From Paenibacillus dendritiformis (lineage in GTDB: Bacteria > Bacillota > Bacilli > Paenibacillales > Paenibacillaceae), in assembly GCF_945605565.1 (NCBI RefSeq), contig NZ_OX216966.1, forward strand, positions 6,130,001-6,194,000: a stretch of DNA of 64,000 nucleotides, written 5' to 3'. Below the pieces are notes generated by a model. It was not told where the DNA came from. It saw only the letters and a list, made by a program, of their open reading frames with translations, and did not search any database. Below, piece by piece: positions 1 to 64,000 of this stretch (its first letter is position 1; each line of letters starts with the position of its first letter). The position numbers and the translations under genes were made by a program.

Positions 1-1486
1 TCAAGCCCGGAATGATGCGAACGGAAGCCAGCTGTTCGATCGGCTCATGCGTCGGTCCGTCTTCGCCGACCGCAATGCTGTCATGCGTCAGCACGTAGGT
101 GACCGGAAGCTGCATCAAGGCAGAGAGGCGAACCGCCGGACGGAGGTAATCCGTGAACACGAAGAAGGTGCCGCCGAATACCTTCACGCCGCCGTGCAGC
201 GCCATGCCGTTCATGGCCGCCGCCATCGCGAACTCGCGGACGCCGAAGTAAATGTTGCGGCCGTCATATTGGCCCGGACGGTATACCGGCAAGCCTTTGA
301 GATGCGTCATCGTGGAGCTCTCCAGATCCGCCGAACCGCCCGTCAGGTTCGGCACGTTGCCTGCCAAGCCGTTCAGCGCATTTCCGGAAGAGACGCGTGT
401 CGATACCGGCTTGTCTGCTGCCGTATATGCCGGCAATTCCGCATCCCAATTCGCAGGAAGCTCGCCCTTCACCGCCGTCTCGAACTGAGCGGCCAATTCC
501 GGATACGCCTGCTTATATTGCTCGAACATGCGATCCCAAGCTTCGTTCGCCTGGATTCCCTTGTTCTTCACATTCTCTTCGAAATTTTGGTATACTTCTT
601 CCGGCACGAAGAAATCTTCATGCTCCCATTGGTAGAATTGCTTCGTCAGCTTCGCTTCCTCCGCTCCGAGCGGGGAACCGTGGGTGCCGCCATGGCCGCC
701 CTTGCCTTGCTTGTTCGGGCTGCCGTAGCCGATCACCGTTTTCACTTCGATGAGCGTCGGCTTGTCCCCTACTTGCTTCGCCTGCGCCACTGCGCGCGCA
801 AGCGCGTCGAGATCGTTGCCGTCCTCGACCAGCAGCGTCTGCCAGCCGTACGCTTCATAGCGCTGGCGCACATTCTCGCTGAAGGACAGGTCTGCTTCCC
901 CGTCCAGCGTAATATTATTGGAATCGTACAGAACGATTAATTTGCCCAATTTCAGATGGCCGGCTAGAGAAGCCGCCTCGCTGGCCACGCCTTCCATCAT
1001 GTCCCCATCGCCGCAGATGACGAAGGTATGATGGTCAATGACTGAATAACCGTCACGATTGTAAGTGGCTCCCATTTGCGCCTCGGCCATTGCCATGCCG
1101 ACAGCCATGGCGATACCTTGGCCCAGCGGACCGGTCGTCGCATCTACCCCTGCTGTATGGCCGAACTCAGGATGCCCCGGCGTCTTGCTGCCCCATTGGC
1201 GGAACTGCTTGATTTCTTCCATCGGAAGATCATAGCCGCTCAGATGAAGCAATCCGTACAGCAGCATCGATCCATGGCCCGCGGACAATACAAAGCGGTC
1301 ACGGTTAATCCATGTCGGATTGGCTGGGTTATGTGTCATCTCTTTCGCGAACAGATGATAACCCATCGGTGCAGCCCCCATCGGCATTCCCGGATGTCCC
1401 GACTTTGCTTTTTCGATCGCATCGATAGCCAAAGTTCGGATGGCCGCTACAGAGAGCGTGTCCAATTGCGCTTGGTTGACAGTCAT
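1..1486 (-). CDS. tkt: Transketolase, 3' end cut by the window edge
   Basis: Thiamine-diphosphate enzyme of the non-oxidative pentose phosphate pathway; it moves two-carbon units between sugar phosphates in the cytoplasm. The first 495 codons are present, of about 665 usual for the family. The N-terminus reads [20 protein letters not shown], followed by a [10 protein letters not shown] motif. Near the window edge the frame reads [10 protein letters not shown], a conserved transketolase stretch in the pyrimidine-binding domain. The ATG at 1486 is preceded by GGAGG at 1496-1500. No frameshift was seen. A possible promoter lies upstream, with TACAAT at 1585-1590 preceded by TGG (extended -10). 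The identity is secure; the C-terminal domain lies outside the window. Confidence 0.96.
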
Positions 1487-1805
1487 TGCTGATTTCCTCC
1501 TCATATCCTTCTATGTCCAAGCGAACGAGCGGCTGCGGCAATTCGCCCGCCCTCGCTCAACTTGTCCTTATATGCATTTGATTTATTGTACCATTACTCT
1601 TGCTCCGACGCCACTTTTTACATGACGAAAAGCCGCCTGCAGCCGGAATGAAATCATTTCCATAAAGGATCGATGCTCCTTCTATTATGGTTCGATTCCT
1701 GGCTCTGCATTCGGGCCGCCGCGGCGACAGGCCGGGCCCAAATGCCGCAACGCCCTTCTGCAGCGAAGGGCGTTGCCGTTGACTCTCACATTTTGAACTA
1801 CCACT
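1487..1805. other. Intergenic region tkt-purU, no gene seen
   Basis: It holds the tkt ribosome binding site, a candidate extended -10 element (TACAAT on the minus strand, 1585-1590) and a perfect 11-bp stem-loop at 1748-1775. The short reading frames here look like chance frames. Confidence 0.6.
1748..1775 (-). terminator. Stem-loop downstream of purU
   Basis: CAACGCCCTTC pairs perfectly with GAAGGGCGTTG around a 6-nt loop, 30 bp after the purU stop codon. No T-run follows on either strand, so intrinsic termination is uncertain. It may instead be an mRNA 3'-end stabiliser. Confidence 0.5.
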
Positions 1806-2711
1806 TTAACTGAATACGACCGTCTTGTTCTGATGCACCAAAATCCGGTCTTCAATATGCCAATGGACGGCCCGTGCGAGGACAACGCGCTCGATCGTGC
1901 GCCCCATTCGCTTCAGCTCGTTCACGTCGGCGCGATGAGTTACCCTCTCCACGTCCTGCTCGATAATCGGCCCGCCGTCCAGTTCTTCCGTCACATAATG
2001 CGCCGTCGCGCCGATCAGCTTCACGCCGCGCACGTAGGCCTGCTGATAAGGCTTGCCTCCGATAAAGGCGGGCAGGAAGGAATGGTGGATATTGATAATC
2101 CGGTTCGGATACCGTTCGATGAATTCCGGAGGGATGATCTGCATGTAGCGGGCCAATATAATGAGGTCCGCCTTCCCTTCCACCGCTTCCAGCTGCAGAC
2201 GCGCCGCTTCCGGCTTATTGTCCGGGGTGACCGGAATATGCACATACGGAATGCCGAAGGATTCCACGTATTCCCGCATATCCGGATGATTGCTTACGAC
2301 CATCGCGATGTCGGCGTCCAGATCGCCGGCCTGCCACTGCCAGAGCAGCTCGACGAGGCAATGATCCTCCTTCGATACAAAAATCGCCAACCGCTTCTTC
2401 TGGCTGACCCGCGAAAAACGCCACTCCATCTTGAATTCTTCCGCGATGACGCGGAAGTCCTCCTCCATCTGCGGCAGGCGCTGCTCCAATCCGGCCATGT
2501 CGAACTCGATCCGCATGAAGAACATGCCGCCCTCCGGATCCAATGTATATTGATCCGACTGAACGATATTCGCTTCATGCTCGTACAGGAAGCGCGATAC
2601 CGCCGCGACAATCCCCGCCCGATCCGGGCAGGAGATAAGCAAGCGCGCGCGGTTCCGCGTGTTCTCGCCAGCCTGCTCGCGGGCGTGAACCATCGTATGC
2701 TGGTGCTTCAT
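1806..2711 (-). CDS. purU: Formyltetrahydrofolate deformylase
   Basis: Hydrolyses 10-formyl-THF to formate and THF, feeding formate to purine synthesis or balancing one-carbon pools. Residues about 20-95 form an ACT-type regulatory domain (RLLISCPDRAGIVAAVSRFL). Residues about 105-301 are a formyltransferase-fold catalytic domain with the NIHHSFLPAF segment carrying the catalytic Asn and His, and a downstream Asp in LDGGPIIEQD. At 301 aa it is a normal length for the family. The ATG is preceded by GGAGG about 10 nt away. The gene appears monocistronic. Confidence 0.95.
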   Translation of the reverse strand: MKHQHTMVHAREQAGENTRNRARLLISCPDRAGIVAAVSRFLYEHEANIVQSDQYTLDPEGGMFFMRIEFDMAGLEQRLPQMEEDFRVIAEEFKMEWRFSRVSQKKRLAIFVSKEDHCLVELLWQWQAGDLDADIAMVVSNHPDMREYVESFGIPYVHIPVTPDNKPEAARLQLEAVEGKADLIILARYMQIIPPEFIERYPNRIINIHHSFLPAFIGGKPYQQAYVRGVKLIGATAHYVTEELDGGPIIEQDVERVTHRADVNELKRMGRTIERVVLARAVHWHIEDRILVHQNKTVVFS

Positions 2712-2826
2712 TAGCCTATGTCCTCCACTGCTCCAATATTGGTCTATCGTTCTCTTTATTCACATTTCTTATATCTAGTATCTAGGCATCGCTAACGGCC
2801 ATCGCGGCCCGCGGGGCCCGCAAGCG

Positions 2827-3945
2827 CTATTCCGCAGCTTGTCCCGTATACCATGCGGTAATACGCTGATTAATCTCTTCTTCCGTTCGATCCGGCAGCA
2901 GTTCCGCATCGACGATCATATCGTACAGACGCTCCATCGGCTCGCGCGGATCGGCCTTCTTCGCCTTCGCATCGTTTTTGAGCACATTCCACGTCTCAAG
3001 CACGAATTCGCGGCAATGGACATCCTGCTTCTCGAAGAAGTGACGCATCCGCTCGACGTCCGCCCAGAACTCCTCGCCGAAGCGCTCCTTGGCATCGCCG
3101 CGCAGAAGCGCGATCTCCGCCTCGTACATCGGGCGCTGCTGCTTCGGATCTTTGCCGATCCAGGGCGTCTCCAGAATGAACGGTCTGCCGAGCAGCGCTT
3201 CATGCTGCACGACATTGCGAATCGCGTCGAAGCCGAGATAGCCCGCTCCGATCGGGGCATGGCGGTCTTTGCCTGCTCCGGTCGGATTTTTGCTGTCATT
3301 GATATGAACGACGGCGATGCGGCCGAGGCCGATCACGCGGTCGAACTCCTCCAGCACGCCGTCCAGATCGTTGACGATATCGTAGCCGGCATCATGGATA
3401 TGGCAGGTGTCCAGACAGACGGTCAGGCGGCCGTTGTCCTCGACCTTGTCGATAATCGCCGCGATCTCCTCGAAGCTCCGGCCGACCTCGGTGCCTTTGC
3501 CCGCCATCGTCTCCAGCGCGATATTCACCTTCGTCTCCTTCGTGTTCCGCAGAACTTCATTCAAGCCTTCCGCAATGCGGCTGATCCCGTATTCCGCATC
3601 CTTGTCCGTATAGGCGCCCGGATGAAGCACGATATTGTTGACGCCGATGCAATCCGTGCGGTGAATCTCATCCTGCAGGAACGACACGGCCAATTCGAAC
3701 GTCTGGGGCTTGTACGATCCAAGATTGATAATATAAGGCGCGTGCACCACGATTTCGTCGATGCCGTGCTTGTTCATCAGTTCCTTGCCTTCCTCGATGA
3801 ACAGCTTGTCAATCGGTTTGCGCCGCGTATTTTGAGGCGCTCCGGTATATATCATGAACGAGCTGGAGCCATAGCTTATCGCTTCCTTCGTCGCCGTCAA
3901 CAGCCCTTTTTCGGAAAAGGATACATGAGATCCAATCTTCAGCAT
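2827..3945 (-). CDS. nfo: Endonuclease IV-family AP endonuclease with C-terminal extension
   Basis: TIM-barrel zinc enzyme of base-excision repair that cuts DNA 5' of abasic sites. It begins [10 protein letters not shown] and carries the expected metal-ligand segments [52 protein letters not shown] and the late ILETP. Endonuclease IV proteins are usually about 280-300 aa. This one has 372, and the extra C-terminal part (from about residue 285) is acidic/charged and of unknown role, as in other Bacillales homologues. RBS GAGAGGAGAG precedes the ATG. The gene is divergent from the gene at 4124. Confidence 0.9.
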
Positions 3946-3989
3946 ACGTTCTCTCCTCTCAAATCATTTCCCTTATTCTACAAGGATTA

Positions 3990-4018
3990 TCGAAATAAAT
4001 CTAGGAATGCGGTATAAT
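3990..4018 (+). promoter_or_regulatory. Candidate SigA promoter for the 4124 gene
   Basis: TCGAAA (3990-3995, 4/6 match to TTGACA), a 17-bp spacer and a perfect TATAAT (4013-4018). It would give a leader of about 100 nt. Confidence 0.5.
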
Positions 4019-4123
4019 TTCTATAGCTATCATTTATGTTCATATAAAGCTGATTTCGGAACGAATCTTAGGAAAAATAAGCGCGCAAAGGGAATAGATT
4101 ATCATCCGGTGAGGTGAATTGGT

Positions 4124-4591
4124 GTGCATTCTTTCTTCTATTTACCACTGGCGGCCGAGGCGCCTAACACGTGGTTCATGAATTCTATCGCGTTCTGGAC
4201 ATTCGTTCTTCTTGGGCTCATGGCGATCGGCGGATTTTTCATGTTCCGCAAATTTCTCAAAGTGCTGCCAAAGAGCGACGGGATGTCCAAGCTCGACTGG
4301 CAAAATTACTGGGTGGAGCGAAGCCGGGATCTGTGGACGGAAGATACGAAGGCGTTCCTGGATATGCTGGTTGCCCCGGTTCCGAAGCCGTTCCGCGATA
4401 TCGCGCGCCACTCCATCGCCGCCAAGATCGGCGAAGTCGCCATTGAGAGCGGCGCCGACGAAGTAACCCGCGAACACTGCATCAAGGGATATATTATGGC
4501 GACGCCGAAGCGGGACTACCGCAGCCTTGTCCGCTACCTGGACAAAAACAACATCGACTATAGTCCATACCAGCATCTGTTGAACAAATAG
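4124..4591 (+). CDS. DUF2621-type membrane protein (YneK-like)
   Basis: A 155-aa protein of unknown function. One transmembrane helix (about residues 22-41, IAFWTFVLLGLMAIGGFFMF) is followed by a basic linker and a cytoplasmic domain rich in charged residues. The pattern resembles the DUF2621 family of Bacillales (B. subtilis YneK, recalled from memory). The start is GTG at 4124 with GGTGAGGTG ahead of it; no ATG start fits. It is followed after 40 bp by the epimerase gene and may be co-transcribed with it. Confidence 0.75.
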   Translation: MHSFFYLPLAAEAPNTWFMNSIAFWTFVLLGLMAIGGFFMFRKFLKVLPKSDGMSKLDWQNYWVERSRDLWTEDTKAFLDMLVAPVPKPFRDIARHSIAAKIGEVAIESGADEVTREHCIKGYIMATPKRDYRSLVRYLDKNNIDYSPYQHLLNK

Positions 4592-4631
4592 ATGGCCGCT
4601 GCCAGGGCATCCGTTCGAGGGGGGGATTGGA

Positions 4632-5537
4632 TTGAAAATCATGATTAGCGGCGGTACCGGACTGATCGGGAAAGCGCTGTACAAAGCATGGCTGGAGCAA
4701 GGACATGAGATCATTATTTTGTCGCGCTCCGGCACGAAGCTGCGGGCGAAGGAGACTCACCCGCATATTCATGTCGTCAGCTGGTCCGAACTGGAGAATC
4801 ATCCCCCAAGCTGCAGCGACGTCGACGTGGTGGTCAATCTGGCCGGCGAGACGATCAGCCAGCGCTGGACAGTGACAGCGAAGAACCGGATCGTCGCTTC
4901 GCGCATCGTGCCCGCCCGCAGGCTGGCGGAATGGGCAGAGCAGCAGCCGCGCAAGCTCCCCTTGCTCATCAACGCCTCAGGCAGCTCGGGCTACGGTTCG
5001 TCCGAGACGGTGGTCTTCGACGAAGAGAGCCCGCTTGCGGGGCAAGATTTTTTGTCGGATGTGATCCGGCAATGGGAGGCGGCGGCTGACGCGATTCCCG
5101 CCGAACGGCGCGTCAAGCTCCGCATCGCCCCCGTACTCTCCAATGACGGCGGCGTCTTCCCTCTCATGAGGTTGCCCTACAAGCTCGGCTTCGGCGGTAA
5201 AATCGGGAGTGGGCGTCAGCCCTTCTCCTGGATTCATATCAACGATATGGTGCGGCTTATCGATTACGCCGTCCAGGAACCGTCCCTGTCCGGCCCCGTC
5301 AATGCCAGCGCTCCGGATGCGGTGACGAATGATGAGTTCGGCCGGAAGCTGGGGGCCGTCTATCGTCGTCCGCACTGGTTCCCCGCTCCCGCCTGGGCGA
5401 TCAAGCTGGCGCTCGGCGAGATGTCGATGCTGATACTGGAAGGGCAGCGGGTCTATCCAGCCGCCGCCTTGAACGCCGGCTTCACCTTCCGATACGGGCA
5501 GCTGGATGAAGCATTGCAGGCGCTGCGGGACGAGTAA
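4632..5537 (+). CDS. TIGR01777-family NAD(P)-binding epimerase
   Basis: Extended short-chain dehydrogenase/reductase fold of 301 aa, related to E. coli YfcH and B. subtilis YfhF. It starts with the nucleotide-binding glycine motif SGGTGLIGKAL, followed by the family-typical NLAGETI and the ASGSSGYG segment that takes the place of the catalytic Ser region. The C-terminal part carries the family's DUF1731-like PAWAIKLALGEMSMLILEGQ stretch. The true substrate is unknown for the family. The start is TTG at 4632 with a GGGGGATT ribosome binding site. A strong terminator follows at 5645-5679. Confidence 0.88.
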   Translation: MKIMISGGTGLIGKALYKAWLEQGHEIIILSRSGTKLRAKETHPHIHVVSWSELENHPPSCSDVDVVVNLAGETISQRWTVTAKNRIVASRIVPARRLAEWAEQQPRKLPLLINASGSSGYGSSETVVFDEESPLAGQDFLSDVIRQWEAAADAIPAERRVKLRIAPVLSNDGGVFPLMRLPYKLGFGGKIGSGRQPFSWIHINDMVRLIDYAVQEPSLSGPVNASAPDAVTNDEFGRKLGAVYRRPHWFPAPAWAIKLALGEMSMLILEGQRVYPAAALNAGFTFRYGQLDEALQALRDE

Positions 5538-5644
5538 GCGCAGCCCCTCGTTATTTTTCACGCGCGTGCTTCTAGATAGCGAACAGCGGCATGATCCGGA
5601 TGATCGCATCACGATACGGCATGCCGAGTTCATATCACATAGTA

Positions 5645-5679
5645 AACGGTGCCTGTCCTTGAGACAGACGCCGTTTTTT
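5645..5679 (+). terminator. Rho-independent terminator after the epimerase gene
   Basis: A 13-position stem (AACGGTGCCTGTC / GACAGACGCCGTT, one G-U pair and one mismatch) around a short loop, directly followed by TTTTTT. It ends the 4124-5537 transcription unit. Confidence 0.85.
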
Positions 5680-5749
5680 GCGTTTCCCGCTTCTCTGCCT
5701 GTTCCTGGTCGATAGATTCTTTTGCCCAAAATGAATTCAACTTTTAATG

Positions 5750-5777
5750 TTGACTTATCCGATCGGATTAATTAAAA
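5750..5777 (+). promoter_or_regulatory. Candidate promoter of the oligopeptide ABC operon
   Basis: TTGACT (5750-5755), a 16-bp spacer and TTAAAA (5772-5777), inside an AT-rich patch just before the lipoprotein gene and after the terminator of the previous unit. The -35 is good, the -10 poor. Confidence 0.4.
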
Positions 5778-5831
5778 TTTGGCTTACATTTCAATGATTT
5801 TCCATCTCATCGTTCAGGAGGTAATTCATTC

Positions 5832-7544
5832 ATGGCCAAATTGATCCGCACGCTCGTCCTGCTGTCCCTTATCGGAGGCTTGCTCGCAGGCTGCGGGGCC
5901 CAGCCGCCTGCCGCTTCCGGCAAGGAGTCTGCCGCCGCCGCTCCCGTCAGCACGAGCGTTCAACATTTGGGCACCGATGTCATTCCCGCTTCGGATATCA
6001 GCAAGCTGCCGGAAGCAGCCAAGAAGCGCAGCGATACATTTGTCGCCGGCTTGATCGAGCCAAGCGGTGCGTTCACGCCGCATTTCCACCAGAGCGGCTA
6101 TGACGGCAATGTCGCATCCGTCCTGTTCGCTCCGCTGGTCACCGTCGACAAGACGGGGCTCCCTATTCCGCTGCTGGCAGAGAAGTGGGAGATATCTCCC
6201 GACCAGCTTACGTACACATATACGCTGCGCAAAGGCTTAAAGTTCAGCGACGGTTCGCCGCTGACCGCAGACGATGTCGCCTTTACGCTGACGATTCTGC
6301 ACGACAAGTCCTATGACGGGGGCACAGACATTTTCCAGACTCATATCAAAGGCGGGCTGGCCTACAAGGAGGGCAAGGCTGATACGATCGAAGGCATTAG
6401 GGTCATCGATCCGTTGACAATTGAGATCACGACAGAGCAAGTGAACGCGACCGCTCTGCTCACCCTTGGCGGCATGGTGCTGTCGAAGGCCTATTATGGC
6501 AAAGACTACGTACCCGGACATCTCGACTACATTCGCGAGCTTCATGCGAAGCCGGTGGGCGCCGGCCCATACAAGCTGGAGAAGCATCTGCCGGGGCAGG
6601 AAATCCGGTTTATTGCCAACGAGCATTACTTTGCCGGCAAGCCGCAGGTCGAACGGTTCATTTATAAGACGACGGAGGGCGACACGTTCCAATTTCTCGA
6701 GACGGGAGAGCAGGACTTCGCTTCCTTCGCGGCGACACAGGACAATCTGGAGAAGCTTCAGCGGCTCGGCTTCGTCAATCTGCAGTTGAACACCTCCAGC
6801 GCTTACGGCTATATCGCGTTCAACCACCACAAGCCGTATTTGAAGGATAAAAAGGTTCGCCAAGCGCTCATCTATGGACTGGATCGCAAGACGATCGTCG
6901 AAGGCGTGTCGCAAGGCTCCGCTCAAGTCGCCAACGTGCCTGTCGCTCCTACCTCCTGGGCCTACACGGAGGAAGGCATCAACCCGTACGACTATGATCC
7001 GGACAAAGCGAAGCAGCTGCTGGAGGAAGCGGGCTGGAAAGCCGGGGCACAGGGCATCCGGGAAAAAGACGGTCAGAAGCTGGTCATCCGCTATCTATCG
7101 TCCAAGAGCAAAAACAGCGACGCCTTCATCGCCATCGCCAAAGAAAATTACGAAGCGATCGGCATCCGATTCGAGCCGGAGCAGTTCGCCGACTTCAACT
7201 CGCTGCGGGCCAAGGTCGAGGGCGGAGATTACGATCTCGCCAGCTTCTCGACGCCGATGATCATCGATCCGGCATACGGCGTAGCGGATTTCTCCACGGA
7301 GGAAGCGGAAGGCTACTCCAATCCGACCGTCGACAAGCTCATTCAGGAAGGGCTGGGGATATTAGACACCGAGAAGCGGAAGGAAATCTACAAAAAGCTG
7401 TTTCAGGAGCTAAACGAGGATCCGCCGTACATTTTTTACAGCTATTCGAAGCTGCTCTACGCCTATAACGCCCGGGTACAGGGACTCGAGCCAAATCCGT
7501 ACCGGGGGATCGCCACGAGTCTGCCGTCGATCCGCATCGAATAG
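5832..7544 (+). CDS. Oligopeptide/nickel-type ABC transporter substrate-binding lipoprotein
   Basis: Family 5 extracellular solute-binding protein (OppA/DppE/AppA type), 570 aa, a typical length. The signal peptide ends in a lipobox LLAGC (Cys about 21), so it is lipid-anchored outside the membrane. Family features include FADGSPLTADDV-like KFSDGSPLTADDVAFTL and VRQALIYGLDR. It delivers peptides to the two permeases encoded downstream. It is the first of five co-oriented genes; a stem-loop follows at 7559-7596. The substrate is not readable from sequence; peptide is the default. Confidence 0.9.
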   Translation: MAKLIRTLVLLSLIGGLLAGCGAQPPAASGKESAAAAPVSTSVQHLGTDVIPASDISKLPEAAKKRSDTFVAGLIEPSGAFTPHFHQSGYDGNVASVLFAPLVTVDKTGLPIPLLAEKWEISPDQLTYTYTLRKGLKFSDGSPLTADDVAFTLTILHDKSYDGGTDIFQTHIKGGLAYKEGKADTIEGIRVIDPLTIEITTEQVNATALLTLGGMVLSKAYYGKDYVPGHLDYIRELHAKPVGAGPYKLEKHLPGQEIRFIANEHYFAGKPQVERFIYKTTEGDTFQFLETGEQDFASFAATQDNLEKLQRLGFVNLQLNTSSAYGYIAFNHHKPYLKDKKVRQALIYGLDRKTIVEGVSQGSAQVANVPVAPTSWAYTEEGINPYDYDPDKAKQLLEEAGWKAGAQGIREKDGQKLVIRYLSSKSKNSDAFIAIAKENYEAIGIRFEPEQFADFNSLRAKVEGGDYDLASFSTPMIIDPAYGVADFSTEEAEGYSNPTVDKLIQEGLGILDTEKRKEIYKKLFQELNEDPPYIFYSYSKLLYAYNARVQGLEPNPYRGIATSLPSIRIE

Positions 7545-7558
7545 AAAAGCATCCATCT

Positions 7559-7596
7559 CCCGCCTGATGCCATGGCGGCGCGCCTAAGCAGGCGGG
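7559..7596 (+). other. Intercistronic stem-loop
   Basis: CCCGCCTG (7559-7566) and CAGGCGGG (7589-7596) form a perfect 8-bp stem in the 86-bp gap between the binding-protein gene and the first permease gene. No T-run follows. Such hairpins after a binding-protein cistron often stabilise its mRNA or cause partial termination, so that the binding protein is made in excess. Confidence 0.5.
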
Positions 7597-7630
7597 CGGG
7601 ATTCACTTTTATTCAAAGGGGGCGCATCAA

Positions 7631-8584
7631 TTGGGCACGTACTTGCTGAGAAGAACGCTGTACATGCTGCTTACGCTGCTGGGCGCATCCGTCCTTATTT
7701 TTGCGCTGTACGCGCTGACGCCGGGCGATTTCGTCGACAACGACATGAATCTGACCCAAGCCCGGAAGCTCGAATTGAAAGAAATGTACGGTCTGAACAA
7801 GCCGATTATCGAACGTTACCTTATCTGGATAGGCAACGTGCTGAAAGGGGATTTCGGTTATTCTCTCCAGCACCAGCAGCCGATCACCACCTTGTTCAGC
7901 CAATATATTTGGAACTCTTTCCTGCTCGCGGCCGCTTCTACGTTCCTGACCTGGTTCATCGCCGTCATTATCGGCGTCTTGAGCGCCTATAAGCAATATT
8001 CATGGTTCGATCGGATCGTGACGATCAGCATCTTCGCCGCGATGTCGGTGCCGGTGTTCTTCATCGGGCTGTTCCTCATCAAGCTGCTGGCAGTGGATGC
8101 CAAGCTGCTTCCGCCAGGGGGCATGATTACGACCGGAAGCAATGCGACCGGACTGGCCTATATTATGGAGGTCGCGCATCATATGTTCCTGCCTGTCATG
8201 GTGATGACACTGCTCGGCACTGGCGGGCTGACTCGATATTTCCGAACGCATATGCTCGAGGCAATGAAGCAGGACTACGTGCGCACCGCGCGGGCCAAAG
8301 GAATGAAGGAGCGGGTGATTTTGTACCGTCATGCCTTGCGGAATGCGATGCTGCCGGCCATTACGCTCATCGGCTTCGAGCTGCCGGGGCTGTTCGGCGG
8401 ATCGCTGATATTGGAGAAAATCTTCAATTGGCCGGGAATCGGCCAGTTATACATGCAGTCGTTCACCATGCGGGATTATCCCTTGCTCATGGGCTTCACA
8501 ATGCTCATCGCGATCCTGACTGTTATCGGGACCTTGCTGTCCGACTTGCTGTATCGTGTCGCCGATCCGCGCGTTCGGCTGTAG
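7631..8584 (+). CDS. Peptide ABC transporter permease, DppB/OppB type
   Basis: Integral membrane protein, 317 aa, with about six helices. The N-terminal helix (YLLRRTLYMLLTLLGASVLI) and the segment FGYSLQHQQPI are characteristic of the DppB/OppB family. The EAA loop for docking the ATPase is DYVRTARAKGMKE. The start is TTG at 7631 behind an AAAGGGGGCG ribosome binding site. It lies 17 bp upstream of the partner permease gene. Confidence 0.92.
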   Translation: MGTYLLRRTLYMLLTLLGASVLIFALYALTPGDFVDNDMNLTQARKLELKEMYGLNKPIIERYLIWIGNVLKGDFGYSLQHQQPITTLFSQYIWNSFLLAAASTFLTWFIAVIIGVLSAYKQYSWFDRIVTISIFAAMSVPVFFIGLFLIKLLAVDAKLLPPGGMITTGSNATGLAYIMEVAHHMFLPVMVMTLLGTGGLTRYFRTHMLEAMKQDYVRTARAKGMKERVILYRHALRNAMLPAITLIGFELPGLFGGSLILEKIFNWPGIGQLYMQSFTMRDYPLLMGFTMLIAILTVIGTLLSDLLYRVADPRVRL

Positions 8585-8600
8585 GAAGGAGGAATCGATC

Positions 8601-9533
8601 ATGACCAATTTATCGGTGACAGGAAAATTATCGCGCCGGCGTTCCGTTGCCCAGCCAGCGGCGAGGCCCTCGCTCTGGAGGCAGTCGCTCCAGCGGCTGC
8701 AGCGCAACAAGCTGGCGCTAAGCGGGTTGGCGGTCATTGCCTTCATGTTCACGGCCTGCTTCATCGGCCCCCTCTTCTCGCCCTATGCGGCAGGCAAAGT
8801 GAATCTGGCTGTCATGAATCAGGCGCCCAGCGCAGCGCACTGGCTCGGGACCGATCATCTGGGCCGCGATGTACTCACCCGCCTGCTGCAGGCCGGACGC
8901 ATCTCCTTGACGGTCGGGCTGGCCTCTATGGTGCTGTCGGTCATCATTGGCACTGTGCTTGGCGCGATCGCGGGCTATTACCGCGGCGTGGTCGATCAGC
9001 TGATTATGCGAACCGCGGATCTGCTGATGACCATTCCCGGCCTGCCGCTGCTGTTCATTATCGGCGCCATTCTGTCCGAATGGAAGGTGCCGACCGATTA
9101 CCGTCTATACATTGTCATGCTGATGCTCAGCCTCGTCGGATGGCCGGGGCTCGCCCGGCTGGTGCGCGGAGAGCTGCTCAGTCTGCGGGAACGGGACTTC
9201 ATGCAAGCGGCGGAGGCGCTCGGTCTGAATGATCGCCGCAAGCTGTTCCACCATCTCCTGCCGAACCTGTTCCCCCTGTTGATCGTCGTGGCGACGCTCA
9301 GCACCGGCGGGGCGATTTTGAGCGAATCGGTGCTCAGCTACTTCGGCCTTGGCGTCATGCCGCCCACGCCGACATGGGGCAATATGATCGATGCCGCGAA
9401 TTCGATCATCGATTTCGAGAAGCGGCCCTGGCTCTGGATCCCGCCGGGATTGGCGATCTTCATCACGGTCATGTCCATCAACATCTTCGGAGACGGCTTG
9501 CGGGACGCGCTCGATCCGAAGCAAAAGAGATAA
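8601..9533 (+). CDS. Peptide ABC transporter permease, DppC/OppC type
   Basis: A 310-aa partner permease. It has the N-terminal OppC-type segment (LQRNKLALSGLAVIAFMF), then HWLGTDHLGRDVLTRLL, the signature of this family, and an EAA loop (DFMQAAEALGLND). The ATG at 8601, preceded by AAGGAGGAATC, is preferred. An in-frame upstream start at 8556 would overlap the previous gene and has no ribosome binding site. Confidence 0.92.
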   Translation: MTNLSVTGKLSRRRSVAQPAARPSLWRQSLQRLQRNKLALSGLAVIAFMFTACFIGPLFSPYAAGKVNLAVMNQAPSAAHWLGTDHLGRDVLTRLLQAGRISLTVGLASMVLSVIIGTVLGAIAGYYRGVVDQLIMRTADLLMTIPGLPLLFIIGAILSEWKVPTDYRLYIVMLMLSLVGWPGLARLVRGELLSLRERDFMQAAEALGLNDRRKLFHHLLPNLFPLLIVVATLSTGGAILSESVLSYFGLGVMPPTPTWGNMIDAANSIIDFEKRPWLWIPPGLAIFITVMSINIFGDGLRDALDPKQKR

Positions 9534-9547
9534 GTGGAGGGTAGCTC

Positions 9548-10546
9548 ATGAATGCACTGCTCGACATCCGGAATGTAAGCACTTATTTCTATACCGGGGA
9601 AGGCATCGTCAAAGCCGTCGATGATGTCAGCCTGCGCATCAAGGAAGGAGAGACGGTCTGCGTCGTCGGGGAATCGGGCTGCGGCAAAAGCGTGACCGCC
9701 ATGTCGGTCATGGGGCTGCTTCCCGAGCCGTCAGGGCGAGTCGTCTCCGGCGAGATCCGCTTCGACGGCCAGGACATCAGGCAGTGGAGCAAGGAGCAGC
9801 TCCGGCGGCTGCGCGGCAACGAGATCGCCATCGTATTCCAGGAGCCGATGTCGGCCATGAATCCGGTGCTGACCATCGGGAAGCAGATGACCGAACCGCT
9901 GCGGGAGCATCTTCATCTGAAGGAGCCCGCTGCACGGTCCAAGGCGGTTGAATTGCTCAATCTGGTCGGCATTCCCCGGGCAGAAGCCATCTTGAACGCC
10001 TACCCGCATGAGTTGAGCGGCGGAATGCTGCAGCGCGTCATGATCGCGACCGCTTTGGCATGCCGCCCACGCCTGCTCATCGCCGACGAACCGACTACAG
10101 CCCTCGATGTCACCATCCAGGCGCAAATTCTCGATATTTTGCATCAGGTGAAGGAAGAGATGCAGACGGCGATCTTGCTGATTACGCATGATCTGGGCAT
10201 CGTGGCCGAGATGGCGGACTATGTCGTCGTCATGTACGCCGGCAAAATCGTGGAGGAAGCCCCGGTTGAGGAGCTGTTCGATCGCCCTCAGCACCCGTAC
10301 ACCCAAGGGCTCCTTCGATCCAAACCGGTGCTGCATCAGCGGCGGAAGATGCTCTATTCCATACCGGGCCAGGTGCCCAACCCGCTGGAGCTGGGCTCGT
10401 CCTGCTACTTCTATGACCGCTGCGATCAGCGGACGGAAGCATGCCGGACGGCGCATCCCGAATTGCGCCGCACAGCTCCGGATCATTCTGTCGCCTGCTG
10501 GCTGTACGGGGAAGGAGAGGAACGCCATGAGCGAAGCGTTGATTGA
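9548..10546 (+). CDS. Peptide ABC transporter ATP-binding protein, DppD/OppD type
   Basis: First of the two ATPases of the importer, 332 aa. Walker A is [11 protein letters not shown], the signature motif [12 protein letters not shown], Walker [13 protein letters not shown], and the switch histidine lies in LITHD. The C-terminal oligopeptide/dipeptide-transporter extension ([20 protein letters not shown]) holds the Cys pattern typical of OppD/DppD. It is 14 bp after the permease gene and overlaps the next ATPase gene by 20 bp, which suggests translational coupling. Confidence 0.93.
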
Positions 10547-11492
10547 AGTTCAGCAGTTGAAAAAATATTATCCCCTTCGCGCGGGCCTGTTCAACCGCAC
10601 CGTCAACCACGTCAAGGCGGTCGATGGTATCAGCTTCTCGATCTACCGGGGCGAGACGTTCGGCCTCGTCGGCGAATCCGGCAGCGGCAAGAGCACGGCC
10701 GGGCGGGCGATCCTGCGGCTGACCGACAAGACCGCCGGCGATGTCCGGTATCAAGGGACCGACATCCATCAGCTGTCCCGCACAGATATGCGCCGGCTGC
10801 GCCCCGAGCTGCAATTCATCTTCCAGGATCCGTACAGCTCGCTGAATCCGCGGATGCACATCGGCGATGCAATCGGCGAGGCGCTTCTGCAGCACGGGCT
10901 GGCCGGCAAGGAAGAAATCCGTGACCGGGTGGAGGACATCCTGTCCGTCTGCGGCATGGCGGCCTATCACTATGATCGGTATCCCCATGAATTTTCCGGG
11001 GGACAGCGCCAGCGAATCGGCATCGCCCGGGCTATCATCCTCCAGCCCCGCTTTATTGTCGCTGACGAGCCGGTATCCGCGCTGGATGTATCCATTCAGG
11101 CGCAGATTATCAATCTGTTCCGCCAGCTGCAGGAAGAGAGAGGGCTGACCTATCTGTTCATCTCGCATGACCTGAGCGTCGTCGAGCATTTATGCTCCCG
11201 GATCGGCGTCATGTATTTGGGCTCGCTTGTCGAGCTTGCCCCGCGGGACGAACTGTTCCGCCAGCCGCTCCATCCGTATACCCAGGCGCTGCTGTCGGCC
11301 ATCCCGATCCCCGATCCGAAGCGCAAACGATCGCGGATCGTGCTCCGCGGCGACATCCCGAGCCCGGTCAATCCCCCGTCCGGCTGCAAATTCCACACCC
11401 GCTGCCCAGCGGCCAAGGACATTTGCCGTCAGGAGGCCCCTCTCTTCCGGGAAGTGGGCAGCCAGCATTATGCAGCATGCCACCTCATCTGA
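10527..11492 (+). CDS. Peptide ABC transporter ATP-binding protein, DppF/OppF type
   Basis: Second ATPase, 321 aa. Walker A is GESGSGKSTAGRA, signature FSGGQRQRIGIARA, Walker B FIVADEPVSALD, and a C-terminal PSGCKFHTRCPAAKDIC extension. The start chosen is ATG 10527 behind GAAGGAGAGG. A longer frame opening at 10188 is ruled out because it lies inside the preceding ATPase gene. It is the last gene of the operon; a GC-rich hairpin with TTTT follows. Confidence 0.93.
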   Translation: MSEALIEVQQLKKYYPLRAGLFNRTVNHVKAVDGISFSIYRGETFGLVGESGSGKSTAGRAILRLTDKTAGDVRYQGTDIHQLSRTDMRRLRPELQFIFQDPYSSLNPRMHIGDAIGEALLQHGLAGKEEIRDRVEDILSVCGMAAYHYDRYPHEFSGGQRQRIGIARAIILQPRFIVADEPVSALDVSIQAQIINLFRQLQEERGLTYLFISHDLSVVEHLCSRIGVMYLGSLVELAPRDELFRQPLHPYTQALLSAIPIPDPKRKRSRIVLRGDIPSPVNPPSGCKFHTRCPAAKDICRQEAPLFREVGSQHYAACHLI

Positions 11493-11507
11493 GTTGACAG
11501 AGGGAAA

Positions 11508-11530
11508 GAGGGGGGATCCCCCTCCCTTTT
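11508..11530 (+). terminator. Terminator of the peptide ABC operon
   Basis: GAGGGGG, a 3-nt loop, then CCCCCTC, followed by CCTTTT, 16 bp after the last stop codon of the operon. Confidence 0.6.
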
Positions 11531-11559
11531 CTGTCCTCCAATTGTGGAATATGAGAAAG

Positions 11560-11734
11560 AATGTCTTTCAAATAGTGGACACTTTTTTAAGAGAGAGACC
11601 TATTCTATCTTGGCGTCACGCCCCTATATGTATTGTTATTATTTTATTAAACCACTATATATGGACATCCATCCCTGCAAAAGAATATCCCCCTCCTTGT
11701 CTACCTTTGTATAGACAAATTCGCCAGTTGTCCA
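11560..11734. repeat. 175-bp dispersed intergenic repeat, copy A
   Basis: Copy B is at 62506-62680. The first 27 nt (11560-11586) are identical in both copies, the region before the right end is also clearly related, and the two copies have the same end-to-end length. A short hairpin near the right end (GTCTA...TAGAC, 11699-11716) appears as GTCCG...TGGAC in copy B. The sequence between 11575 (GTGGACA) and 11734 (TTGTCCA) has short inverted ends. It is AT-rich and has no convincing reading frame. Confidence 0.7.
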
Positions 11735-11912
11735 TTCTGAATGTACAAAAAATCATCTAACCTTACGTCATAAGCAAGCATACATCAGCCCTTATGTTCA
11801 TTCTTCACTGCAACCTTATTGACGAACCGCGCTGCATCAGATTGATGACCCCGCTCCGTTCAGCCGGCCTCAGACCGCCCCAATATTTCTAATGAGCTCA
11901 CCCAAACTCTTC

Positions 11913-12235
11913 AGGATGATCTCACTTGCACTCTCCAGAATGATCTCACGTGCACTCTTCAGAATGCAGTTACCTATATTCTCAGAATGATCTTGCCTAC
12001 GCTCTCAGAATGATCTCACCTGGACTCTTCAGAATGCAGTTACCTATATTCTCAGAATGATCTTGCCTACGCTCTCAGAATGATCTCACCTGGACTCTTC
12101 AGAATGATCTTGCCTACGCTCTCAGAATGATCTCACCTGGACTCTTCAGAATGATCTTGCCTGCGCTCTTAGGATAGTCTCACCTGGACTCCCCAGACAT
12201 GATTTCACCTGTACCTTAAGAAGGCTCTCATCTGC
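11913..12235. repeat. 23/24-bp minisatellite with an exact 70-bp duplication
   Basis: About 12 to 14 head-to-tail units of 23 or 24 bp, most starting AGAATGATCT or AGAATGCAGT. Positions 11961-12030 and 12031-12100 are an exact 70-bp tandem duplication (three units). The units at 12101-12147 and 12148-12194 follow as 47-bp doublets, the second diverged. The outer units degrade on both sides. The unit length is not a multiple of three and there are stops in all frames, so it is not coding. It lies in the gap between the convergent ends of the peptide ABC operon and the Tad operon. Confidence 0.9.
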
Positions 12236-12280
12236 ATAAATTGAGAAAAATATGTCTATCCGCATTTCATCTGGTCAAGT

Positions 12281-14086
12281 TCAGCAATGAAACTGAAATA
12301 CCGTACCGGCCACCGAAAAGCGATCCCCGCTCTGCAAGGGGTACAGCTGATAGGGAATGATCGGCTCCCCCTCCAGCTCGGTTCCGTTGCGCGATCCGAG
12401 ATCGCGGATCGCCACGGCGCCGTCGTCGGCCTGAACCAGCTCGCAGTGATGCTTCGATACGCCCGCGCCGGCTTCACGCCACTGCACCCCTTGTTCCGAT
12501 CGGCCAATCACGAAGGGAAAGGCCAGGGGAATTCGTTCAACAGCGGCTGCCGCTTCCTTCGGAATGCCTATCCCTCCGGCTCCCGCGCTTCCGCCCAGCC
12601 CTCCAAACCCGCAAAACCGCTGCAAATAAGGCGTGCACCATCCCCCTTCTCGCAAGTCCGTATGGGGCCTTTGTCCAAGGACGACCGTCGCTTCGGAGCT
12701 GGAACTGTCGAGCACGGTTGTATGCATAGGCAGATCAGCGTAGAAGGAATCCATCCGCGAGCCAACAGGCGTTGAAAATTCGTTCCCCAATCCCTGCAGG
12801 AAGCCGGAATATTCCCTTGAGTGGCTATCACGTTCCACTGAGGGGCGAACGGCATCCGGCGCAGCGCGGCGAACGGCATGCCCCCCAGCCAAGCGTACGG
12901 CATCTGCCCCAGCCGGGTGAACGGCATCCGCCGCTGCCGGTTCGCCCCCTGCCTGGAGCTCCAGCTTCATCCATTCCGGCCGCAGCAGCTCATCCCCGGA
13001 GTGAGCCTGCCTAGGGGAGGGAGCTTTCGTTCCTTCGGCCGAAGATGGAGCGTCGCTCTCCCTGCGGGCGAGCATTCCCGGAATGCGGGGTAACATTCCC
13101 GAGATCCAGGCGGCCCCCAATGCAACGGCCCCTATGCTGATTCCAACCGAGATAAGCAGCGTATTCAAACCTGGATTATCCATATAGATATATCTCCAGG
13201 CCAGCGCAGCCGTTACGATGGCGGCGCCTCCCGCCGCATAATAGCTTTTGCCGGAAGGCGTTCCCCTGGTCTCCGGAACGGTATTCTCGTCCTCTCCCCG
13301 GATCGTCTCGGCACCTCCCGGGACCGGGACGCCTGCGGCAGCCAGGAAAGATCCGGAAGCGGCCAGTCCATGAAGGGGACCGGATTGTTCATTATCACCC
13401 TCCGGCTTTTTCGAGCAATCGAGGCTTGCATCAGGCAGAGACAAGCTTACCATCCCCTCGGGAAGCCGTTGGCTGACCGGGCGTTCTTCTCCCATCCCGC
13501 TTGTTCCGGCAATGAGGGAGTTTAGCAGCTTCCGCACATCGGCAAGGGAATGATCCTCCTGGGATAAGCATTGAACCAGCCGTTGGAATCCGTCCCCAGT
13601 CCACTGGGCAACATGGGTGGACAGCAAAATGCCCAGCCTGCGCAGACCGTCCATGCCCGCCCGCGGCTGCAGCGGTTCCAGCAGCGGCAAGTAGGCGACA
13701 TGCAATCCTCCGTCCGCGGCTTGTTCGTCGACAAACACGCATTCCTCATGGAGAAGCACATGATCCGGATGAAGCATATAGGCCCGGCAATTCTCCAAAA
13801 TGCGGACCAACTGGAGCATCCACTCGAAATATTGGTTCGAAGTCATTCGCATGCTCCTTAGAGCCTGCTTGAGCATTCGTTTGCCGCTGATATCATAAAT
13901 AAAGGAGAGCTCCAAATCGACTTCGCGGATGTCAAGGCGAAGAAAATGCGGCACCCGGTTATAGGCCAGCATTTTGGCTTGATGCGGATCCAGCGCTTCG
14001 GATGGAACGGGATTATCGCGGGTCAGCAGCAGGCCCATTCTTTCTTCCTGAATAAATTGAACCCGGTAACCGTAAATGAGACTCAC
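12281..14086 (-). CDS. DUF6382/FHA-domain membrane protein at the end of the Tad operon
   Basis: A 601-aa protein. Residues about 1-180 resemble the DUF6382 domain often found before FHA domains in Gram-positive Tad loci. Two hydrophobic stretches (about 281-301 and 307-331) form a helical hairpin in the membrane. The linker at about 385-416 contains four DAVR/DAVH-type short repeats. The C-terminus (about 523-601) is an FHA phosphothreonine-binding domain with the conserved GRSE, SKHHC and DLGSRNGT motifs. It probably recruits phosphorylated partners to the pilus machine. The GTG start at 14086 sits very close to AAGGAG; an ATG at 14038 is an alternative. It is the last gene of the operon, with no clear terminator before the minisatellite. 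Confidence 0.8.
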   Translation of the reverse strand: MSLIYGYRVQFIQEERMGLLLTRDNPVPSEALDPHQAKMLAYNRVPHFLRLDIREVDLELSFIYDISGKRMLKQALRSMRMTSNQYFEWMLQLVRILENCRAYMLHPDHVLLHEECVFVDEQAADGGLHVAYLPLLEPLQPRAGMDGLRRLGILLSTHVAQWTGDGFQRLVQCLSQEDHSLADVRKLLNSLIAGTSGMGEERPVSQRLPEGMVSLSLPDASLDCSKKPEGDNEQSGPLHGLAASGSFLAAAGVPVPGGAETIRGEDENTVPETRGTPSGKSYYAAGGAAIVTAALAWRYIYMDNPGLNTLLISVGISIGAVALGAAWISGMLPRIPGMLARRESDAPSSAEGTKAPSPRQAHSGDELLRPEWMKLELQAGGEPAAADAVHPAGADAVRLAGGHAVRRAAPDAVRPSVERDSHSREYSGFLQGLGNEFSTPVGSRMDSFYADLPMHTTVLDSSSSEATVVLGQRPHTDLREGGWCTPYLQRFCGFGGLGGSAGAGGIGIPKEAAAAVERIPLAFPFVIGRSEQGVQWREAGAGVSKHHCELVQADDGAVAIRDLGSRNGTELEGEPIIPYQLYPLQSGDRFSVAGTVFQFHC

Positions 14087-14110
14087 GCTCCTTCCTGTTC
14101 GAATGGGTCA

Positions 14111-14632
14111 TCACGCGGGGGAGATCACGGCCAAGTATGCGGTCACCGCTCCCGGCAGCACGGCCCACATGAAAGGAAAGGTGGCTTGCCTCCCCGCTTC
14201 CGCCTGAACGGGCGCGAAGGAGCGTTGCAGCCAGCCGCTCATCAGCGCTGACCACCAGCCGCGAATTCTCCCGCTGCGCCCGCATATCAAAATGCATGCC
14301 GCAATGAGCCCGCCATACAAAATCGAAAAGATAAAGACCTGCCAAGTCAAATACATTCCCGTCAGCGCGCCAATGGCTGCAAACAGCTTCACGTCCCCGG
14401 CCCCGACGCCCTTCATGATGTACAACACCAGCATGATTCCGAACCCGCATCCCGCTCCGAGAGCGCTAAAAGCAAGCCCCTGCCATCCGTTTGCAACACC
14501 GTGAATCATAAATCCGGCGGCAGCGGCAAGCATCGTCAGCCGATTCGGTATTTTATGTGTCCGCACATCGGCAGCAAACGCGGCGAGCAGCAGCACCCCG
14601 CATGTCCATATCGCACCGTTCATCGCGTTCAT
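14111..14632 (-). CDS. Prepilin peptidase, A24 family (TadV/CpaA type)
   Basis: Membrane aspartyl protease that cleaves the leader of Flp-type pilins. 173 aa with about five to six helices and no N-terminal methylase domain, as in the short TadV/CpaA class. The catalytic aspartates are visible in AADVRTHKIPN (first helix) and in the GAGDVKL motif (GxGD). RBS AAGGGAG precedes the ATG. Its likely substrates are the Flp-type pilin at 18672 and the TadE-like proteins of the same operon, all of which carry a Gly-processed leader. Confidence 0.9.
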   Translation of the reverse strand: MNAMNGAIWTCGVLLLAAFAADVRTHKIPNRLTMLAAAAGFMIHGVANGWQGLAFSALGAGCGFGIMLVLYIMKGVGAGDVKLFAAIGALTGMYLTWQVFIFSILYGGLIAACILICGRSGRIRGWWSALMSGWLQRSFAPVQAEAGRQATFPFMWAVLPGAVTAYLAVISPA

Positions 14633-14682
14633 TGCTTTCTCCCTTCTATCATCCGCTTCAGTCCGTTTCCGGTTGGGACCCG

Positions 14683-15717
14683 TTATTTGACCTCAAAGGC
14701 CCGTTCAGCGCTTCGCCCGTCCTCCTTCTTCACGGCCAGCCTCCATGTTCCTGAGGTCGTATTGCCCGAGACATGCCATTCCCACGTAACAACGCCATCC
14801 GCGTCGGCGGTTGCCCAGCCGACATGCTTCGCCTGGCTCTTGCCGCTCTTGTAATACACGACCAATTCCACCCGTTCATTCGGCTCCGCCTTGGCGGTAA
14901 GCCGCGCTTTTCTGCCGGGAAGGAGCGGATTGGGCGTCAGGTCCACCAAGGACGGAGCCGGCTTGTCCGACGAATCGTCGCCCGAATCAGACGGGGCCGG
15001 CCCGTCTCCGACCCAGACTCGCTCCACGGCTCGAGCGGACAACGTCAGCGTCGTGTTCAGAAACGGAACGCGCATGGGCAAGTCATAGGCAACCTCGATC
15101 GCGAAGTAAGGATCGGTCTTCTTATCCAGATCCGGCAGCTTCACATGCGTGACCCGGATCCGGTCCTCTCTCAACACGCCTTGGACGCCGTACCGGACAA
15201 GCAATGGCTTGATAACCGTCTCGGCGAGGCGAGCCTGGCCCCATTCCCCTGCCGCCTCCGCCTGCCGGGCAGCCCACTCCGTGCCGTCCTGCACCCAATC
15301 GCTGACAGGCTTCGGCAGCTCGCTCCCGAATGATCGGCCGAATTCCTGCACTGCCATCTTCATTCTCTGGGCTGGAGGCTGCCATTTGCCCGGCTTTCCC
15401 GAAACATCTCCATCCCCACCAGCGGACTGAACGGCCAGCAGACTGACAGGATACAAATGGGCGGACACCTGCTTCACCGCATTCATGGCAGCTGATTGCA
15501 AAGACGTCGTGATGACGGCGGCCTGAATCATGAACACGAAGAACATGAATACGAGCAGCACCATCGGCAGAAGCAAAGCCGCTTCAATCGTGATGCTTCC
15601 GCGCCTGTCACCGAACAGGCTCCGGGGCGGAATCCGGCAGGCTCGCGGTCGAAATGCCGGGTGGATTCTGCTGTTAATAGGAGAATACCGAGCACTTGAC
15701 CGCGTAATAACGTCCAT
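14683..15717 (-). CDS. TadE-like pseudopilin with C-terminal beta domain
   Basis: The N-terminal region holds a prepilin-type motif RRGSITIEAALLLP, with Glu at +5 after the Gly cleavage point, followed by one long hydrophobic helix (PMVLLVFMFFVFMIQAAVI). This is the TadE/TadF pseudopilin architecture. The remaining roughly 290 residues are extracytoplasmic, and the final 90 look like an Ig-like or bacterial beta-sandwich domain. ATG 15717 is preferred (GGTGAG ahead of it); ATG 15747 is possible. Either start overlaps the end of the preceding gene (stop at 15674), suggesting translational coupling. Confidence 0.78.
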   Translation of the reverse strand: MDVITRSSARYSPINSRIHPAFRPRACRIPPRSLFGDRRGSITIEAALLLPMVLLVFMFFVFMIQAAVITTSLQSAAMNAVKQVSAHLYPVSLLAVQSAGGDGDVSGKPGKWQPPAQRMKMAVQEFGRSFGSELPKPVSDWVQDGTEWAARQAEAAGEWGQARLAETVIKPLLVRYGVQGVLREDRIRVTHVKLPDLDKKTDPYFAIEVAYDLPMRVPFLNTTLTLSARAVERVWVGDGPAPSDSGDDSSDKPAPSLVDLTPNPLLPGRKARLTAKAEPNERVELVVYYKSGKSQAKHVGWATADADGVVTWEWHVSGNTTSGTWRLAVKKEDGRSAERAFEVK

Positions 15718-17926
15718 TCTCGATCTCACCGTCCCATAGTCCGGCATGACCCAGCAGCTTCATCAATCCCGGCAGGAACCAAAGCGGCGTGCTGAGACGG
15801 ACTTCCGTCTCGCCATATGTCCCCCTCAGGGCCGGATCGATTCCGGTATTATAGTGAATCAGCGCCAGCATCCGCTTCAGCATTCCTTCCCGGCTTCCAT
15901 GAGCCAGCATGAACAGGCGAAGGTGATCGGCATAGTTCAGCTTCACCGCCGGCAAATAACGCGAGATCGGAATCTCGTTCTTCGTAACGAGCAGAAGCAT
16001 ATCCTGGACCGCTTGCTGAATGCCGTAGAGAATCGCTGACGCCAGGATAAGCAGCGGGTGTCCGAGCTTGCCGAATTCCACGAATCCTTCCATCGTGCGT
16101 ATGGCGAGGCGCATCGTAAAAATCTCTCCATAGGCGGCCGCAATATTGCCGACAGGATTATGAAAGCCGTACAGAATATACTCGAGCTCCTGGTTGACAA
16201 TACCCAGCGACTTCACGACCTCCTCTCCCGGATTCCCTGAATCCAGCAATGATTTCAATTGCCGCGGGTCATAGGAGGTGAAGTACATATAGGCATATTC
16301 GTTCCGGTACAGACGATCGCGCAGCGACAATAACCCGTCTGCCGCTTGATCATACAGCGTCGTAACGGAATCCATGGACTGCTTGCTCTCCTCGACGGCA
16401 TGGTCGCCGGCCGATCGCTCCGCAGGCGCTTCGGTTGACGATTGGTTATGCGCATCAATCGCTTCCATCTTGCTGCGGACATCATCGAAAGCAGCCTGGT
16501 GCTCCTGCAATTTGCTTTTCAGCTCAGACAGCGAAGAGAGCAAGTTTTTAGCTTTTTCCAATTCCTTGTCCGCTTCCTTCTCTACCCGTTTGCGCTCCTT
16601 GTCCTTTCCTTGGTGATTGGTCATTGCTTCCTCTCTCCGCTCGATATAGCTGCCGGCCGTGTGGATAAACTCGGAATCATATGTTTGGTAGGCCTCCAGC
16701 AGATCTCTTGCCTTATTCTTCAACGTAGAAGCAGAGGTGGAGTAAGCGGATATGCTACCCGCCAAGTGTTGGAAGACGGAGGCAGCGTTATCGATCTTCG
16801 ACATGAGCGCTTGCTGGCGATCGATCTCTCGGCTCCATTCCTTGAAGAAAAAATCAGGCATAACCAATTGCTCGGCAGAAGCATTAATTTCGTTGATGGC
16901 ATCTTCAACCTGCTGGCCATTCTCCATTGTTCCCCCATCCGGGATATCTGACTGGCCTACCTTGTCATAGCCGGCATAGTCTGGGCTGGAACGCACCTCT
17001 TCGATGACCCGCTTCATCTCTTCGTTGAAGTGCCTGGCTTCCTTCAGATGCGATTCGGCTTCGCGGAGCCAGCTGTCATGATTCCCGTTATGCAGGGAGA
17101 CGGCCCGCTTCAATCTCGATGCATGCTCGCGCGAGTCGGCCTCGTAACGATCCGTATCGTCCCGATGCTGCGGATCCTCGTCCTCTCCCCTGCGGTCATC
17201 TTCACGCTTCTTCTCGGCATAATCGGCATATTGGGCGGCAATATCTGCCGCTGATCGGATCGAGCCGAGGGGACGATCCTCCATCCTATCGTGTCGATGG
17301 ACCGCGATTCCCTTGTCAATCCCCGAGCGGTCCAGCTCATCGCGGGACTTTGTCTGAAGCTTCAAGACAGCCAACAGCTCCTTGTCCCTCCGATCGACCA
17401 GCTTCTGCAGCTTCGCCAGCAGCTCTGTCGTCTGGGCCGCTTCCTTCAACGCTCCTGCCATCGGCTTCAGCTTGCCGGACAGCTCGAACACAAATTGTAC
17501 CGGCGCCTTGTATTTCATATCCTCCAAAATCTGTCGTTCTATCTCATCATAGTCCGCAAGCGGGCGGGTGACCGACGTCGAATGACTGTCCAGCAGCAGA
17601 GGAACCCAAGGAAATACGCCTGTCGATCGCAGCTGATGTTGATCCTGCATCACATAGTCCAAGATATGCGCCGGATCGGTTGCTCCGTATGCGAATAATT
17701 GGTATCTCTCCTGCAGCTCCGGCTCATAGGCGGACATGACCGAGCGGATGCCTGCCCGGGCCAACGCCTCGATGCGCCACTCCGCCGCCGCGATGCGGGC
17801 ATAGTCAATGAACACTGATGTGAAGAAGAACATGGCAGCCACAATAAATACAAGCAATATCGACACCGATCCGTCCTTTGCCTTAAAAATCCGCTTTGCC
17901 CATCGGTTCAGACGATTGCGATTCAC
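15674..17926 (-). CDS. Large TadG-like/DUF5702-type surface protein
   Basis: About 750 aa. The N-terminus has KDGSVSILLVFIVAAMFFFT, a prepilin-like Gly-Ser start followed by one membrane helix, but with Leu where pilins have Glu at +5. The long external part is highly charged and predicted coiled-coil (RKRVEKEADKELEKAKNLLS and similar). A second hydrophobic stretch appears near residue 640 (HPLLILASAILYGIQQAVQD). The pattern matches DUF5702/TadG-like proteins of firmicute Tad loci; the exact role is unknown. GTG 17926 has a better-spaced GGGGAG than the GTG at 17935. Confidence 0.7.
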   Translation of the reverse strand: MNRNRLNRWAKRIFKAKDGSVSILLVFIVAAMFFFTSVFIDYARIAAAEWRIEALARAGIRSVMSAYEPELQERYQLFAYGATDPAHILDYVMQDQHQLRSTGVFPWVPLLLDSHSTSVTRPLADYDEIERQILEDMKYKAPVQFVFELSGKLKPMAGALKEAAQTTELLAKLQKLVDRRDKELLAVLKLQTKSRDELDRSGIDKGIAVHRHDRMEDRPLGSIRSAADIAAQYADYAEKKREDDRRGEDEDPQHRDDTDRYEADSREHASRLKRAVSLHNGNHDSWLREAESHLKEARHFNEEMKRVIEEVRSSPDYAGYDKVGQSDIPDGGTMENGQQVEDAINEINASAEQLVMPDFFFKEWSREIDRQQALMSKIDNAASVFQHLAGSISAYSTSASTLKNKARDLLEAYQTYDSEFIHTAGSYIERREEAMTNHQGKDKERKRVEKEADKELEKAKNLLSSLSELKSKLQEHQAAFDDVRSKMEAIDAHNQSSTEAPAERSAGDHAVEESKQSMDSVTTLYDQAADGLLSLRDRLYRNEYAYMYFTSYDPRQLKSLLDSGNPGEEVVKSLGIVNQELEYILYGFHNPVGNIAAAYGEIFTMRLAIRTMEGFVEFGKLGHPLLILASAILYGIQQAVQDMLLLVTKNEIPISRYLPAVKLNYADHLRLFMLAHGSREGMLKRMLALIHYNTGIDPALRGTYGETEVRLSTPLWFLPGLMKLLGHAGLWDGEIENGRYYAVKCSVFSY

Positions 17927-17948
17927 AGGCAGCACTCCCCTCTGCTCG

Positions 17949-18644
17949 TCATGACGGTCCCGCAGTCTGTCCCGCCGCTTTCTTCAATATGCCTTCCGCT
18001 TCCTCCGTCGGAACGCCTTGTCCTTTCCATTCCTTCAGCTTCGTTGCCATGTACCGCGCGAACTCCACCGCACGAATGAACTCTGGCGGCTCCACAATGG
18101 CCGATGCGGCCTGCCCCTCATTCGAGATCTCTCTTCCCGCTATGTTCCGGAACATCGCCTGATAGAGGGGCTTGTCCAAAAACGCGGTAATTCTGCGATC
18201 CAGCAAGCCGTTCTCATAGCTCATCTTCCCGTGAAAGGCGTCAGGCACCAGCCTGGCTGCCCGCATCAGCTTCCGTTCGGGAAGAGAGCTGCCGGCGCTG
18301 GCGGCAGGCAGCTTCACCGTATGGTTCTCTCCGCCGAAGCCTCCCCCGAACACCTTATCCAACAGCCGATCGTCGAGCAGGCGCCAATACATTCCGTCAT
18401 GCTGTCCTGTGTCATAGGCGCCGGTTACTGCCTCCTTGTGGCTGTTGTCCCAGAAGGCCGCCGCCCGTTCCGCGGCCAGCGCCGCGGCATGCGAGCTCAG
18501 CACCGTCTGATAGATGAGCATGCCGAAGAATAGGATCGCCAGCGTACAGTAGAAGATAACGGGAAATATTAGCGAAGCTTCCACGATCATCGAGCCTTCT
18601 TCCTCCTGAACGGAACGCAGCCAGCGGCGTAGCTTGTTGTTCAA
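17949..18644 (-). CDS. TadE-like pseudopilin
   Basis: 231 aa. The prepilin-type leader is EEEGSMIVEASLIFPVIFYC: cleavage after Gly puts Glu at +5, followed by a roughly 25-residue hydrophobic helix. The rest is extracytoplasmic. TadE/F proteins are minor pseudopilins needed for Flp pilus assembly. The start is TTG 18644 with AAGGAGGAG at good spacing. It lies 22 bp upstream of the TadG-like gene. Confidence 0.82.
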   Translation of the reverse strand: MNNKLRRWLRSVQEEEGSMIVEASLIFPVIFYCTLAILFFGMLIYQTVLSSHAAALAAERAAAFWDNSHKEAVTGAYDTGQHDGMYWRLLDDRLLDKVFGGGFGGENHTVKLPAASAGSSLPERKLMRAARLVPDAFHGKMSYENGLLDRRITAFLDKPLYQAMFRNIAGREISNEGQAASAIVEPPEFIRAVEFARYMATKLKEWKGQGVPTEEAEGILKKAAGQTAGPS

Positions 18645-18671
18645 GCCAGCTCCTCCTTTTCAAAACGGCTT

Positions 18672-18857
18672 CTATTTAAAAATCTTATCTGTTTCTTTTG
18701 TGGCCCTTGAGATCAAATTTTCCAGGAACGTACTGATCTGCTCTCTGAATACAAGCGCCAACACAACAATCACCGCGATAATAATGACAATCTCCACCAT
18801 GCCGAGCCCATCTTCCTCTTTCCATAGCCGTTTGAAAAATAGCAAGCTTTTGTCCAT
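18672..18857 (-). CDS. Flp1-type IVb major pilin
   Basis: 61 aa, the usual size of Flp pilins. A charged leader ending in EEDG is followed by LGMVEIVIIIAVIVVLALVF: cleavage after Gly puts Glu at +5, then a 20-residue helix that forms the pilus core. The remaining roughly 20 residues are charged. Its place between the TadC and TadE genes fits the main structural subunit of the pilus. RBS AAGGAAG precedes the ATG. Confidence 0.88.
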   Translation of the reverse strand: MDKSLLFFKRLWKEEDGLGMVEIVIIIAVIVVLALVFREQISTFLENLISRATKETDKIFK

Positions 18858-18900
18858 ATCCGCTTCCTTCTTTCTGATTCATTTTCGTTGCTTCATCTCA

Positions 18901-19779
18901 TTACTTCATCATGAGCAGAGCGGGAGCGCCCACGACGGCCAAGATGACCAGGAACATCAGCATCATCGGGAAGACGAGCTTCGTCGACGCCTCCTCCCCC
19001 CTCCGGCGGGCCACCGCCTTGCGCTTCTCCCATAGCTGCCGGCCGACATCCTGCATCGCCAGCACGAATGTATCTCCGCCCCGGCGCTGATTGATCAGCA
19101 CCGTCGTGACGAACATCGATACCTCCTGCAGGGAGCATCGCTTCGCGAACTGCTCCATTGCCTGCGCGAACGAGTACCCGTTATGCACATCCTTCTGCAT
19201 CCTGGCAAGCTCGGCGTAGAGCGGATGGCTCCATTCCTCCCACTTGCGCTCGATGCAGATGGACAGCGCCTTCTGCACTGTCTCGCCCGCCTGCACGAGC
19301 AAGGTCAGCTTGCTGATCAGCTCCGGCAGCTCCAGCTGCAGATCCTGCTTCTTCCGCTCAGCCCGGTTCAGCGTATCCTTCACCTTCGCCAGCGGCAGAA
19401 TGACGGCAACCAGCAGGCCGCCAACCAGATTCGTCACGCTGCCGTCCGTCAGCGCCGGCAGCAGCAATGACCCGCAGATGCCCGCGTACAGGTACAACGC
19501 CAGCTCAGCCAGCAGTACCCGGTACATCGTATGGCTGTGGGCCGGGCCATGAATTTGCATTAACGCTTGGCGAACCGGGGAGAGAGCCGGATTCGTATCG
19601 AGAGCAGGCTGAACCTTCTCCAGCCAGCGAAGCGGCGCCGCCAGCCAGCGGACCGTCTTCGTCCGGGGGGTCAAGCCCGCCAGCAGCGTCCCGTAGCGCC
19701 GCTGATTGCTATGATTCAGCAGCAGGAACACGAGCAGGAGAACGGCGGAGCCGGAAGCCCATATCCATGACGGCATCAT
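18901..19779 (-). CDS. tadC: Type II/IV secretion platform protein, TadC type
   Basis: 292 aa, GspF-domain inner-membrane platform protein. Hydrophobic segments sit at the N-terminus (WIWASGSAVLLLVFLLL), in the middle (two around SLLLPALTDGSVTNLVGGLL) and at the C-terminus (FPMMLMFLVILAVVGAPALL). The GspF core (GETVQKALSICIERKWEE...AMEQFAKRCSLQEVSMFVTT) lies between about 155 and 230. With TadB it should form the membrane base on which the TadA ATPase works. Confidence 0.88.
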   Translation of the reverse strand: MMPSWIWASGSAVLLLVFLLLNHSNQRRYGTLLAGLTPRTKTVRWLAAPLRWLEKVQPALDTNPALSPVRQALMQIHGPAHSHTMYRVLLAELALYLYAGICGSLLLPALTDGSVTNLVGGLLVAVILPLAKVKDTLNRAERKKQDLQLELPELISKLTLLVQAGETVQKALSICIERKWEEWSHPLYAELARMQKDVHNGYSFAQAMEQFAKRCSLQEVSMFVTTVLINQRRGGDTFVLAMQDVGRQLWEKRKAVARRRGEEASTKLVFPMMLMFLVILAVVGAPALLMMK

Positions 19780-19830
19780 CGGTTCCTCATCACCTCATTT
19801 CCAAGAAAAATGATGCAACTGGCGTCAAGG

Positions 19831-20604
19831 CTACACACGGATATCCATCAGCTTGTGAATCAACCACGCGCCAAGCAGCAGAAGCAGCAGCGCCACCGTG
19901 GCGATAACGCGGCCGACACCTTCATACAGCGCTGCCATGAAATCCGGGGAAGCCAGATTAAGAAAGGCCAAAAACAGGAACGGAGCCGCCATCATCACTT
20001 TCATCTCCAGCCGCTTCTGGGCGACAAGAACGTCAATCTCCTGCTTAATATCCATCTTCTCGCCAATAACGGAAGACGTTCTGCGCACGACCTCGATTAA
20101 ATCGCCTCCCGTCCGTTTGCAAGTGACCAGCACGTCGGCGAAATTCGAGATATCCTCCTGCGCCGCCCGGCGGCTCAAATCCATGACCGCCTGCTCGATC
20201 GGCTCCCCATTCTCCATCCGCATCGCAATAATTCGCAGCTCCCGCTCCATCTCCACCTCGGTTCCCGGGTAGAGCAGCTTCAGATCGGCTATCGCTTCGC
20301 GGAACGCATTCTCCATCGAGCGCCCGGCTGAGAGCGATGAGAATAAGGAATAGAGGGCTTGCTTGAACTGCTGCGCGAGCCGGGCCCGCTTGCGCGCGAG
20401 CAGCGTGTGCCGGCGAATGCGGGTATAGCGCAGTCCAGCGGCAGCAAGCAGGAGCATCCCCAGCCAGTGATGATAGAACAAGTACCCGACAGAAGCCATG
20501 ACAGCGGCTCCGGAACTCAGGGCCGCCACCTTCTCCCTGCGGCTCAAAATATACTCGCTATATTGCGGCAGCCGCTGCTCAGCCGTCTCCGGCTGCTTCC
20601 CCAT
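19831..20604 (-). CDS. tadB: Type II/IV secretion platform protein, TadB type
   Basis: 257 aa with a GspF domain (about residues 85-200; LYSLFSSLSAGRSMENAFRE and LVTCKRTGGDLIEVVRRTSS) and hydrophobic segments at about 30-60 and at the C-terminal end. The start overlaps the ATPase gene by 26 bp, which fits coupled translation. AAGGAGG precedes the ATG. Confidence 0.88.
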   Translation of the reverse strand: MGKQPETAEQRLPQYSEYILSRREKVAALSSGAAVMASVGYLFYHHWLGMLLLAAAGLRYTRIRRHTLLARKRARLAQQFKQALYSLFSSLSAGRSMENAFREAIADLKLLYPGTEVEMERELRIIAMRMENGEPIEQAVMDLSRRAAQEDISNFADVLVTCKRTGGDLIEVVRRTSSVIGEKMDIKQEIDVLVAQKRLEMKVMMAAPFLFLAFLNLASPDFMAALYEGVGRVIATVALLLLLLGAWLIHKLMDIRV

Positions 20605-21877
20605 CGGTATGCACCTCCTTGTCCTCCGGCAGCCGCAATCCTGCCATCGCCAGTTTGTGCCTGTCCCGAAGCATATGCTGTACGGTCAGCCGGCCGGCCA
20701 CTTGGCCTTCATCTGTTCCGGACTCCTCGAACCGGAACAGCGGCGCAAGCAGCACCTCCCCGTCCTGCAAGCCGATCACCTCCGTAATCTCCATCACCTT
20801 GCGCGATCCGTCGCGAAGACGGGCCAAATGCACGATAATATCGATGGCTGAGGCTATCTGCCGCCGAACGACCTCGACAGGAAGATTCGCGCCGCTCAGC
20901 ACCATCGTCTCCAGGCGGCTGATCATATCGGCGGGCCCGTTGCTGTGGCCGGTGGACAAGGAGCCGTCATGTCCTGTGTTCATCGCCTGGAGCATATCCA
21001 GCGCCTCCGCCCCCCGGACTTCCCCGACTACGATGCGGTCGGGCCGCATCCGCAGCGAGGCCCGAATCAGATCCCGAATCGTGACGGCGCCCTTTCCCTC
21101 CGTATTGGCATTGCGGGTCTCCAGTGACACCAGATTCGGAACGGTGCGAATCTGAAGCTCGGCCGCATCCTCGATCGTAATGACCCGTTCCTGGGAAGGA
21201 ATGTATTGCGACAATGCATTGAGAAATGTCGTCTTGCCCGAACCGGTCCCCCCGCTGATGAAAATATTGAACTTGGCGGCGACCAGCGTCTGCAGGAGCA
21301 AAGCGGCCTGCTCGCTCAGCGCGCCCCAACGGATCAGATCGCCCATCTTCATCGGCTCGGCCGGGAATTTGCGAATCGTAACCGTCGGCCCCTTCAGGGC
21401 GATCGGCGGCAGGACCACATGGACCCGCGAGCCGTCCGGCAGCCGGGCATCCACGATCGGGGATGATTCGTTGACGACCCGGTTCACTTGGGACACGACA
21501 GCCTGGATGACATCCTCCAGCTTCCCCTCGTTCTCAAAGCCGATCTCCAGCCGTTCGACCCGCCCCTTCCGCTCAATGAAGCACTCTTCATGGCTGTTGA
21601 TCATAATCTCCGTAATGTCCGGATCGTCTACCAGCGGCTGGAGGGCGTCCAGGCCGCGGAACGAGTAATAGACCCGCTTGACGATCTGGTCCAAGGCTTC
21701 CGACGTGAACTGCCCAGCTAGGGGGCTGGAGAACAATGTCTGCTCGATCCGTCCCATGAGCGCTACGTCCGGAATGGGATCCCCCCATTCCAAGCTGTCC
21801 CGAACGCGCTGCCGGGTCCAGACATACGCTTCATCCATCGCTTCCTGAACGGAAGGAACAAGCGCGGTATCCTTCAT
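20579..21877 (-). CDS. tadA: Tad pilus assembly ATPase, TadA/CpaF type
   Basis: Secretion ATPase, 432 aa, that drives pilus assembly. Walker A is GGTGSGKTT at about 209-217, the Asp box ITIEDAAELQ follows, Walker B is RIVVGEVRG at about 281-289, and the His box is in MNTGHDGSLSTGHSNG. The N-terminal CpaF domain ends in DPDITEIMINSHEECFIERKG. Its ATG overlaps the stop of the TadZ gene by 4 bp (ATGA). Confidence 0.95.
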   Translation of the reverse strand: MKDTALVPSVQEAMDEAYVWTRQRVRDSLEWGDPIPDVALMGRIEQTLFSSPLAGQFTSEALDQIVKRVYYSFRGLDALQPLVDDPDITEIMINSHEECFIERKGRVERLEIGFENEGKLEDVIQAVVSQVNRVVNESSPIVDARLPDGSRVHVVLPPIALKGPTVTIRKFPAEPMKMGDLIRWGALSEQAALLLQTLVAAKFNIFISGGTGSGKTTFLNALSQYIPSQERVITIEDAAELQIRTVPNLVSLETRNANTEGKGAVTIRDLIRASLRMRPDRIVVGEVRGAEALDMLQAMNTGHDGSLSTGHSNGPADMISRLETMVLSGANLPVEVVRRQIASAIDIIVHLARLRDGSRKVMEITEVIGLQDGEVLLAPLFRFEESGTDEGQVAGRLTVQHMLRDRHKLAMAGLRLPEDKEVHTDGEAAGDG

Positions 21878-23016
21878 GTGACCTCACTTCCGGACACCAG
21901 CCTGTGCAGAAGCTGCCGATCGGCCCACTCCGCCACGGCAGATTGATAGACGGCGGACTGCAGCCACTGATCGATGCGGTGCATCTGTTTCCAACTCGGA
22001 ATATACGGCAAGTACCCGCTAATCGGCGCATCGCGGTACATCCACCGGTTCGCCATCATGCCCATATAGCGGTTCACGAGCAGCGCAAGTCTGCGAATCC
22101 GAGTGCGGACCGCCGCATCGCCAGAGCGTTCCCATTGCCGGAACAGAAGCTCCGTCTTATGCAAATGCGGCAAATCATCCTGCAGCAGCCAGACGATTCG
22201 ATCCGCCTCTTCCCACAAGGCATCGAATGCGGGTTGGCTGAACCCTCCCTCCGCAATGATGAGGTCGTGCCGGCCGCTCCGGAGAAGAAGCCGGAGCAGC
22301 TTCCGCATCAGCGGCCCATCGATGCCCTCCCATTCCTTCATCCAATCGGCCGGGGCGAAGATATCCGCGCCTTCGAGATCCGGAACGCCCAGAAGATACG
22401 ATTCCAGCGGCAGCGGGTCTCCCGCTTGATCCTTGCGCAGGTAGTACAGAAGCTGCGCCAACGGAGCGATCGCCCCCGGCTCTGGACGAGCATGCAGAAG
22501 CGCATACTCCTGGACCGGGTCAACATTCAGCAGCAGGACGCGCTTCCCCTTGGCTGCGGCATAGCGGGCGAGGTGAAGGGCTGCCGTCGTCTTGCCTGCG
22601 CCGCCTCCCAGCGAGCTGATGCCGAGCAGCATACAGGAGTGACCCTCCGTTCGGAAGACAGCGCCTTCGTATTCCGCCCTGCAGCGCTCGATCAAGGATT
22701 GGAACAGCTGCGGCAGCGGCTGATACGGATTCTCTATCGCGTGGGCAAACGGAAATGCATCAAGCCGCTCCTCCGCTGACAAGACCGTAATCAGAATTCC
22801 ATCCATCTCCTCTTCGCTCATCTCCTGCAGCACTCCCGGGTCGGCGACGACCATATGGATGCCCGGCTTCAATCCCAGGTAACGGCGCAGCGTGTCCGCC
22901 TGAGTGAACACACGGAGGTGAAGCTGTTCCGCATAATCGGACTGCTTCCAATATTCCGTCCATGCATCCAGCATTCGCTTCTGCGGATGGGCGACAACAA
23001 TATCCCAAGCCTTCAT
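21874..23016 (-). CDS. TadZ/CpaE-like MinD-family ATPase
   Basis: 380 aa. The N-terminal about 120 residues resemble an atypical receiver-like domain (WDIVVAHPQKRMLDAWTEYW), as in CpaE/TadZ. It is followed by a P-loop of the deviant-Walker type, SSLGGGAGKTTAALHLARYA, with VLLLNVDP after it. TadZ proteins mark the polar or focal site for the pilus machine. The ATG at 23016 is preceded by GGAGAGGGG; a frame extending to 23178 would run through a terminator hairpin and has no ribosome binding site. It is the first gene of the operon. Confidence 0.85.
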   Translation of the reverse strand: MKAWDIVVAHPQKRMLDAWTEYWKQSDYAEQLHLRVFTQADTLRRYLGLKPGIHMVVADPGVLQEMSEEEMDGILITVLSAEERLDAFPFAHAIENPYQPLPQLFQSLIERCRAEYEGAVFRTEGHSCMLLGISSLGGGAGKTTAALHLARYAAAKGKRVLLLNVDPVQEYALLHARPEPGAIAPLAQLLYYLRKDQAGDPLPLESYLLGVPDLEGADIFAPADWMKEWEGIDGPLMRKLLRLLLRSGRHDLIIAEGGFSQPAFDALWEEADRIVWLLQDDLPHLHKTELLFRQWERSGDAAVRTRIRRLALLVNRYMGMMANRWMYRDAPISGYLPYIPSWKQMHRIDQWLQSAVYQSAVAEWADRQLLHRLVSGSEVT

Positions 23017-23056
23017 CTTCTTCCCCTCTCCTTCCGGGTACGGATCCGCAAAACGC

Positions 23057-23119
23057 AAAAAAGCACCGTCATCAAGCAGGACATGCGCTGCATGTCCCAT
23101 CTGCTTGATGACGGTGCTT
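23057..23119 (-). terminator. Strong terminator hairpin in the Tad operon leader
   Basis: Two perfect 19-nt arms (23061-23079 and 23101-23119) enclose a second perfect hairpin (GACATGC / GCATGTC). On the minus strand six T's follow at once. It lies 40 nt before the TadZ start codon and downstream of the candidate promoter at 23150-23178. It can serve either as the chemoreceptor gene's terminator or as an attenuator of the Tad operon. Confidence 0.9.
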
Positions 23120-23149
23120 CCGTACCAACATTCGTGTGAAGTTATTCCT

Positions 23150-23178
23150 AACATACCATAATCTTGATGCTGTTGCAA
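23150..23178 (-). promoter_or_regulatory. Candidate Tad operon promoter
   Basis: Minus strand: TTGCAA (23178-23173), a 17-bp spacer, TATGTT (23155-23150) preceded by TGG (extended -10). Transcription would start near 23143 and run straight into the terminator hairpin. Confidence 0.45.
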
Positions 23179-23245
23179 CTGGCTATTCCCTGATTTCGGA
23201 ATAAAAATGAACCCCAGGCGGAGGCCGCTTCATCCACATATAGAG

Positions 23246-23279
23246 CATGCCCGCTTCCTTGCTCCAAGGATGCGGGCAT
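23246..23279 (-). terminator. Stem-loop after the chemoreceptor gene
   Basis: CATGCCCGC pairs with GCGGGCATG with a smaller CCTT/AAGG stem inside, about 35 bp after the stop codon at 23312. There is no T-run, so it may be an inefficient terminator. Confidence 0.45.
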
Positions 23280-23311
23280 GGCTGCTGGTGCGAACGGCAC
23301 CGGCCTGTAAT

Positions 23312-25492
23312 TTAGTATTTGAACTGGGAGAGCGTATCCTTCAGGTTGGTGGATACTTCCTCCAACTGCTGGGACAGCTCGACCAAGCGGTTGGAGATGT
23401 TCAACTGCTCGGTGCTGAGCGACGCTACCTCCTCCGAAGTAGCCGAAGCCTCTTCGGCAACGGCGCTTACGTTGCTCATCGCTTCGACGAGAATCGATTG
23501 CGCCTCGTTCAGGCGGTCGATCGAACCGGTCACATTGCCAAGATGCTCGATCATGCCGCCCATCTGCTGCTGAACCGTGCCAAAAATGGCATCCGTCTCT
23601 TGCACCGCTTCGGCTTGCTTCTGGAATATCGGGAACGCGGCGGACAGCGCTGCTACCGTCTCGGTAATCTCCAACTCAATCCGCTCCGTAATCTGCCCGA
23701 CGACGTCGATCGATTGGCGTGATTGATCGGCGAGATTCCGAATCTCGTCGGCTACCACCATGAAGCCTTTGCCGGCGGCTCCCGCTCGCGCCGCTTCGAT
23801 GGTCGCGTTCAAAGACAGAATATTCGTCTGCTTGGTCATGTTATGAATCATTTCCAATACTTTGCGAATCGACTGCGTGCTCTCGCTTAATTGCTTGATC
23901 CGCTCTGCCAGCGAGCGCATCATGTCCCCTGTCGATTCCGTTCTTGTCAGGAGCGAGGTCATGTTGGATGCGCCCAATTCGCTGGATTGGGCAACCGCTT
24001 GGGCGGATGTATCCATTTGCACATTCGCGTCGATCACATGCTTCATATGAGAAGCCATGTTATGGGTCAAATCATGCCCGCGCTCGGCCTCGACAGCCAG
24101 CGAGGTCGCTCCCTTGGCAATCTCTTCGGTCGCCACGGCAATCTCTTTCGCCGATGTCGCGGTCGATCGGGAAGCTTCCGACAGGGAAGTCGCCGTGTCC
24201 AATACGGAGCGCGCGCTCGCCTCGGTGCTCTGAACGAGCGACGTAATCTGCTCCATCATCGTATTGAAGCCGGCAGACAACTGCCCGATTTCATCTTTGG
24301 TCTTCACGGTGGCCCGAACGGCCAGATTGCCTTGCGCCCCTTCATTCATCAGAGCAAGCAGCCTTACCATTGGCGTCGCTACCCACTGAATGACCAATCC
24401 GCCGATAATAATGGCCAGCAGCGCCGCCCCGCCCATGCACAAGAAGGTAACCAGGAGAATCGTAGTGGCGTCCTTGGTCAACTCCGTCACCGGCACGGCT
24501 CCGACAAGCGTCCAGCCATTCACTTTGACCTGATCATAGACGAGCATCATCTTGCCGTCCTGATCCGAATAAACGATGGAGCTTCCGCTCAGCTTCTTCT
24601 GCCCTTCTTCCTTGACCGGCTGAAGCCAATCGGCAGCAGCCTGAGTCAGCAGCTTGTCGTCCGGCGCATAGATATATTGCCCGTTCGAATTCAAAATTTG
24701 AATACTGGATCCGTCACCAATATGAATGTCCCGCAACGAGTTTTTCAGCGTGCGCTGCTTGATTTCCATATAAATAATAAAGTTCGCCTCGCCCGAGTTC
24801 AGATCCCGCATCGGTCTCGCAATCCCGAATGTCGGCTCCGCAGCGTCGCTCAACCCGCCCAATTGAGTGCTGACCCATATGGATTGTCCGCTGCTGCTCT
24901 TCGCCTCCTGGAACCAGTCGGAATCCCAGACTTTGTCCAGACCGCGGCGAACGCCCATGGCGGCGATAACCAGTTCGGTCTTTTCCTTCGGAATCAAATA
25001 TATATTCTCGATCTGATCGTTGCTCATGCTATAGGTCTGCAGCGTCTTCGAGATGCTGTCAATCGCCTGGATCATATCATAAGTGCCATCCTTGAGCCCT
25101 TTCAGCTTCGCCACCTGGGTCTTCAAGTTCGGATCGAACATAATCTGCATCGTCATATTGTTGAACTGCGTCAGCTGCATGTCCAGCTTCTGGGATGCTT
25201 GAATCATCGTCTGGTAGCTGGATTCCGCCGAGCGATCCTCGATCGCATTCTTCGCTACCGAGTAAGAAAACATCCCGACGGCGAAGACGAATATGATAAT
25301 GCTGATGACGAACACCAGGAACAGCTTCGCCCCGACCGATCGGGTCGGACTTTTGAATACGGAGGAAGAGATCATCTTAACGGTTTGCTTCACTGAATTC
25401 ACAAAAGCGCTCTCTTTCCGCTGTCCCGATTTTTCTTTGGGCGCTTTTGGCCCTGATGTCCTCTTTTTGTCTTTCTCTTGCTTCTCCTTCAA
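23312..25492 (-). CDS. Methyl-accepting chemotaxis protein
   Basis: Transmembrane chemoreceptor, about 726 aa. A Lys-rich cytoplasmic head (about 30 residues) precedes TM1 (LFLVFVISIIIFVFAVGMF); an extracellular Cache-type sensor spans about 80-340; TM2 is followed by HAMP; the C-terminal half is the MCP signalling coiled coil with the hairpin tip GKGFMVVADEIRNLADQSRQ. The TTG at 25492 has AAGGAG at a 9-nt distance, whereas the ATG at 25501 directly abuts that site, so TTG is preferred. The ligand is unknown. No CheA/CheW genes are nearby. Confidence 0.92.
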   Translation of the reverse strand: MKEKQEKDKKRTSGPKAPKEKSGQRKESAFVNSVKQTVKMISSSVFKSPTRSVGAKLFLVFVISIIIFVFAVGMFSYSVAKNAIEDRSAESSYQTMIQASQKLDMQLTQFNNMTMQIMFDPNLKTQVAKLKGLKDGTYDMIQAIDSISKTLQTYSMSNDQIENIYLIPKEKTELVIAAMGVRRGLDKVWDSDWFQEAKSSSGQSIWVSTQLGGLSDAAEPTFGIARPMRDLNSGEANFIIYMEIKQRTLKNSLRDIHIGDGSSIQILNSNGQYIYAPDDKLLTQAAADWLQPVKEEGQKKLSGSSIVYSDQDGKMMLVYDQVKVNGWTLVGAVPVTELTKDATTILLVTFLCMGGAALLAIIIGGLVIQWVATPMVRLLALMNEGAQGNLAVRATVKTKDEIGQLSAGFNTMMEQITSLVQSTEASARSVLDTATSLSEASRSTATSAKEIAVATEEIAKGATSLAVEAERGHDLTHNMASHMKHVIDANVQMDTSAQAVAQSSELGASNMTSLLTRTESTGDMMRSLAERIKQLSESTQSIRKVLEMIHNMTKQTNILSLNATIEAARAGAAGKGFMVVADEIRNLADQSRQSIDVVGQITERIELEITETVAALSAAFPIFQKQAEAVQETDAIFGTVQQQMGGMIEHLGNVTGSIDRLNEAQSILVEAMSNVSAVAEEASATSEEVASLSTEQLNISNRLVELSQQLEEVSTNLKDTLSQFKY

Positions 25493-25880
25493 TTGTTTCA
25501 TCTCCTTGTCACAGTTGCGTTCTGAGCTGCGAATACGGCGATAGCGATATCTCCGTTCGTGGCGATATTCAGATATTCATTCGAGACAAGCTCTGCGACT
25601 ATGGTGCTTGCGAACCATATCGCAAGCTGCCGGCTCGTCCCTGCCGCAGCTCCGCTGGTTGCCGTCCGGCTGCGCAAAGCATTGTCATGGTAAATGAGGG
25701 CACATAATATAAGTATCGGATCGTAGGTCCTATTTCACAATAGGAACAGGGAAAATTTCTCTGAGAATGTAGCACGCCCCTGGAAATCTGCAAAAAAAAA
25801 GACCGCATACCTACGAGCTTCCCCGCAGATATCGGTCTATAGTTGCTTTTTTGTTGATATATGCCGTATATCATCTCGTA
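25493..25880. other. Intergenic region chemoreceptor-antiporter, no gene seen
   Basis: Contains the antiporter terminator at 25792-25838 and presumably the chemoreceptor promoter, which I could not place with confidence. Confidence 0.6.
25792..25838 (-). terminator. Terminator of the antiporter gene
   Basis: On the minus strand AGACCG pairs with CGGTCT (stem extended by ATA/TAT with a bulge) and is followed by nine T's. It lies 43 bp beyond the antiporter stop codon. Confidence 0.8.
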
Positions 25881-27374
25881 CTATGGCACCTCGGCGTCCC
25901 CTTCCCGGTTCCGGTCAGAGCAGCAGCCCTCCCTGGCCGGCTCGGTGAACATGCTGCGCACTGTATCCAGATTTTTTTTGGCTACGAGCACATAAGCGAC
26001 ATCGCCGGCCTGCAAGCGGGTATGCCCCCGGGGGGCCAGCATTTCTTCCCCTCGCACGATGGCGGTAATCAGCGTATCTTCCGGCAGCTCCAGCTGCTGC
26101 AGCGTGCAGTTCTCGACACAGGTTCCCGGTTCGATTGACTTTTTGACCATATCCAGATTCGCCTTGCCGACAGAGACCAATTCAAGCCCTTGCGATATTC
26201 CCGCAGATGGATCGCCGGCCAACCCCAGCCTTCTCGCCAGAGGCGATATGGTTGCTCCCTGCACCAACGCCGAAGTCAGGACGATAAAGAAGATGACATT
26301 GAAGAACAATTGGCCTTGCTCCAGCCCTGCAATCATCGGGTAGGTGGCGAGGACAATGGGCACGGCGCCCTTCAATCCCGCCCAGGCAATAAGCGTCTGC
26401 TCGCGCAGCGAGAAGCGCCCGAACAGCAAGCTCACCGCCACCCCTAGCGGACGGGCAATCAGCATCAAAATCAGCGACAGCAGGATGGCCTGCCACATCA
26501 CTTCAACCAGTTCCCCCGGAAAGACGAGAAGCCCGAGCAAAATGAACATCAAAATCTGCATCATCCAGGCGAAGCCTTCATTGAAGCGGCTGATCGTGAA
26601 GCGATATTGCAAATCGGCGTTGCCCAGCACCAGTGCCATGACGTAGACGGCCAGGAACCCGCTGCCATGGAGCATCGCGGCTCCGCTGTACGTGACGAAG
26701 GCAAGTCCGATCGACAGCACCGGATACAGCCCGGAGGTGTCCAGATGGATGCGGTTGACGATCTGAATCGCCAGCCAGCCGACGCCCAGCCCGAATACGA
26801 GTCCGAACCCCATTTCCCATAGGAACGACAGGAACATAGAAAACAGATTCGCATCCGGCACCTGAATCCATTCAATTAATGACACGGTGAGGAACACCGC
26901 CATCGGGTCGTTCGTGCCCGACTCCGCTTCCAATGTCGAGGACAGCTTGCGCTTCACCCGCTGGCTCCCCATGACGGCAAACACGGCCGCCGCGTCGGTG
27001 GAGCCGACGATAGCGCCGATGAGCAGCCCTTCCTTCCAGGAAATATCAAGAATATAGGCCGCACACAGGCCGAACACCAAGGCCGTTACGACAACGCCTA
27101 TCGTAGCGAGCGAGACGGCTGCACCGACAACGGGCCGCATTTGCTTCCAGCTGGTCTGCATCCCGCCTTCGAACAGAATCACAATCAGCGCCAATATTCC
27201 GAATAACTGTGCCAGCTTCGTGTTGTCGAAGTAGATGAACCGGTTCATGATCATGCCGACGGCGATGAACAGCACGAGCGAAGGAAGGTTAAAGCGATTC
27301 GAAAACTTGGCGCTGACAACCCCAGCCAGCAGCAAAACGCCAAGCAGAAATAGAATCGTATCGGTCGTCCACAA
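25881..27374 (-). CDS. CPA1 cation/proton antiporter with RCK-C domain (NhaP2/CvrA type)
   Basis: 497 aa. Residues about 1-390 carry some 12 membrane helices of the Na+/H+-K+/H+ antiporter fold, with the family marker GAIVGSTDAAAVFA and ESGTNDP. The C-terminal part (about 400-480) resembles an RCK_C/TrkA_C ligand-binding domain (TLQQLELPEDTLITAIVRGE...LQAGDVAYVLVA). In other firmicutes such RCK-C antiporters export K+ and are gated by nucleotides such as c-di-AMP; the ligand here is inferred. It appears monocistronic. Confidence 0.9.
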   Translation of the reverse strand: MWTTDTILFLLGVLLLAGVVSAKFSNRFNLPSLVLFIAVGMIMNRFIYFDNTKLAQLFGILALIVILFEGGMQTSWKQMRPVVGAAVSLATIGVVVTALVFGLCAAYILDISWKEGLLIGAIVGSTDAAAVFAVMGSQRVKRKLSSTLEAESGTNDPMAVFLTVSLIEWIQVPDANLFSMFLSFLWEMGFGLVFGLGVGWLAIQIVNRIHLDTSGLYPVLSIGLAFVTYSGAAMLHGSGFLAVYVMALVLGNADLQYRFTISRFNEGFAWMMQILMFILLGLLVFPGELVEVMWQAILLSLILMLIARPLGVAVSLLFGRFSLREQTLIAWAGLKGAVPIVLATYPMIAGLEQGQLFFNVIFFIVLTSALVQGATISPLARRLGLAGDPSAGISQGLELVSVGKANLDMVKKSIEPGTCVENCTLQQLELPEDTLITAIVRGEEMLAPRGHTRLQAGDVAYVLVAKKNLDTVRSMFTEPAREGCCSDRNREGDAEVP

Positions 27375-27448
27375 TCTAGCTCACCTCCGCTGGCACCCTA
27401 TTGTCCGACTACAATACTAGGATACCCAATTTGGAGGAATCGCAAATA

Positions 27449-27477
27449 AGCCGGAGACTGCTTGCGCAGCTCCGGCT
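27449..27477 (-). terminator. Terminator of the P-type ATPase gene
   Basis: AGCCGGAG and CTCCGGCT form a perfect 8-bp stem followed on the minus strand by TTATTT, about 75 bp after the ATPase stop codon. Confidence 0.6.
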
Positions 27478-27551
27478 CTTCGCCTGTCTTTCATGTATGT
27501 CAAATATGGATTTCATGATATGGATACGAATCGGATTATTGCGGATAGCTC

Positions 27552-29447
27552 TTACGATCGAAGCAGGCGCAATCCGTTCAGGATGACGAGGATTGTACTG
27601 CCTTCATGCCCGACGACGCCTAGCGGAAGCGGTATTCCGAACAAGAAGTTGGCAGAGATGAGAGCTACGATTACGGCACCGGCAAAAATAATATTCTGCT
27701 TCACGATGGTCTGGGTGCGTCTGCCGAGTGAAATGGCATGTTCGATATTGCCCAGATCATCATTCATCAGCACCAAGTCTGCGGTCTCCAGCGCCGCATC
27801 GCTGCCGGCGGCTCCCATCGCAATGCCGACATTGGCCGCGGCAAGCGCGGGCGCATCATTGACGCCATCCCCTACCATCGCTATCGCGCCATACTCCGAC
27901 TTCAGCTTTTTGACGATCGTCAATTTGTCCTCCGGCATCAATTCGGCAAATACGAGGTCGATTCCGGCCTCGGCCGCAATCGCCTGCGCCGTCCGTTCCT
28001 GATCCCCCGTAAGCATCGCCACCTGAATGCCGCTCTGCTTCAATTGACGGACAATGGCCGGCGTCTCCGGACGAATCCGATCCTGGAGCGCGATCAAGCC
28101 GACGACGACTCCGTCCCGCTCAACCCCAATGACGGTCTTGCCTTCGCTCTGAAGCTCGGCCGTCCGGGCGAGAACCTCCGCCTCGGTCTTGTTCAAAATA
28201 TAGGACGGCTTGCCGATGCGCCAGCGCGCACCTTCCATCTCAGCCTCGATTCCAAGTCCCGACCGGGCTTGGAAATCGGTCGGCCGAGCCCAGGCGGCTT
28301 CGCTGCCGTCCGGCCGCGCGCGCTCCGCTTCCAGGACGATCGCTTTGGCAATCGGGTGGGTCGACAGCGACTCCAGCGCCGCTGCCGCCTGAAGCAGCTC
28401 CGAAGCCTGTAGTCCGCCGCGCGGTTCCAGGTCGGTTACCGTCAATCGGCCCTGCGTCAACGTTCCGGTCTTGTCGAACGCGACCACCTGCACGCGCGAG
28501 ATGTGATCGAGATAAGCGCCGCCCTTGAACAGCAAGCCTTTGCGGGCGCTATTCGATATAGCCGACAAGGTGGCCGGCATAATGGACGCGACGAGCGCGC
28601 AAGGGGAGGCGACGACGAGGAACACCATCGACCGGTAGAAGGCAGCCTCCCACGTCTCGCCGAGAAGAAGCGGCGGGATGAAGATTAGCAGCAGAGTGAC
28701 CAGAATAATGACCCGCGCATAAATCCGCTCGAACTTCTCAATGAAGCGCTGCGATTTCGGCATCTCGCTCTGCGCTTCCTGGACTAGCCGAATAATTTTG
28801 GAAAACAGCGACGATTCGCTGGATTGAGTCACTTCCATATAGAGCGCGCCTTGGCCGTTCACCGTGCCTGCGAATACTTCATCGCCGGGGCCTTTGTCAA
28901 CCGGCACGCTCTCCCCGGTAATCGAAGCTTGATCGACGGCCGAGCTTCCTTCCTGCACGTGCCCGTCCGCCGGAATGCGCTCTCCCGGCTTGACCAGAAC
29001 CGTCTCGCCTACTTGCAGCTGCTCCACCGGAACGATAACTTCCTGCCCGTCCCGGAAGACGATGGCTTGCTCCGGCTTCAAATCCATCAGAGCCGAAATG
29101 TCGCGCGAGCTTCGGTTCATCGTGAACGTCTCCAGCGCCCCGCTCAAGGCGAAGATGAAGATGAGAATCGCGCCTTCCGACCAGTATCCGATGCTGGCGG
29201 CGCCCAAGGCTGCGGCGATCATTAACAGATTGACATCCAGATCCTTATCCCGGATAAGCGTAACCAGCCCATCCTTCAGCTTCAGCCAGCCTCCCATTAC
29301 ATAGGAGAGCGCATAGAACACAATCGCCAACGTCTCCGAGGCATAGCCGGCGATGAACGCCAAGGCGATAAAGCAGGCGCTTCCGGCCGCAGCCAGCGCC
29401 TCTCCGTATTTATCCATCCATTCTGTGAATGATTGCTTTCTATTCAT
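27552..29447 (-). CDS. P1B-4-type metal efflux ATPase (PfeT/ZosA-like)
   Basis: 631 aa, no N-terminal HMA domain. The ion-binding helix has SPC (VVASPCALVAS) and the last helix HEGSTILVILNGLRLL, the combination that defines the P1B-4 class (Fe(II), Co, Zn). The phosphorylation site is DKTGTLTQG; the actuator domain holds TGES; the hinge is GDGVNDAPAL. B. subtilis PfeT, its closest described type, exports Fe(II) and is controlled by PerR and Fur. A good Fur-like box lies 21 bp before the start, which supports iron as substrate. Divergent from mntH. Confidence 0.9.
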   Translation of the reverse strand: MNRKQSFTEWMDKYGEALAAAGSACFIALAFIAGYASETLAIVFYALSYVMGGWLKLKDGLVTLIRDKDLDVNLLMIAAALGAASIGYWSEGAILIFIFALSGALETFTMNRSSRDISALMDLKPEQAIVFRDGQEVIVPVEQLQVGETVLVKPGERIPADGHVQEGSSAVDQASITGESVPVDKGPGDEVFAGTVNGQGALYMEVTQSSESSLFSKIIRLVQEAQSEMPKSQRFIEKFERIYARVIILVTLLLIFIPPLLLGETWEAAFYRSMVFLVVASPCALVASIMPATLSAISNSARKGLLFKGGAYLDHISRVQVVAFDKTGTLTQGRLTVTDLEPRGGLQASELLQAAAALESLSTHPIAKAIVLEAERARPDGSEAAWARPTDFQARSGLGIEAEMEGARWRIGKPSYILNKTEAEVLARTAELQSEGKTVIGVERDGVVVGLIALQDRIRPETPAIVRQLKQSGIQVAMLTGDQERTAQAIAAEAGIDLVFAELMPEDKLTIVKKLKSEYGAIAMVGDGVNDAPALAAANVGIAMGAAGSDAALETADLVLMNDDLGNIEHAISLGRRTQTIVKQNIIFAGAVIVALISANFLFGIPLPLGVVGHEGSTILVILNGLRLLRS

Positions 29448-29467
29448 TCTTTACACACCCTCTTCAT

Positions 29468-29482
29468 TGATAATGACTATCG
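29468..29482 (-). promoter_or_regulatory. Fur/PerR-type box upstream of the P-type ATPase
   Basis: TGATAATGACTATCG matches 12 of 14 defined positions of the 7-1-7 box TGATAATNATTATCA. It is centred about 28 bp upstream of the ATPase start codon. Because Fur and PerR boxes differ at few positions, either regulator is possible. Confidence 0.65.
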
Positions 29483-29505
29483 TTGTTATTCCCCTTAAAA
29501 TGCGA

Positions 29506-29534
29506 CATGCTGTTCCCTGATAGGGAACAGCATG
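29506..29534. repeat. Perfect 12-bp inverted repeat in the ATPase-mntH divergent gap
   Basis: CATGCTGTTCCC and GGGAACAGCATG around TGATA. No gene ends nearby, so it is not an ordinary terminator. It could be an operator or, on the minus strand where CGCATTTT follows, a leader hairpin of the ATPase gene. Confidence 0.75.
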
Positions 29535-29767
29535 GTATTGAGAATGAGATTAGTTTTCACTGGGGCTATTTTTTTTGAAGAGAGTAATTATTTCAATTTT
29601 TATTATAGTACTCTTTTGGCAAAATGTGAATCCTAACCATTCAGAAAAAAGCTGTCGCTGATACAATGCGTCCGGTCAGGGTAATAATATCACATAATAA
29701 AGGGGGAATCAGGAAGCTGTACGGCATGGCTTGGCAGGGTGAAGTCATTAAGGAAGGGGGATCTGGG

Positions 29768-31105
29768 ATGGGCAAGAGAACGAAATCCTCCGGCAGCGGC
29801 TGGCGCCATGAGCGAACGGAGCCAACGCTGGCCGAATCGTATAAATCGATGCCCGTGCCGACGAAAGGATCCTGGTTCCGCAAATTTTTAGCGTTTGTCG
29901 GGCCCGGGTATATGGTCGCCGTCGGATATATGGATCCTGGCAACTGGGCGACTGATATTGCGGGAGGCTCTCGCTTCAATTATACGCTGCTGTCCGTCGT
30001 GCTGTTCTCCAATCTGATGGCGGTGCTGCTGCAGTCGTTGTCCGCCCGGCTCGGCATCGCGACCGGACGGGATCTGGCCCAAGCTTGCCATGATCATTAC
30101 AGCAAACCGGTGAATTTCGTCTTGTGGGTATTATGCGAGCTCGCCATAGCCGCCTGTGATCTGGCCGAAATTATCGGCTCCGCGATCGCGCTTAAGCTGC
30201 TCTTCGGCCTGCCGCTGTTGATCGGGGTCATCATTACCTCTCTCGATATCTTTATCGTATTGCTGCTGCAGCATAAAGGCTTTCGCTACATCGAATCCAT
30301 CGTCGTCACTCTATTTCTGATTATTCTGGCCTGTTTCGGCGTCGAGTTGTTCCTGTCCCGGCCGGATATTCGGGAAGTCGCGCAGGGGTTCATTCCAAGC
30401 CCGGATATGATCCGGAATCCGGAGATGCTTTATATCGCCCTCGGCATATTGGGAGCGACCGTCATGCCGCATAACCTGTACCTGCATTCCTCGATCGTGC
30501 AGACGCGCAACTTCGAAGACTCGCTTGCAGGCAAGAAGCAGGCGATCCGTTTCGCCACGCTCGATTCAACGATCGCCTTGATGCTGGCTATGTTCGTCAA
30601 CGCCGCGATTCTCATGCTGGCTGCTTCGACATTCTACCGGACTGGACATACCGAGATCGCGGAGATTGAAGATGCGTATCAAATGCTTGCGCCGCTCCTG
30701 GGCACGGGGATGGCCAGCATCCTGTTCGCCGTCGCCCTGCTCGCATCCGGCCAGAATTCGACCTTGACGGGCACGCTCGCCGGCCAGATCGTGATGGAGG
30801 GCTTCCTGAATGTTCGCTTGAAGCCGTGGGTTAGGCGCCTCATCACCCGGCTGATCGCGATTATTCCCGCGGTAGCGGTCATCGCCATCTATGGGGAAAA
30901 GAGCACCGGCGAGCTGCTTATTCTCAGCCAGGTCATCTTGTCGCTGCAATTGTCGTTCGCCGTCTTTCCGTTAATTCGCTTTACCGGAGACCAACGCAAG
31001 ATGGGCCCCTTCGCCAGTCCGCGCTGGATGCATACGCTCGCCTGGATTGCCGGAACGATCATCGCCATACTTAATCTGTATCTGCTAGTCACTACGTTGG
31101 CCTAG
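29768..31105 (+). CDS. mntH: Nramp-family manganese transporter
   Basis: Proton-driven Mn(II)/Fe(II) importer, 445 aa, about 11 helices. The metal-binding motifs are visible: [13 protein letters not shown] in TM1 and [12 protein letters not shown] in TM6. The ATG at 29768 follows AAGGAAGGGGG; an upstream in-frame start at 29666 has no ribosome binding site. TACAAT (29662-29667) with TTCAGA 16 bp before it is a weak promoter candidate. No convincing MntR box was found. It shares its upstream region with the metal-efflux ATPase. Confidence 0.93.
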
Positions 31106-31110
31106 AAATA

Positions 31111-31148
31111 AAGGCCGATTCCCGCCCCGCAAGGGAAGAGTCGGCCTT
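31111..31148. terminator. Bidirectional terminator between mntH and the 31165 gene
   Basis: AAGGCCGA/TCGGCCTT outer stem (8 bp) with TTCCC/GGGAA inside, lying between two converging genes. TTTATTT follows on the minus strand and TTAT on the plus strand. Confidence 0.7.
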
Positions 31149-31164
31149 ATAGCAGACGATATCA

Positions 31165-31437
31165 TTATCTTAATGCGAACCACCGGCGCCGGCGGCAGCC
31201 GCTCATAATAATCTCGGCCGCGCGCAGCCTCACGTCATCCCGCTCTGAATTCAGCAAGTCATTCAGAACATGAAGCGCTCTCTCCCTTACTTCTTCACCT
31301 GACAATCTTCCCGCCGTAAAGGCTCGCCACAAGCGGCTTTGCTCCGCCTCCCGGGCCGCTTCCCACTGTACCTGCTTAATTTGCTTGTACGAACTGAAAT
31401 AATCCACTTTCTCCTCGTCCTCCTCCTGGTGATTCAT
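31165..31437 (-). CDS. Small hypothetical protein, last gene of the PadR-DUF4097 operon
   Basis: 90 aa, unrecognised. An acidic N-terminus (NHQEEDEEKVDYF) is followed by two amphipathic helices and a DDVRLRAAEIIMSG segment that resembles a HEAT-like repeat; the end is basic (CRRRRW). The ATG at 31437 overlaps the stop of the upstream gene (ATGA), so it is almost certainly translated with it. A longer in-frame opening to 31686 is buried in the upstream gene. Probably soluble; it may be a small regulator of the DUF4097 protein. Confidence 0.65.
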   Translation of the reverse strand: MNHQEEDEEKVDYFSSYKQIKQVQWEAAREAEQSRLWRAFTAGRLSGEEVRERALHVLNDLLNSERDDVRLRAAEIIMSGCRRRRWFALR

Positions 31438-32738
31438 ATCGACGCTACGGAAATCGAGCCTGCCTTCGTCGCCAGTTGAACTCTGGGACCGTTCGACCCA
31501 AGCTGTCCGCGGAAACGGCTGGTTGGGGCATGCCCTTCCGGGAATTGAGGAAGGCGGACCGACACTGATCCAAGCACGGTGGACGCCTCCAGCTCCAGCT
31601 CCTGCATGTCGGAAGGAACCAGAAGCCGTACATTCCCTGCCAAATTCTCGATTGTAGCTTGACTCGTTGCCGAAGCCAGCTCGCATTCGACTTCCCCGCT
31701 CTTGGCCAGAACGGTCAATGAACCGCGGACACTCTTCGTCGAGATGCTGCCGGATGCCACGTCAATGTGGACGTCGGCGGCGATGGACGCCAGCTCCAGA
31801 TCGCCGGAGGCCGCCGTAAATTTCCAGGTGGCGCCCTGCCCTTCAACGATATGCATATCGCCGGACAGCAGCTCGGCACGCAGCGCTTGAGCCGCCAACC
31901 GGTGCAGTTCAATATCGCCGGACGCCGCTTTCAACGCGAACTCGTCGGCCTGGAGATCAAATATCGTGATATCGCCCGACAGCGTATGCAGATCAGCATT
32001 GACGCAAGTGAAATCATGGAGTTCGGCATCGCCCGATTTCATCCTTACCGTTAGATGTCCGCATGAGCTGTCAACAATCGTGAGATCACCCGATTTCAGC
32101 TCCGCGTCAAGGCGTTCTGCCCGAAGCTGCCGCACCTCGGCATCGCCGGATCCGCATGCCAGCTCCACGGTTCCCCCGAACGAGGCCGGGATGCTAACAT
32201 GAAGATCTCCGCTTACCGGAGAGAAGAAGCGCTTCATTCCGCTCCGCCGAAGCTGGACGGTCAGACGGTAGGTATCCCCTTCTCTCATTTCCCGCACATC
32301 GAATTGCCCCGCGTCGAATGAATCAAAATGATAAGATATGTCTTCGCCGTCATGAGTATCGAGATGAACATCGACAACATCCGTGTCCAGCCGGATAAGC
32401 CGGAGTGGAGAATCGGTTCTGGAGCCGAACGGAGCGGTGAAGGCGCTATGCGCTAAAGCGCTGCGATTCGAAGCGGCATTCGGTACCGCTTCCTCTTCCG
32501 CTGCAAGCGGCTCCTGGACGTTCGGAAGCTCCAATCCATATTGGGCCAGTATCTCGCGGGCAATCGCCTGCTCGCTTCCCAGGGAGCGAAATATCTCTTC
32601 CTCCGATCTCCCCGCCTCGTGGGCCTCCTGAAAATGTGACTCGAAATCGGACATAATCTCCCGGCGCTCCGCCTCGGGAACCGCTCCCAGCAATTGCTCC
32701 AGCCGGGTCAAAAACTGATGTTTACGCTCGCTCACCAT
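31434..32738 (-). CDS. HAAS-DUF4097 protein
   Basis: 434 aa. The first about 70 residues (LTRLEQLLGAVPEAERREIM, SLGSEQAIAREILAQYGLEL) form a HAAS-type/DUF1700 helical domain that usually partners PadR regulators. From about residue 110 on there are repeated short beta strands with AASGDIEL, MKSGDAELHD, LSGDITI and LKSGDLTI, the DUF4097 beta-helix pattern, with about a 20-residue repeat. No signal peptide or membrane helix is evident. The start overlaps padR by 17 bp. Related genes answer envelope stress in Bacillus (YvlB); the role here is inferred. Confidence 0.82.
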   Translation of the reverse strand: MVSERKHQFLTRLEQLLGAVPEAERREIMSDFESHFQEAHEAGRSEEEIFRSLGSEQAIAREILAQYGLELPNVQEPLAAEEEAVPNAASNRSALAHSAFTAPFGSRTDSPLRLIRLDTDVVDVHLDTHDGEDISYHFDSFDAGQFDVREMREGDTYRLTVQLRRSGMKRFFSPVSGDLHVSIPASFGGTVELACGSGDAEVRQLRAERLDAELKSGDLTIVDSSCGHLTVRMKSGDAELHDFTCVNADLHTLSGDITIFDLQADEFALKAASGDIELHRLAAQALRAELLSGDMHIVEGQGATWKFTAASGDLELASIAADVHIDVASGSISTKSVRGSLTVLAKSGEVECELASATSQATIENLAGNVRLLVPSDMQELELEASTVLGSVSVRLPQFPEGHAPTSRFRGQLGSNGPRVQLATKAGSISVASI

Positions 32739-33051
32739 TCATAACCTCCTTAATAATCTCATCTACGCCTTGCGAGAACAAAGTCCACTCCTTCACCATA
32801 TCCCGCATATACGCCTCTCCCGTTTCGGTCAGCTTATAGTACTTGCGGGGCGGGCCTTCCGACGATTCCTTCAAATACGTCGAGCAATGCCCTTCCTGAG
32901 TCAACCGGCGCAGCAAAGGATACATCGTGCCTTCCGCGACCTGGAATTTCTCCGAGATCCGGTTCACGAGTTCATATCCGTAGCGATCCTTCTCATAGGT
33001 GAGAACGAGGACGCACAATTCCAGCACGCCTTTCTTGAATTGGGTATTCAC
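32722..33051 (-). CDS. PadR-family transcriptional regulator
   Basis: 109 aa winged-helix DNA-binding protein. It has the PadR core KKGVLELCVLVLTYEKDRYG, the recognition region VAEGTMYPLLRRLTQEG and the wing EGPPRKYYKLTETGE, plus a short C-terminal dimerisation helix. First gene of a three-gene operon with the HAAS-DUF4097 protein. PadR proteins commonly repress their own operon. Its promoter candidate lies at 33105-33133. Confidence 0.92.
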   Translation of the reverse strand: MNTQFKKGVLELCVLVLTYEKDRYGYELVNRISEKFQVAEGTMYPLLRRLTQEGHCSTYLKESSEGPPRKYYKLTETGEAYMRDMVKEWTLFSQGVDEIIKEVMNGERA

Positions 33052-33104
33052 GCCCTAGCCAACCTCCCCTCAACGTCAATATGATTTCCATCGGTGTTGA
33101 GTAC

Positions 33105-33133
33105 ATCGTAACATACGCTACTGTATATTGCAA
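33105..33133 (-). promoter_or_regulatory. Candidate promoter of the padR operon
   Basis: Minus strand: TTGCAA (33133-33128), a 17-bp spacer, TACGAT (33110-33105). It lies 54 bp upstream of the start codon. Confidence 0.45.
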
Positions 33134-33165
33134 GGTACCTTTTCAAACAAAAATCTTGGTGATGC

Positions 33166-33203
33166 AAAAAAACGGAAGCCCAGGCTGAATGCCCAGACTT
33201 CCG
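33166..33203 (-). terminator. Terminator of the MFS transporter gene
   Basis: On the minus strand CGGAAG/CTTCCG is extended by seven further pairs (three G-U) and followed by seven T's, 20 bp after the MFS stop codon. Confidence 0.85.
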
Positions 33204-33223
33204 CTGTTATGTTAGTCAGGTTG

Positions 33224-34477
33224 TTAGAAGGAGGCTGCTTCTGTCCGTTCCCTCCGCCGTTCCAGCCGATCCGCCGCGGCGAAGCCGCCTGCCGCGATGG
33301 CCAACACCGCCCCCATCACGAGGAACAGCGCTTTATTGCCCCATTGGCTGTAAATATACGCCCCGATAATGCTGCCCGTCATCGTCGCGCCAATGCTGAG
33401 CGCCACCTGCATTACCGCCTGCCCGCTGGCCCGGAACTGATCCGGTATCAGGTCCATCATGTACTCGGCAAGATAGATGAAGAACAGCGCAATGCCGATT
33501 CCCTGAACCGCCTGCATGAACAGAATGAGAGGCAGCCAATCGGTAACGTAGATGACGAGCGCCCGAATGCCGAGAATGACGGCAGACCAGGCCAGCATCG
33601 TCAACGGGCGGAACTGTCTGCCCGCGCGGCCCAAATACAGGAAGATAATGACTTCCGTAGCTGCCGGCAGCATCCAGCCAAGTCCGATATGGAAGGACGT
33701 TCCGTCCAATTCCCGGATGAGGAAGCTGAAATATTGATCATTGAATATTAAGGTCATGTTGTACGTAATGAGTACCGTGATGAATAAGAGGAAACGGCGG
33801 GCGAATACGTATTTCCAAAATTGGGACATGTCCGCCGCTTCCGTTCGCGAAGGCGTCCCGCTCTTCTCCGGTGCTTCCCGGTCGTCCGCCTCCGGGCGCC
33901 GGGGATCGCGGATCATCAGCAGTACGCCCCCGGTTGCCGCAAGCAGAGCCATCATGATCCATCCCATGGCAGCATGCCCCGGCAGCCGGCCGAGGAGCCA
34001 GCCGATGATGAGAGCGGACACCGCAAACCCGGCCGCGCCGAAGCCGCGAATGACCGCATAGGAATCTCCAAGTCTCCGGGAAGCCAGCATCGCCATCCCG
34101 TCCGTCAAGGTCATCATAGGCACCCATAGAAATTGGAACAGGAAAATCAACCCCATCACGGTCCAAGGATCCGTGACGTGGAAGACAAAGTACAGTACGG
34201 CTATCAAAGCGAGAATCAGCCCCAAAATCAACGGCTTCATCCGCGCGAATTTGTCGCTCACATACCCGAACAGATAGTTGCCAACTACAGCGATAATCGG
34301 CATAATCGCGTTCTGCATTCCATACATCGCGTCGGTGTATCCGATATCTCGATAATATAGCGGAAAGAATGAAGAAAATACCGCTCCCGGCGTAAATATC
34401 ATAAACATGTACAGATACATGCGGCGGATTTGCGACTGGCGCACATTCATGGCATCTTGGATGGTTCGGGTCGTCAT
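33224..34477 (-). CDS. MFS transporter
   Basis: Twelve-helix secondary transporter, 417 aa from ATG 34477. The pattern (PLYYRDIGYTDAMYGMQNAI, GYVSDKFARMKPLILG between TM2 and TM3) resembles the MFS_1-like/LacY-nucleoside-symporter group. The substrate is unknown. The ATG at 34477 is chosen because the upstream in-frame ATG (34528) has no ribosome binding site. It stands alone, divergent from the 34738 gene. Confidence 0.82.
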   Translation of the reverse strand: MTTRTIQDAMNVRQSQIRRMYLYMFMIFTPGAVFSSFFPLYYRDIGYTDAMYGMQNAIMPIIAVVGNYLFGYVSDKFARMKPLILGLILALIAVLYFVFHVTDPWTVMGLIFLFQFLWVPMMTLTDGMAMLASRRLGDSYAVIRGFGAAGFAVSALIIGWLLGRLPGHAAMGWIMMALLAATGGVLLMIRDPRRPEADDREAPEKSGTPSRTEAADMSQFWKYVFARRFLLFITVLITYNMTLIFNDQYFSFLIRELDGTSFHIGLGWMLPAATEVIIFLYLGRAGRQFRPLTMLAWSAVILGIRALVIYVTDWLPLILFMQAVQGIGIALFFIYLAEYMMDLIPDQFRASGQAVMQVALSIGATMTGSIIGAYIYSQWGNKALFLVMGAVLAIAAGGFAAADRLERRRERTEAASF

Positions 34478-34654
34478 CGTCCTGCCGCCTTCGCCGCCGT
34501 GAAAATGGAAAGTGATGCAATACAGCATCGATGGAATCGGCTCTCGTAAAGTCTATTCATGATGATAGGATCCCTTCTGCTATTAAATTGGCAACCATCA
34601 TTGTATCACAAACTGGAGATGAATACGGTCATCTTTTTTATATCCTGCTTTTGG

Positions 34655-34677
34655 CTTGTACCCATCTGTTCTATAAT
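34655..34677 (+). promoter_or_regulatory. Candidate promoter of the 34738 gene
   Basis: A perfect TATAAT (34672-34677) 60 bp before the start codon. The -35 region (TTTTGG at 17 bp) is weak. Confidence 0.4.
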
Positions 34678-34737
34678 AGAATGAGAATGGAAGATAGAGA
34701 TCGAACCCATAGAATCAGAAGAAAGAAGGCAAATTCA

Positions 34738-34950
34738 ATGAGTAAGGAAACATCCGTTCAAGCGTTCGCGGAGAGAAAACAGGCCCTTGAGGGCGGATTA
34801 AGCGAAGAGGCTCGCCAGTTGCTCGATGAGATGATGATCCGGATGGAGGCATTGACGCGCGAGAATGAACGGCTCCGCAAGTCTGCGCTCGCTGCGGCCC
34901 GCAGCCGTTCAGGCATGTCTACCAAGCTGAAGGACGCCCTGTATGAATAA
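34738..34950 (+). CDS. Small coiled-coil hypothetical protein
   Basis: 70 aa, unrecognised. The middle (LLDEMMIRMEALTRENERLR) is a strong heptad coiled coil; the C-terminal end is basic. The ATG at 34738 has AAGG about 10 nt upstream. A longer frame to 34531 starts in the divergent promoter region and is unlikely. Probably a cytosolic oligomer. Confidence 0.6.
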   Translation: MSKETSVQAFAERKQALEGGLSEEARQLLDEMMIRMEALTRENERLRKSALAAARSRSGMSTKLKDALYE

Positions 34951-35039
34951 CGATGATGATTGATCCCGTATTTTGAAAAAAATTATCCCTGAATGACAGC
35001 ATAGCTCCGCCCGCAGCTCAGGGGAAATGGAGGGTATTT

Positions 35040-35450
35040 ATGAATTCCAATGTACTTATTTTGCATGAGGCTCCCAGCCCGGAAGAGTATGTTGCCATTC
35101 GGACAGCGGCCGGTTTGAGTTCCAAAAGCTTGGAGGGAGCCGCCGTCGGGCTGCAGAACTCCTGCTTCACGGTAACGCTGCGGCAGGACGGCAAGCTGAT
35201 TGGCATGGGCCGAATCATCGGAGATGGCGGCTGCTTTTTTCAAGTGGTCGATATTTGCGTGATGCCTTCCCATCAGGGACAAGGCTGGGGAAAAACGATT
35301 ATGACGGAGATTTCCCGTTACCTGGACGAGAACGCGCCCAAGCAATCGTATGTCAGCTTAATTGCCGATGGGCCTGCCGATCAATTGTACGCGCAATTCG
35401 GCTTCGATTACACCTATCCCCGCTCGGTAGGAATGTACAAGCGCTACTAA
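35040..35450 (+). CDS. GNAT-family N-acetyltransferase
   Basis: 136 aa. It carries the acetyl-CoA-binding motif V-P-S-H-Q-G-Q-G-W-G (MPSHQGQGWGKTIM) after the central beta strand VVDICV, and ends with the typical FGFDYTYPRSVGMYKRY beta region. It acetylates an amine group of an unknown small molecule or protein. AATGGAGGG precedes the ATG. A strong terminator follows. Confidence 0.9.
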   Translation: MNSNVLILHEAPSPEEYVAIRTAAGLSSKSLEGAAVGLQNSCFTVTLRQDGKLIGMGRIIGDGGCFFQVVDICVMPSHQGQGWGKTIMTEISRYLDENAPKQSYVSLIADGPADQLYAQFGFDYTYPRSVGMYKRY

Positions 35451-35501
35451 GCGCAGCCAAACAGACCCCGCCGTTAAGCAGCCTCAGGACCTCACGGCAG
35501 C

Positions 35502-35540
35502 AAGCCCCCTAAGCCGAAGATGGCATAGGGGGCTTCTTTG
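35502..35540 (+). terminator. Terminator after the GNAT gene
   Basis: AAGCCCCCTA / TAGGGGGCTT (10 bp, extended by GCC/GGC inside), followed by CTTT. It lies 52 bp after the stop and can also serve the converging besA gene. Confidence 0.7.
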
Positions 35541-35605
35541 CGGCAATGGACAGGGCCGGGTCTCCGCTTAGGGCGGCGAACCCGCCCGGCCCTTCTGCCC
35601 ATCAT

Positions 35606-36478
35606 TCAGCCCGTCTTGATCGGGCTCGTTAACGCATAGCGTGCGGCATGGCTCATCAAGACAGGAAGCAGCGAAATATGCCCTTCGCCCGCGAACTCAT
35701 AGAACGCGGTCCGCACCCCGGACGGCGAGACGGCAGCCAGCCGTTCGGCCAGCTCCCTCGCATTCTCGGTCATGCGGCTAGGATGGCCTTGCTCCCGTTC
35801 CCCTGCCGCAATCATGACCTGAATATCGGCATGTTCCTGCTGCATGCGAGCCAGGAAACGTTCCCCCGCTTCCCGGATGAACGACCTGTTCCAATGAATG
35901 GACGGGCTGCCCGCGATATAGGTCCGGAACGTCTCGGGGCGGGTGAACAGCATTTGCAGCACGCACAGGCCGCCCAGCGAGTGGCCGATAATCGCCTGCC
36001 TGCTCCGATCGATGGCGAACTTGCTCTCGATGGCCGGCTTCAGCTCTTCTTCAATGAAGCGGCTGAATGCTTCGGCTCCGCCCATCTCCGGCCACGTGTC
36101 TCCATGCGGATGGGGCGGCAGCTCGTCGGCCGGAACCGGCAGCGTAAAATCATAGAACCGCGCCGGATCGAACGGGGCATCGGTCGGATAGCCGATGCCG
36201 ACGACAACGGCGGGATCGACGCCGGTTTTGGCTTTGGCGCGGGACTGGGCGCGAACCGTCTCGACTAACGTGCCGAATGTCGAATTCGCGTCCAGCACAT
36301 AGATGACCGGATGGCCGGCCGGCGGCGCCTCCTCGGCTGGCAAGGCCACAAAAATCCGGTATGGCCGGCCGCTGCCTCGGGAACAGACATCCCACTGCTC
36401 CGAACGCGGCAAGGTGACTTCACGGCCCGCCTGATCCGGAAGCAGCGGTTCAAGCGGCGCCATATGGCTATTAGACAT
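35606..36478 (-). CDS. besA: Catecholate siderophore esterase (BesA/IroE-like)
   Basis: Alpha/beta-hydrolase of 290 aa with the nucleophile elbow GHSLGG and a late His in FAGEGHISLLP, as in the Fes/IroE/BesA esterases that hydrolyse the trilactone ring of bacillibactin or enterobactin to free the iron. It is the last gene of an operon arranged exactly as btr-feuA-feuB-feuC-besA of B. subtilis, which supports this role over a generic esterase. ATG 36478 is preferred over the TTG at 36481, both behind GAGGAG. Confidence 0.85.
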   Translation of the reverse strand: MSNSHMAPLEPLLPDQAGREVTLPRSEQWDVCSRGSGRPYRIFVALPAEEAPPAGHPVIYVLDANSTFGTLVETVRAQSRAKAKTGVDPAVVVGIGYPTDAPFDPARFYDFTLPVPADELPPHPHGDTWPEMGGAEAFSRFIEEELKPAIESKFAIDRSRQAIIGHSLGGLCVLQMLFTRPETFRTYIAGSPSIHWNRSFIREAGERFLARMQQEHADIQVMIAAGEREQGHPSRMTENARELAERLAAVSPSGVRTAFYEFAGEGHISLLPVLMSHAARYALTSPIKTG

Positions 36479-36512
36479 CAATGTCCACTCCTCATCTGTC
36501 GTAAATAACGGT

Positions 36513-37544
36513 CTAGCCTCGCTTTTTTCTTCCCCGGTACAGCAGCATCATGAAATAGGGAACGCCGATGATGGCCGTTACGATGCCTGCGGGCAATTCT
36601 GCCGGGGCGAACACGGTGCGGCCGATATAATCGGATACGAGCACCAGCAGCGCACCGACGATTCCACACACCGGGAGAATGCGGCGATGCGCGGTTCCGA
36701 CGAGCCGTCTTGCGATGTGCGGCGCCATCAGCCCGATAAATCCGATGCCTCCGGATACGGATACGCAGGCGCTTACGATGCCGATGCTGCACAGCAAAAG
36801 CACGGCTTTCTCTTTTTCCGAAGAGACGCCCACGCTGATGACACTTTCCTCTCGCAATTGAAAAATATCCATAATATAGGACTTGCGAATAATGACCGGA
36901 AGCAGCAGCAGAAGCCAAGGAATGATGGAAACGATGTATTTCCAGTTCGCATTGTAGATGCTGCCGGAGCTCCATACCGCGGCCATTTCAAAATCATTCG
37001 GATTCATTTTCAGCGTCAAAAATAGCGATACTGCGCTCAGGCCCGATCCGGCGGCAATCCCCGTAAGCAGCAGACGCTGCGGCTCCAGCCTGCCGTCCTT
37101 CCAGGCGAACAAGTAGATGAGGACAGCCGCAAGCAGTCCGCCCAGCAAGCCGAACAACGGCATCGCCATAATCGCCAGCAGCCCGGTCCCCTTGATCTGA
37201 CCTTGGAAAAAGAACATAAAAATAACCATCGCCGCGCCGGCCCCCGCATTGATCCCGAGAATGCCCGGATCCGCCAATCCATTGCGGGTAATGCTCTGAA
37301 TGACCGCGCCGGCGATGCCGAGTCCCATCCCGACCAGGATGGCAATGACGATCCGCGGCAGCCTGAACTCGAAAATGACGAGATCATAGTCGTCTTGCGG
37401 CTGAATGCGCAGCAATGTATCGATAACATCCTTCACGCTCATATCAAATATGCCGTTGGTCAGGCTGACATAGGTGACGATCAAAATCAGGGCAGCTCCG
37501 GCGAGCAGCACAGCCGCAAAGCGGGCGCCCGAGATGTTATTCAT
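36513..37544 (-). CDS. feuC: Iron-siderophore ABC transporter permease FeuC
   Basis: FecCD-family permease, 343 aa, about nine to ten helices. Family marks are RLPRIVIAILVGMGLGIAGA, then the SGGIGFIGLMAPHIARRLVG segment contacting the ATPase. It pairs with FeuB. The ATG at 37544, with GGAGGCG ahead of it, overlaps the feuB stop by 8 bp. No ATPase gene is in the operon; in B. subtilis the shared ATPase YusV serves it, so a distant ATPase is expected. Confidence 0.92.
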   Translation of the reverse strand: MNNISGARFAAVLLAGAALILIVTYVSLTNGIFDMSVKDVIDTLLRIQPQDDYDLVIFEFRLPRIVIAILVGMGLGIAGAVIQSITRNGLADPGILGINAGAGAAMVIFMFFFQGQIKGTGLLAIMAMPLFGLLGGLLAAVLIYLFAWKDGRLEPQRLLLTGIAAGSGLSAVSLFLTLKMNPNDFEMAAVWSSGSIYNANWKYIVSIIPWLLLLLPVIIRKSYIMDIFQLREESVISVGVSSEKEKAVLLLCSIGIVSACVSVSGGIGFIGLMAPHIARRLVGTAHRRILPVCGIVGALLVLVSDYIGRTVFAPAELPAGIVTAIIGVPYFMMLLYRGRKKRG

Positions 37545-38544
37545 TCTTCGCGCCTCCTCTCGTCCGCACAAGATAGAGGAAGAACGGAACGCCAAGCAGC
37601 GAGGTGATGACGCCAATCGGCATCTCGAACGGATAATTCACGTAGCGGCTGAGCAGGTCGCAGAGCGCAAGGAACAAGGCTCCGAGCACCCCCGAGCACG
37701 GGATGATCCATTTATAATCGACCCCGACAAGCATCCGGACGATATGCGGAATAATAAGACCGACGAACCCGATTTTGCCGGCGATCGCCGCCGATATCCC
37801 GGTCAGCAGGACGACGCTGAACGTGGCGCCGAATTTGATCCATGTTGTTTTTTGGCCAAGTCCGACCGCCACCTCTTCGCCAAGAGACAGGACCGATATC
37901 GATCGGGACAGTCCGACCGCCAACGCGATTCCGATAACCGCGAACGGGATCGCCATCTTGATCAGCTCCGGATCCATCTGATGAAGCCGGGCGTTGTACC
38001 AGAAGCTGATATTTTGCGAGATTTGAAAATAGGATGCCAGCGCTGCCGAAATACTGCTCAGAAACGTGCCGATAATCGTGCCCAAAATAGCCAGTCTCAC
38101 CGGAGACAGCCCCCCGGGCAGCAGCGACGCCATGCCGAATACGAGAATGATGCTGAGTGCCGAGCCGATAAAAGAAAACACGATTAATTCCAGCGACGAG
38201 GAGCCCGGCAGCCAGATCATGCATACCGTTACGGCAAACACGGAGCCGTCCAGCACCCCCATAATGGAAGGGGATGCAAGATCATTTCTTGTCATCCCCT
38301 GCATCAGCGCGCCTGATATGGCCAGGAACGCGCCGATGAGCAAAGCCCCAATCACCCGCGGGAACCGGGAGTGCATAATGATTTGATGATTCACATTTCC
38401 CGGATCAAAGTGAAACACCGCTTCATAAATCGTGCCGGTATCAATGTCTTTGGCCCCGTACTGAACCGATAATAGGATGAGCAGCACGGCAAGCAGAGGC
38501 GAGCCCCACAGGATGATCGCTGTTGCATATGATTTTAGCCGCAT
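37537..38544 (-). CDS. feuB: Iron-siderophore ABC transporter permease FeuB
   Basis: FecCD-family permease, 335 aa. Family marks are SRFPRVIGALLIGAFLAISG and GKIGFVGLIIPHIVRMLVG near the cytoplasmic docking loop. It lies 10 bp downstream of feuA and forms a heterodimer with FeuC. Imports Fe(III)-catecholate complexes in the described system. Confidence 0.92.
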   Translation of the reverse strand: MRLKSYATAIILWGSPLLAVLLILLSVQYGAKDIDTGTIYEAVFHFDPGNVNHQIIMHSRFPRVIGALLIGAFLAISGALMQGMTRNDLASPSIMGVLDGSVFAVTVCMIWLPGSSSLELIVFSFIGSALSIILVFGMASLLPGGLSPVRLAILGTIIGTFLSSISAALASYFQISQNISFWYNARLHQMDPELIKMAIPFAVIGIALAVGLSRSISVLSLGEEVAVGLGQKTTWIKFGATFSVVLLTGISAAIAGKIGFVGLIIPHIVRMLVGVDYKWIIPCSGVLGALFLALCDLLSRYVNYPFEMPIGVITSLLGVPFFLYLVRTRGGAKNE

Positions 38545-38554
38545 AGGAACCGGC

Positions 38555-39562
38555 TCACTTGGCTTGAACGAGCTTGCTGTTTTTTAGTGCTTCCAGGAAG
38601 GAGATTTTGCTGTAAGCCGTGCCTCCCTGAGCGGTCGGGTCGACCAGATTGACGAACAAATTGTCGTTTTTCACGGCATTGATGCTGCCCCAGATCGGAT
38701 TTTTCTGCAGATCCTCCAACGCCTTCGGATTATCTTTGTTCTCCGCTTCCGCGAACTGGACGAACAGATAATCCGGGTTCATCTGAGACAACTGCTCGAT
38801 CGTAACCATCTGCTGCGCCTCCGCCTTCTTCACTTCCTCCGGAACGGAAGCTCCCAGATCGGCATAGACGGAAGGATTGAAGAACACATCTTCCGGATAA
38901 ATGAACAAATTGCCTGCGCGCAGCCGGAGAATCAGCACATTTTTGTCCTGGAGAACGGGTCCGATTTGACCTTTCAAGGCTTGGACCTCGTCATTGTAGT
39001 TCTGCAGCGCTTGCTTCGCCTGCTCCTGCTTGCCGGACAGCTCGGCCAGCAGATTCAGATTGTCCTGCCAGTCGGTCGCGATATGGGAGACAGGAATGGT
39101 GACGGCAATCTTGCTGAGCTTCTCAATGGCCTCCGCCGGGAACTTGGTGCTTGCCAGGATCACGTCCGGCTTCAGCTTCAAGATCGCTTCCAGATTCGGC
39201 TGGGATTTCTCGCCGATCCCTTCCGCTTGATCCGTAATCTTGGCGAACATCGGCGCGAACTCGCCGCCGGTCGTCATCGCCCCTGCCGGGTGAACGTCCA
39301 GCACGAGCGCGTCTTCCAGCGATTCCACCGAGCCCGTAATGACCAGCTTGGCCGGCTGCACAGGGACGGTATACTCTTTTCCAAGATATGTAATCGTTTT
39401 TGTCTCGCTGGCCGTATTGTCTGTATTCGCAGCCGGAGCGCTCTCCGTCTGTGTCTCCTGCTGCTGCGGAGCCGATGCGGCGGGCTCATCCTTCGTTCCG
39501 CATGCCGCGATACTGAACATCATAGCTAAAGATAATAGTAGAACCCCTACTTTTTTATTCAT
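38555..39562 (-). CDS. feuA: Iron-siderophore binding lipoprotein FeuA
   Basis: Class III substrate-binding protein, 335 aa. The signal peptide ends in the lipobox SIAACG, so the protein is lipid-anchored. The two lobes are joined by a long helix, and the start of lobe 1 reads LVITGSVESLEDALVLDVHP. The ATG at 39562 has AAGGAGAAG ahead of it; a longer frame to 39628 would run through the Fur boxes. Fe-bacillibactin/enterobactin is inferred from gene order. Confidence 0.92.
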   Translation of the reverse strand: MNKKVGVLLLSLAMMFSIAACGTKDEPAASAPQQQETQTESAPAANTDNTASETKTITYLGKEYTVPVQPAKLVITGSVESLEDALVLDVHPAGAMTTGGEFAPMFAKITDQAEGIGEKSQPNLEAILKLKPDVILASTKFPAEAIEKLSKIAVTIPVSHIATDWQDNLNLLAELSGKQEQAKQALQNYNDEVQALKGQIGPVLQDKNVLILRLRAGNLFIYPEDVFFNPSVYADLGASVPEEVKKAEAQQMVTIEQLSQMNPDYLFVQFAEAENKDNPKALEDLQKNPIWGSINAVKNDNLFVNLVDPTAQGGTAYSKISFLEALKNSKLVQAK

Positions 39563-39591
39563 GTTACTTCTCCTTCTCAATGAATAATGTA

Positions 39592-39606
39592 TGAGAATTA
39601 TTATCA
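39592..39606 (-). promoter_or_regulatory. Fur box 1 upstream of feuA
   Basis: TGAGAATTATTATCA matches 13 of 14 defined positions of TGATAATNATTATCA. It lies in the btr-feuA gap. Confidence 0.85.
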
Positions 39607-39612
39607 ATATAA

Positions 39613-39627
39613 TGATAACGATTCTCA
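39613..39627 (-). promoter_or_regulatory. Fur box 2 upstream of feuA
   Basis: TGATAACGATTCTCA, 12 of 14 matches, 21 bp from box 1 centre to centre (two helical turns), so two Fur dimers could bind side by side. This places iron control directly on feuABC-besA. Confidence 0.75.
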
Positions 39628-39705
39628 TTGAAAATTATATACTCGCTCTTCCCTTAGCGAACATGGATAATCTCCGGAATTCACTTGGACAAATTCCAGA
39701 TCGGG

Positions 39706-41322
39706 CTATTCTTCCATGCCAAGCTCGTGCGCAAGCTGCTTTATCAGATTGTCGATCATCCGCTCGCAAGCATAGGCCGAGTATTCACGCCACGGATCGG
39801 AAGAAATGGGATAGACATGATTGCGGCGCACGGCCTTCATATCGGACCATAAGCGGGAAGCCTGGACAGCTTGCCACGCTTGCAGCGATTCCGGCTCCTG
39901 GCATACATTCAGCAAGATCCGATCGGGGTTCAGATGCGCCAGTTCTTCCAAGCTCATAGCCTGTCTGCCGGAATCTCCGGCCGGATACGGCGCTCTGTTC
40001 AACTGCAGCTCATCGTACAGCACTTCACTCATTCCGCGGCAGGTGCAAGGATAACAGCAATCTTTGTGGATGCACATAATGAAAAACGCCTCGCCGGACA
40101 GCAGCTTCTGCAGACGCTCCCTTGCGGCAGCCGCTTTCTGTCCGTAAGCGGACAACCAGCTTTCCGCCTCCGGCTCAGCGCCGATGTAACGGGCTGTCAA
40201 TCTGAATTGCTCCCGCCAGTTGTGATCCCGGCCGGATATATACTTCACCTCGGCCACGCTTTCCAGACAAGTCTTCTCCTCTGGCTGCAAATATTGCGAG
40301 TCGCAAATGACGAGCTCCGGTTTGGCTGCGCGTAACGCTTCGATATTGGTTTTCCAATCCTTATTGTAGCGATAGGCGCTCAGATGATGCGGGATATCAA
40401 AGCGGTATTTCTCATAATAGTGAGCGGACCATTTCGGATGAAGCGGCGCGGCATACGGGATTTGCCCGAGGGCAAGCATATGGCCGGCAATCCCCGGCGT
40501 ATAAGCGACGATTTTGCGCCGCCGCTTTTTCATATAGACGGTCGGGGCGACGCCAATTTGCTGCTTGAACTTGCGGCTGAAATAAAATTCATCGCTGTAG
40601 CCGACCTGCTGGGCAATATCCCGCAGCCGGGCATCCGCCTGCAGCATCATGCGCTTCGCATGGCGGATTCTTACTTCCGTAATATAGTCGATCGTGCTTT
40701 GGCCGTATGTTTTTTTGAACAGATCGACATAGTATTTCGGACTGATATCGGCCATCCGCGCCAGCTTCCCAATCGTCAGATTCTCGTTGAAATGATTATC
40801 AATGTACGCCTTCGTGCGCTCCAATGCCGCCCGCGGATCGTCCGGCAGCCGGCGAATATTGGCTACTACCGCGCACAGCAGCTCCTGGAAGGCCGCTTGA
40901 GCGAGCAGCCGTTCCGTCCTCAGCTCAGAGCGGCTCTTGTCATACAACATTTCACAGAGCACGACGGTCGGCGCTTCCCGGTGCACAGGCACCTCCCCGC
41001 GCAGGGGAAACTCCGCCTCCGGCTCCCCATCGGATTGGGTATCGAAGCGAATCACATACGCTTCTGCCTCCTGCCCTTCTTCCGCCGTCATCCCGATCGT
41101 TTGTCCGGGCGCGGCCACATGAACGGCTCCCTCTCCCAGCCGGTATTCGGCGTAATCAATGGCCACGCGCCCTTCGCCGTGCTTGGACAGGACGAGGACA
41201 TGCGTGTTCAGCAGCTGCGGCTCCATACGCCCGAAGCGCGCAATATCAACGCCGCGCAGCTTGAACCAAAATTGCTCCAAGCAGCGGCAAATATGTTCGG
41301 AGTCCATCATTGTCGTTATCAA
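39706..41322 (-). CDS. btr: AraC-type activator with siderophore-binding domain (Btr-like)
   Basis: About 538 aa. An N-terminal cupin-like region is followed by an AraC double helix-turn-helix (LTIGKLARMADISPKYYVDL and RLRDIAQQVGYSDEFYFSRK). The C-terminal about 250 residues resemble a FeuA-like periplasmic-binding domain, but without signal peptide. In B. subtilis Btr this domain binds Fe-bacillibactin and turns on feuABC. The start is uncertain: TTG 41322 has GAGG at good spacing, GTG 41331 and ATG 41310 are alternatives. Confidence 0.9.
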   Translation of the reverse strand: MITTMMDSEHICRCLEQFWFKLRGVDIARFGRMEPQLLNTHVLVLSKHGEGRVAIDYAEYRLGEGAVHVAAPGQTIGMTAEEGQEAEAYVIRFDTQSDGEPEAEFPLRGEVPVHREAPTVVLCEMLYDKSRSELRTERLLAQAAFQELLCAVVANIRRLPDDPRAALERTKAYIDNHFNENLTIGKLARMADISPKYYVDLFKKTYGQSTIDYITEVRIRHAKRMMLQADARLRDIAQQVGYSDEFYFSRKFKQQIGVAPTVYMKKRRRKIVAYTPGIAGHMLALGQIPYAAPLHPKWSAHYYEKYRFDIPHHLSAYRYNKDWKTNIEALRAAKPELVICDSQYLQPEEKTCLESVAEVKYISGRDHNWREQFRLTARYIGAEPEAESWLSAYGQKAAAARERLQKLLSGEAFFIMCIHKDCCYPCTCRGMSEVLYDELQLNRAPYPAGDSGRQAMSLEELAHLNPDRILLNVCQEPESLQAWQAVQASRLWSDMKAVRRNHVYPISSDPWREYSAYACERMIDNLIKQLAHELGMEE

Positions 41323-41351
41323 TTCAAGCACCTCGGCTGTATTCTAATATG

Positions 41352-41366
41352 TGATAATGATTATCA
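41352..41366 (-). promoter_or_regulatory. Perfect Fur box upstream of btr
   Basis: TGATAATGATTATCA, 14 of 14 defined positions of the classic 7-1-7 Fur box, about 30 bp before the btr start. Confidence 0.93.
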
Positions 41367-41647
41367 GTATCGCTTTATTAAAGTAGCATAGCTGCCGAGT
41401 CCGGTCAATGTAAAACAAGGACGGAATGCCCCGGAGGAGCGGGAGGGGCATTGGAGCCGATGCTGTCCAGCGGGGCGGCTAGAGGGGAACAACCCCGCTT
41501 CGCCTGAGCGTCGGGGAGACGCCGCTTCTTGAATATGCCGCTCCGCGTTAGAGCGGGCCGGCCGGCATGCGCGTGGCGAAAGGCAAAGCCGCGAAAAAAT
41601 GGCGTTGTGATGGTGGAATTGAGCCGGGGAGTAGAAGTTATGCGAAA

Positions 41648-41870
41648 GTGCAGCAATTGTGATTTGAGCGTGCCTCGCAGCGGCAATCCTGCAAAAGTGC
41701 ATCAATTGTGCCGCATTCGTGCCCCACAGCGCAATTCCTGCAAAAGTGCAGCAATTTCTCCTATTAATGTGCCTATTTAGTTTATCCGCCCAGAATTGAT
41801 GTCTTTTTGCAGGAATTCTAACAAAATCCCCTTTTTGAACGGATAAATAATGTATATTTGCAGCAATTCA
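41648..41870 (+). repeat. Four-box composite repeat, copy 1 (with one extra box)
   Basis: TGCAGCAATT-type boxes start at 41649, 41698, 41747, 41808 and 41859. Several are preceded by CTGCAAAAG, giving small CTGCA/TGCAG hairpins. The first two intervals are 49 bp and the 49-bp units are clearly related along their length. The last four boxes have spacing 49, 61, 51, nearly the same as the copies at 54,434 and 60,759. No coding frame. Confidence 0.8.
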
Positions 41871-41954
41871 CTCCTCAGCACAAGAACAAGAAGTCGGCGT
41901 GCATCGCGGCCATTGCATGTGGTTCTCGTTACGCTTCTTCTACCGTCTCTTCAA

Positions 41955-42090
41955 GCGCAACTTCCGTGCAACCTCCCGCACAATTCTCCGCGTTCAACCC
42001 CCAGCTCAACTCTCCGCGTTCAACCTCCTGATCAACCTCCAGCTTAACCTCCCGTTTACCCCTCCGTGCAACCTCCCTAGCAACCCCGAG
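41955..42090. repeat. Short CAACCTCC-type degenerate repeats
   Basis: About ten irregular copies of CAACCTCC or a one-base variant every 12 to 18 bp (GGAGGTTG on the minus strand). The purine/pyrimidine asymmetry is strong: the plus strand is pyrimidine-rich. Reading frames through it are low-complexity and look accidental. Confidence 0.6.
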
Positions 42091-42132
42091 CATGGCCCCG
42101 GATCTACGGCCCCCCCTTAACAGAGCCAACAC

Positions 42133-42166
42133 AAAAAAAGCCGTCCTCCATACGGAGAACAGCCTT
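42133..42166 (-). terminator. Terminator of the PepSY gene
   Basis: On the minus strand a 13-bp stem (with three G-U pairs) around a 4-nt loop is followed by seven T's, 18 bp after the stop codon. Confidence 0.85.
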
Positions 42167-42183
42167 CTTGCTTGCTATACGGT

Positions 42184-42495
42184 TCAATCTTCCTGCTCGA
42201 CTTTCAGCACCTTGCCGGTCTGAGCATCTACTTCTACTTCAAACACCTTGTTCTGATCCGTCATAATGATCACTTCATATTTGATCTTCCCGTCATCCGT
42301 GTCCAGATCAACATGAAGAACTCTTCCCTTCACTTGCTGAAGAGCAATCGACTTCGCCTCTTGTTCGCTAATCACTCGCTGGGCCGGCTGGTTAGCCTCA
42401 TAGGCGGCATGCGCTTCAGATGCAGCAGGAAATAGGGTAAGGGCCGCCATGCCTGCATTGACCAGAGCGAGAACGCCAAGCACCACTTTTTTCAA
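42184..42495 (-). CDS. Secreted PepSY-domain protein
   Basis: About 103 aa. A signal peptide (KKVVLGVLALVNAGMAALTL, likely cleaved near AHAA) is followed by one PepSY domain: ISEQEAKSIALQQVKGRVLH ... EVEVDAQTGKVLKVEQED. PepSY proteins are thought to inhibit or chaperone proteases at the cell surface. The TTG at 42495 gives a clean signal peptide start and has AGGAG upstream; an in-frame ATG at 42525 is the alternative. Confidence 0.8.
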   Translation of the reverse strand: MKKVVLGVLALVNAGMAALTLFPAASEAHAAYEANQPAQRVISEQEAKSIALQQVKGRVLHVDLDTDDGKIKYEVIIMTDQNKVFEVEVDAQTGKVLKVEQED

Positions 42496-42588
42496 CCTAA
42501 ACACGCTCCTATGTACTGTTGTCATTGTGTCTATGTTGTGTACAAGAAGCTGATTTTATACGTCCGGAAAATAGTTTCCATAAAAAAC

Positions 42589-42613
42589 AAAAAAAGCCTT
42601 ATATCAAAGGCTT
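42589..42613 (-). terminator. Terminator of the tRNA-Leu gene
   Basis: Minus strand AGCCTT / AAGGCT stem followed by seven T's, 18 bp after the tRNA 3' end. Confidence 0.8.
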
Positions 42614-42630
42614 CTCCATTAACTCTGTTA

Positions 42631-42717
42631 TGGTGCGGTAGAGAGGACTCGAACCTCCACGGGCGTACGCCCACTACCCCCTCAAGATAGCGTGTCTGCC
42701 ATTCCACCACTACCGCA
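42631..42717 (-). tRNA. tRNA-Leu(GAG)
   Basis: 87 nt including an encoded CCA. Acceptor TGCGGTA/TACCGCA, anticodon stem CTATC/GGTAG with the loop TTGAGGG (anticodon GAG), a long variable arm typical of class II tRNAs, and the TTCGAGT T-loop. It is identical to the copy at 62019-62105. It has its own promoter and terminator. Confidence 0.95.
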
Positions 42718-42751
42718 CATTGAATTCCTCAACAAGAGGACAACAACAGTT

Positions 42752-42780
42752 ACTATACCATCATTTGAGCCGGATGTAAA
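42752..42780 (-). promoter_or_regulatory. Promoter of tRNA-Leu
   Basis: Minus strand TTTACA (42780-42775), a 17-bp spacer, TATAGT (42757-42752): 5/6 matches in both boxes. Confidence 0.75.
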
Positions 42781-42806
42781 GTGGAATTGTTCTCCATACA
42801 CATCCC

Positions 42807-43406
42807 TTATTTGAACCAGCCCTTCTCCTTGAAGCGCGTAATCGCTTCAATCCGGTTGCTTACATTGAGTTTATCCAGAATAACGGAGATGTAATTGCGG
42901 ACGGTCCCCGTCGTAATAAATAGCTGTTCGGCGATTTGCTTCGTATTTTTACCGTCGGCGATAAGCACCAGCACTTCCTTTTCCCGCTCGGTCAATGGAT
43001 TCTCTTCGCTATACGCCTCGTCCACCAGCTCCGAAGCATAGATGCGCCGCCCGGCCATAATGATGCGAATCGAGTCTGCCAGCTCTTCGCTGGGACTATC
43101 CTTCAACAAGTAGCCGTGCGCCCCCGCCTTCACCGCTCGTTCGAAATATCCGGCTCTGGCGAATGTGGTCAAAATGATGACCTTGCATCCGCAGCCCTTA
43201 ATCTCTTCGGCCGCATCCAAGCCGCTCATCCCCGGCATTTCAATGTCCATGATGCAGATATCCGGCTTATGCTGATGAACCAGTTGTACGGCTTCTTCCC
43301 CATTGCAGGCTCGGCCGACGACACTCATATCCTCTTCCAGATCAAGCAGGGATGCCAGTGCGCCCAGCAGCATCCGCTGGTCCTCTGCAATTACGATTCG
43401 AATCAT
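42807..43406 (-). CDS. desR: Response regulator DesR (membrane fluidity)
   Basis: 199 aa NarL/LuxR-type regulator. Receiver domain with the phosphorylation site Asp54 (ICIMDIEMPGM) and Lys in LLKDSPSEE; C-terminal LuxR helix-turn-helix (LTEREKEVLVLIADGKNTKQ). Gene order des-desK-desR and the conserved Asp54 match the B. subtilis system, where DesR~P activates the desaturase gene on cold shock. It ends 27 bp before the tRNA-Leu promoter. Confidence 0.92.
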   Translation of the reverse strand: MIRIVIAEDQRMLLGALASLLDLEEDMSVVGRACNGEEAVQLVHQHKPDICIMDIEMPGMSGLDAAEEIKGCGCKVIILTTFARAGYFERAVKAGAHGYLLKDSPSEELADSIRIIMAGRRIYASELVDEAYSEENPLTEREKEVLVLIADGKNTKQIAEQLFITTGTVRNYISVILDKLNVSNRIEAITRFKEKGWFK

Positions 43407-43417
43407 TGCCCCGCCTC

Positions 43418-44539
43418 CTATTGTGACTGCTTGAATGCGTTCGGCACTGTAATGATGACCGTTGTTCCATTATCAGGTACGATGTCCATACTTCCATTCA
43501 CGAACTCAAGCCGCTCCTTCATGCCCCGCAGCCCGTTGCCCCGCGAACCCGCTGAATCCGCCGCGATGCCGATTCCATTATCCTTCACCTTCACGCACAG
43601 CTCGGTATCCAAGGGCTCCATGATGATCGAGCAAGCGGAAGCATTGCTGTGCTTTACGATGTTGGTCACCGCTTCCTTCAGGCACATGCTGATCACATTT
43701 TCGTTCAGCAGCGAGGTGTTGCTGAGCTTCTGCTCGCCTTCCAAGGTGAACTCGATCTCAGCCGCCTTCAAAATCTGCTTGATGCGAAACAGCTCATCCT
43801 CTAACCTCGTCCCCCGCATTTGAGTAACCATTTCCCGCACTTCCTTCAAGGCAGTTCTGGCCGTTTGCCGGACATCCTTGAGTTCGATCTGGGCTTGAGC
43901 GGGGTTTTTGCTTATTAATTTATTGGCGAGATCGCTCTTCAACCCGATCAGCGAGAGCTTCTGGCCAAGCGTGTCGTGAAGGTCGCGCGCAATTCGTTGG
44001 CGTTCTTCCAGCTTGACCAGCTCGGAGATCCGTTTATTCGCATCCTCCAGCTGCCCCTCGAGCTTCTCCCGTTTATTGCGGTTATACGTGGTGACGGGAA
44101 GGAGAATCACACCGATGAGACTGATAAGCACGAACGGAAGTTGGGAGATCAATACCGGATTTTTCGTGACAAAACCGAAGTTGAGCGTTGCGATCGTACT
44201 GACGAGATGAATCGAGTACAGCGTAATAAATCCGATCCGGTGCTGAATATTTCCGATAAAAAACGCTAAAAACAGGGCGAAATAGACATAGCCGAACAGC
44301 ACAGTCATCGTAATGGAAATCAATATTTGCAAGGAGGTCCAGAAGTATACTTGCCAACCTCTCGCAACAAAAGAAAGCACGTAGCACACGAAAAACATTA
44401 AAATCATGACGATCCCGATGACGACTTGGTACGTCGAAGAGGAACGAAATATGAAATAGAACGGGAGGATGTAAAAGACGACCCATATATAGGGACTAAG
44501 ACCCGTGCTTTTGTAAAAAATCTGATACCACTTCTGCAT
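43418..44539 (-). CDS. desK: Membrane thermosensor kinase DesK
   Basis: 373 aa. About five membrane helices (residues 1-155) form the sensor; a cytoplasmic coiled coil (KREKLEGQLEDANKRISELV) leads to the HisKA_3 domain with His188 in ERQRIARDLHDTLGQKLSL, the same position as in B. subtilis DesK. The ATP-binding domain has KDNGIGI and GNGLRGMKERL. In the model system it senses membrane thickness. It ends 11 bp before desR. Confidence 0.92.
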   Translation of the reverse strand: MQKWYQIFYKSTGLSPYIWVVFYILPFYFIFRSSSTYQVVIGIVMILMFFVCYVLSFVARGWQVYFWTSLQILISITMTVLFGYVYFALFLAFFIGNIQHRIGFITLYSIHLVSTIATLNFGFVTKNPVLISQLPFVLISLIGVILLPVTTYNRNKREKLEGQLEDANKRISELVKLEERQRIARDLHDTLGQKLSLIGLKSDLANKLISKNPAQAQIELKDVRQTARTALKEVREMVTQMRGTRLEDELFRIKQILKAAEIEFTLEGEQKLSNTSLLNENVISMCLKEAVTNIVKHSNASACSIIMEPLDTELCVKVKDNGIGIAADSAGSRGNGLRGMKERLEFVNGSMDIVPDNGTTVIITVPNAFKQSQ

Positions 44540-44596
44540 GGTCGTCCTCCCTGAAGATCGATGTAATTGTATAGTAACACAAACGCCGCTGAACGG

Positions 44597-45658
44597 TCAT
44601 TTTCCCTGGATGCTCTGGGTGCTCCTTGGAATGCGATCGGCCGCGCGGTTGGGCTTGCGTAACACATGCTTCACATCCTTGAACCCGACGAATGTTTTGT
44701 TCTGTTCATCCCACAGCCGGAACCGCAGCGACTTCAGGCTGGTTATGAGCGTAATCGTGGTCGCCATTTGGAGCGGAGGGGTTGCCTCATGCGCCTTCTC
44801 CAGATAATAGTTAGGCACCTTGGGACTCAAATGATGGACATGATGGAACCCGATATTTCCGGTTATCCACTGCAACGCCTTGGGCAATTTATAATAAGAG
44901 CTTCCCTCCACGGCAGCCTTCACATAGCTCCACTCGTCCTCGTTCTCGAAGTAAGAATCCTCGAATTGATGCTGAACATAGAACAGCCAGATGCCGAGCA
45001 TGCCAGATACGTAGAAAACCGGCCCCTGAATAAGCACAAACGCCTGCCAGCCAATGGCCCAGCACAGAAGCGAATACAGAGCGGCGATGGACACATTGAT
45101 TACGTAAGTGTTGATTCGCTCCTTCCGTCTCGCGCCTCTGCGGTTAAAGCGGTATGCAATCAGGAAAATAAAAATTGGCCCCAGTCCCAGCATAACGAAT
45201 GGATTGCGGTATATGCGGTAGGCGATTCGCTTCGACAGGGGAGCCGCGGCATATTCATCTACAGTGAGTACCCACATGTCCCCGGTTCCCCGCTTATCGA
45301 GATTGCTGCTCGTCGCATGATGGATCGAATGACTGTGCTTCCACTGCTGGTATGGCACAAGTGTCAGGATCCCCGTGATGGTGCCGAGGATATCATTGGC
45401 CCTGCGGCTCTTGAAGAACGATTGATGACAGCAGTCATGGAAAATAATAAACGTACGAATAACGAATCCAGAAGTAATTATCGCAAGGGGAAGCGTAAGC
45501 CAGTACGAGACGGAAAGGCTTGCGTACGCCGCATACCAGAGCAGCAGTAATGGCCCCAAAGTGTTAATCATTTGCCGAATGCTGGACTTCGTATCGTTTT
45601 TTTCATACGGAGCGACGCTTTTCTTTAGATGGGCCAGCTTGGAATGAATCGTATTCAT
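44597..45658 (-). CDS. des: Membrane fatty acid desaturase Des
   Basis: 353 aa integral membrane di-iron enzyme that introduces a double bond (position 5 in B. subtilis) into membrane lipid acyl chains. The three His boxes are present: HDCCH, HSHSIHH and HHVHH. RBS AGGAGG precedes the ATG. It is the first gene of des-desK-desR; the region just upstream holds candidate DesR sites. Confidence 0.93.
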   Translation of the reverse strand: MNTIHSKLAHLKKSVAPYEKNDTKSSIRQMINTLGPLLLLWYAAYASLSVSYWLTLPLAIITSGFVIRTFIIFHDCCHQSFFKSRRANDILGTITGILTLVPYQQWKHSHSIHHATSSNLDKRGTGDMWVLTVDEYAAAPLSKRIAYRIYRNPFVMLGLGPIFIFLIAYRFNRRGARRKERINTYVINVSIAALYSLLCWAIGWQAFVLIQGPVFYVSGMLGIWLFYVQHQFEDSYFENEDEWSYVKAAVEGSSYYKLPKALQWITGNIGFHHVHHLSPKVPNYYLEKAHEATPPLQMATTITLITSLKSLRFRLWDEQNKTFVGFKDVKHVLRKPNRAADRIPRSTQSIQGK

Positions 45659-45727
45659 CTTATGGTTTTCCTCCTAGTATGACGCATCGGGAACGTATCC
45701 CTTCATCAACGGCAAATTCCTATCTTC

Positions 45728-45793
45728 AGTATAGAAAAGACAACCCGCCGGTTGTAGTCATAAACGTCAAGTCGAGAGTATGATAAACGTCAT
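45728..45793 (-). promoter_or_regulatory. des promoter with candidate DesR operator
   Basis: On the minus strand TGACGTTTAT occurs twice (45792-45783 and 45769-45760), 23 bp apart, followed by an ACAACC/GGTTGT inverted repeat and TATACT (45733-45728) as -10. No good -35 is seen, which fits an activator-dependent promoter. Confidence 0.6.
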
Positions 45794-45811
45794 ATAAGGA
45801 GGATAAATATG

Positions 45812-47155
45812 TTATTCAGGAATAATGCTTACCCGCTCCCAGCCGCGCTTGCTCCATCTGCGCAGCATGACGAGCGCCCTCACCCATTCATCAACGGCGA
45901 AGGCGAGCCAGATGCCCGCCAGCCCCAAGCCGAATACGATTCCGAACAGATAAGCCAAGGGTACGCTGATTCCCCACATCGAGACGAGACCGATCAGCAC
46001 CGGGAATTTGACGTCTCCCGCCGCGTTCAAGGAGCTGATAAGCACCATGTTGCAGGCCCGGGCCGGCTCTAGCAGCACGGACAAGAGCATCAGTTGCCGT
46101 CCAAGCTGGATAATCTGCGGGTCGGAGGTGAAGAGTCCGATCAGCGGCCCGGACAAGGCGAACAAGAGCAGGGAGACGGCCAGCGTCACGCCGGCCCCAA
46201 GCTTCAGATGGCGGATGCCGGAATGATAGGCTTCCTCCTTGCGCGCCGCCCCGATGAAATGGCCCACGATGATTTGCGTGCCTTGGCCGATCGCCATCGA
46301 GAAGACGAAGACGAAGGACGTGATGTTCTGCGTATATATTTTGGTCGTCAATGCCGCCGCCCCGAGGATGGCTACCAAATACGTAATGACGACCTGGGAC
46401 AAATTATAGGAAACATGCTCCCCGGCGGACGGGATGCCGAGCTTGAAAATAAGGCGAAGATCAGCTCGTCGCATGCGCAGCGGATGCATCAGGCGGACGG
46501 GCTGATCCAGCCGCCGGCTGCATACAATCCAGTACGCGATCATCGCGGCGGCCCGGCTGATCCAGGTCGATACGGCCACCCCTTCCACTCCGAACGAAGG
46601 CAGGCCGAACGGCTCCATCAGCACGATATAGTTGCCGACGATATGCAGCACGTTCACGCCGAACGAGATGACCATCATCTCCTTCACCAGGCCCCGGCAC
46701 CGCAGCATCGTTCCGAGCGTCATGCTGAGGGCGATTAGGAAGACCGAGCTGCCGGTGATGGACAAATAAGCCCCGCCTTCCGCCAGCAGCCCGGGAGGCA
46801 GCTTGAACAGAAGCAGGAAGGCGTCGGCGCAGGTGCATAATATGGCGCTGAACAGGATGCCGATCATCAGATTCAACGTGAGCGCCGTTCTCCCGAGGTC
46901 ACCCGCCTCCCCCAGCTTGCCCGCGCCAAGCCATTGATTCAGGATGACGCTTGTCCCGACCGTGACGAAGCCGAACATGAGACCGGCCACCGTCAAAATT
47001 TGATTGGCCACGCCCACAGCCGCCACGGCGCCGTCGGAATAGCTGCTCAGCATCATCGTATCGGCCATGCCGAGCAGCATCCCGAACAAGGACTCCATGA
47101 AGATGGGCCAAGTCAACGTCAGAATGCCGGTGCGGCGATTATTCGCAAGGCTCAT
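45812..47155 (-). CDS. MATE-family multidrug efflux transporter
   Basis: 447 aa, about 12 helices in two pseudo-symmetric halves; NorM/DinF-type pattern (LTWPIFMESLFGMLLGMADTMML at the N-terminus). It is the last gene of the phosphoesterase/sugar transporter run: its ATG lies 17 bp inside the preceding phosphoesterase gene. The substrate is unknown; in this context it could export a product of the upstream enzymes, but drug efflux is the default. Confidence 0.9.
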   Translation of the reverse strand: MSLANNRRTGILTLTWPIFMESLFGMLLGMADTMMLSSYSDGAVAAVGVANQILTVAGLMFGFVTVGTSVILNQWLGAGKLGEAGDLGRTALTLNLMIGILFSAILCTCADAFLLLFKLPPGLLAEGGAYLSITGSSVFLIALSMTLGTMLRCRGLVKEMMVISFGVNVLHIVGNYIVLMEPFGLPSFGVEGVAVSTWISRAAAMIAYWIVCSRRLDQPVRLMHPLRMRRADLRLIFKLGIPSAGEHVSYNLSQVVITYLVAILGAAALTTKIYTQNITSFVFVFSMAIGQGTQIIVGHFIGAARKEEAYHSGIRHLKLGAGVTLAVSLLLFALSGPLIGLFTSDPQIIQLGRQLMLLSVLLEPARACNMVLISSLNAAGDVKFPVLIGLVSMWGISVPLAYLFGIVFGLGLAGIWLAFAVDEWVRALVMLRRWSKRGWERVSIIPE

Positions 47156-48056
47156 GGCTTACCTTGCTCCCGTCATCCAGCCGGATCCATGTCCGGAAGC
47201 GGCGCTGCCCTTCCAGCAGACGGATAACCCGCGCTCCCCGCTGCAGACCGCCGTAACCGCCGTATCCGGTCACTCGCCCGTACCCGAGCCGGATGCCGTG
47301 CACACTGCCCACATAATCATTATCATGATCATGGCCGGCGAAGGCGCCGATCATATCGCCGCTCTCCACCATCGCGGCGAAGAGCCCGCTGTTCAGGCGG
47401 GGGCAGCATACGGCTTCCTGCCGAATGCCCGCGGCCTGGCCGGATTCCCAGGCCTCCCGGAACTCCGGCACCGGAATATGGAAGAAGGCCAGGCTCGGCA
47501 GAGCGCCATGTCGCTGTCGTTGGCGGAGCGCTTCCCGGCGATACCAGTCCACTTGATCCGGGCGGATCCAGGCATATCCGCCAACGGATGGCGGAGCCAC
47601 ATCGCCGGAGTCGAACAGGTAGAGAAGAGCGGCCGGCCCCGCCTGGGCAGACGCCTTCACCGCGATGACATAATTGCCGACCCCGTGTATATCAGCAGGG
47701 CCGGCTTCCGCCAGCGACATCCTGCAGGACGCAATCCCCTCCAGCAGCTCCTCGCGGGAGGCTCCGCCCTCCGCATCATGATTGCCGAAAATAACGGCGA
47801 ACGGCACCTCCCTTCGCTCCGCAACCTCGACAATGCGGCGAAGCGCGGCGACGGGCTCAACCGTTTCCTTCCCGTACAGCATATCCCCGGAGTAGATGAC
47901 CAGATCGGGCCGCTCCGTCTCGATGATGCGCTCAGTCAGGGCCAAGGTGCGGGCATCCAGCTCCGACTTCCCTCCTCTAACATGCAGATCGGTGAATTGA
48001 ACGATCGTAAACGTTCCGTCCGGACGGAACTGCAGCGGTATGCTCATCCCGCTCAT
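47139..48056 (-). CDS. Calcineurin-like metallophosphoesterase
   Basis: 305 aa, no signal peptide. All five metal-ligand motifs are visible: FTDLHVRGG (DxH), VIYSGDMLYG (GD), VIFGNHDAEG (GNHD), AFFHIPVPEF (H) and FAGHDHDNDY (GHxH). It resembles the fungal/bacterial Dcr2-type branch. The ATG at 48056 overlaps the stop of the PHP gene (ATGA), and its own end overlaps the MATE gene. The substrate is a phosphomonoester or diester; the cluster suggests sugar- or glycerol-linked ones. Confidence 0.87.
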   Translation of the reverse strand: MSGMSIPLQFRPDGTFTIVQFTDLHVRGGKSELDARTLALTERIIETERPDLVIYSGDMLYGKETVEPVAALRRIVEVAERREVPFAVIFGNHDAEGGASREELLEGIASCRMSLAEAGPADIHGVGNYVIAVKASAQAGPAALLYLFDSGDVAPPSVGGYAWIRPDQVDWYRREALRQRQRHGALPSLAFFHIPVPEFREAWESGQAAGIRQEAVCCPRLNSGLFAAMVESGDMIGAFAGHDHDNDYVGSVHGIRLGYGRVTGYGGYGGLQRGARVIRLLEGQRRFRTWIRLDDGSKVSHEPCE

Positions 48057-48946
48057 TCCCCCTTGCTCAGGAACAGCGGCTGCGAGAACGCGCCGAAGCC
48101 CCCTTCCAAATAAACGGCCAAACGCACATACTGCTCGTCCCCTTTGCATTCGTACACGAGCTGCTTGAATCGGCCCGTCTGCTCGTGAAGCACGCGGCCG
48201 TCCTTGCCGATGACCGTCGCGTATTTGTACATGCCATCCAGATGAACGTCGGACAATAAGTCAGCGACAATGGCCGTCCCCTCGACGCGGATCGACCCGA
48301 AGCCGTACCCGGTGGAGACGTAGAAGCTGCCCTGCCGGATGGCGCTCAGCACCGCCTCGCGGCTGTTCTCGCGGGCATACACCATATTCCACGCCCGCCG
48401 CTCCTGGCCGTACGCGTGGAAGTCGTCATTGCCGAAGCCCCATACTTTGCGTCCGGAGGACAGCAGCGCATCCCATTTGTCGAAGGCGATGTCATACTGC
48501 GGATGGCCGTCGCCATTGATGATCTCGATGCCAGTATAAGCGGGCAGCCGCAGCATATCACCGAATTTCCAATATTGCGAAAAATACCGGTTCGGATGAA
48601 CGAGCACCGAGATGCCTCCGTTCTCCAGGCAGAGGGACGAGAGACGCCCGTAATTTTCGATCGTAAATTCATTCGAATACTGTTCCATCAGCGTCTCCGG
48701 CGGCTGTACCAGCAGCATATGCGCCTGCGGGCTGCTCACCTCGATCGCCTCGAACAGCGTCGGGATGGGGCAATCCCCCGCATGCGGCGTAATCTGATCA
48801 TGATCGGAGATCCCCAGGAAGTCATAATCATGGTACATCCGGTACACCGTCGCCAACGGATGATGCCCGTCGCTGTTCGTCGTATGGTTGTGGAAGCTTC
48901 CCCGCAGCCATACCCCTTCTTGTGCATATGGATTTCGAATCTTCAT
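48053..48946 (-). CDS. PHP-domain phosphoesterase
   Basis: 297 aa. PHP motifs: GSFHNHTTNSDG (HxH), FLGISDHDQITPH (DH), ISVLVHPNR (HP) and GFGNDDFHAYG (DxH), binding up to three metals. The C-terminal about 90 residues are a beta domain (VEGTAIVADLLSDVHLDGMY). Family members hydrolyse small phosphates, e.g. phosphoesters of sugars or nucleotides. The ATG 48946 behind AGGAGGCC is preferred over 48976. No signal peptide. Confidence 0.85.
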   Translation of the reverse strand: MKIRNPYAQEGVWLRGSFHNHTTNSDGHHPLATVYRMYHDYDFLGISDHDQITPHAGDCPIPTLFEAIEVSSPQAHMLLVQPPETLMEQYSNEFTIENYGRLSSLCLENGGISVLVHPNRYFSQYWKFGDMLRLPAYTGIEIINGDGHPQYDIAFDKWDALLSSGRKVWGFGNDDFHAYGQERRAWNMVYARENSREAVLSAIRQGSFYVSTGYGFGSIRVEGTAIVADLLSDVHLDGMYKYATVIGKDGRVLHEQTGRFKQLVYECKGDEQYVRLAVYLEGGFGAFSQPLFLSKGE

Positions 48947-48999
48947 CCAGCCGGCCTCCTGTCTGTTCGTAAGCATTGAGCGGGTAAGACGTTGTATCG

Positions 49000-49899
49000 C
49001 TACTCCTTCATGGAGCCAATCATGACGCCCTTGGCGAAATATTTTTGCAGAAACGGATAGACAAGCACTATCGGCGTGATAACGATAATAATCGTGGCCA
49101 TCTTCAGAGACGTGCCGGTCACCTGCATCTTGTCCAGCATATCCATCTGCAGCGAGCCTGCCGTGTTCATTAGCGTCTCTGTCAACGCCTGCTGCTTCGT
49201 CAGCATCTCCTGCAGCACCGTCGACAATGGCTTCAAGTTCGGATCGCGCACATAGAAGGTGCCCGTGAACCAGTCATTCCAGTGCCCGACCGCATTGAAC
49301 AGCGAGATGGCCGCGATGACAGGCTTGCTCGTCGGCAGAATGATGCGGAAGAAAATCCCGAGATCACTGCAGCCGTCAATCCGCGCCGCCTCCTCGAGCC
49401 CTTCCGGAACCTGCTGGAAGAAGGAGCGCATAATCATCATGTTCCAGACGCTGTACAGCGCAGGCACAATATACACCCAGATGCTGTTCGTCAGGTGAAG
49501 CTCCTTCAGCACGATATAGTAAGGAATAAGTCCGCCGCTGAACAGCATCGTGAAGAACACGAAGAAGGTGATCTGCTTCTGCCCGGGCAGCGTCTTGCTC
49601 TTGAGCGCGTAGGCGGCCATCGCCGTCAGCAGCACGCTGAGGAAGGTGCCGACGATCGTGCGGAATACCGAGATCAAGAAGCCGTTCACCATGTTGGATT
49701 GGCTGAACACTTCCTTGAAATTATCGAGCGTGAATTGGCGCGGCCAAAAATAGATACCGCCCTTCGCCGCATCCGTCCCCACGTTCAATGCCAGCGCCAG
49801 CACGTTCAACGTCGGCAATATTATGGACAGGCACAGCAATCCGAGCAGGGCGTAATTCAGGCCCGTCAGAAGCCGTCCGAACGCAGCCGTCTTTCTCAT
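49000..49899 (-). CDS. Carbohydrate ABC transporter permease, LplC/YtcP type
   Basis: CUT1-family inner-membrane permease, 299 aa, six helices. The EAA loop is EGLEEAARIDGCSDLGIFFR. The C-terminus VYPFLQKYFAKGVMIGSMKE is characteristic of the LplC/YtcP branch common in Paenibacillus. It partners the permease at 51777. No ATPase gene is in the cluster; a shared MsmX-type ATPase is expected elsewhere. Confidence 0.92.
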   Translation of the reverse strand: MRKTAAFGRLLTGLNYALLGLLCLSIILPTLNVLALALNVGTDAAKGGIYFWPRQFTLDNFKEVFSQSNMVNGFLISVFRTIVGTFLSVLLTAMAAYALKSKTLPGQKQITFFVFFTMLFSGGLIPYYIVLKELHLTNSIWVYIVPALYSVWNMMIMRSFFQQVPEGLEEAARIDGCSDLGIFFRIILPTSKPVIAAISLFNAVGHWNDWFTGTFYVRDPNLKPLSTVLQEMLTKQQALTETLMNTAGSLQMDMLDKMQVTGTSLKMATIIIVITPIVLVYPFLQKYFAKGVMIGSMKE

Positions 49900-49982
49900 C
49901 CTCGTTCCTCCCCTTTATCCATGGATGGAGAGCCCTCCGCTCTAGCGGAAAGGCCCTCTCATACTCTCTTAAAACCGTTCGG

Positions 49983-51710
49983 TTAGAACAGCAGCTTCGT
50001 CTTCGGATCCTTGTCCTTCTCTTCCAGCAGCTTGATGTAATCTTCCAGCCCCGCCGTCTTGAGCAGCGCTGCCGCGCTGTCCAGAATCGCCTGCGCTTCG
50101 GTCATGTTTTTCGCGTAGTAGGCACGAATCAAGCTCTCTTTGTATTTATCGAGCGCCATCGTCAGCTGCGTGCCTTTGTTGAACTCACCGATGAACGCCA
50201 ACGCCGCATAGCCGTCCTTAATATTCGCCTGCTTCTTCTTCTCGTCATAGTGCCAATCGTCCGCAATCTCCAGCGGGCCCTTATTCATGTCCGGCTTGGC
50301 GGCTTCGCCATAGCTCGCCTCGCCGAAGTCGGCCAGGTCGTTCAAATCCGTGCCGCCGAGATACCAGCCCCAGTCATTGCCTACGCCAGCGAAGCCAAGC
50401 TCCTTCGCCTTGACCGGATCCTTGTCCAGCAGATCGAGCACCTCCTGCTTCGGCACCGGGTTGCCCTTCGCGTCGAGCTCGTAGTCGCGTCCTTCCCGGC
50501 CGTACTTCCACAACAGCTTGCCTTCGCGGCTCGCCAGGAAGTCAGCCAGCTTCACGATATCCTCCGGATTTTCCGTCGTCTTCGGAATCGACCAGGCACC
50601 GTAACCGCCCTTATAGGTCAAGTTCATCTGATATGTGCCATTGACCGAGTTCAACGGTCCAAGCGGAATATAGCGGTTGTCCTTGTTCTCGATGACATAA
50701 TTGTGCATATCCCCGATAATGGCGAACGAATCGTTGAGCACGCCTTCTTTGGCGCGATTTTCTTCCATTGAATAATATTCGGGATGCATCAGCTTCTCGC
50801 GGAGGAGCTTCTGGACGAATTCGACGCGCTTCTTGCCATATTCGGTCTGGCTTTCATGCAGAATCTTGCCGTCCTTATCCCGATTGAACCCTTCGCCGTT
50901 GAAGCCGGTCCATACCAGGTCGTTATACAACACATCGCGATCGATGCCTCCCCATACCGTCGGACCGATTGGGTATACTTCTTTGCCGTTCTTGTCCTTG
51001 AAGTGACCGTCCTTAATCTTCTTGGCCAGCTCATAGAGCTGCTCCGAGGTCGTAATCGTGCGCGGATCCACGCCAAGGGCATCGGCAATATCTTTGCGGA
51101 TGTAAGGGCCCGGCACATATTTGCGCACCTCATAACCGCCCTCGCGCGGAATGTTCAAATGCATCGTATAGGCGGCGCCGTTGAATTCCGGCCGGAACAC
51201 CACGCCATACTGCGTATCGAGCGGCAAATACCCTTCTTCCGTATACTTTTTATAGATCTTTGTATTTTGCAAAAACGGGGTAAGATCGTGAAACATTTCT
51301 TCGCGCGCCGCCTTGTTGATCATCTCCATCTCCGGCCGTCCGCTATGGTTGAGGTAATAGCCGATGAAGTCCGGCAGATCCCCTGCCGCCAGACCCGCCG
51401 CGAGCGCCTTCTGCGATCCGTCATGCCCGACGGCCTGCAGCTCCAGCTCAATTCCGGTCATTTCCTTCAGCTTCTTCGCAATCTCCGGATTCATGGCTTC
51501 GGTGACGTCGCTGCCCATGAAAATCAGGCCTTTGATTTTGCGATCGGCAATCCAGGTCGAAGGCTTATCCGCGGCAGCGTTATTCGCATCCGTTCCCGCC
51601 TCCTGGCCAGATTTCGTATCGCTTCCTCCGCCGCATGCGGTCAACAGGATGGAAAATACAAGCGTCAATGCCGTCAATTTGGACCAGAGCTGCATTCGAT
51701 TCACTGTCAT
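49983..51710 (-). CDS. Extracellular sugar-binding lipoprotein, LplA/YtcQ type
   Basis: 575 aa solute-binding protein. The signal peptide ends in the lipobox LLTACG. Its large size is typical for the LplA/YtcQ binding proteins that recognise oligosaccharides. The ATG at 51710 follows GAGGAGAG; a longer frame to 51767 lacks a ribosome binding site. It is between the two permease genes. The ligand is unknown. Confidence 0.9.
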   Translation of the reverse strand: MTVNRMQLWSKLTALTLVFSILLTACGGGSDTKSGQEAGTDANNAAADKPSTWIADRKIKGLIFMGSDVTEAMNPEIAKKLKEMTGIELELQAVGHDGSQKALAAGLAAGDLPDFIGYYLNHSGRPEMEMINKAAREEMFHDLTPFLQNTKIYKKYTEEGYLPLDTQYGVVFRPEFNGAAYTMHLNIPREGGYEVRKYVPGPYIRKDIADALGVDPRTITTSEQLYELAKKIKDGHFKDKNGKEVYPIGPTVWGGIDRDVLYNDLVWTGFNGEGFNRDKDGKILHESQTEYGKKRVEFVQKLLREKLMHPEYYSMEENRAKEGVLNDSFAIIGDMHNYVIENKDNRYIPLGPLNSVNGTYQMNLTYKGGYGAWSIPKTTENPEDIVKLADFLASREGKLLWKYGREGRDYELDAKGNPVPKQEVLDLLDKDPVKAKELGFAGVGNDWGWYLGGTDLNDLADFGEASYGEAAKPDMNKGPLEIADDWHYDEKKKQANIKDGYAALAFIGEFNKGTQLTMALDKYKESLIRAYYAKNMTEAQAILDSAAALLKTAGLEDYIKLLEEKDKDPKTKLLF

Positions 51711-51776
51711 GTCTGTTTTCTCTCCTCTGCATTGAATATGTGAACGGCTGCCGGGCAGGTGCTCCATCCCTGCTGC

Positions 51777-52754
51777 CTACCACAACGAAGATTGGAACCA
51801 TTTCTTGGCTACCCGGTTCACGGTCAGGACGAGAATCAAGCCGACGACGCCCTGCATCATGCCGATGGCGGTGCCGAAGCCGAATTGGCCGCTCTCGAGC
51901 CCCATGTAGATGATGTACGTGTCCAATATTTCCGAGACATTCATATTGCCCGGCGTCTTGAGCAGGTAGATTTGGTCGAACCCGGCGGACAAAATATTGC
52001 CTAACGATAAGATGAACAGCACGATAATCGTCGGCCGGATGCCCGGCAGCGTAATATGCCAGATCTGGTGCCACTTGTTCGCCCCGTCCATCTTGGCCGC
52101 TTCATACAGGGAAGGGCTGATGCCTACGATGGCGGCAAAATAGATAATCGAGCTCCAGCCGACATCCTTCCATATATAGCTCCAGAACATCGTTGGGTAA
52201 AAGGCCTTTTCCTCCATCAGGAAAAAGGTGCTGCCATCGCCGCCGAACCAGGAAATCAACTGATTGACGAGCCCGGTATCCGGCGCGAGAATGCGCTGAA
52301 GCATGCCGATAACGATGACCCAGGAGAAGAAGTGGGGCAAGTACGCGATTCCTTGAAACAAATTGCGCAGCCTCGAGTTCTTCACTTCATTGAACATCAG
52401 CGCGAGCACAATCGGGAACGGCATCGCCAGGAACACCTTCATCGCGCTAATAATGAGCGTATTCCGGATTAACTGGAGACTCTGCGGATCCTGAAAGAAC
52501 ATTTCGAAATAAGTGAAACCAATCCAGGGACTGCCGAAGATTCCTTTGTTGAATTGATACTCCTTGAACGCGAGCACCAGCCCGGCCATTGGAATATAGG
52601 AAAAAATAATGAAGAACGTGATGCAGGGCAGCAGCAGCAAATACAGCTGGTAATGACGGCCCACCCGCTTCCATAACCGCGACCGTTCGCCGGTTCCGGC
52701 CCGATGCCGCCGGCCCCATCCCGCCGCCTTCACCGCGGACGCTTCCTGTGTCAT
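51777..52754 (-). CDS. Carbohydrate ABC transporter permease, LplB/YteP type
   Basis: 325 aa, six helices. Residues near the start (QLYLLLLPCITFFIIFSYIP) and the AFKEYQFNKGIFGSPWIGFT segment are typical of the LplB/YteP branch. The EAA loop is SLYEAAKMDGANKWHQIWHI. The Arg-rich N-terminus is cytoplasmic. It follows the GDPD gene by 30 bp. Confidence 0.92.
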   Translation of the reverse strand: MTQEASAVKAAGWGRRHRAGTGERSRLWKRVGRHYQLYLLLLPCITFFIIFSYIPMAGLVLAFKEYQFNKGIFGSPWIGFTYFEMFFQDPQSLQLIRNTLIISAMKVFLAMPFPIVLALMFNEVKNSRLRNLFQGIAYLPHFFSWVIVIGMLQRILAPDTGLVNQLISWFGGDGSTFFLMEEKAFYPTMFWSYIWKDVGWSSIIYFAAIVGISPSLYEAAKMDGANKWHQIWHITLPGIRPTIIVLFILSLGNILSAGFDQIYLLKTPGNMNVSEILDTYIIYMGLESGQFGFGTAIGMMQGVVGLILVLTVNRVAKKWFQSSLW

Positions 52755-52784
52755 CCGTCTCGCCCTCCCTTCACATCGATGCGC

Positions 52785-53588
52785 TTACGCTTCATGCCAT
52801 TCATCCACCTTCCTGAGCCGGAGCAGCTGTTCCGGCCGCTTCGTCGTCATGCTGTCCACCTTCATCTCCATCAAGCTCCGCATCGCATCGGCGTCATCGA
52901 CCGTGTAGACCGAGACGATAAGCCCGAGCGCATGCGCGCAGGCGACGAAGCCGGGACTGCATCGTTCATAGGGCACATTGACGCCCCGGTAGCCTTGCCG
53001 CTTGGCCCGCTCGCAGAAGGAACGGATGAATGCCTCTTCGGCAGCCGCATTCGCAGCACCAGATGCAGCGCCAGTCGCATTCACAGCCCCAGGCACCGCA
53101 CCAGTCGCATTCGGAGCCGCATCGGCGCTCTCCGGCACATTCAGCAGCAGCGATATCCCCTCCGTATCGACCTCGATCCCTTCCGTACAACCCGTAACGA
53201 AAACGAGCCGTTCGGCTTTGAGCTCCTTAACGAGCCGCAAGGTCGGATTGACGCTCTCCGCATTTTTGATATCGAGGTTCAGCATCAGGCCGCGGCGCTT
53301 CGCCTCTTCGAGCACATCGGCCAGCAGCACCAGCCCGTGCTCGCGGTGCGGCGGCCCGAGTCTCGCTCTGGCCGGCATCCGGTTCAGCTCTCTCGCGTCG
53401 TACAACTCAAGCAGGAGCGAATGATCATGGAGCAGCACGGGCTCGTCCTTGCAGGTGACGCGGATATCCACCTCGGCGACATCCGCTCCCGTGGCCGCCG
53501 CTTCGATCAAGGACGCCCACGTATTGGCTGGCGCTTCGCCGCAGCCGGTATGGGCGGTGACGAGCAGTCGTTTTTCTCTCATTGGCAT
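52785..53588 (-). CDS. Glycerophosphodiester phosphodiesterase-family protein, atypical
   Basis: 267 aa TIM barrel, cytosolic (no signal). The catalytic region reads AHTGCGEAPANT: His13 is kept, but the usual Arg after it is Thr. Glu39 and Asp41 (AEVDIR) and His54 (LLHDH) of the GDPD motif are kept. An Ala-rich insert with repeated NATGA/GAV units (about 160-190) interrupts the barrel; its DNA contains two copies of GCRCCAGTCGCATTC. First gene of the sugar transporter operon. Likely cleaves glycerophospho-compounds, but the substitutions could change specificity. Confidence 0.82.
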   Translation of the reverse strand: MPMREKRLLVTAHTGCGEAPANTWASLIEAAATGADVAEVDIRVTCKDEPVLLHDHSLLLELYDARELNRMPARARLGPPHREHGLVLLADVLEEAKRRGLMLNLDIKNAESVNPTLRLVKELKAERLVFVTGCTEGIEVDTEGISLLLNVPESADAAPNATGAVPGAVNATGAASGAANAAAEEAFIRSFCERAKRQGYRGVNVPYERCSPGFVACAHALGLIVSVYTVDDADAMRSLMEMKVDSMTTKRPEQLLRLRKVDEWHEA

Positions 53589-53865
53589 GTAACTCCTCTC
53601 TCATCCACTGCCGCGAACAGGCAGGCGGCCGATTCGCGCCGGATGCTAGACTTCAACGCTTGCTGCGGATTCCTTTTGATTCCTTCTGATGTTGTGATAT
53701 GTACACTATAAGGAGTGAATGTTTTCGTGAGATGAACGGGATATTAACGTTTTTTGAAGCCCGATCTTATCCGTTGCCCCGCCAGACAGGCGGATGCAGG
53801 CGAGATTTGGCGCGCGGGGCGAGAGAGGTTTGTGGTTTGTTGTGGTATTTTTCCAGCCTCATCGT
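53589..53865. other. Intergenic region upstream of the GDPD operon, no gene seen
   Basis: TATAGT occurs on the minus strand near 53710 without a clear -35. It should contain the promoter of the GDPD-to-MATE operon. Confidence 0.45.
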
Positions 53866-53895
53866 AAAAAAGAACCGGACTCACGTCCGGTTCTT
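53866..53895 (-). terminator. Terminator after the GH39 relic
   Basis: Perfect 11-bp stem (AAGAACCGGAC / GTCCGGTTCTT) with a 4-nt loop, then six T's on the minus strand. The core ACCGGACTCAYGTCCGG recurs at the end of the DeoR gene (54,742). Confidence 0.9.
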
Positions 53896-54421
53896 CAACA
53901 CTGTCGACAATGGAGATAGGCCGCCTTATACACGGTGTCATTCGTCAATTCCCTGATAGGCGGTCGAATTCCATTCCGTGAGAACCAATTCCTTGTCAGA
54001 CAGCCCTTGCTCGGCCAGCAGCCTCATCACCTGCGCAAGCATGTCCCGCAAATCATCCGGATTCGGAAGAGTCTCCATGAACTCTCCACTATTCGGCGGT
54101 ACGGATGCAACGGGAGCCGCAGCAGAGCGGGCGGTTCGGCGTGAAGCACCCTCCTCGATATGGTCATGCGGATAAAATGAAGCGGGATGAAGTCCGGCAA
54201 ACACGGATTGCTGCGGCAGAACGCAAAAAATTCATCATTCAGCCGCGGCGAGCGGATGGTGATGATCCGCCCGGGTGCGCAGCCGCTCCGAAACTCCCTT
54301 CAAGGTCCGATAGGTTCGCAAATCCATCTCTATATATTCTTCCACCGTTCCCGGCCAGGACGTCCGCAGCTCCGGTCATCCACTCCACTAAAGCTGCAAT
54401 ATCTCCCGCCACTCTAGTCAT
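53895..54421 (-). pseudogene. Decayed GH39-type glycoside hydrolase fragment
   Basis: Read across frames, the minus strand gives pieces that fit a GH39 (beta-xylosidase-type) domain in the right order: ELRTSWPGTVEEYIEM then RTYRTLKGVSERLR; NDEFFAFCRSNPCLPDFI; FYPHD; DDLRDMLAQVMRLLAEQGL; KELVLTEWNSTAYQ; and ELTNDTVYKAAYL. At least three frameshifts are needed, one at a T-run near 54,187 and one at about 53,955. The N-terminal half and the true C-terminus are missing. The upstream end stops at the repeat element that begins at 54,434. An 88-codon open frame (53938-54204) is only part of this relic. Confidence 0.75.
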
Positions 54422-54433
54422 CTGCTCCGCGAA

Positions 54434-54617
54434 TGCTGCAAAAATGCAGCAATTTCATTGAGACGAGGATGCGAAAATAGGATTGCTGCAAAAATACAGC
54501 AATTACCCTACGGCAAGGCATAAATAGCATTCAAAATGGCGAAATAATGTAATTTTGCAGGATTTTCTCAAAACTTAGCCTCTTGAGGTTAAAAATGCTG
54601 CGCCTGTGCAGCAATTT
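54434..54617 (+). repeat. Four-box composite repeat, copy 2
   Basis: TGCAGCAATT-type boxes start at 54445, 54495, 54556 and 54607 (spacing 50, 61, 51). Boxes 1, 2 and 4 form hairpins of the type TGCTGC-loop-GCAGCA. Box 3 is preceded by GAAATAATGTAATTT. It separates the GH39 relic from the DeoR gene. No coding frame. Confidence 0.85.
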
Positions 54618-54737
54618 CATGCGGGGAACAGCTTGCTTCATGCGCGGACCAACTTCCCTAACCTAACCTGTTCTGCCTTCCCCGGCCCCGCCCATCCTAA
54701 GAAAATAACTATCGACGGGACTTGGTCGACAGTCAGA

Positions 54738-54764
54738 AGGAACCGGACTCATGTCCGGCTCCCC
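54738..54764 (-). terminator. Hairpin at the end of the DeoR gene
   Basis: CCGGAC-TCAT-GTCCGG with partly paired flanks (GGAA / CTCC). The DeoR stop codon falls in its loop. There is no clear T-run. Confidence 0.45.
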
Positions 54765-55561
54765 GTCTCCATGCGGCCATCCGCGACGATCCAGGTGATG
54801 GCTTTGATCTCCAGCTCCTGCGCCCATGACGCCGGATGCTCCTGATCGCAGACGATGACATCGATTTGCTCCAGCGGCGCGATATGGCAGAAGGCCTGAA
54901 TGCCGATCTTGCTGTAGTCGGCCAGCAAGATGACCTCCTTCGCGCTCGCGGTCACCAACCGGGAGATGACGGAATCATTCATGTCATAATCGCTGATTCC
55001 GGTCATCACCGACATCCCGCCCACGGAGATGAATGCTTTGTCCACATAGAAATTGCGCAGCATCTCCTGGCATAGATGCCCGCTGACCGACTGCTGCTCA
55101 GGCGAGATCTCCCCGCCGAGAATGATGACCCTGCCGCTGAACAAGCCCTGCGTCAGCGACTCGCGAAGCAAGCTGGCCACCGCCAATGAATTGGTGATGA
55201 CCGTCACCCGCTTTTTGCCCTTCAAGGCACGGGCCAGCTCGTGAATCGTCGTGCCCGTATCCATATAGACGGTATTCCCGTCCTGAATCAGTTCGGCGGC
55301 GCGGCGGCCAATCGCCTGCTTCGCTTCATGGTTGAGGACTTGGCGCTGCTGGTATGGAGGCTCGCCCTCCTCATACTGCACCTTGACCGCTCCGCCGTAT
55401 ACGCGCCGCAGCCGTCCTTCCTCCTCCAGCACCGCCAGATCGCGCCGGATCGTCTCGTTCGAGACATGCAGCCGTTCGGCGAGCGAGACGACGCGCACCT
55501 TCCCGACCGCATCGAGCTGCTCGATAATATAACCTTTGCGTTCTTCCGCCAAAAGCGACAT
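54749..55561 (-). CDS. DeoR/GlpR-family transcriptional regulator
   Basis: 270 aa. N-terminal DeoR helix-turn-helix (VRVVSLAERLHVSNETIRRD), then a sugar-phosphate sensing domain with YMDTGTTIHELARAL and DKAFISVGGMS. DeoR proteins usually bind phosphorylated sugars or sugar alcohols, which fits the phosphoesterase and sugar transporter genes around it. The ATG 55561 is preferred; the GTG at 55570 overlaps the ribosome binding site. Confidence 0.9.
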   Translation of the reverse strand: MSLLAEERKGYIIEQLDAVGKVRVVSLAERLHVSNETIRRDLAVLEEEGRLRRVYGGAVKVQYEEGEPPYQQRQVLNHEAKQAIGRRAAELIQDGNTVYMDTGTTIHELARALKGKKRVTVITNSLAVASLLRESLTQGLFSGRVIILGGEISPEQQSVSGHLCQEMLRNFYVDKAFISVGGMSVMTGISDYDMNDSVISRLVTASAKEVILLADYSKIGIQAFCHIAPLEQIDVIVCDQEHPASWAQELEIKAITWIVADGRMETGSRT

Positions 55562-55613
55562 CGGCCTCACCCCTCCCCTTTTTCCTATAAAATCGCCTTA
55601 TGCCTTCCATCCT

Positions 55614-57383
55614 CTACTCCCGCAGCGCGAAACGCTCTTCGAATGACAGCGGAATGGTGAAGTAATCATACGATCCCGTCAACAATCGGTAATCCGGATA
55701 AGCCAGCTTCTCGGCTCCGGTCAGGCCAGCCAAGCGATCTACCCATGGGGAAAAGGTGCGGAACGTGATGCGGTTCCCCCGCTCATCGAATTCCGCCAGC
55801 CTCAGCCAGCCGTTGCCGCCGCGGTAACTGTCCTGATAGTTGATAAGGAGTTGGATAACGTCCTGCCCCTTCGCATTATGCCGAATCCGATGCGCCGTGC
55901 CGTCAAAATGCCCGTTCACCGTCATAAAGACTTGGGGACAAGGCCAGACCAGTTCATTCCAGATAAGCGTACCGTTCTCCGAATCGCGGGCCGTCCGCCG
56001 CCCGGCTTCATTCCGTTCCGCATACAGGATATCATGCGAGACGAGAACGGTCGGCAGCGTCCGATGAAGCTCCAGCATCTCCTTGCACCAAGCCATATCC
56101 TGCCGCAGATGCTTCATATCCGCCATCAGCCAGCCGTAATGGTAGCTCCCCGCTTCGATGATGCCGTACGAGCTGTACCCGGAAGGGGAGCAGCCCCGGA
56201 CATAATGCTTGGGAAGGAAGCGCTCCGGCCCGAAATGCCGGAGATAGGTCCCGGCCGCATCATAATCATGATTGCCCGCGGTCATCATGTACGGAACATC
56301 CGCGTCATCCAGAATGGCGACCGCCCGCGACGCCCGGTCCCATTCCTCCTCCGCTTCGCTATGGTCGACGACATCCCCCAGCAGAGCGGTCATGGCGATG
56401 CGGTCCCGGGCCTGGTGCTTCGCCAGCCATTCCGTCTGCGCCTCGAACATCTCGGGATTCAGATAGACCAGCTTCTGCGCATCCGGGACAAAAGCAAACT
56501 GATAGTTCTCTGCCCGTTCCAACAGAGGGAAGGGGTCATTGGCGCCTTCCAGCACCCGCTTCGGTTCGATCTCCACTAACCAATCTGCCCGCTCCAGAGG
56601 CTCGCCCGCTATGCGAATCTCCCGAATCGTTCCGGTGAACAGCTTGTCGAGACGTCCTCCCCATTCGGATGCGCCGACATTCCAGCCCTTGCCCTCGATG
56701 GCGGCGATGCCGATCATGTTCCGCGCCGGACTGTTGAAGTCGCATATGCCGTTCACGTACAGCAGCGTCCGATCCCCATCGTTGACGATGACGATATGAT
56801 GCCACTCCTCTTCCTTCAAATAACGCGACCAGCTTGTCGCCGGCATATCCCGGCTCCAGGAATGGCTGACCCATTGATATTCCATGCAGTTCGAGACGGA
56901 TAAGGTGGCGAGCAGTTCATTCTCCCCTTGTCTGCCGATATCCGCTCCGCGCCCCTGCCGGGTGAGCACCCCCATCCAACTGTGCTTCTCTTCCCGGAAC
57001 GGACGGGGAAGATGCACGATGGCTTCGATCGTATAGCCCTGTTCGAAGCGTTCCCGGTTAATGGGCGCGTCCGCCGCCGTCCGGAAATAACAACCGAAGG
57101 GGGTGTTATCGTTCCGGAAGACGAGACCGCCTTTATCCCCGCAGCCGTCTGCCCATGACAGCGGCAGGCTTGCCTCCGCCTCCGGCTCCTGCCCTGCGGC
57201 ATCCGGCCCCTGCCTAACCGCAACGGACTCCAGGAGGTTCCCGCTGCCGCTCAAGTCAGCGAGCACAAGCGCACCCGCTTCAATGGAGCCGGACACGACC
57301 TGTCCAGGATCGAATCGCCAATGCGCCAGCACGGACAAGGGCTGATATCGTTCCGCTAACGGCATCATGCGTTCACGCTGCAT
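55614..57383 (-). CDS. LamG-metallophosphoesterase fusion (YvnB-like)
   Basis: 589 aa, no signal peptide. Residues about 80-265 form a concanavalin A/LamG-type beta-sandwich (LLYVNGICDF, WNVGASEWGGRLDKLFTGTI). Residues about 290-560 are a calcineurin-like phosphoesterase with FVPDAQ (DxQ in place of DxH), TALLGDVVDHS, MTAGNHDYD, VLVSHD and MTVNGHFDG (GHxxG in place of GHxH). The same variants are known to me from YvnB-type enzymes. The lectin-like domain suggests a sugar-linked phosphodiester. It overlaps the nucleotidase gene by 19 bp. Confidence 0.82.
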   Translation of the reverse strand: MQRERMMPLAERYQPLSVLAHWRFDPGQVVSGSIEAGALVLADLSGSGNLLESVAVRQGPDAAGQEPEAEASLPLSWADGCGDKGGLVFRNDNTPFGCYFRTAADAPINRERFEQGYTIEAIVHLPRPFREEKHSWMGVLTRQGRGADIGRQGENELLATLSVSNCMEYQWVSHSWSRDMPATSWSRYLKEEEWHHIVIVNDGDRTLLYVNGICDFNSPARNMIGIAAIEGKGWNVGASEWGGRLDKLFTGTIREIRIAGEPLERADWLVEIEPKRVLEGANDPFPLLERAENYQFAFVPDAQKLVYLNPEMFEAQTEWLAKHQARDRIAMTALLGDVVDHSEAEEEWDRASRAVAILDDADVPYMMTAGNHDYDAAGTYLRHFGPERFLPKHYVRGCSPSGYSSYGIIEAGSYHYGWLMADMKHLRQDMAWCKEMLELHRTLPTVLVSHDILYAERNEAGRRTARDSENGTLIWNELVWPCPQVFMTVNGHFDGTAHRIRHNAKGQDVIQLLINYQDSYRGGNGWLRLAEFDERGNRITFRTFSPWVDRLAGLTGAEKLAYPDYRLLTGSYDYFTIPLSFEERFALRE

Positions 57384-57949
57384 CGCAAGCCTCCCGCTGC
57401 AGCCGCTTCATCTGGGCCCCGCAGCTTGGCCATGAACCACGCCCCGGCTTCCAGCCAGGAATCGACCCGCACGAACCCCTGCTCCCCCGCATTATGCGGA
57501 GCCGAGAAGAGAATGCCCTGGCCCTGGAAGCGCCGCAGTTGGTTCACATTGTCGTCGATCATATAATCGGCGCGAATGATACTCTTGTCTCCGCAGAAGA
57601 CGAAGTTCATGTCGGACAAAAAGTCAAAATGCTCCTGCAGCCACTCGTACTTGGCGCGGAACGAGGCCGGAACCTCCATTGCCGCCGTCGTGATGAAAAT
57701 CTCATAATGGCGGCTAAGCTCGCGGATAACCTCCTGGCTATGTTCCATCACCTTCAACTGCCGGAAGAAGTCCTCGCGCCCGAAGTAGCTGTCAATCTCC
57801 CGCTTCCGCTCGGGCCTGACCTGCGCCAAGGTCCTGCCCTGCAGTTCGGCGGCCGTAACCATGTCGCCAAAATCCCGGTTGTACCATTCCCGGTGCGTGC
57901 CGGCCGTATCGGCCATCACCTCATCCATATCGATTGCAATGCGCTCCAT
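57365..57949 (-). CDS. 5'(3')-deoxyribonucleotidase-like HAD phosphatase
   Basis: 194 aa HAD-fold enzyme. Nucleophile motif AIDMDEVMADT (DxDxV), motif II Thr in IFITTAAM, and the C-terminal motif YMIDDNVNQLRRF. This pattern fits the NT5C family that dephosphorylates dNMPs, but other small phosphates are possible. The ATG 57949 has GGGGAGG ahead of it. First gene of the three-gene unit that ends with the DeoR gene. Confidence 0.82.
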   Translation of the reverse strand: MERIAIDMDEVMADTAGTHREWYNRDFGDMVTAAELQGRTLAQVRPERKREIDSYFGREDFFRQLKVMEHSQEVIRELSRHYEIFITTAAMEVPASFRAKYEWLQEHFDFLSDMNFVFCGDKSIIRADYMIDDNVNQLRRFQGQGILFSAPHNAGEQGFVRVDSWLEAGAWFMAKLRGPDEAAAAGGLRCSVNA

Positions 57950-58425
57950 CGCGATTCCTCCCCTTTCAGACCTGGCTGTATGCAACCAAGCAACAATACA
58001 GACAAAACACAATCAAACAAACCGGATACCACAATCATAGAAGGATTATGTTTTCATCAGATCAATCTATTGTAAATGTATTGTAAAAAGTATCATTTTT
58101 CCAACAACTTGTTCCTTCATATTGATGCACGGCGATTCAAATCCATTCATCGGGTATACAGCTCATGCATTCGATGCCGTTCCCTGAAATTAAAAACGAA
58201 CCGATTTTATGCATTTATGCATAAAAAACCTGCATAAAAGCAAGCCGTCCCTGTTTCGAAATGCTTAATTTTTAAGCTTTTTCCCCGAAAGATACCGGAT
58301 TCCACCCGCAACTTCCTTCCAAAGCGGCCGTAATATATAGAGCTTCATCCTGATTGTTCCACTACATCCTGAATCCTCCTTCATACATTTGTTAACGCTT
58401 ACATTTTCGAGAGAGGAGCCCTCTT
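57950..58425. other. Divergent intergenic region nucleotidase-rocF
   Basis: AT-rich, no coding frame. Holds the palindrome at 58208-58223 and further TGCAT motifs (58168, 58230). No SigL-type -24/-12 element (TGGCAC-N5-TTGCA) was found, although the B. subtilis roc genes use SigL. Confidence 0.6.
58208..58240 (+). promoter_or_regulatory. TGCAT palindrome cluster upstream of rocF
   Basis: TATGCATTTATGCATA, a perfect 16-bp palindrome apart from the central TTTA, followed by CTGCATAAAA. It is about 200 bp upstream of rocF. Its AT-rich palindromic form is like that of ArgR/AhrC operators, but TGCAT replaces the usual TGAAT half, so the regulator is uncertain. Confidence 0.4.
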
Positions 58426-59331
58426 ATGGACCGTAATCTGATTTCATTGCTGCGCGTTCCCTACGGCAAGGGAGGCGCACGGCCGGGAGCGGAGCAAGGA
58501 CCGGATGCACTGCTGGAGGCCGGACTCGTCCGGCATTTGTCGCAGTTGGGCTTGCAGACGATAGACGAAGGGGCCGTCCTGCCCCCCAGCGCGCAAGACA
58601 GCACTCAAGCGTCCGGTACGAAGCTGAAGCATCTGGAGGAAATCGCCGCTCTCAACAGCGAGCTGGCCGACCGCGTCGCGGAAGCGGCCGCCAGCGGGCG
58701 GTTTCCGCTCATTCTCGGCGGCGATCACAGCATTGCCATCGGCACGATTGCCGGGTTGACAAGACATTACCGCAATCTCGGCGTCATCTGGTTCGACGCC
58801 CACGGCGATCTGAATACCGAGGACACGAGCCCGAGCGGCAATATTCACGGCATGTCGCTGGCCGTCAATCTTGATCAGGGGCATCCGCTGCTCACCCGGA
58901 TCAGGCGGCAATCGTCCCGCATCGATCCCGCGAAAGTGGTCATTATCGGGGCGAGATCGCTGGATGAAGGCGAGCGGGCGTACATCCGCCAAGCCGGCAT
59001 TACGTGCTTCACGATGCATGATATCGACCGCAAGGGTATGCCTTATGTGATGGAGCAAGCCTTGCGCATCCTCGGCGACGGAACCGACGGCGTCCATCTC
59101 AGCTTCGACATCGACAGCCTCGATCCCGCCGAAGCTCCCGGCACCGGGACGCCCATTCCGGGCGGGGTCAGCTATCGCGAAGCGCATCTGGCGCTCGAAA
59201 TGATGTATGAATCCGGCCTGATCACATCCGCCGAATTCGTGGAAGTCAGTCCGCCGCTGGACAGCCAGAAGCGCACGGTCCGCTTGGCCATCGGCCTCAT
59301 CGGCTCGCTGCTGGGCGAACAGATTTTATAA
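58426..59331 (+). CDS. rocF: Arginase
   Basis: 301 aa manganese enzyme that splits arginine into ornithine and urea. The metal-ligand motifs are GGDHSIAIGT, WFDAHGDLNTEDTSPSGNIH and SFDIDSLDPAEAPGTGTPIP. GAGAGGAG precedes the ATG. It is followed at 107 bp by rocD, giving the first two steps of arginine use as carbon and nitrogen source. Confidence 0.96.
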   Translation: MDRNLISLLRVPYGKGGARPGAEQGPDALLEAGLVRHLSQLGLQTIDEGAVLPPSAQDSTQASGTKLKHLEEIAALNSELADRVAEAAASGRFPLILGGDHSIAIGTIAGLTRHYRNLGVIWFDAHGDLNTEDTSPSGNIHGMSLAVNLDQGHPLLTRIRRQSSRIDPAKVVIIGARSLDEGERAYIRQAGITCFTMHDIDRKGMPYVMEQALRILGDGTDGVHLSFDIDSLDPAEAPGTGTPIPGGVSYREAHLALEMMYESGLITSAEFVEVSPPLDSQKRTVRLAIGLIGSLLGEQIL

Positions 59332-59438
59332 TGGCAGGCAAGCCGAGACCTTACCCCCTTATCGTAAGGAAGATACCAAGCAGCTTGTTCACTTTTGCCT
59401 GAGACCATTCCAGCACTTTGAAAAAGGAGGAGACGAGA

Positions 59439-60632
59439 TTGAATCAATCGATGCGAATTATCGACCAGACGGAGCAATACGGCGCACGGAACTATCATCC
59501 GCTGCCAATTGTCATTGCGAAGGCAGAGGGAGTATGGGTCGAGGATCCGGAGGGGCGCCGCTATATGGATATGCTGAGCGCCTATTCCGCCCTGAACCAT
59601 GGACACCGTCATCCGGCCATTATCCAGGCGCTCAAGGACCAGGCCGATAAAGTGACGCTCACCTCAAGAGCGTTCCATAATGATCAGCTCGGCCCCTTCT
59701 ACGAGCGCCTCTCCAACCTGACGCGTAAAGCGATGATCCTGCCGATGAATACGGGCGCCGAGGCGGTAGAGACGGCCATCAAGGCTGCGCGCCGCTGGGG
59801 CTACGAGCGCAAGGGCATCCCGGACAACCAGGCCGAGATCATCGTCTGCGACGGCAACTTCCACGGCCGGACGGTCACGATCACATCCTTCTCGTCGGAA
59901 GAGGAGTACAAGTCAGGCTTCGGCCCGTTCACGCCCGGGTTCAAGCTCATCCCGTACGGCGATATCGGCGCGCTCGAGCGGGCCATCACCCCGCATACGG
60001 CCGCCTTCCTGGTAGAGCCGATTCAAGGCGAAGCCGGCATCATCGTGCCGGAGCCGGGCTTCCTGAAGGCGGCACGCGCGTTGTGCAGCCGGCACAATGT
60101 CCTGTTCGTCGCCGACGAGATCCAGACCGGGCTCGGCCGCACCGGCAAAATGTTCGCCTGCGACTGGGAAGAGGTCGTGCCGGATATGTACATCCTCGGC
60201 AAGGCGCTCGGCGGCGGCGTCATTCCGGTATCCGCCGTCGCGGCCGATGCCGAGGTGCTCGGCACGTTCACGCCCGGGTCGCACGGCTCCACCTTCGGCG
60301 GCAATCCGCTCGGCTGCGCCGTCGCCAACGCCGCCCTGGAGACGCTCGTCCGCGAGCGGCTGGCCGAACGGGCGCGGGAGCTTGGCGATTACTTCATGGA
60401 CGGACTCGCCAAGCTCCAATCGCCGCGCATCAAGGAATTGCGCGGCCGCGGGCTGCTGATCGGGCTCGAGCTGACGGAGCCCGCCCGCCCTTACTGCGAG
60501 CAGCTCCAGAAGGTCGGCCTGCTCGCCAAGGAAACCCACGACCATACGATCCGCTTCGCCCCGCCGCTCGTCATTACGAAGGAAGAGCTGGATTGGGCGC
60601 TGGAGCGGATTCGGGAAGTGCTGCCGGCGTAA
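59439..60632 (+). CDS. rocD: Ornithine aminotransferase
   Basis: PLP enzyme, 397 aa, converting ornithine and 2-oxoglutarate to glutamate-semialdehyde and glutamate. PLP lysine in [15 protein letters not shown], dinucleotide-like [20 protein letters not shown], and [14 protein letters not shown]. The TTG at 59439 sits 8 nt after AAAGGAGG; the next upstream in-frame start (TTG 59418) overlaps that site. The paired location with arginase argues for rocD over argD. Confidence 0.93.
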
Positions 60633-60706
60633 GTCCGATTCAAGCCAGGCAACGGGCCGCTGGGACGATCGAATGATCATCGTTCACAGACCGGACGCAA
60701 AAGAAA

Positions 60707-60726
60707 GGGGCCGTCCCGACGGCCCC
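60707..60726. terminator. GC-rich hairpin after rocD
   Basis: GGGGCCGTC / GACGGCCCC, a perfect 9-bp stem with a 2-nt spacer, 75 bp after rocD. T-richness follows only on the minus strand (CTTTCTTTT), so it may act mainly for minus-strand transcripts. Confidence 0.5.
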
Positions 60727-60758
60727 CTCCTGATTCTCAAAGCTCGACTTGCCGAAAA

Positions 60759-60942
60759 GCTGCAAGAATGCAGTTTTTCTATCTGACGTTTATTCCGTTA
60801 CAACAATTCCTGCAAAACCGCATCAATTTCAGCCTATCCATATAGATAGAAGCAAAGATCAGCGGAAATAATGCTCTTCTGCAGCAATTTAATAAAATAT
60901 CGACTCAAATAGTGTAAATTCCTGCATTAGCGCAGGATTTAT
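60759..60942 (+). repeat. Four-box composite repeat, copy 3
   Basis: Boxes related to TGCAGCAATT start at 60769, 60819, 60880 and 60931 (spacing 50, 61, 51). Box 1 is in a CTGCAAGAATGCAG hairpin. Box 3 is preceded by GCGGAAATAATG and followed by AATAAAAT, as in the other copies. It lies between the converging rocD and map genes. No coding frame. Confidence 0.85.
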
Positions 60943-60963
60943 TTCCTCATCCATCTTCCGCAG

Positions 60964-61024
60964 CCTTCCGACGCTTTTTCCGACGCTTTTCCCGCTGCTG
61001 CCTTCCGCCGCTTTTCCGACGCCA
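60964..61024. repeat. Short TTCCGACGCTTTT repeats
   Basis: TTCCGACGCTTTT occurs twice in tandem (about 60965 and 60979), followed by degenerate copies to 61022. Simple-sequence DNA in the rocD-map gap. Confidence 0.6.
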
Positions 61025-61107
61025 TCTTCCCGCCTCTTAATTCTCCGCTGTCCTGTCTTGCCCCGTATCCTTGTGCACGGAATGGGACAGCCTCGTTTTT
61101 CAGCAAC

Positions 61108-61857
61108 TTAGTCCTGCATCGTCAAAATAAGCGGGCCGTCGGCCGTAATCGCGAGCGTATGCTCATACTGCGCGGATAAGCCGCCATCCTTCGTTCTCGC
61201 CGTCCAGCCGTCCGGATCGCGCTTGCTCTGCCAGACCCCAGTATTCAGCATCGGCTCGATCGTGATGACCATGCCTTCCTTCAGGCGCATGCCTTTGCCG
61301 GCAGGCCCGTAATGAAGCACCTGCGGCTCCTCGTGCATATCCTGCCCGATCCCATGGCCGACGAATTCACGCACGACCGAGAAGCCTTCGGCCTCGGCCA
61401 ATGTCTGAATCGCATGGGCGATATCGCCGAGGCGGTTGCCGATGACCGCTTGCTCGATGCCCTTGTACAGCGACTCTTCCGTCGTCTTCAGCAGATGTGC
61501 GGCTTCGTCCGAGATGTTGCCCACCGGATAGGACCAGGCGGAATCGGCCAGCCAGCCGTTCAGATTCACGACCATATCGATCGTGACGATATCCCCGTCC
61601 TTCAGCTCGGTCTCGCTCGGAAAGCCGTGGCAGATGACATCGTTGACGGAAGCGCATGTCGCATAAGGATAGCCCATATAGCCTTTTTGCTCCGGTGTTG
61701 CGTTATGCTCCTTCAGAAACCGCTCCACAAAGCGATCGATTTCCATCGTCGTGATGCCCGGGCGGATCATTTTCGCAATCTCTTTGTGACAGGCCGCCAA
61801 AATTTTGCCCGCTTCGTGCATTTTGGCAATTTGTTCTTTGGTCTTGATAATAATCAT
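61108..61857 (-). CDS. map: Methionine aminopeptidase, type I
   Basis: 249 aa, removes the initiator methionine from nascent proteins. The five metal ligands are visible: the two Asp of IDMVVNLNGWLADSAW, His of GHGIGQDMHE, Glu of VITIEPML and Glu of AQYEHTLAIT. The ATG at 61857 follows AGAGGTG. The longer frame reaching 62010 is not supported because it runs towards the tRNA terminator. A stand-alone copy, not in a ribosomal-protein operon, so it may be a second map gene. Confidence 0.94.
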   Translation of the reverse strand: MIIIKTKEQIAKMHEAGKILAACHKEIAKMIRPGITTMEIDRFVERFLKEHNATPEQKGYMGYPYATCASVNDVICHGFPSETELKDGDIVTIDMVVNLNGWLADSAWSYPVGNISDEAAHLLKTTEESLYKGIEQAVIGNRLGDIAHAIQTLAEAEGFSVVREFVGHGIGQDMHEEPQVLHYGPAGKGMRLKEGMVITIEPMLNTGVWQSKRDPDGWTARTKDGGLSAQYEHTLAITADGPLILTMQD

Positions 61858-61970
61858 ATTCAACACCTCTTGGTTCGCTGCCGGATCAGATTCGGAACGC
61901 TCCTTCGCTCCGTCCGGCGCTTGGAAATGGTAACGAGGTTCAAGTTCAATGCGATGTCCCGGTAAAAAAC

Positions 61971-61995
61971 AAAAAAAGCCTTGTATGCCAAGACT
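61971..61995 (-). terminator. Terminator of the tRNA cluster
   Basis: Minus strand AGTCTTG / CAAGGCT (one G-T pair), then seven T's, 24 bp beyond the tRNA-Leu 3' end. The left half is nearly the same sequence as the terminator of the other tRNA-Leu gene. Confidence 0.8.
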
Positions 61996-62018
61996 TCGCT
62001 CATTCGTCATGAATATTA

Positions 62019-62105
62019 TGGTGCGGTAGAGAGGACTCGAACCTCCACGGGCGTACGCCCACTACCCCCTCAAGATAGCGTGTCTGCCATTCCACCACTA
62101 CCGCA
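62019..62105 (-). tRNA. tRNA-Leu(GAG), second copy
   Basis: Identical over 87 nt to the gene at 42631-42717 (anticodon loop TTGAGGG, encoded CCA). It is the last gene of the Glu-Lys-Leu cluster. Confidence 0.95.
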
Positions 62106-62152
62106 CGTATGTTGGGAACGATGCTTCCGCATTGCAACCGAAAAAAGAAAAC

Positions 62153-62228
62153 TGGTGAGCCATGAAGGACTCGAACCTTCGACACCCTGATTAAAAGTCA
62201 GGTGCTCTACCAACTGAGCTAATGGCTC
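62153..62228 (-). tRNA. tRNA-Lys(UUU)
   Basis: 76 nt with encoded CCA. Acceptor GAGCCAT/ATGGCTC, anticodon loop CTTTTAA (anticodon TTT), T-loop TTCGAGT. Confidence 0.95.
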
Positions 62229-62274
62229 GTGCTGACTGAACATTGCTGTCCGCCATAACATCCATAAAAAATGA

Positions 62275-62349
62275 TGGTGACCCGTACGGGATTCGAACCC
62301 GTGTTACCGCCGTGAAAGGGCGGTGTCTTAACCGCTTGACCAACGGGCC
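62275..62349 (-). tRNA. tRNA-Glu(UUC)
   Basis: 75 nt with encoded CCA. Acceptor GGCCCGT/ACGGGTC (one G-T pair), anticodon loop CTTTCAC (anticodon TTC), T-loop TTCGAAT. First gene of the cluster. Confidence 0.95.
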
Positions 62350-62391
62350 ATGTCCTCTTCAAAACTGCATCACCTCGCGGCGACAATTAAG

Positions 62392-62420
62392 AGTATAACA
62401 AACGACATGGCCGTTGACAA
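62392..62420 (-). promoter_or_regulatory. Promoter of the tRNA cluster
   Basis: Minus strand TTGTCA (62420-62415), a 17-bp spacer, TATACT (62397-62392): 5/6 in both boxes, about 40 bp before tRNA-Glu. Confidence 0.8.
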
Positions 62421-62505
62421 GCTTTTTTTTCGGGATTTTTTCAATGTGCTTTTCAGGACAGGCATAGTCGGGGACAACGTCCTCATTTCGTGGAAAATAT
62501 AAGGA

Positions 62506-62680
62506 AATGTCTTTCAAATAGTGGACACTTTTCTGTGAAGGAGATATGTTCTCTTCGACACCAAATACACTAGATATAGAATAAGGCATCCATCATATAC
62601 ACTGTATATAGATTTCCTCTTTAATTGAAGCATATCCCCTTCGTGTCCGCATTTGTATGGACTTCTCCGATATTTGTCCA
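62506..62680. repeat. 175-bp dispersed intergenic repeat, copy B
   Basis: Homologous to 11560-11734: first 27 nt identical (62506-62532), same total length, and hairpin GTCCG...TGGAC at 62645-62662 in place of GTCTA...TAGAC. Short reading frames in it (for example on the minus strand at 62359-62589) are not convincing. It lies between mgtE and the tRNA cluster. Confidence 0.7.
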
Positions 62681-62900
62681 CTCAGAGAGAACAATCATCG
62701 CGACAGCCCCCATCACTAGCGTAAATCACCCATTGCCCCATATCCCCCAGTGCGCGATACCACAATACAATTCTAAACAGCATGGCACCGGTCAACAGCA
62801 CAATTGAATGTACGCCTACAGATGCCTGCCTTTCTTCCCTTACATTATTCCCCTATATATCGGAAATGAATGCTTCTTCCCCTTAGCTCCTTCCCGCTTC

Positions 62901-64000
62901 TCACAGGATATAGGACAAGAACAGGGTCGCCGTTCCGAAATAGACCGTGAGCGAGAAGATATCGTTCAGCGTCGTAATGAGCGGACCGGACGCTACCGCC
63001 GGATCGGCGTTCAGGCGGTACAGAATAAGCGGGATGACGGTCCCTGCCATCGTTCCGATAATGACTGTCAGGAACAAGGAGCTGCCGACGACAAGCCCGA
63101 GCGGAAGGCTGGATTGCCAGAAGCCAGCGACAAGAGCGACCGCGAGGCCGCATACGGTGCCGATGATAAGCCCGACGACCAGCTCGCGTCCGATCAGCCG
63201 GCTGACAGAGCCTTTGTCCAGCTTCTCCGACGCCAGGCCGCGGATGACAACCGCCAGCGATTGCGTGCCCGTATTCCCCGTCATCCCGGCGATCATCGGC
63301 ATGAAAAAGGTCAAAGCGACGACCTGCTGCAGCGTCTCTTCGAAGCGGCTGATAATGCTGCCCGATACCAGGCCGAGGAACAGCAGCATAATGAGCCAGG
63401 GCAGACGACGCCGCGCTGCCGTGAACGGATTCGTGCGGAAATCGATTGTCTTGTCCGTAGCCGAATATTTATTGAAGTCCTCATGCGCCTCTTCCCGCAG
63501 GACGTCGATGACGTCATCGACCGTCACGATCCCCATCAGCCGGTTATTCTCATCCACGACCGGCATCGAGAGGAAGTCATACTGCTCGAACAGGCGGGCG
63601 ACTTCTTCCTGATCCGTATCGGCCGTAACGGAGATGACCTTCTCATTCATCAAGGCGTGAATCGTCTCCGTCTCCTGGGCCAGTACCAGCTCGCGGTACG
63701 AGAGCGTGCCGACAAGACGCTTTGCTTCATTTACGACATAAAAATAATGCACATGCTTCGTCAATTCGGCGAATGCCTTCACCTTCTCGACGGCTTCACG
63801 CACTGTATAGCGCTCATAGAACCAGACATAGCGGTTCGTCATCAGACCGCCGGCCGTCTCCGGCTCATAGGTCAAGAGCTGACGTACCGTATCGCTCTCT
63901 TCCCGCTTCATCAGCGACAGCAGGAATTCCTTCGCTTCGACGCTGACGGCCGCCATCGTATCGGCCAAGTCATCGTTATCCATACGGTTCAATACTTCCG
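62901..64000 (-). CDS. mgtE: Magnesium transporter MgtE, 5' end cut by the window edge
   Basis: About 366 C-terminal residues of a protein usually about 450 aa. The frame is open to the window edge (EVLNRMDNDDLADTM). The end of the MgtE_N domain is followed by two CBS domains (about 110-230 of the visible part; GTLSYRELVL, MGIVTVDDVIDVL) and five membrane helices with the selectivity-filter region FFMPMIAGMTGNTGTQSLAV. Mg2+ binding between the CBS domains closes the channel in the described structures. Confidence 0.95.
   Translation of the reverse strand, partial: EVLNRMDNDDLADTMAAVSVEAKEFLLSLMKREESDTVRQLLTYEPETAGGLMTNRYVWFYERYTVREAVEKVKAFAELTKHVHYFYVVNEAKRLVGTLSYRELVLAQETETIHALMNEKVISVTADTDQEEVARLFEQYDFLSMPVVDENNRLMGIVTVDDVIDVLREEAHEDFNKYSATDKTIDFRTNPFTAARRRLPWLIMLLFLGLVSGSIISRFEETLQQVVALTFFMPMIAGMTGNTGTQSLAVVIRGLASEKLDKGSVSRLIGRELVVGLIIGTVCGLAVALVAGFWQSSLPLGLVVGSSLFLTVIIGTMAGTVIPLILYRLNADPAVASGPLITTLNDIFSLTVYFGTATLFLSYIL

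Follow-up and report, generated by a model that had tools for sequence, protein, structure and literature searches.

A dispersed quartet of spaced palindromes in Paenibacillaceae and its candidate partner, a small predicted DUF559 nuclease with a winged helix

The 64,000-nucleotide stretch of DNA analysed here (the window) carries three copies of a repeat unit of about 196 bp, consisting of four 24-bp palindromes (boxes) spaced 50, 61 and 51 bp apart. At least 150 of these quartets, none of them overlapping, are present in the 6.7-Mb genome to which the window belongs (G000, a relative of P. thiaminolyticus), where they are intergenic and mostly located 3′ of genes. Sequence comparisons point to a partnership, hitherto undescribed, between this repeat and the gene of a small predicted nuclease. 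Probably a DUF559-winged helix-turn-helix protein is dedicated to the repeat as its DNA target with several sites, in a system resembling REP/RAYT but assembled from unrelated parts. Palindromic repeats scattered through genomes are common, most of them lack an explanation, and RAYT/REP, the best known of the routes to them, uses one enzyme chemistry. If the proposed reading is true, a second, unrelated nuclease is tied to its own repeat and such systems arose more than once; proteins known only as DUF559 would acquire a testable role, and the quartet would be a ready-made array, the rigid geometry of which should reveal how the complex assembles. No description of the repeat, or of DUF559 together with repeats, was listed by our searches of open-licence PubMed Central.

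Dyad centres were measured for the window copies, which were scored with R1, a covariance model built from 23 copies. The first-pass annotation had placed the same four-box arrangement at 41.7, 54.5 and 60.8 kb on a single strand; all three copies were indeed found on the plus strand, and the size of the family had been understated. Copy 1, a solitary copy (class D), spans 41680..41874 (+, 126.2 bits; window position 41680 is contig position 6171680), with boxes at 41684..41707 (centre 41695.5), 41733..41756 (41744.5), 41794..41817 (41805.5) and 41845..41868 (41856.5). An extra fifth box reported earlier was recovered at 41635..41658 (+, centre 41646.5, TGCAGCAATT at 41649), 49 bp upstream of box 1. 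The gene of a PepSY-domain protein (42184..42525, −, PF03413, E 3.5e-15) has its 3′ end toward box 4, and at this locus all three sister intervals fetched (L307-L309) contain an R1 match. Copy 2 (class C by its flanks) spans 54427..54622 (+, 147.4 bits), with boxes at 54431..54454 (54442.5), 54481..54504 (54492.5), 54542..54565 (54553.5) and 54593..54616 (54604.5). Its box 4 faces the 3′ end of a DeoR-family regulator gene (54749..55570, −, PF00455, E 4e-48), and an R1 match is also present in the P. dendritiformis interval L343. Copy 3 (class B by its flanks) spans 60751..60946 (+, 161.0 bits), with boxes at 60755..60778 (AAGCTGCAAGAATGCAGTTTT, centre about 60766.5, read by eye), 60805..60828 (60816.5), 60866..60889 (60877.5) and 60917..60940 (60928.5). 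It is situated between the 3′ ends of a convergent pair, an aminotransferase gene (59418..60632, +, PF00202, E 2e-135) and an M24 metallopeptidase gene (61108..62010, −, PF00557, E 8e-53). To its left lies a terminator-like stem (60707..60727, +, GGGGCCGTCCCGACGGCCCCC), to which stems in other class B copies and in the sister species G006 are related. Spacing between dyad centres was thus as annotated, 49-61-51 in copy 1 and 50-61-51 in copies 2 and 3.

Each box is a dyad in which two degenerate 10-bp half-sites flank a 4-bp centre, with the consensus AATTCCTGCA-N4-TGCAGGAATT. Most boxes had been described as lying inside small hairpins; they are palindromic, but the real unit is this dyad. 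The upstream stretch ascribed to box 3 is kept, as AAATAATG/AATTGATG, but the box itself makes a poor hairpin, with mismatches at two inner pairs in 15/23 and 20/23 copies of the 23-copy alignment. The element as a whole is nearly dyad-symmetric, the loops showing A>T in boxes 1-2 and T>A in boxes 3-4 in 8/8 genomes tabulated. The quartet geometry is repeated across the order with differing palindrome sequences, distant elements having been retained at lengths of 184-206 bp. Among the sites listed for G035, tandem arrays with a period of about 52 occur, not quartets. Class A copies (50/110) were removed ahead of the spacing and arm tests.

Within the window, TGCAGCAATT occurred 19 times at no more than one mismatch (shuffles: mean 6.0, maximum 12), and the pattern TGCANNAATT-N35-60-TGCANNAATT gave 81 matches in the whole genome against 0 for the reversed-pattern control. 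A genome scan, by which the family could have appeared absent or its boxes randomly spaced, showed neither: R1 matched all 150 candidates scored, the three window copies among them. Since these were 150 of 1751 first-look candidates, 150 copies is a lower bound. Flanks of 110 of the 150 copies were fetched and classified, giving 50 copies in class A, 17 in class B and 15 in class C, with class D comprising the solitary ones. The idea that the family is chance or a model artefact, R1 picking any spaced palindromes and adjacency to genes reflecting a 3′-end bias, could draw on the symmetry of R1, by which many loci are reported on both strands and some match counts may double a locus, and on adjacency having been scored at the paralogue genes described below. 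We give it almost no credence, as R1 had no match at E<=1e-3 in 23/40 genomes, reversed-pattern controls gave 0-4 matches, and palindromes were also detected by a de novo test that is independent of R1 and includes an upstream control. A pattern scan of viral contigs gave almost exclusively single matches, among the matches listed.

Two of the readings offered by the first-pass annotation, a multi-hairpin RNA and a DNA-binding array on one face of the helix, were compared. In 23 copies, paired cells amounted to 79.3% (shuffles 79.4%) and covariation to 0.105 (shuffles 0.106), so that the boxes are read as DNA dyads rather than RNA hairpins; no compensatory change between box arms exceeded shuffling, and RNA hairpins were rejected as the selected unit. 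A hairpin of the whole element was likewise rejected, the spacers showing no clear dyad complementarity. Within single genomes, arm matching did not exceed shuffles in G020 (17 copies), G027 (31) or G004 (6); it exceeded them weakly in G000 (60), G012 (8) and G018 (7), and clearly in G019 (7) only, a genome with two box types. A 3′-UTR RNA element, in which a chain of hairpins stabilises mRNA or terminates weakly in both directions, would fit the location at 3′ ends, the A-tracts and T-tracts of the palindromic boxes, the weak arm matching in three genomes, the minus-strand folds of the window copies (z -3.65, -2.49 and -1.19) and the strand preference among codirectional copies in the own genome (-- 24, ++ 5; p 5e-4, classes B-D). 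It is nevertheless very improbable: besides the shuffle-level pairing and the defective box 3, other genomes lack a clear strand preference (++ 22, -- 15), and rigid spacing with dyad symmetry has no RNA rationale. Nor did any window quartet match Rfam at gathering score; three tRNA genes were the sole such matches in the window, and the two matches around copy 3 were both far below it. Four features speak for a putative binding array: distances close to 5 and 6 turns of the helix, degeneracy of the half-sites, higher in-situ conservation of boxes relative to spacers, and linkage to a protein with a predicted winged helix.

The candidate partner is a protein of 222 aa with a predicted Vsr/homing-type nuclease domain followed by a MarR/ArsR-like winged helix. 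One gene for it maps to 6496386-6497051 in the own genome, some 302 kb past the window. DUF559 (PF04480) matched with 27.4 and 24.0 bits (curated cut-off 20.6), and at E<=0.01 in 54/54 aligned homologues. The predicted fold of the nuclease domain resembles a homing endonuclease domain, in a list consisting mostly of C-terminal-domain matches, from which other families may be missing. Foldseek ranked the Bax1 endonuclease 6p4o first (E 5e-4), although its TM was 0.31 and its rmsd 12. Several distant paralogues carry a residue other than K84 in the E-x-K motif (E-x-D, E-x-M, E-x-Q), in an alignment that excludes loci L413, L414, L421, L424 and L436. A sequence search of solved structures gave weak winged-helix regulator matches only (E 0.56-0.97), and the single NCBIfam match was far below cut-off.

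Gene and repeat were compared in a sample of 118 genomes, all of one bacterial family (Paenibacillaceae); members of the protein family occur in 100 of them. The repeat was present in 22/22 genomes with a close homologue and in 0/18 genomes without the protein. Counter-cases were 17/118 genomes with the protein at E<=1e-70 but without R1 matches, and 5/118 with R1 matches but without a homologue at that threshold. Gene and repeat co-occur within genera, and in many genomes a quartet lies directly downstream of the gene, at its 3′ end; three other neighbour families were common to 3/8 genomes. In the de novo four-dyad test, 29/49 paralogues (near-duplicates included, L436 left out) had no significant 3′ array, the own genome's paralogue among them (p 0.14), and no array was seen by eye 3′ of some paralogues (G035 L454-L456, G117, G084 and two in G027). 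Some distant paralogues adjoin arrays of other palindromes; two of these, TCCAACT and TCGTACAAA, are also dispersed in their own genomes, and in G019 and G033 different palindromes stand beside different paralogues of one genome. Repeat and gene visibly change together by sequence; the Mantel correlation between box and protein was 0.70 (p 2e-4, n=16), and 0.23 (p 0.13, not significant) without near-duplicates. Should the protein be a restriction or modification-dependent nuclease, that is, a winged-helix fusion endonuclease, the adjoining arrays would be unrelated repeats. Such fusions cutting N6-methyladenine DNA are known (PMC11037411), a text that in its available part has no mention of Vsr, DUF559, Paenibacillus or palindrom-. 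This explanation is improbable given the arrays at gene 3′ ends, the co-occurrence, the differing palindromes beside differing paralogues, and the PADLOC search, in which matches were weak and confined to 2/3 proteins (E 0.04-0.06).

Between species, boxes were better kept than spacers at 8/9 loci (91% vs 76% overall). L299 was left out of this comparison as its best match was inverted relative to the flanks, and for L293 and L294, which have tandem matches, the flank-aligned match was used. Class C showed no such difference, either between copy 2 and P. dendritiformis (boxes 88/96, spacers 92/100) or at L243 (0.95 and 0.96). A copy was present in 20/20 orthologous intervals fetched, 18 of them at solitary loci, in a sample biased toward kept copies by the requirement that both flanks be found close together; 2/12 loci probed gave no paired flanks. 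Class A composites have CAGGCTGTTG ends, and one is bordered on both sides by a 5-bp CTTCT duplication in G006. In the solitary core, no terminal inverted repeat or target-site duplication was seen by eye. The mobile miniature element proposed earlier finds partial support, in that some copies travel in composite elements, but the tested loci are vertically conserved, and no recent core-only transposition was seen. At the copy 3 site, a short terminator takes the element's place in G001, G008 and G014, while G006 has the element. Flank identity is 89-93% for G006 vs 95-96% for the other three; as the genome with the element is the less closely related one, insertion and loss are equally likely, and the empty site was dropped as proof of mobility.

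The closest known counterpart is REP/BIME/REPIN with RAYT. As far as the available part of PMC2817692 goes, high-copy intergenic 3′ palindromes there accompany the gene of a dedicated nuclease, which is bordered by its repeat, gene and repeat presence are correlated, and the repeat changes along with the gene, all of which are likenesses to the present system. By the REP rule, from the available part of PMC3733652, a palindrome of 20-40 bp has GTAG or CGTC next to it as a tag. Here, the box consensus has no invariant GTAG/CGTC columns, a fixed 50-61-51 quartet of 24-bp dyads replaces the tagged single REP, the gene has its array on the 3′ side instead of on both sides, and the protein is a DUF559 nuclease with a winged helix, unlike the Y1 HUH tyrosine transposase RAYT (PF01797). 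A RAYT/REPIN identity was rejected: of the two Y1_Tnp matches in G000, one has two stops and the other is partial, and their distances to the closest R1 match listed are about 7 and 43 kb. I-Bth0305I is a Vsr-like homing endonuclease; such enzymes have a single homing site, in contrast to the predicted winged-helix C-terminus and the many dispersed non-coding arrays, its putative targets, found here. TnsA of Tn7 shares the order of a PD-(D/E)XK-type nuclease then a winged helix, and the ends of that transposon have several binding sites, but the present array is not at element ends; the Pfam search of the protein gave no TnsA match. CRISPR arrays have identical repeats, unique spacers and cas genes, whereas these boxes are degenerate and their spacings differ. 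Bcr1, named among Gram-positive MITEs in the available part of PMC3733652, is likewise a small dispersed non-coding element, and class A composites are MITE-like; in the solitary core, however, the internal geometry is the conserved part.

In the own genome the right neighbour is oriented toward the element in 78/98 called cases (p 3e-9), and where both neighbours were called they are divergent in 7/93; in seven other genomes this was 7/67, all from a home-made hexamer caller whose single calls may err. This 3′-end position, the persistence of boxes over spacers and a near dyad symmetry suited to a nucleoprotein complex would also fit an array that serves the host and is not mobile, as an element of chromosome architecture or of 3′ ends (a BIME-like insulator, or an aid to topology or termination). 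The DUF559-winged helix protein would then be a DNA-binding protein of the ordinary chromosomal kind, with an array at its own gene by chance, and copies would have multiplied only as passengers of other elements. We regard this as a serious but less likely alternative. The predicted homing-type fold and the palindromes that differ between paralogues of one genome, as in selfish families, argue against it, as do the 18/118 family genomes with neither protein nor repeat, from which it follows that the two are not essential. Under the preferred reading, a dedicated protein with its own target array, a protein dimer would bind each 24-bp dyad, the protein perhaps also cleaving DNA, and four such dimers, set about 5, 6 and 5 turns of the helix apart, would assemble into a nucleoprotein complex with two-fold symmetry. 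The parent unit would be the gene with the array at its 3′ end, from which array copies may have been dispersed by the nuclease, some within composite mobile elements and mostly to gene 3′ ends. Many solitary copies would later have been retained by selection on the boxes, any host benefit likely lying at transcription ends. Speculatively, this may be a new class of genomic parasite turned resident: a homing-type nuclease-winged helix that spreads an eight-half-site array without HUH or DDE chemistry, each paralogue owning its palindrome, with Paenibacillaceae hosts perhaps now depending on the dispersed arrays, which would mark the ends of transcription as phased nucleoprotein structures. A replication-strand bias (96/150 copies, p 8e-4) was also observed; it is weaker than the gene-orientation bias, from which it may follow.

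Each of the three arrays proposed in the first-pass annotation (41680..41874, 54427..54622 and 60751..60946; copies 1 to 3) was confirmed as a quartet of 24-bp dyads with centres 50-61-51 bp apart. In copy 1 the first spacing, taken from the dyad centres in the sequence, is 49 instead of 50 bp, and the fifth box assigned to this copy was recovered as a dyad 49 bp further out. Fixed spacing with drifting sequence, as described earlier, was also found in an alignment of 23 copies, in which boxes are conserved and spacers drift at near-constant length. Genome-wide, a two-box pattern gave 81 matches against 0 for its reversed control. The genome scan proposed earlier, carried out with a covariance model built from the 23 copies (R1), revealed further copies, at least 150 in total, with a highest E of ~1e-18 and no overlaps. 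As 150 of 1751 candidates were scored and every one matched, the real copy number is probably above 150. Loop bases favour A over T in boxes 1-2 and T over A in boxes 3-4 in 8/8 genomes; two dyads of the quartet point one way and the other two the opposite way. Since the spacings of ~50.5 and ~61.5 bp (52 and 63 in compared genome G033) amount to ~5 and ~6 helical turns, the boxes should, by arithmetic, lie roughly on one face of the DNA.

Compensatory changes, expected of the multi-hairpin RNA that had been suggested, did not exceed the shuffle level in the 23-copy alignment (A2): covariation was 0.105 versus 0.106 in shuffles, and a count of named pairs gave 79.3% paired cells versus 79.4%. 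Palindromy is a property of the consensus and is not maintained pair by pair. Variable positions of each half-site were also analyzed within genomes (arm test; 2000 shuffles where shuffle counts are given). No excess was detected in G020 (124 vs 127.4 expected), G027 (155 vs 179.1) and G004 (30 vs 29.0). The excess was weak in the own genome, G000 (574 vs 556.6; 57/2000 shuffles), G012 (63 vs 48.0; 8/2000) and G018 (65 vs 57.0; 7/2000), and clear in G019 (88 vs 78.3; 2/2000), where whole elements carry either TGCA or TCCA half-sites. We read the boxes as paired degenerate half-sites for a putative dimer.

In G000, an array match starts at the stop codon of a gene (6496386-6497051) encoding a 222-aa DUF559-wHTH protein, a predicted Vsr/homing-type nuclease with a winged helix. 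R1 at E<=1e-3 matched 17/40 genomes, counting the own one, and its matches extended to other genera and families within the order; the matched genomes were 17/28 with the protein and 0/12 without. A match lies 3' of a listed paralogue in 13 of the 17 (G000, G001, G004, G006, G008, G012, G014, G015, G018, G019, G020, G027 and G029). The array starts <=3 bp from where the aligned gene ends, or slightly within the aligned stretch (a few bases), in G001, G006, G008 and G014, ~60-155 bp past it in G012, G015, G004, G027, G018 and G038, and at ~0.5 kb and ~0.4 kb in G020 and G029. Matches 3' of the paralogue were not significant in G005 and G007; G013 and G035 were positive there by the de novo test alone. 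Among 118 family genomes, R1 matches occurred in 41/100 with the protein versus 0/18 without (Fisher 3e-4), in 36/53 with the protein at E<=1e-70 versus 5/65 of the remainder (3e-12), and in 22/22 at E<=1e-100. Stratified by genus, which removes within-genus relatedness only partly, the co-occurrence gave a CMH value of 4e-10. Much as RAYT genes do with REPs (PMC2817692), the gene plus the array beside it resembles a parent unit for a dispersed repeat family, although nuclease, box and geometry differ from the RAYT/REP system.

In copies from the other R1-positive genomes the spacing is kept and the half-site is altered (TGCAGGTATT in G020, TGCACTTATT or TCCAGTTATT in G019, TGCAGTTC in G018, TGCAACATTT in G029), and some paralogue genes in R1-negative genomes still bear arrays. 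That of G033 is AGTTGGA-5-TCCAACT at 52-63-51, with a de novo score of 30 against a shuffle maximum of 14 and an upstream score of 9. Palindromes were read by eye in G028 (GTTCCGTTA), G022 (AGTAG-CTACT) and G037 (GGTCA-TGACC), and adjoining further paralogues in G038 (GATA-TATC) and G033 (TATATGA-TCATATA). With near-duplicates counted, a four-dyad array 3' was significant for 20/49 paralogues at 0.05 and 15/49 at 0.01; the upstream control gave 4/29 and 2/29. In G033 the TCCAACT palindrome has 26 occurrences (control 1), which form groups on other contigs with the spacings unchanged; that of G035 is found 100 times in G035 and 31 times in G027 (controls 1 and 4). Since the sites listed in G035 include tandem arrays with a period of ~52, the quartet is one form within a wider array type. 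Protein and box similarity were significantly associated (Mantel test) solely with near-duplicates kept.

G019 has nine matches to the DUF559-wHTH protein, and its boxes are of two types, TGCA and TCCA (loci L319, L330, L342, L389, L423 and L444); a TGGA-TCCA array adjoins one paralogue and a TGCA-type array another, and ~50-bp tandem repeats without clear palindromes lie directly 3' of two more (L446, L445). Contigs C33 and C37 of G035 carry tandem arrays of nine listed TTTGTACGA-TCGTACAAA palindromes each, with a period of mostly 50-52.

Following sorting by flanks, 110 of the 150 copies were assigned to class A (50, composite elements), class B (17, copy 3 included), class C (15, copy 2 included) and class D (28, solitary, copy 1 included). 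In the class A members examined, a core is flanked by two direct ~170-bp element copies with CAGGCTGTTG ends. One class A-type unit lies within box 3 of the copy 3 orthologue in G006 (locus L183, ~800-1500), with CTTCT on both sides (read by eye); there, two direct ~170-bp CAGGCTGTTG-ended copies enclose a second quartet, apparently forming a non-coding compound transposon. Neighbouring genes were called using a home-made gene caller. In the own genome, the right-hand neighbour is directed into the element in 78/98 cases (46/55 without class A), and 7/93 neighbour pairs are divergent. Seven other genomes (n=67) gave 23 convergent, 37 codirectional and 7 divergent pairs, and neither strand was clearly favoured there (22 vs 15).

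The flanks of 12 copies were sought in four sister genomes and 20 orthologous intervals (10 loci) were fetched, 18 of them at solitary loci; an R1 match was present in 20/20. Over 19 orthologous pairs, identity was 90.7% in boxes versus 75.5% in spacers, with boxes higher in 18/19, omitting locus L299, whose best match runs in the opposite direction to its flanks. Per locus, boxes exceeded spacers at 8/9 (p 0.008), the sole exception being a class C locus; for copy 2, also class C, 88/96 box and 92/100 spacer positions were identical to P. dendritiformis. Because the predicted fold is homing-type, we suggest that the array may have spread by cleavage and repair; conservation of the solitary boxes suggests that the host would later have taken such dispersed arrays into use.

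For L299, which lies in G001 and is orthologous to 1867570, the quartet that matches best between the shared flanks points the other way from its counterpart in G000. The class B flanks of copy 3 (window 60707-61094) comprise a left end of GGGGCTGTCCCATAAG type, which includes a terminator-like stem, and the right end GGGACAGCC. In G001, G008 and G014, another short terminator occupies this position between the same convergent genes. Past the right-hand gene of copy 3, three tRNA genes were identified by Rfam matches on the minus strand (window 62022-62349).
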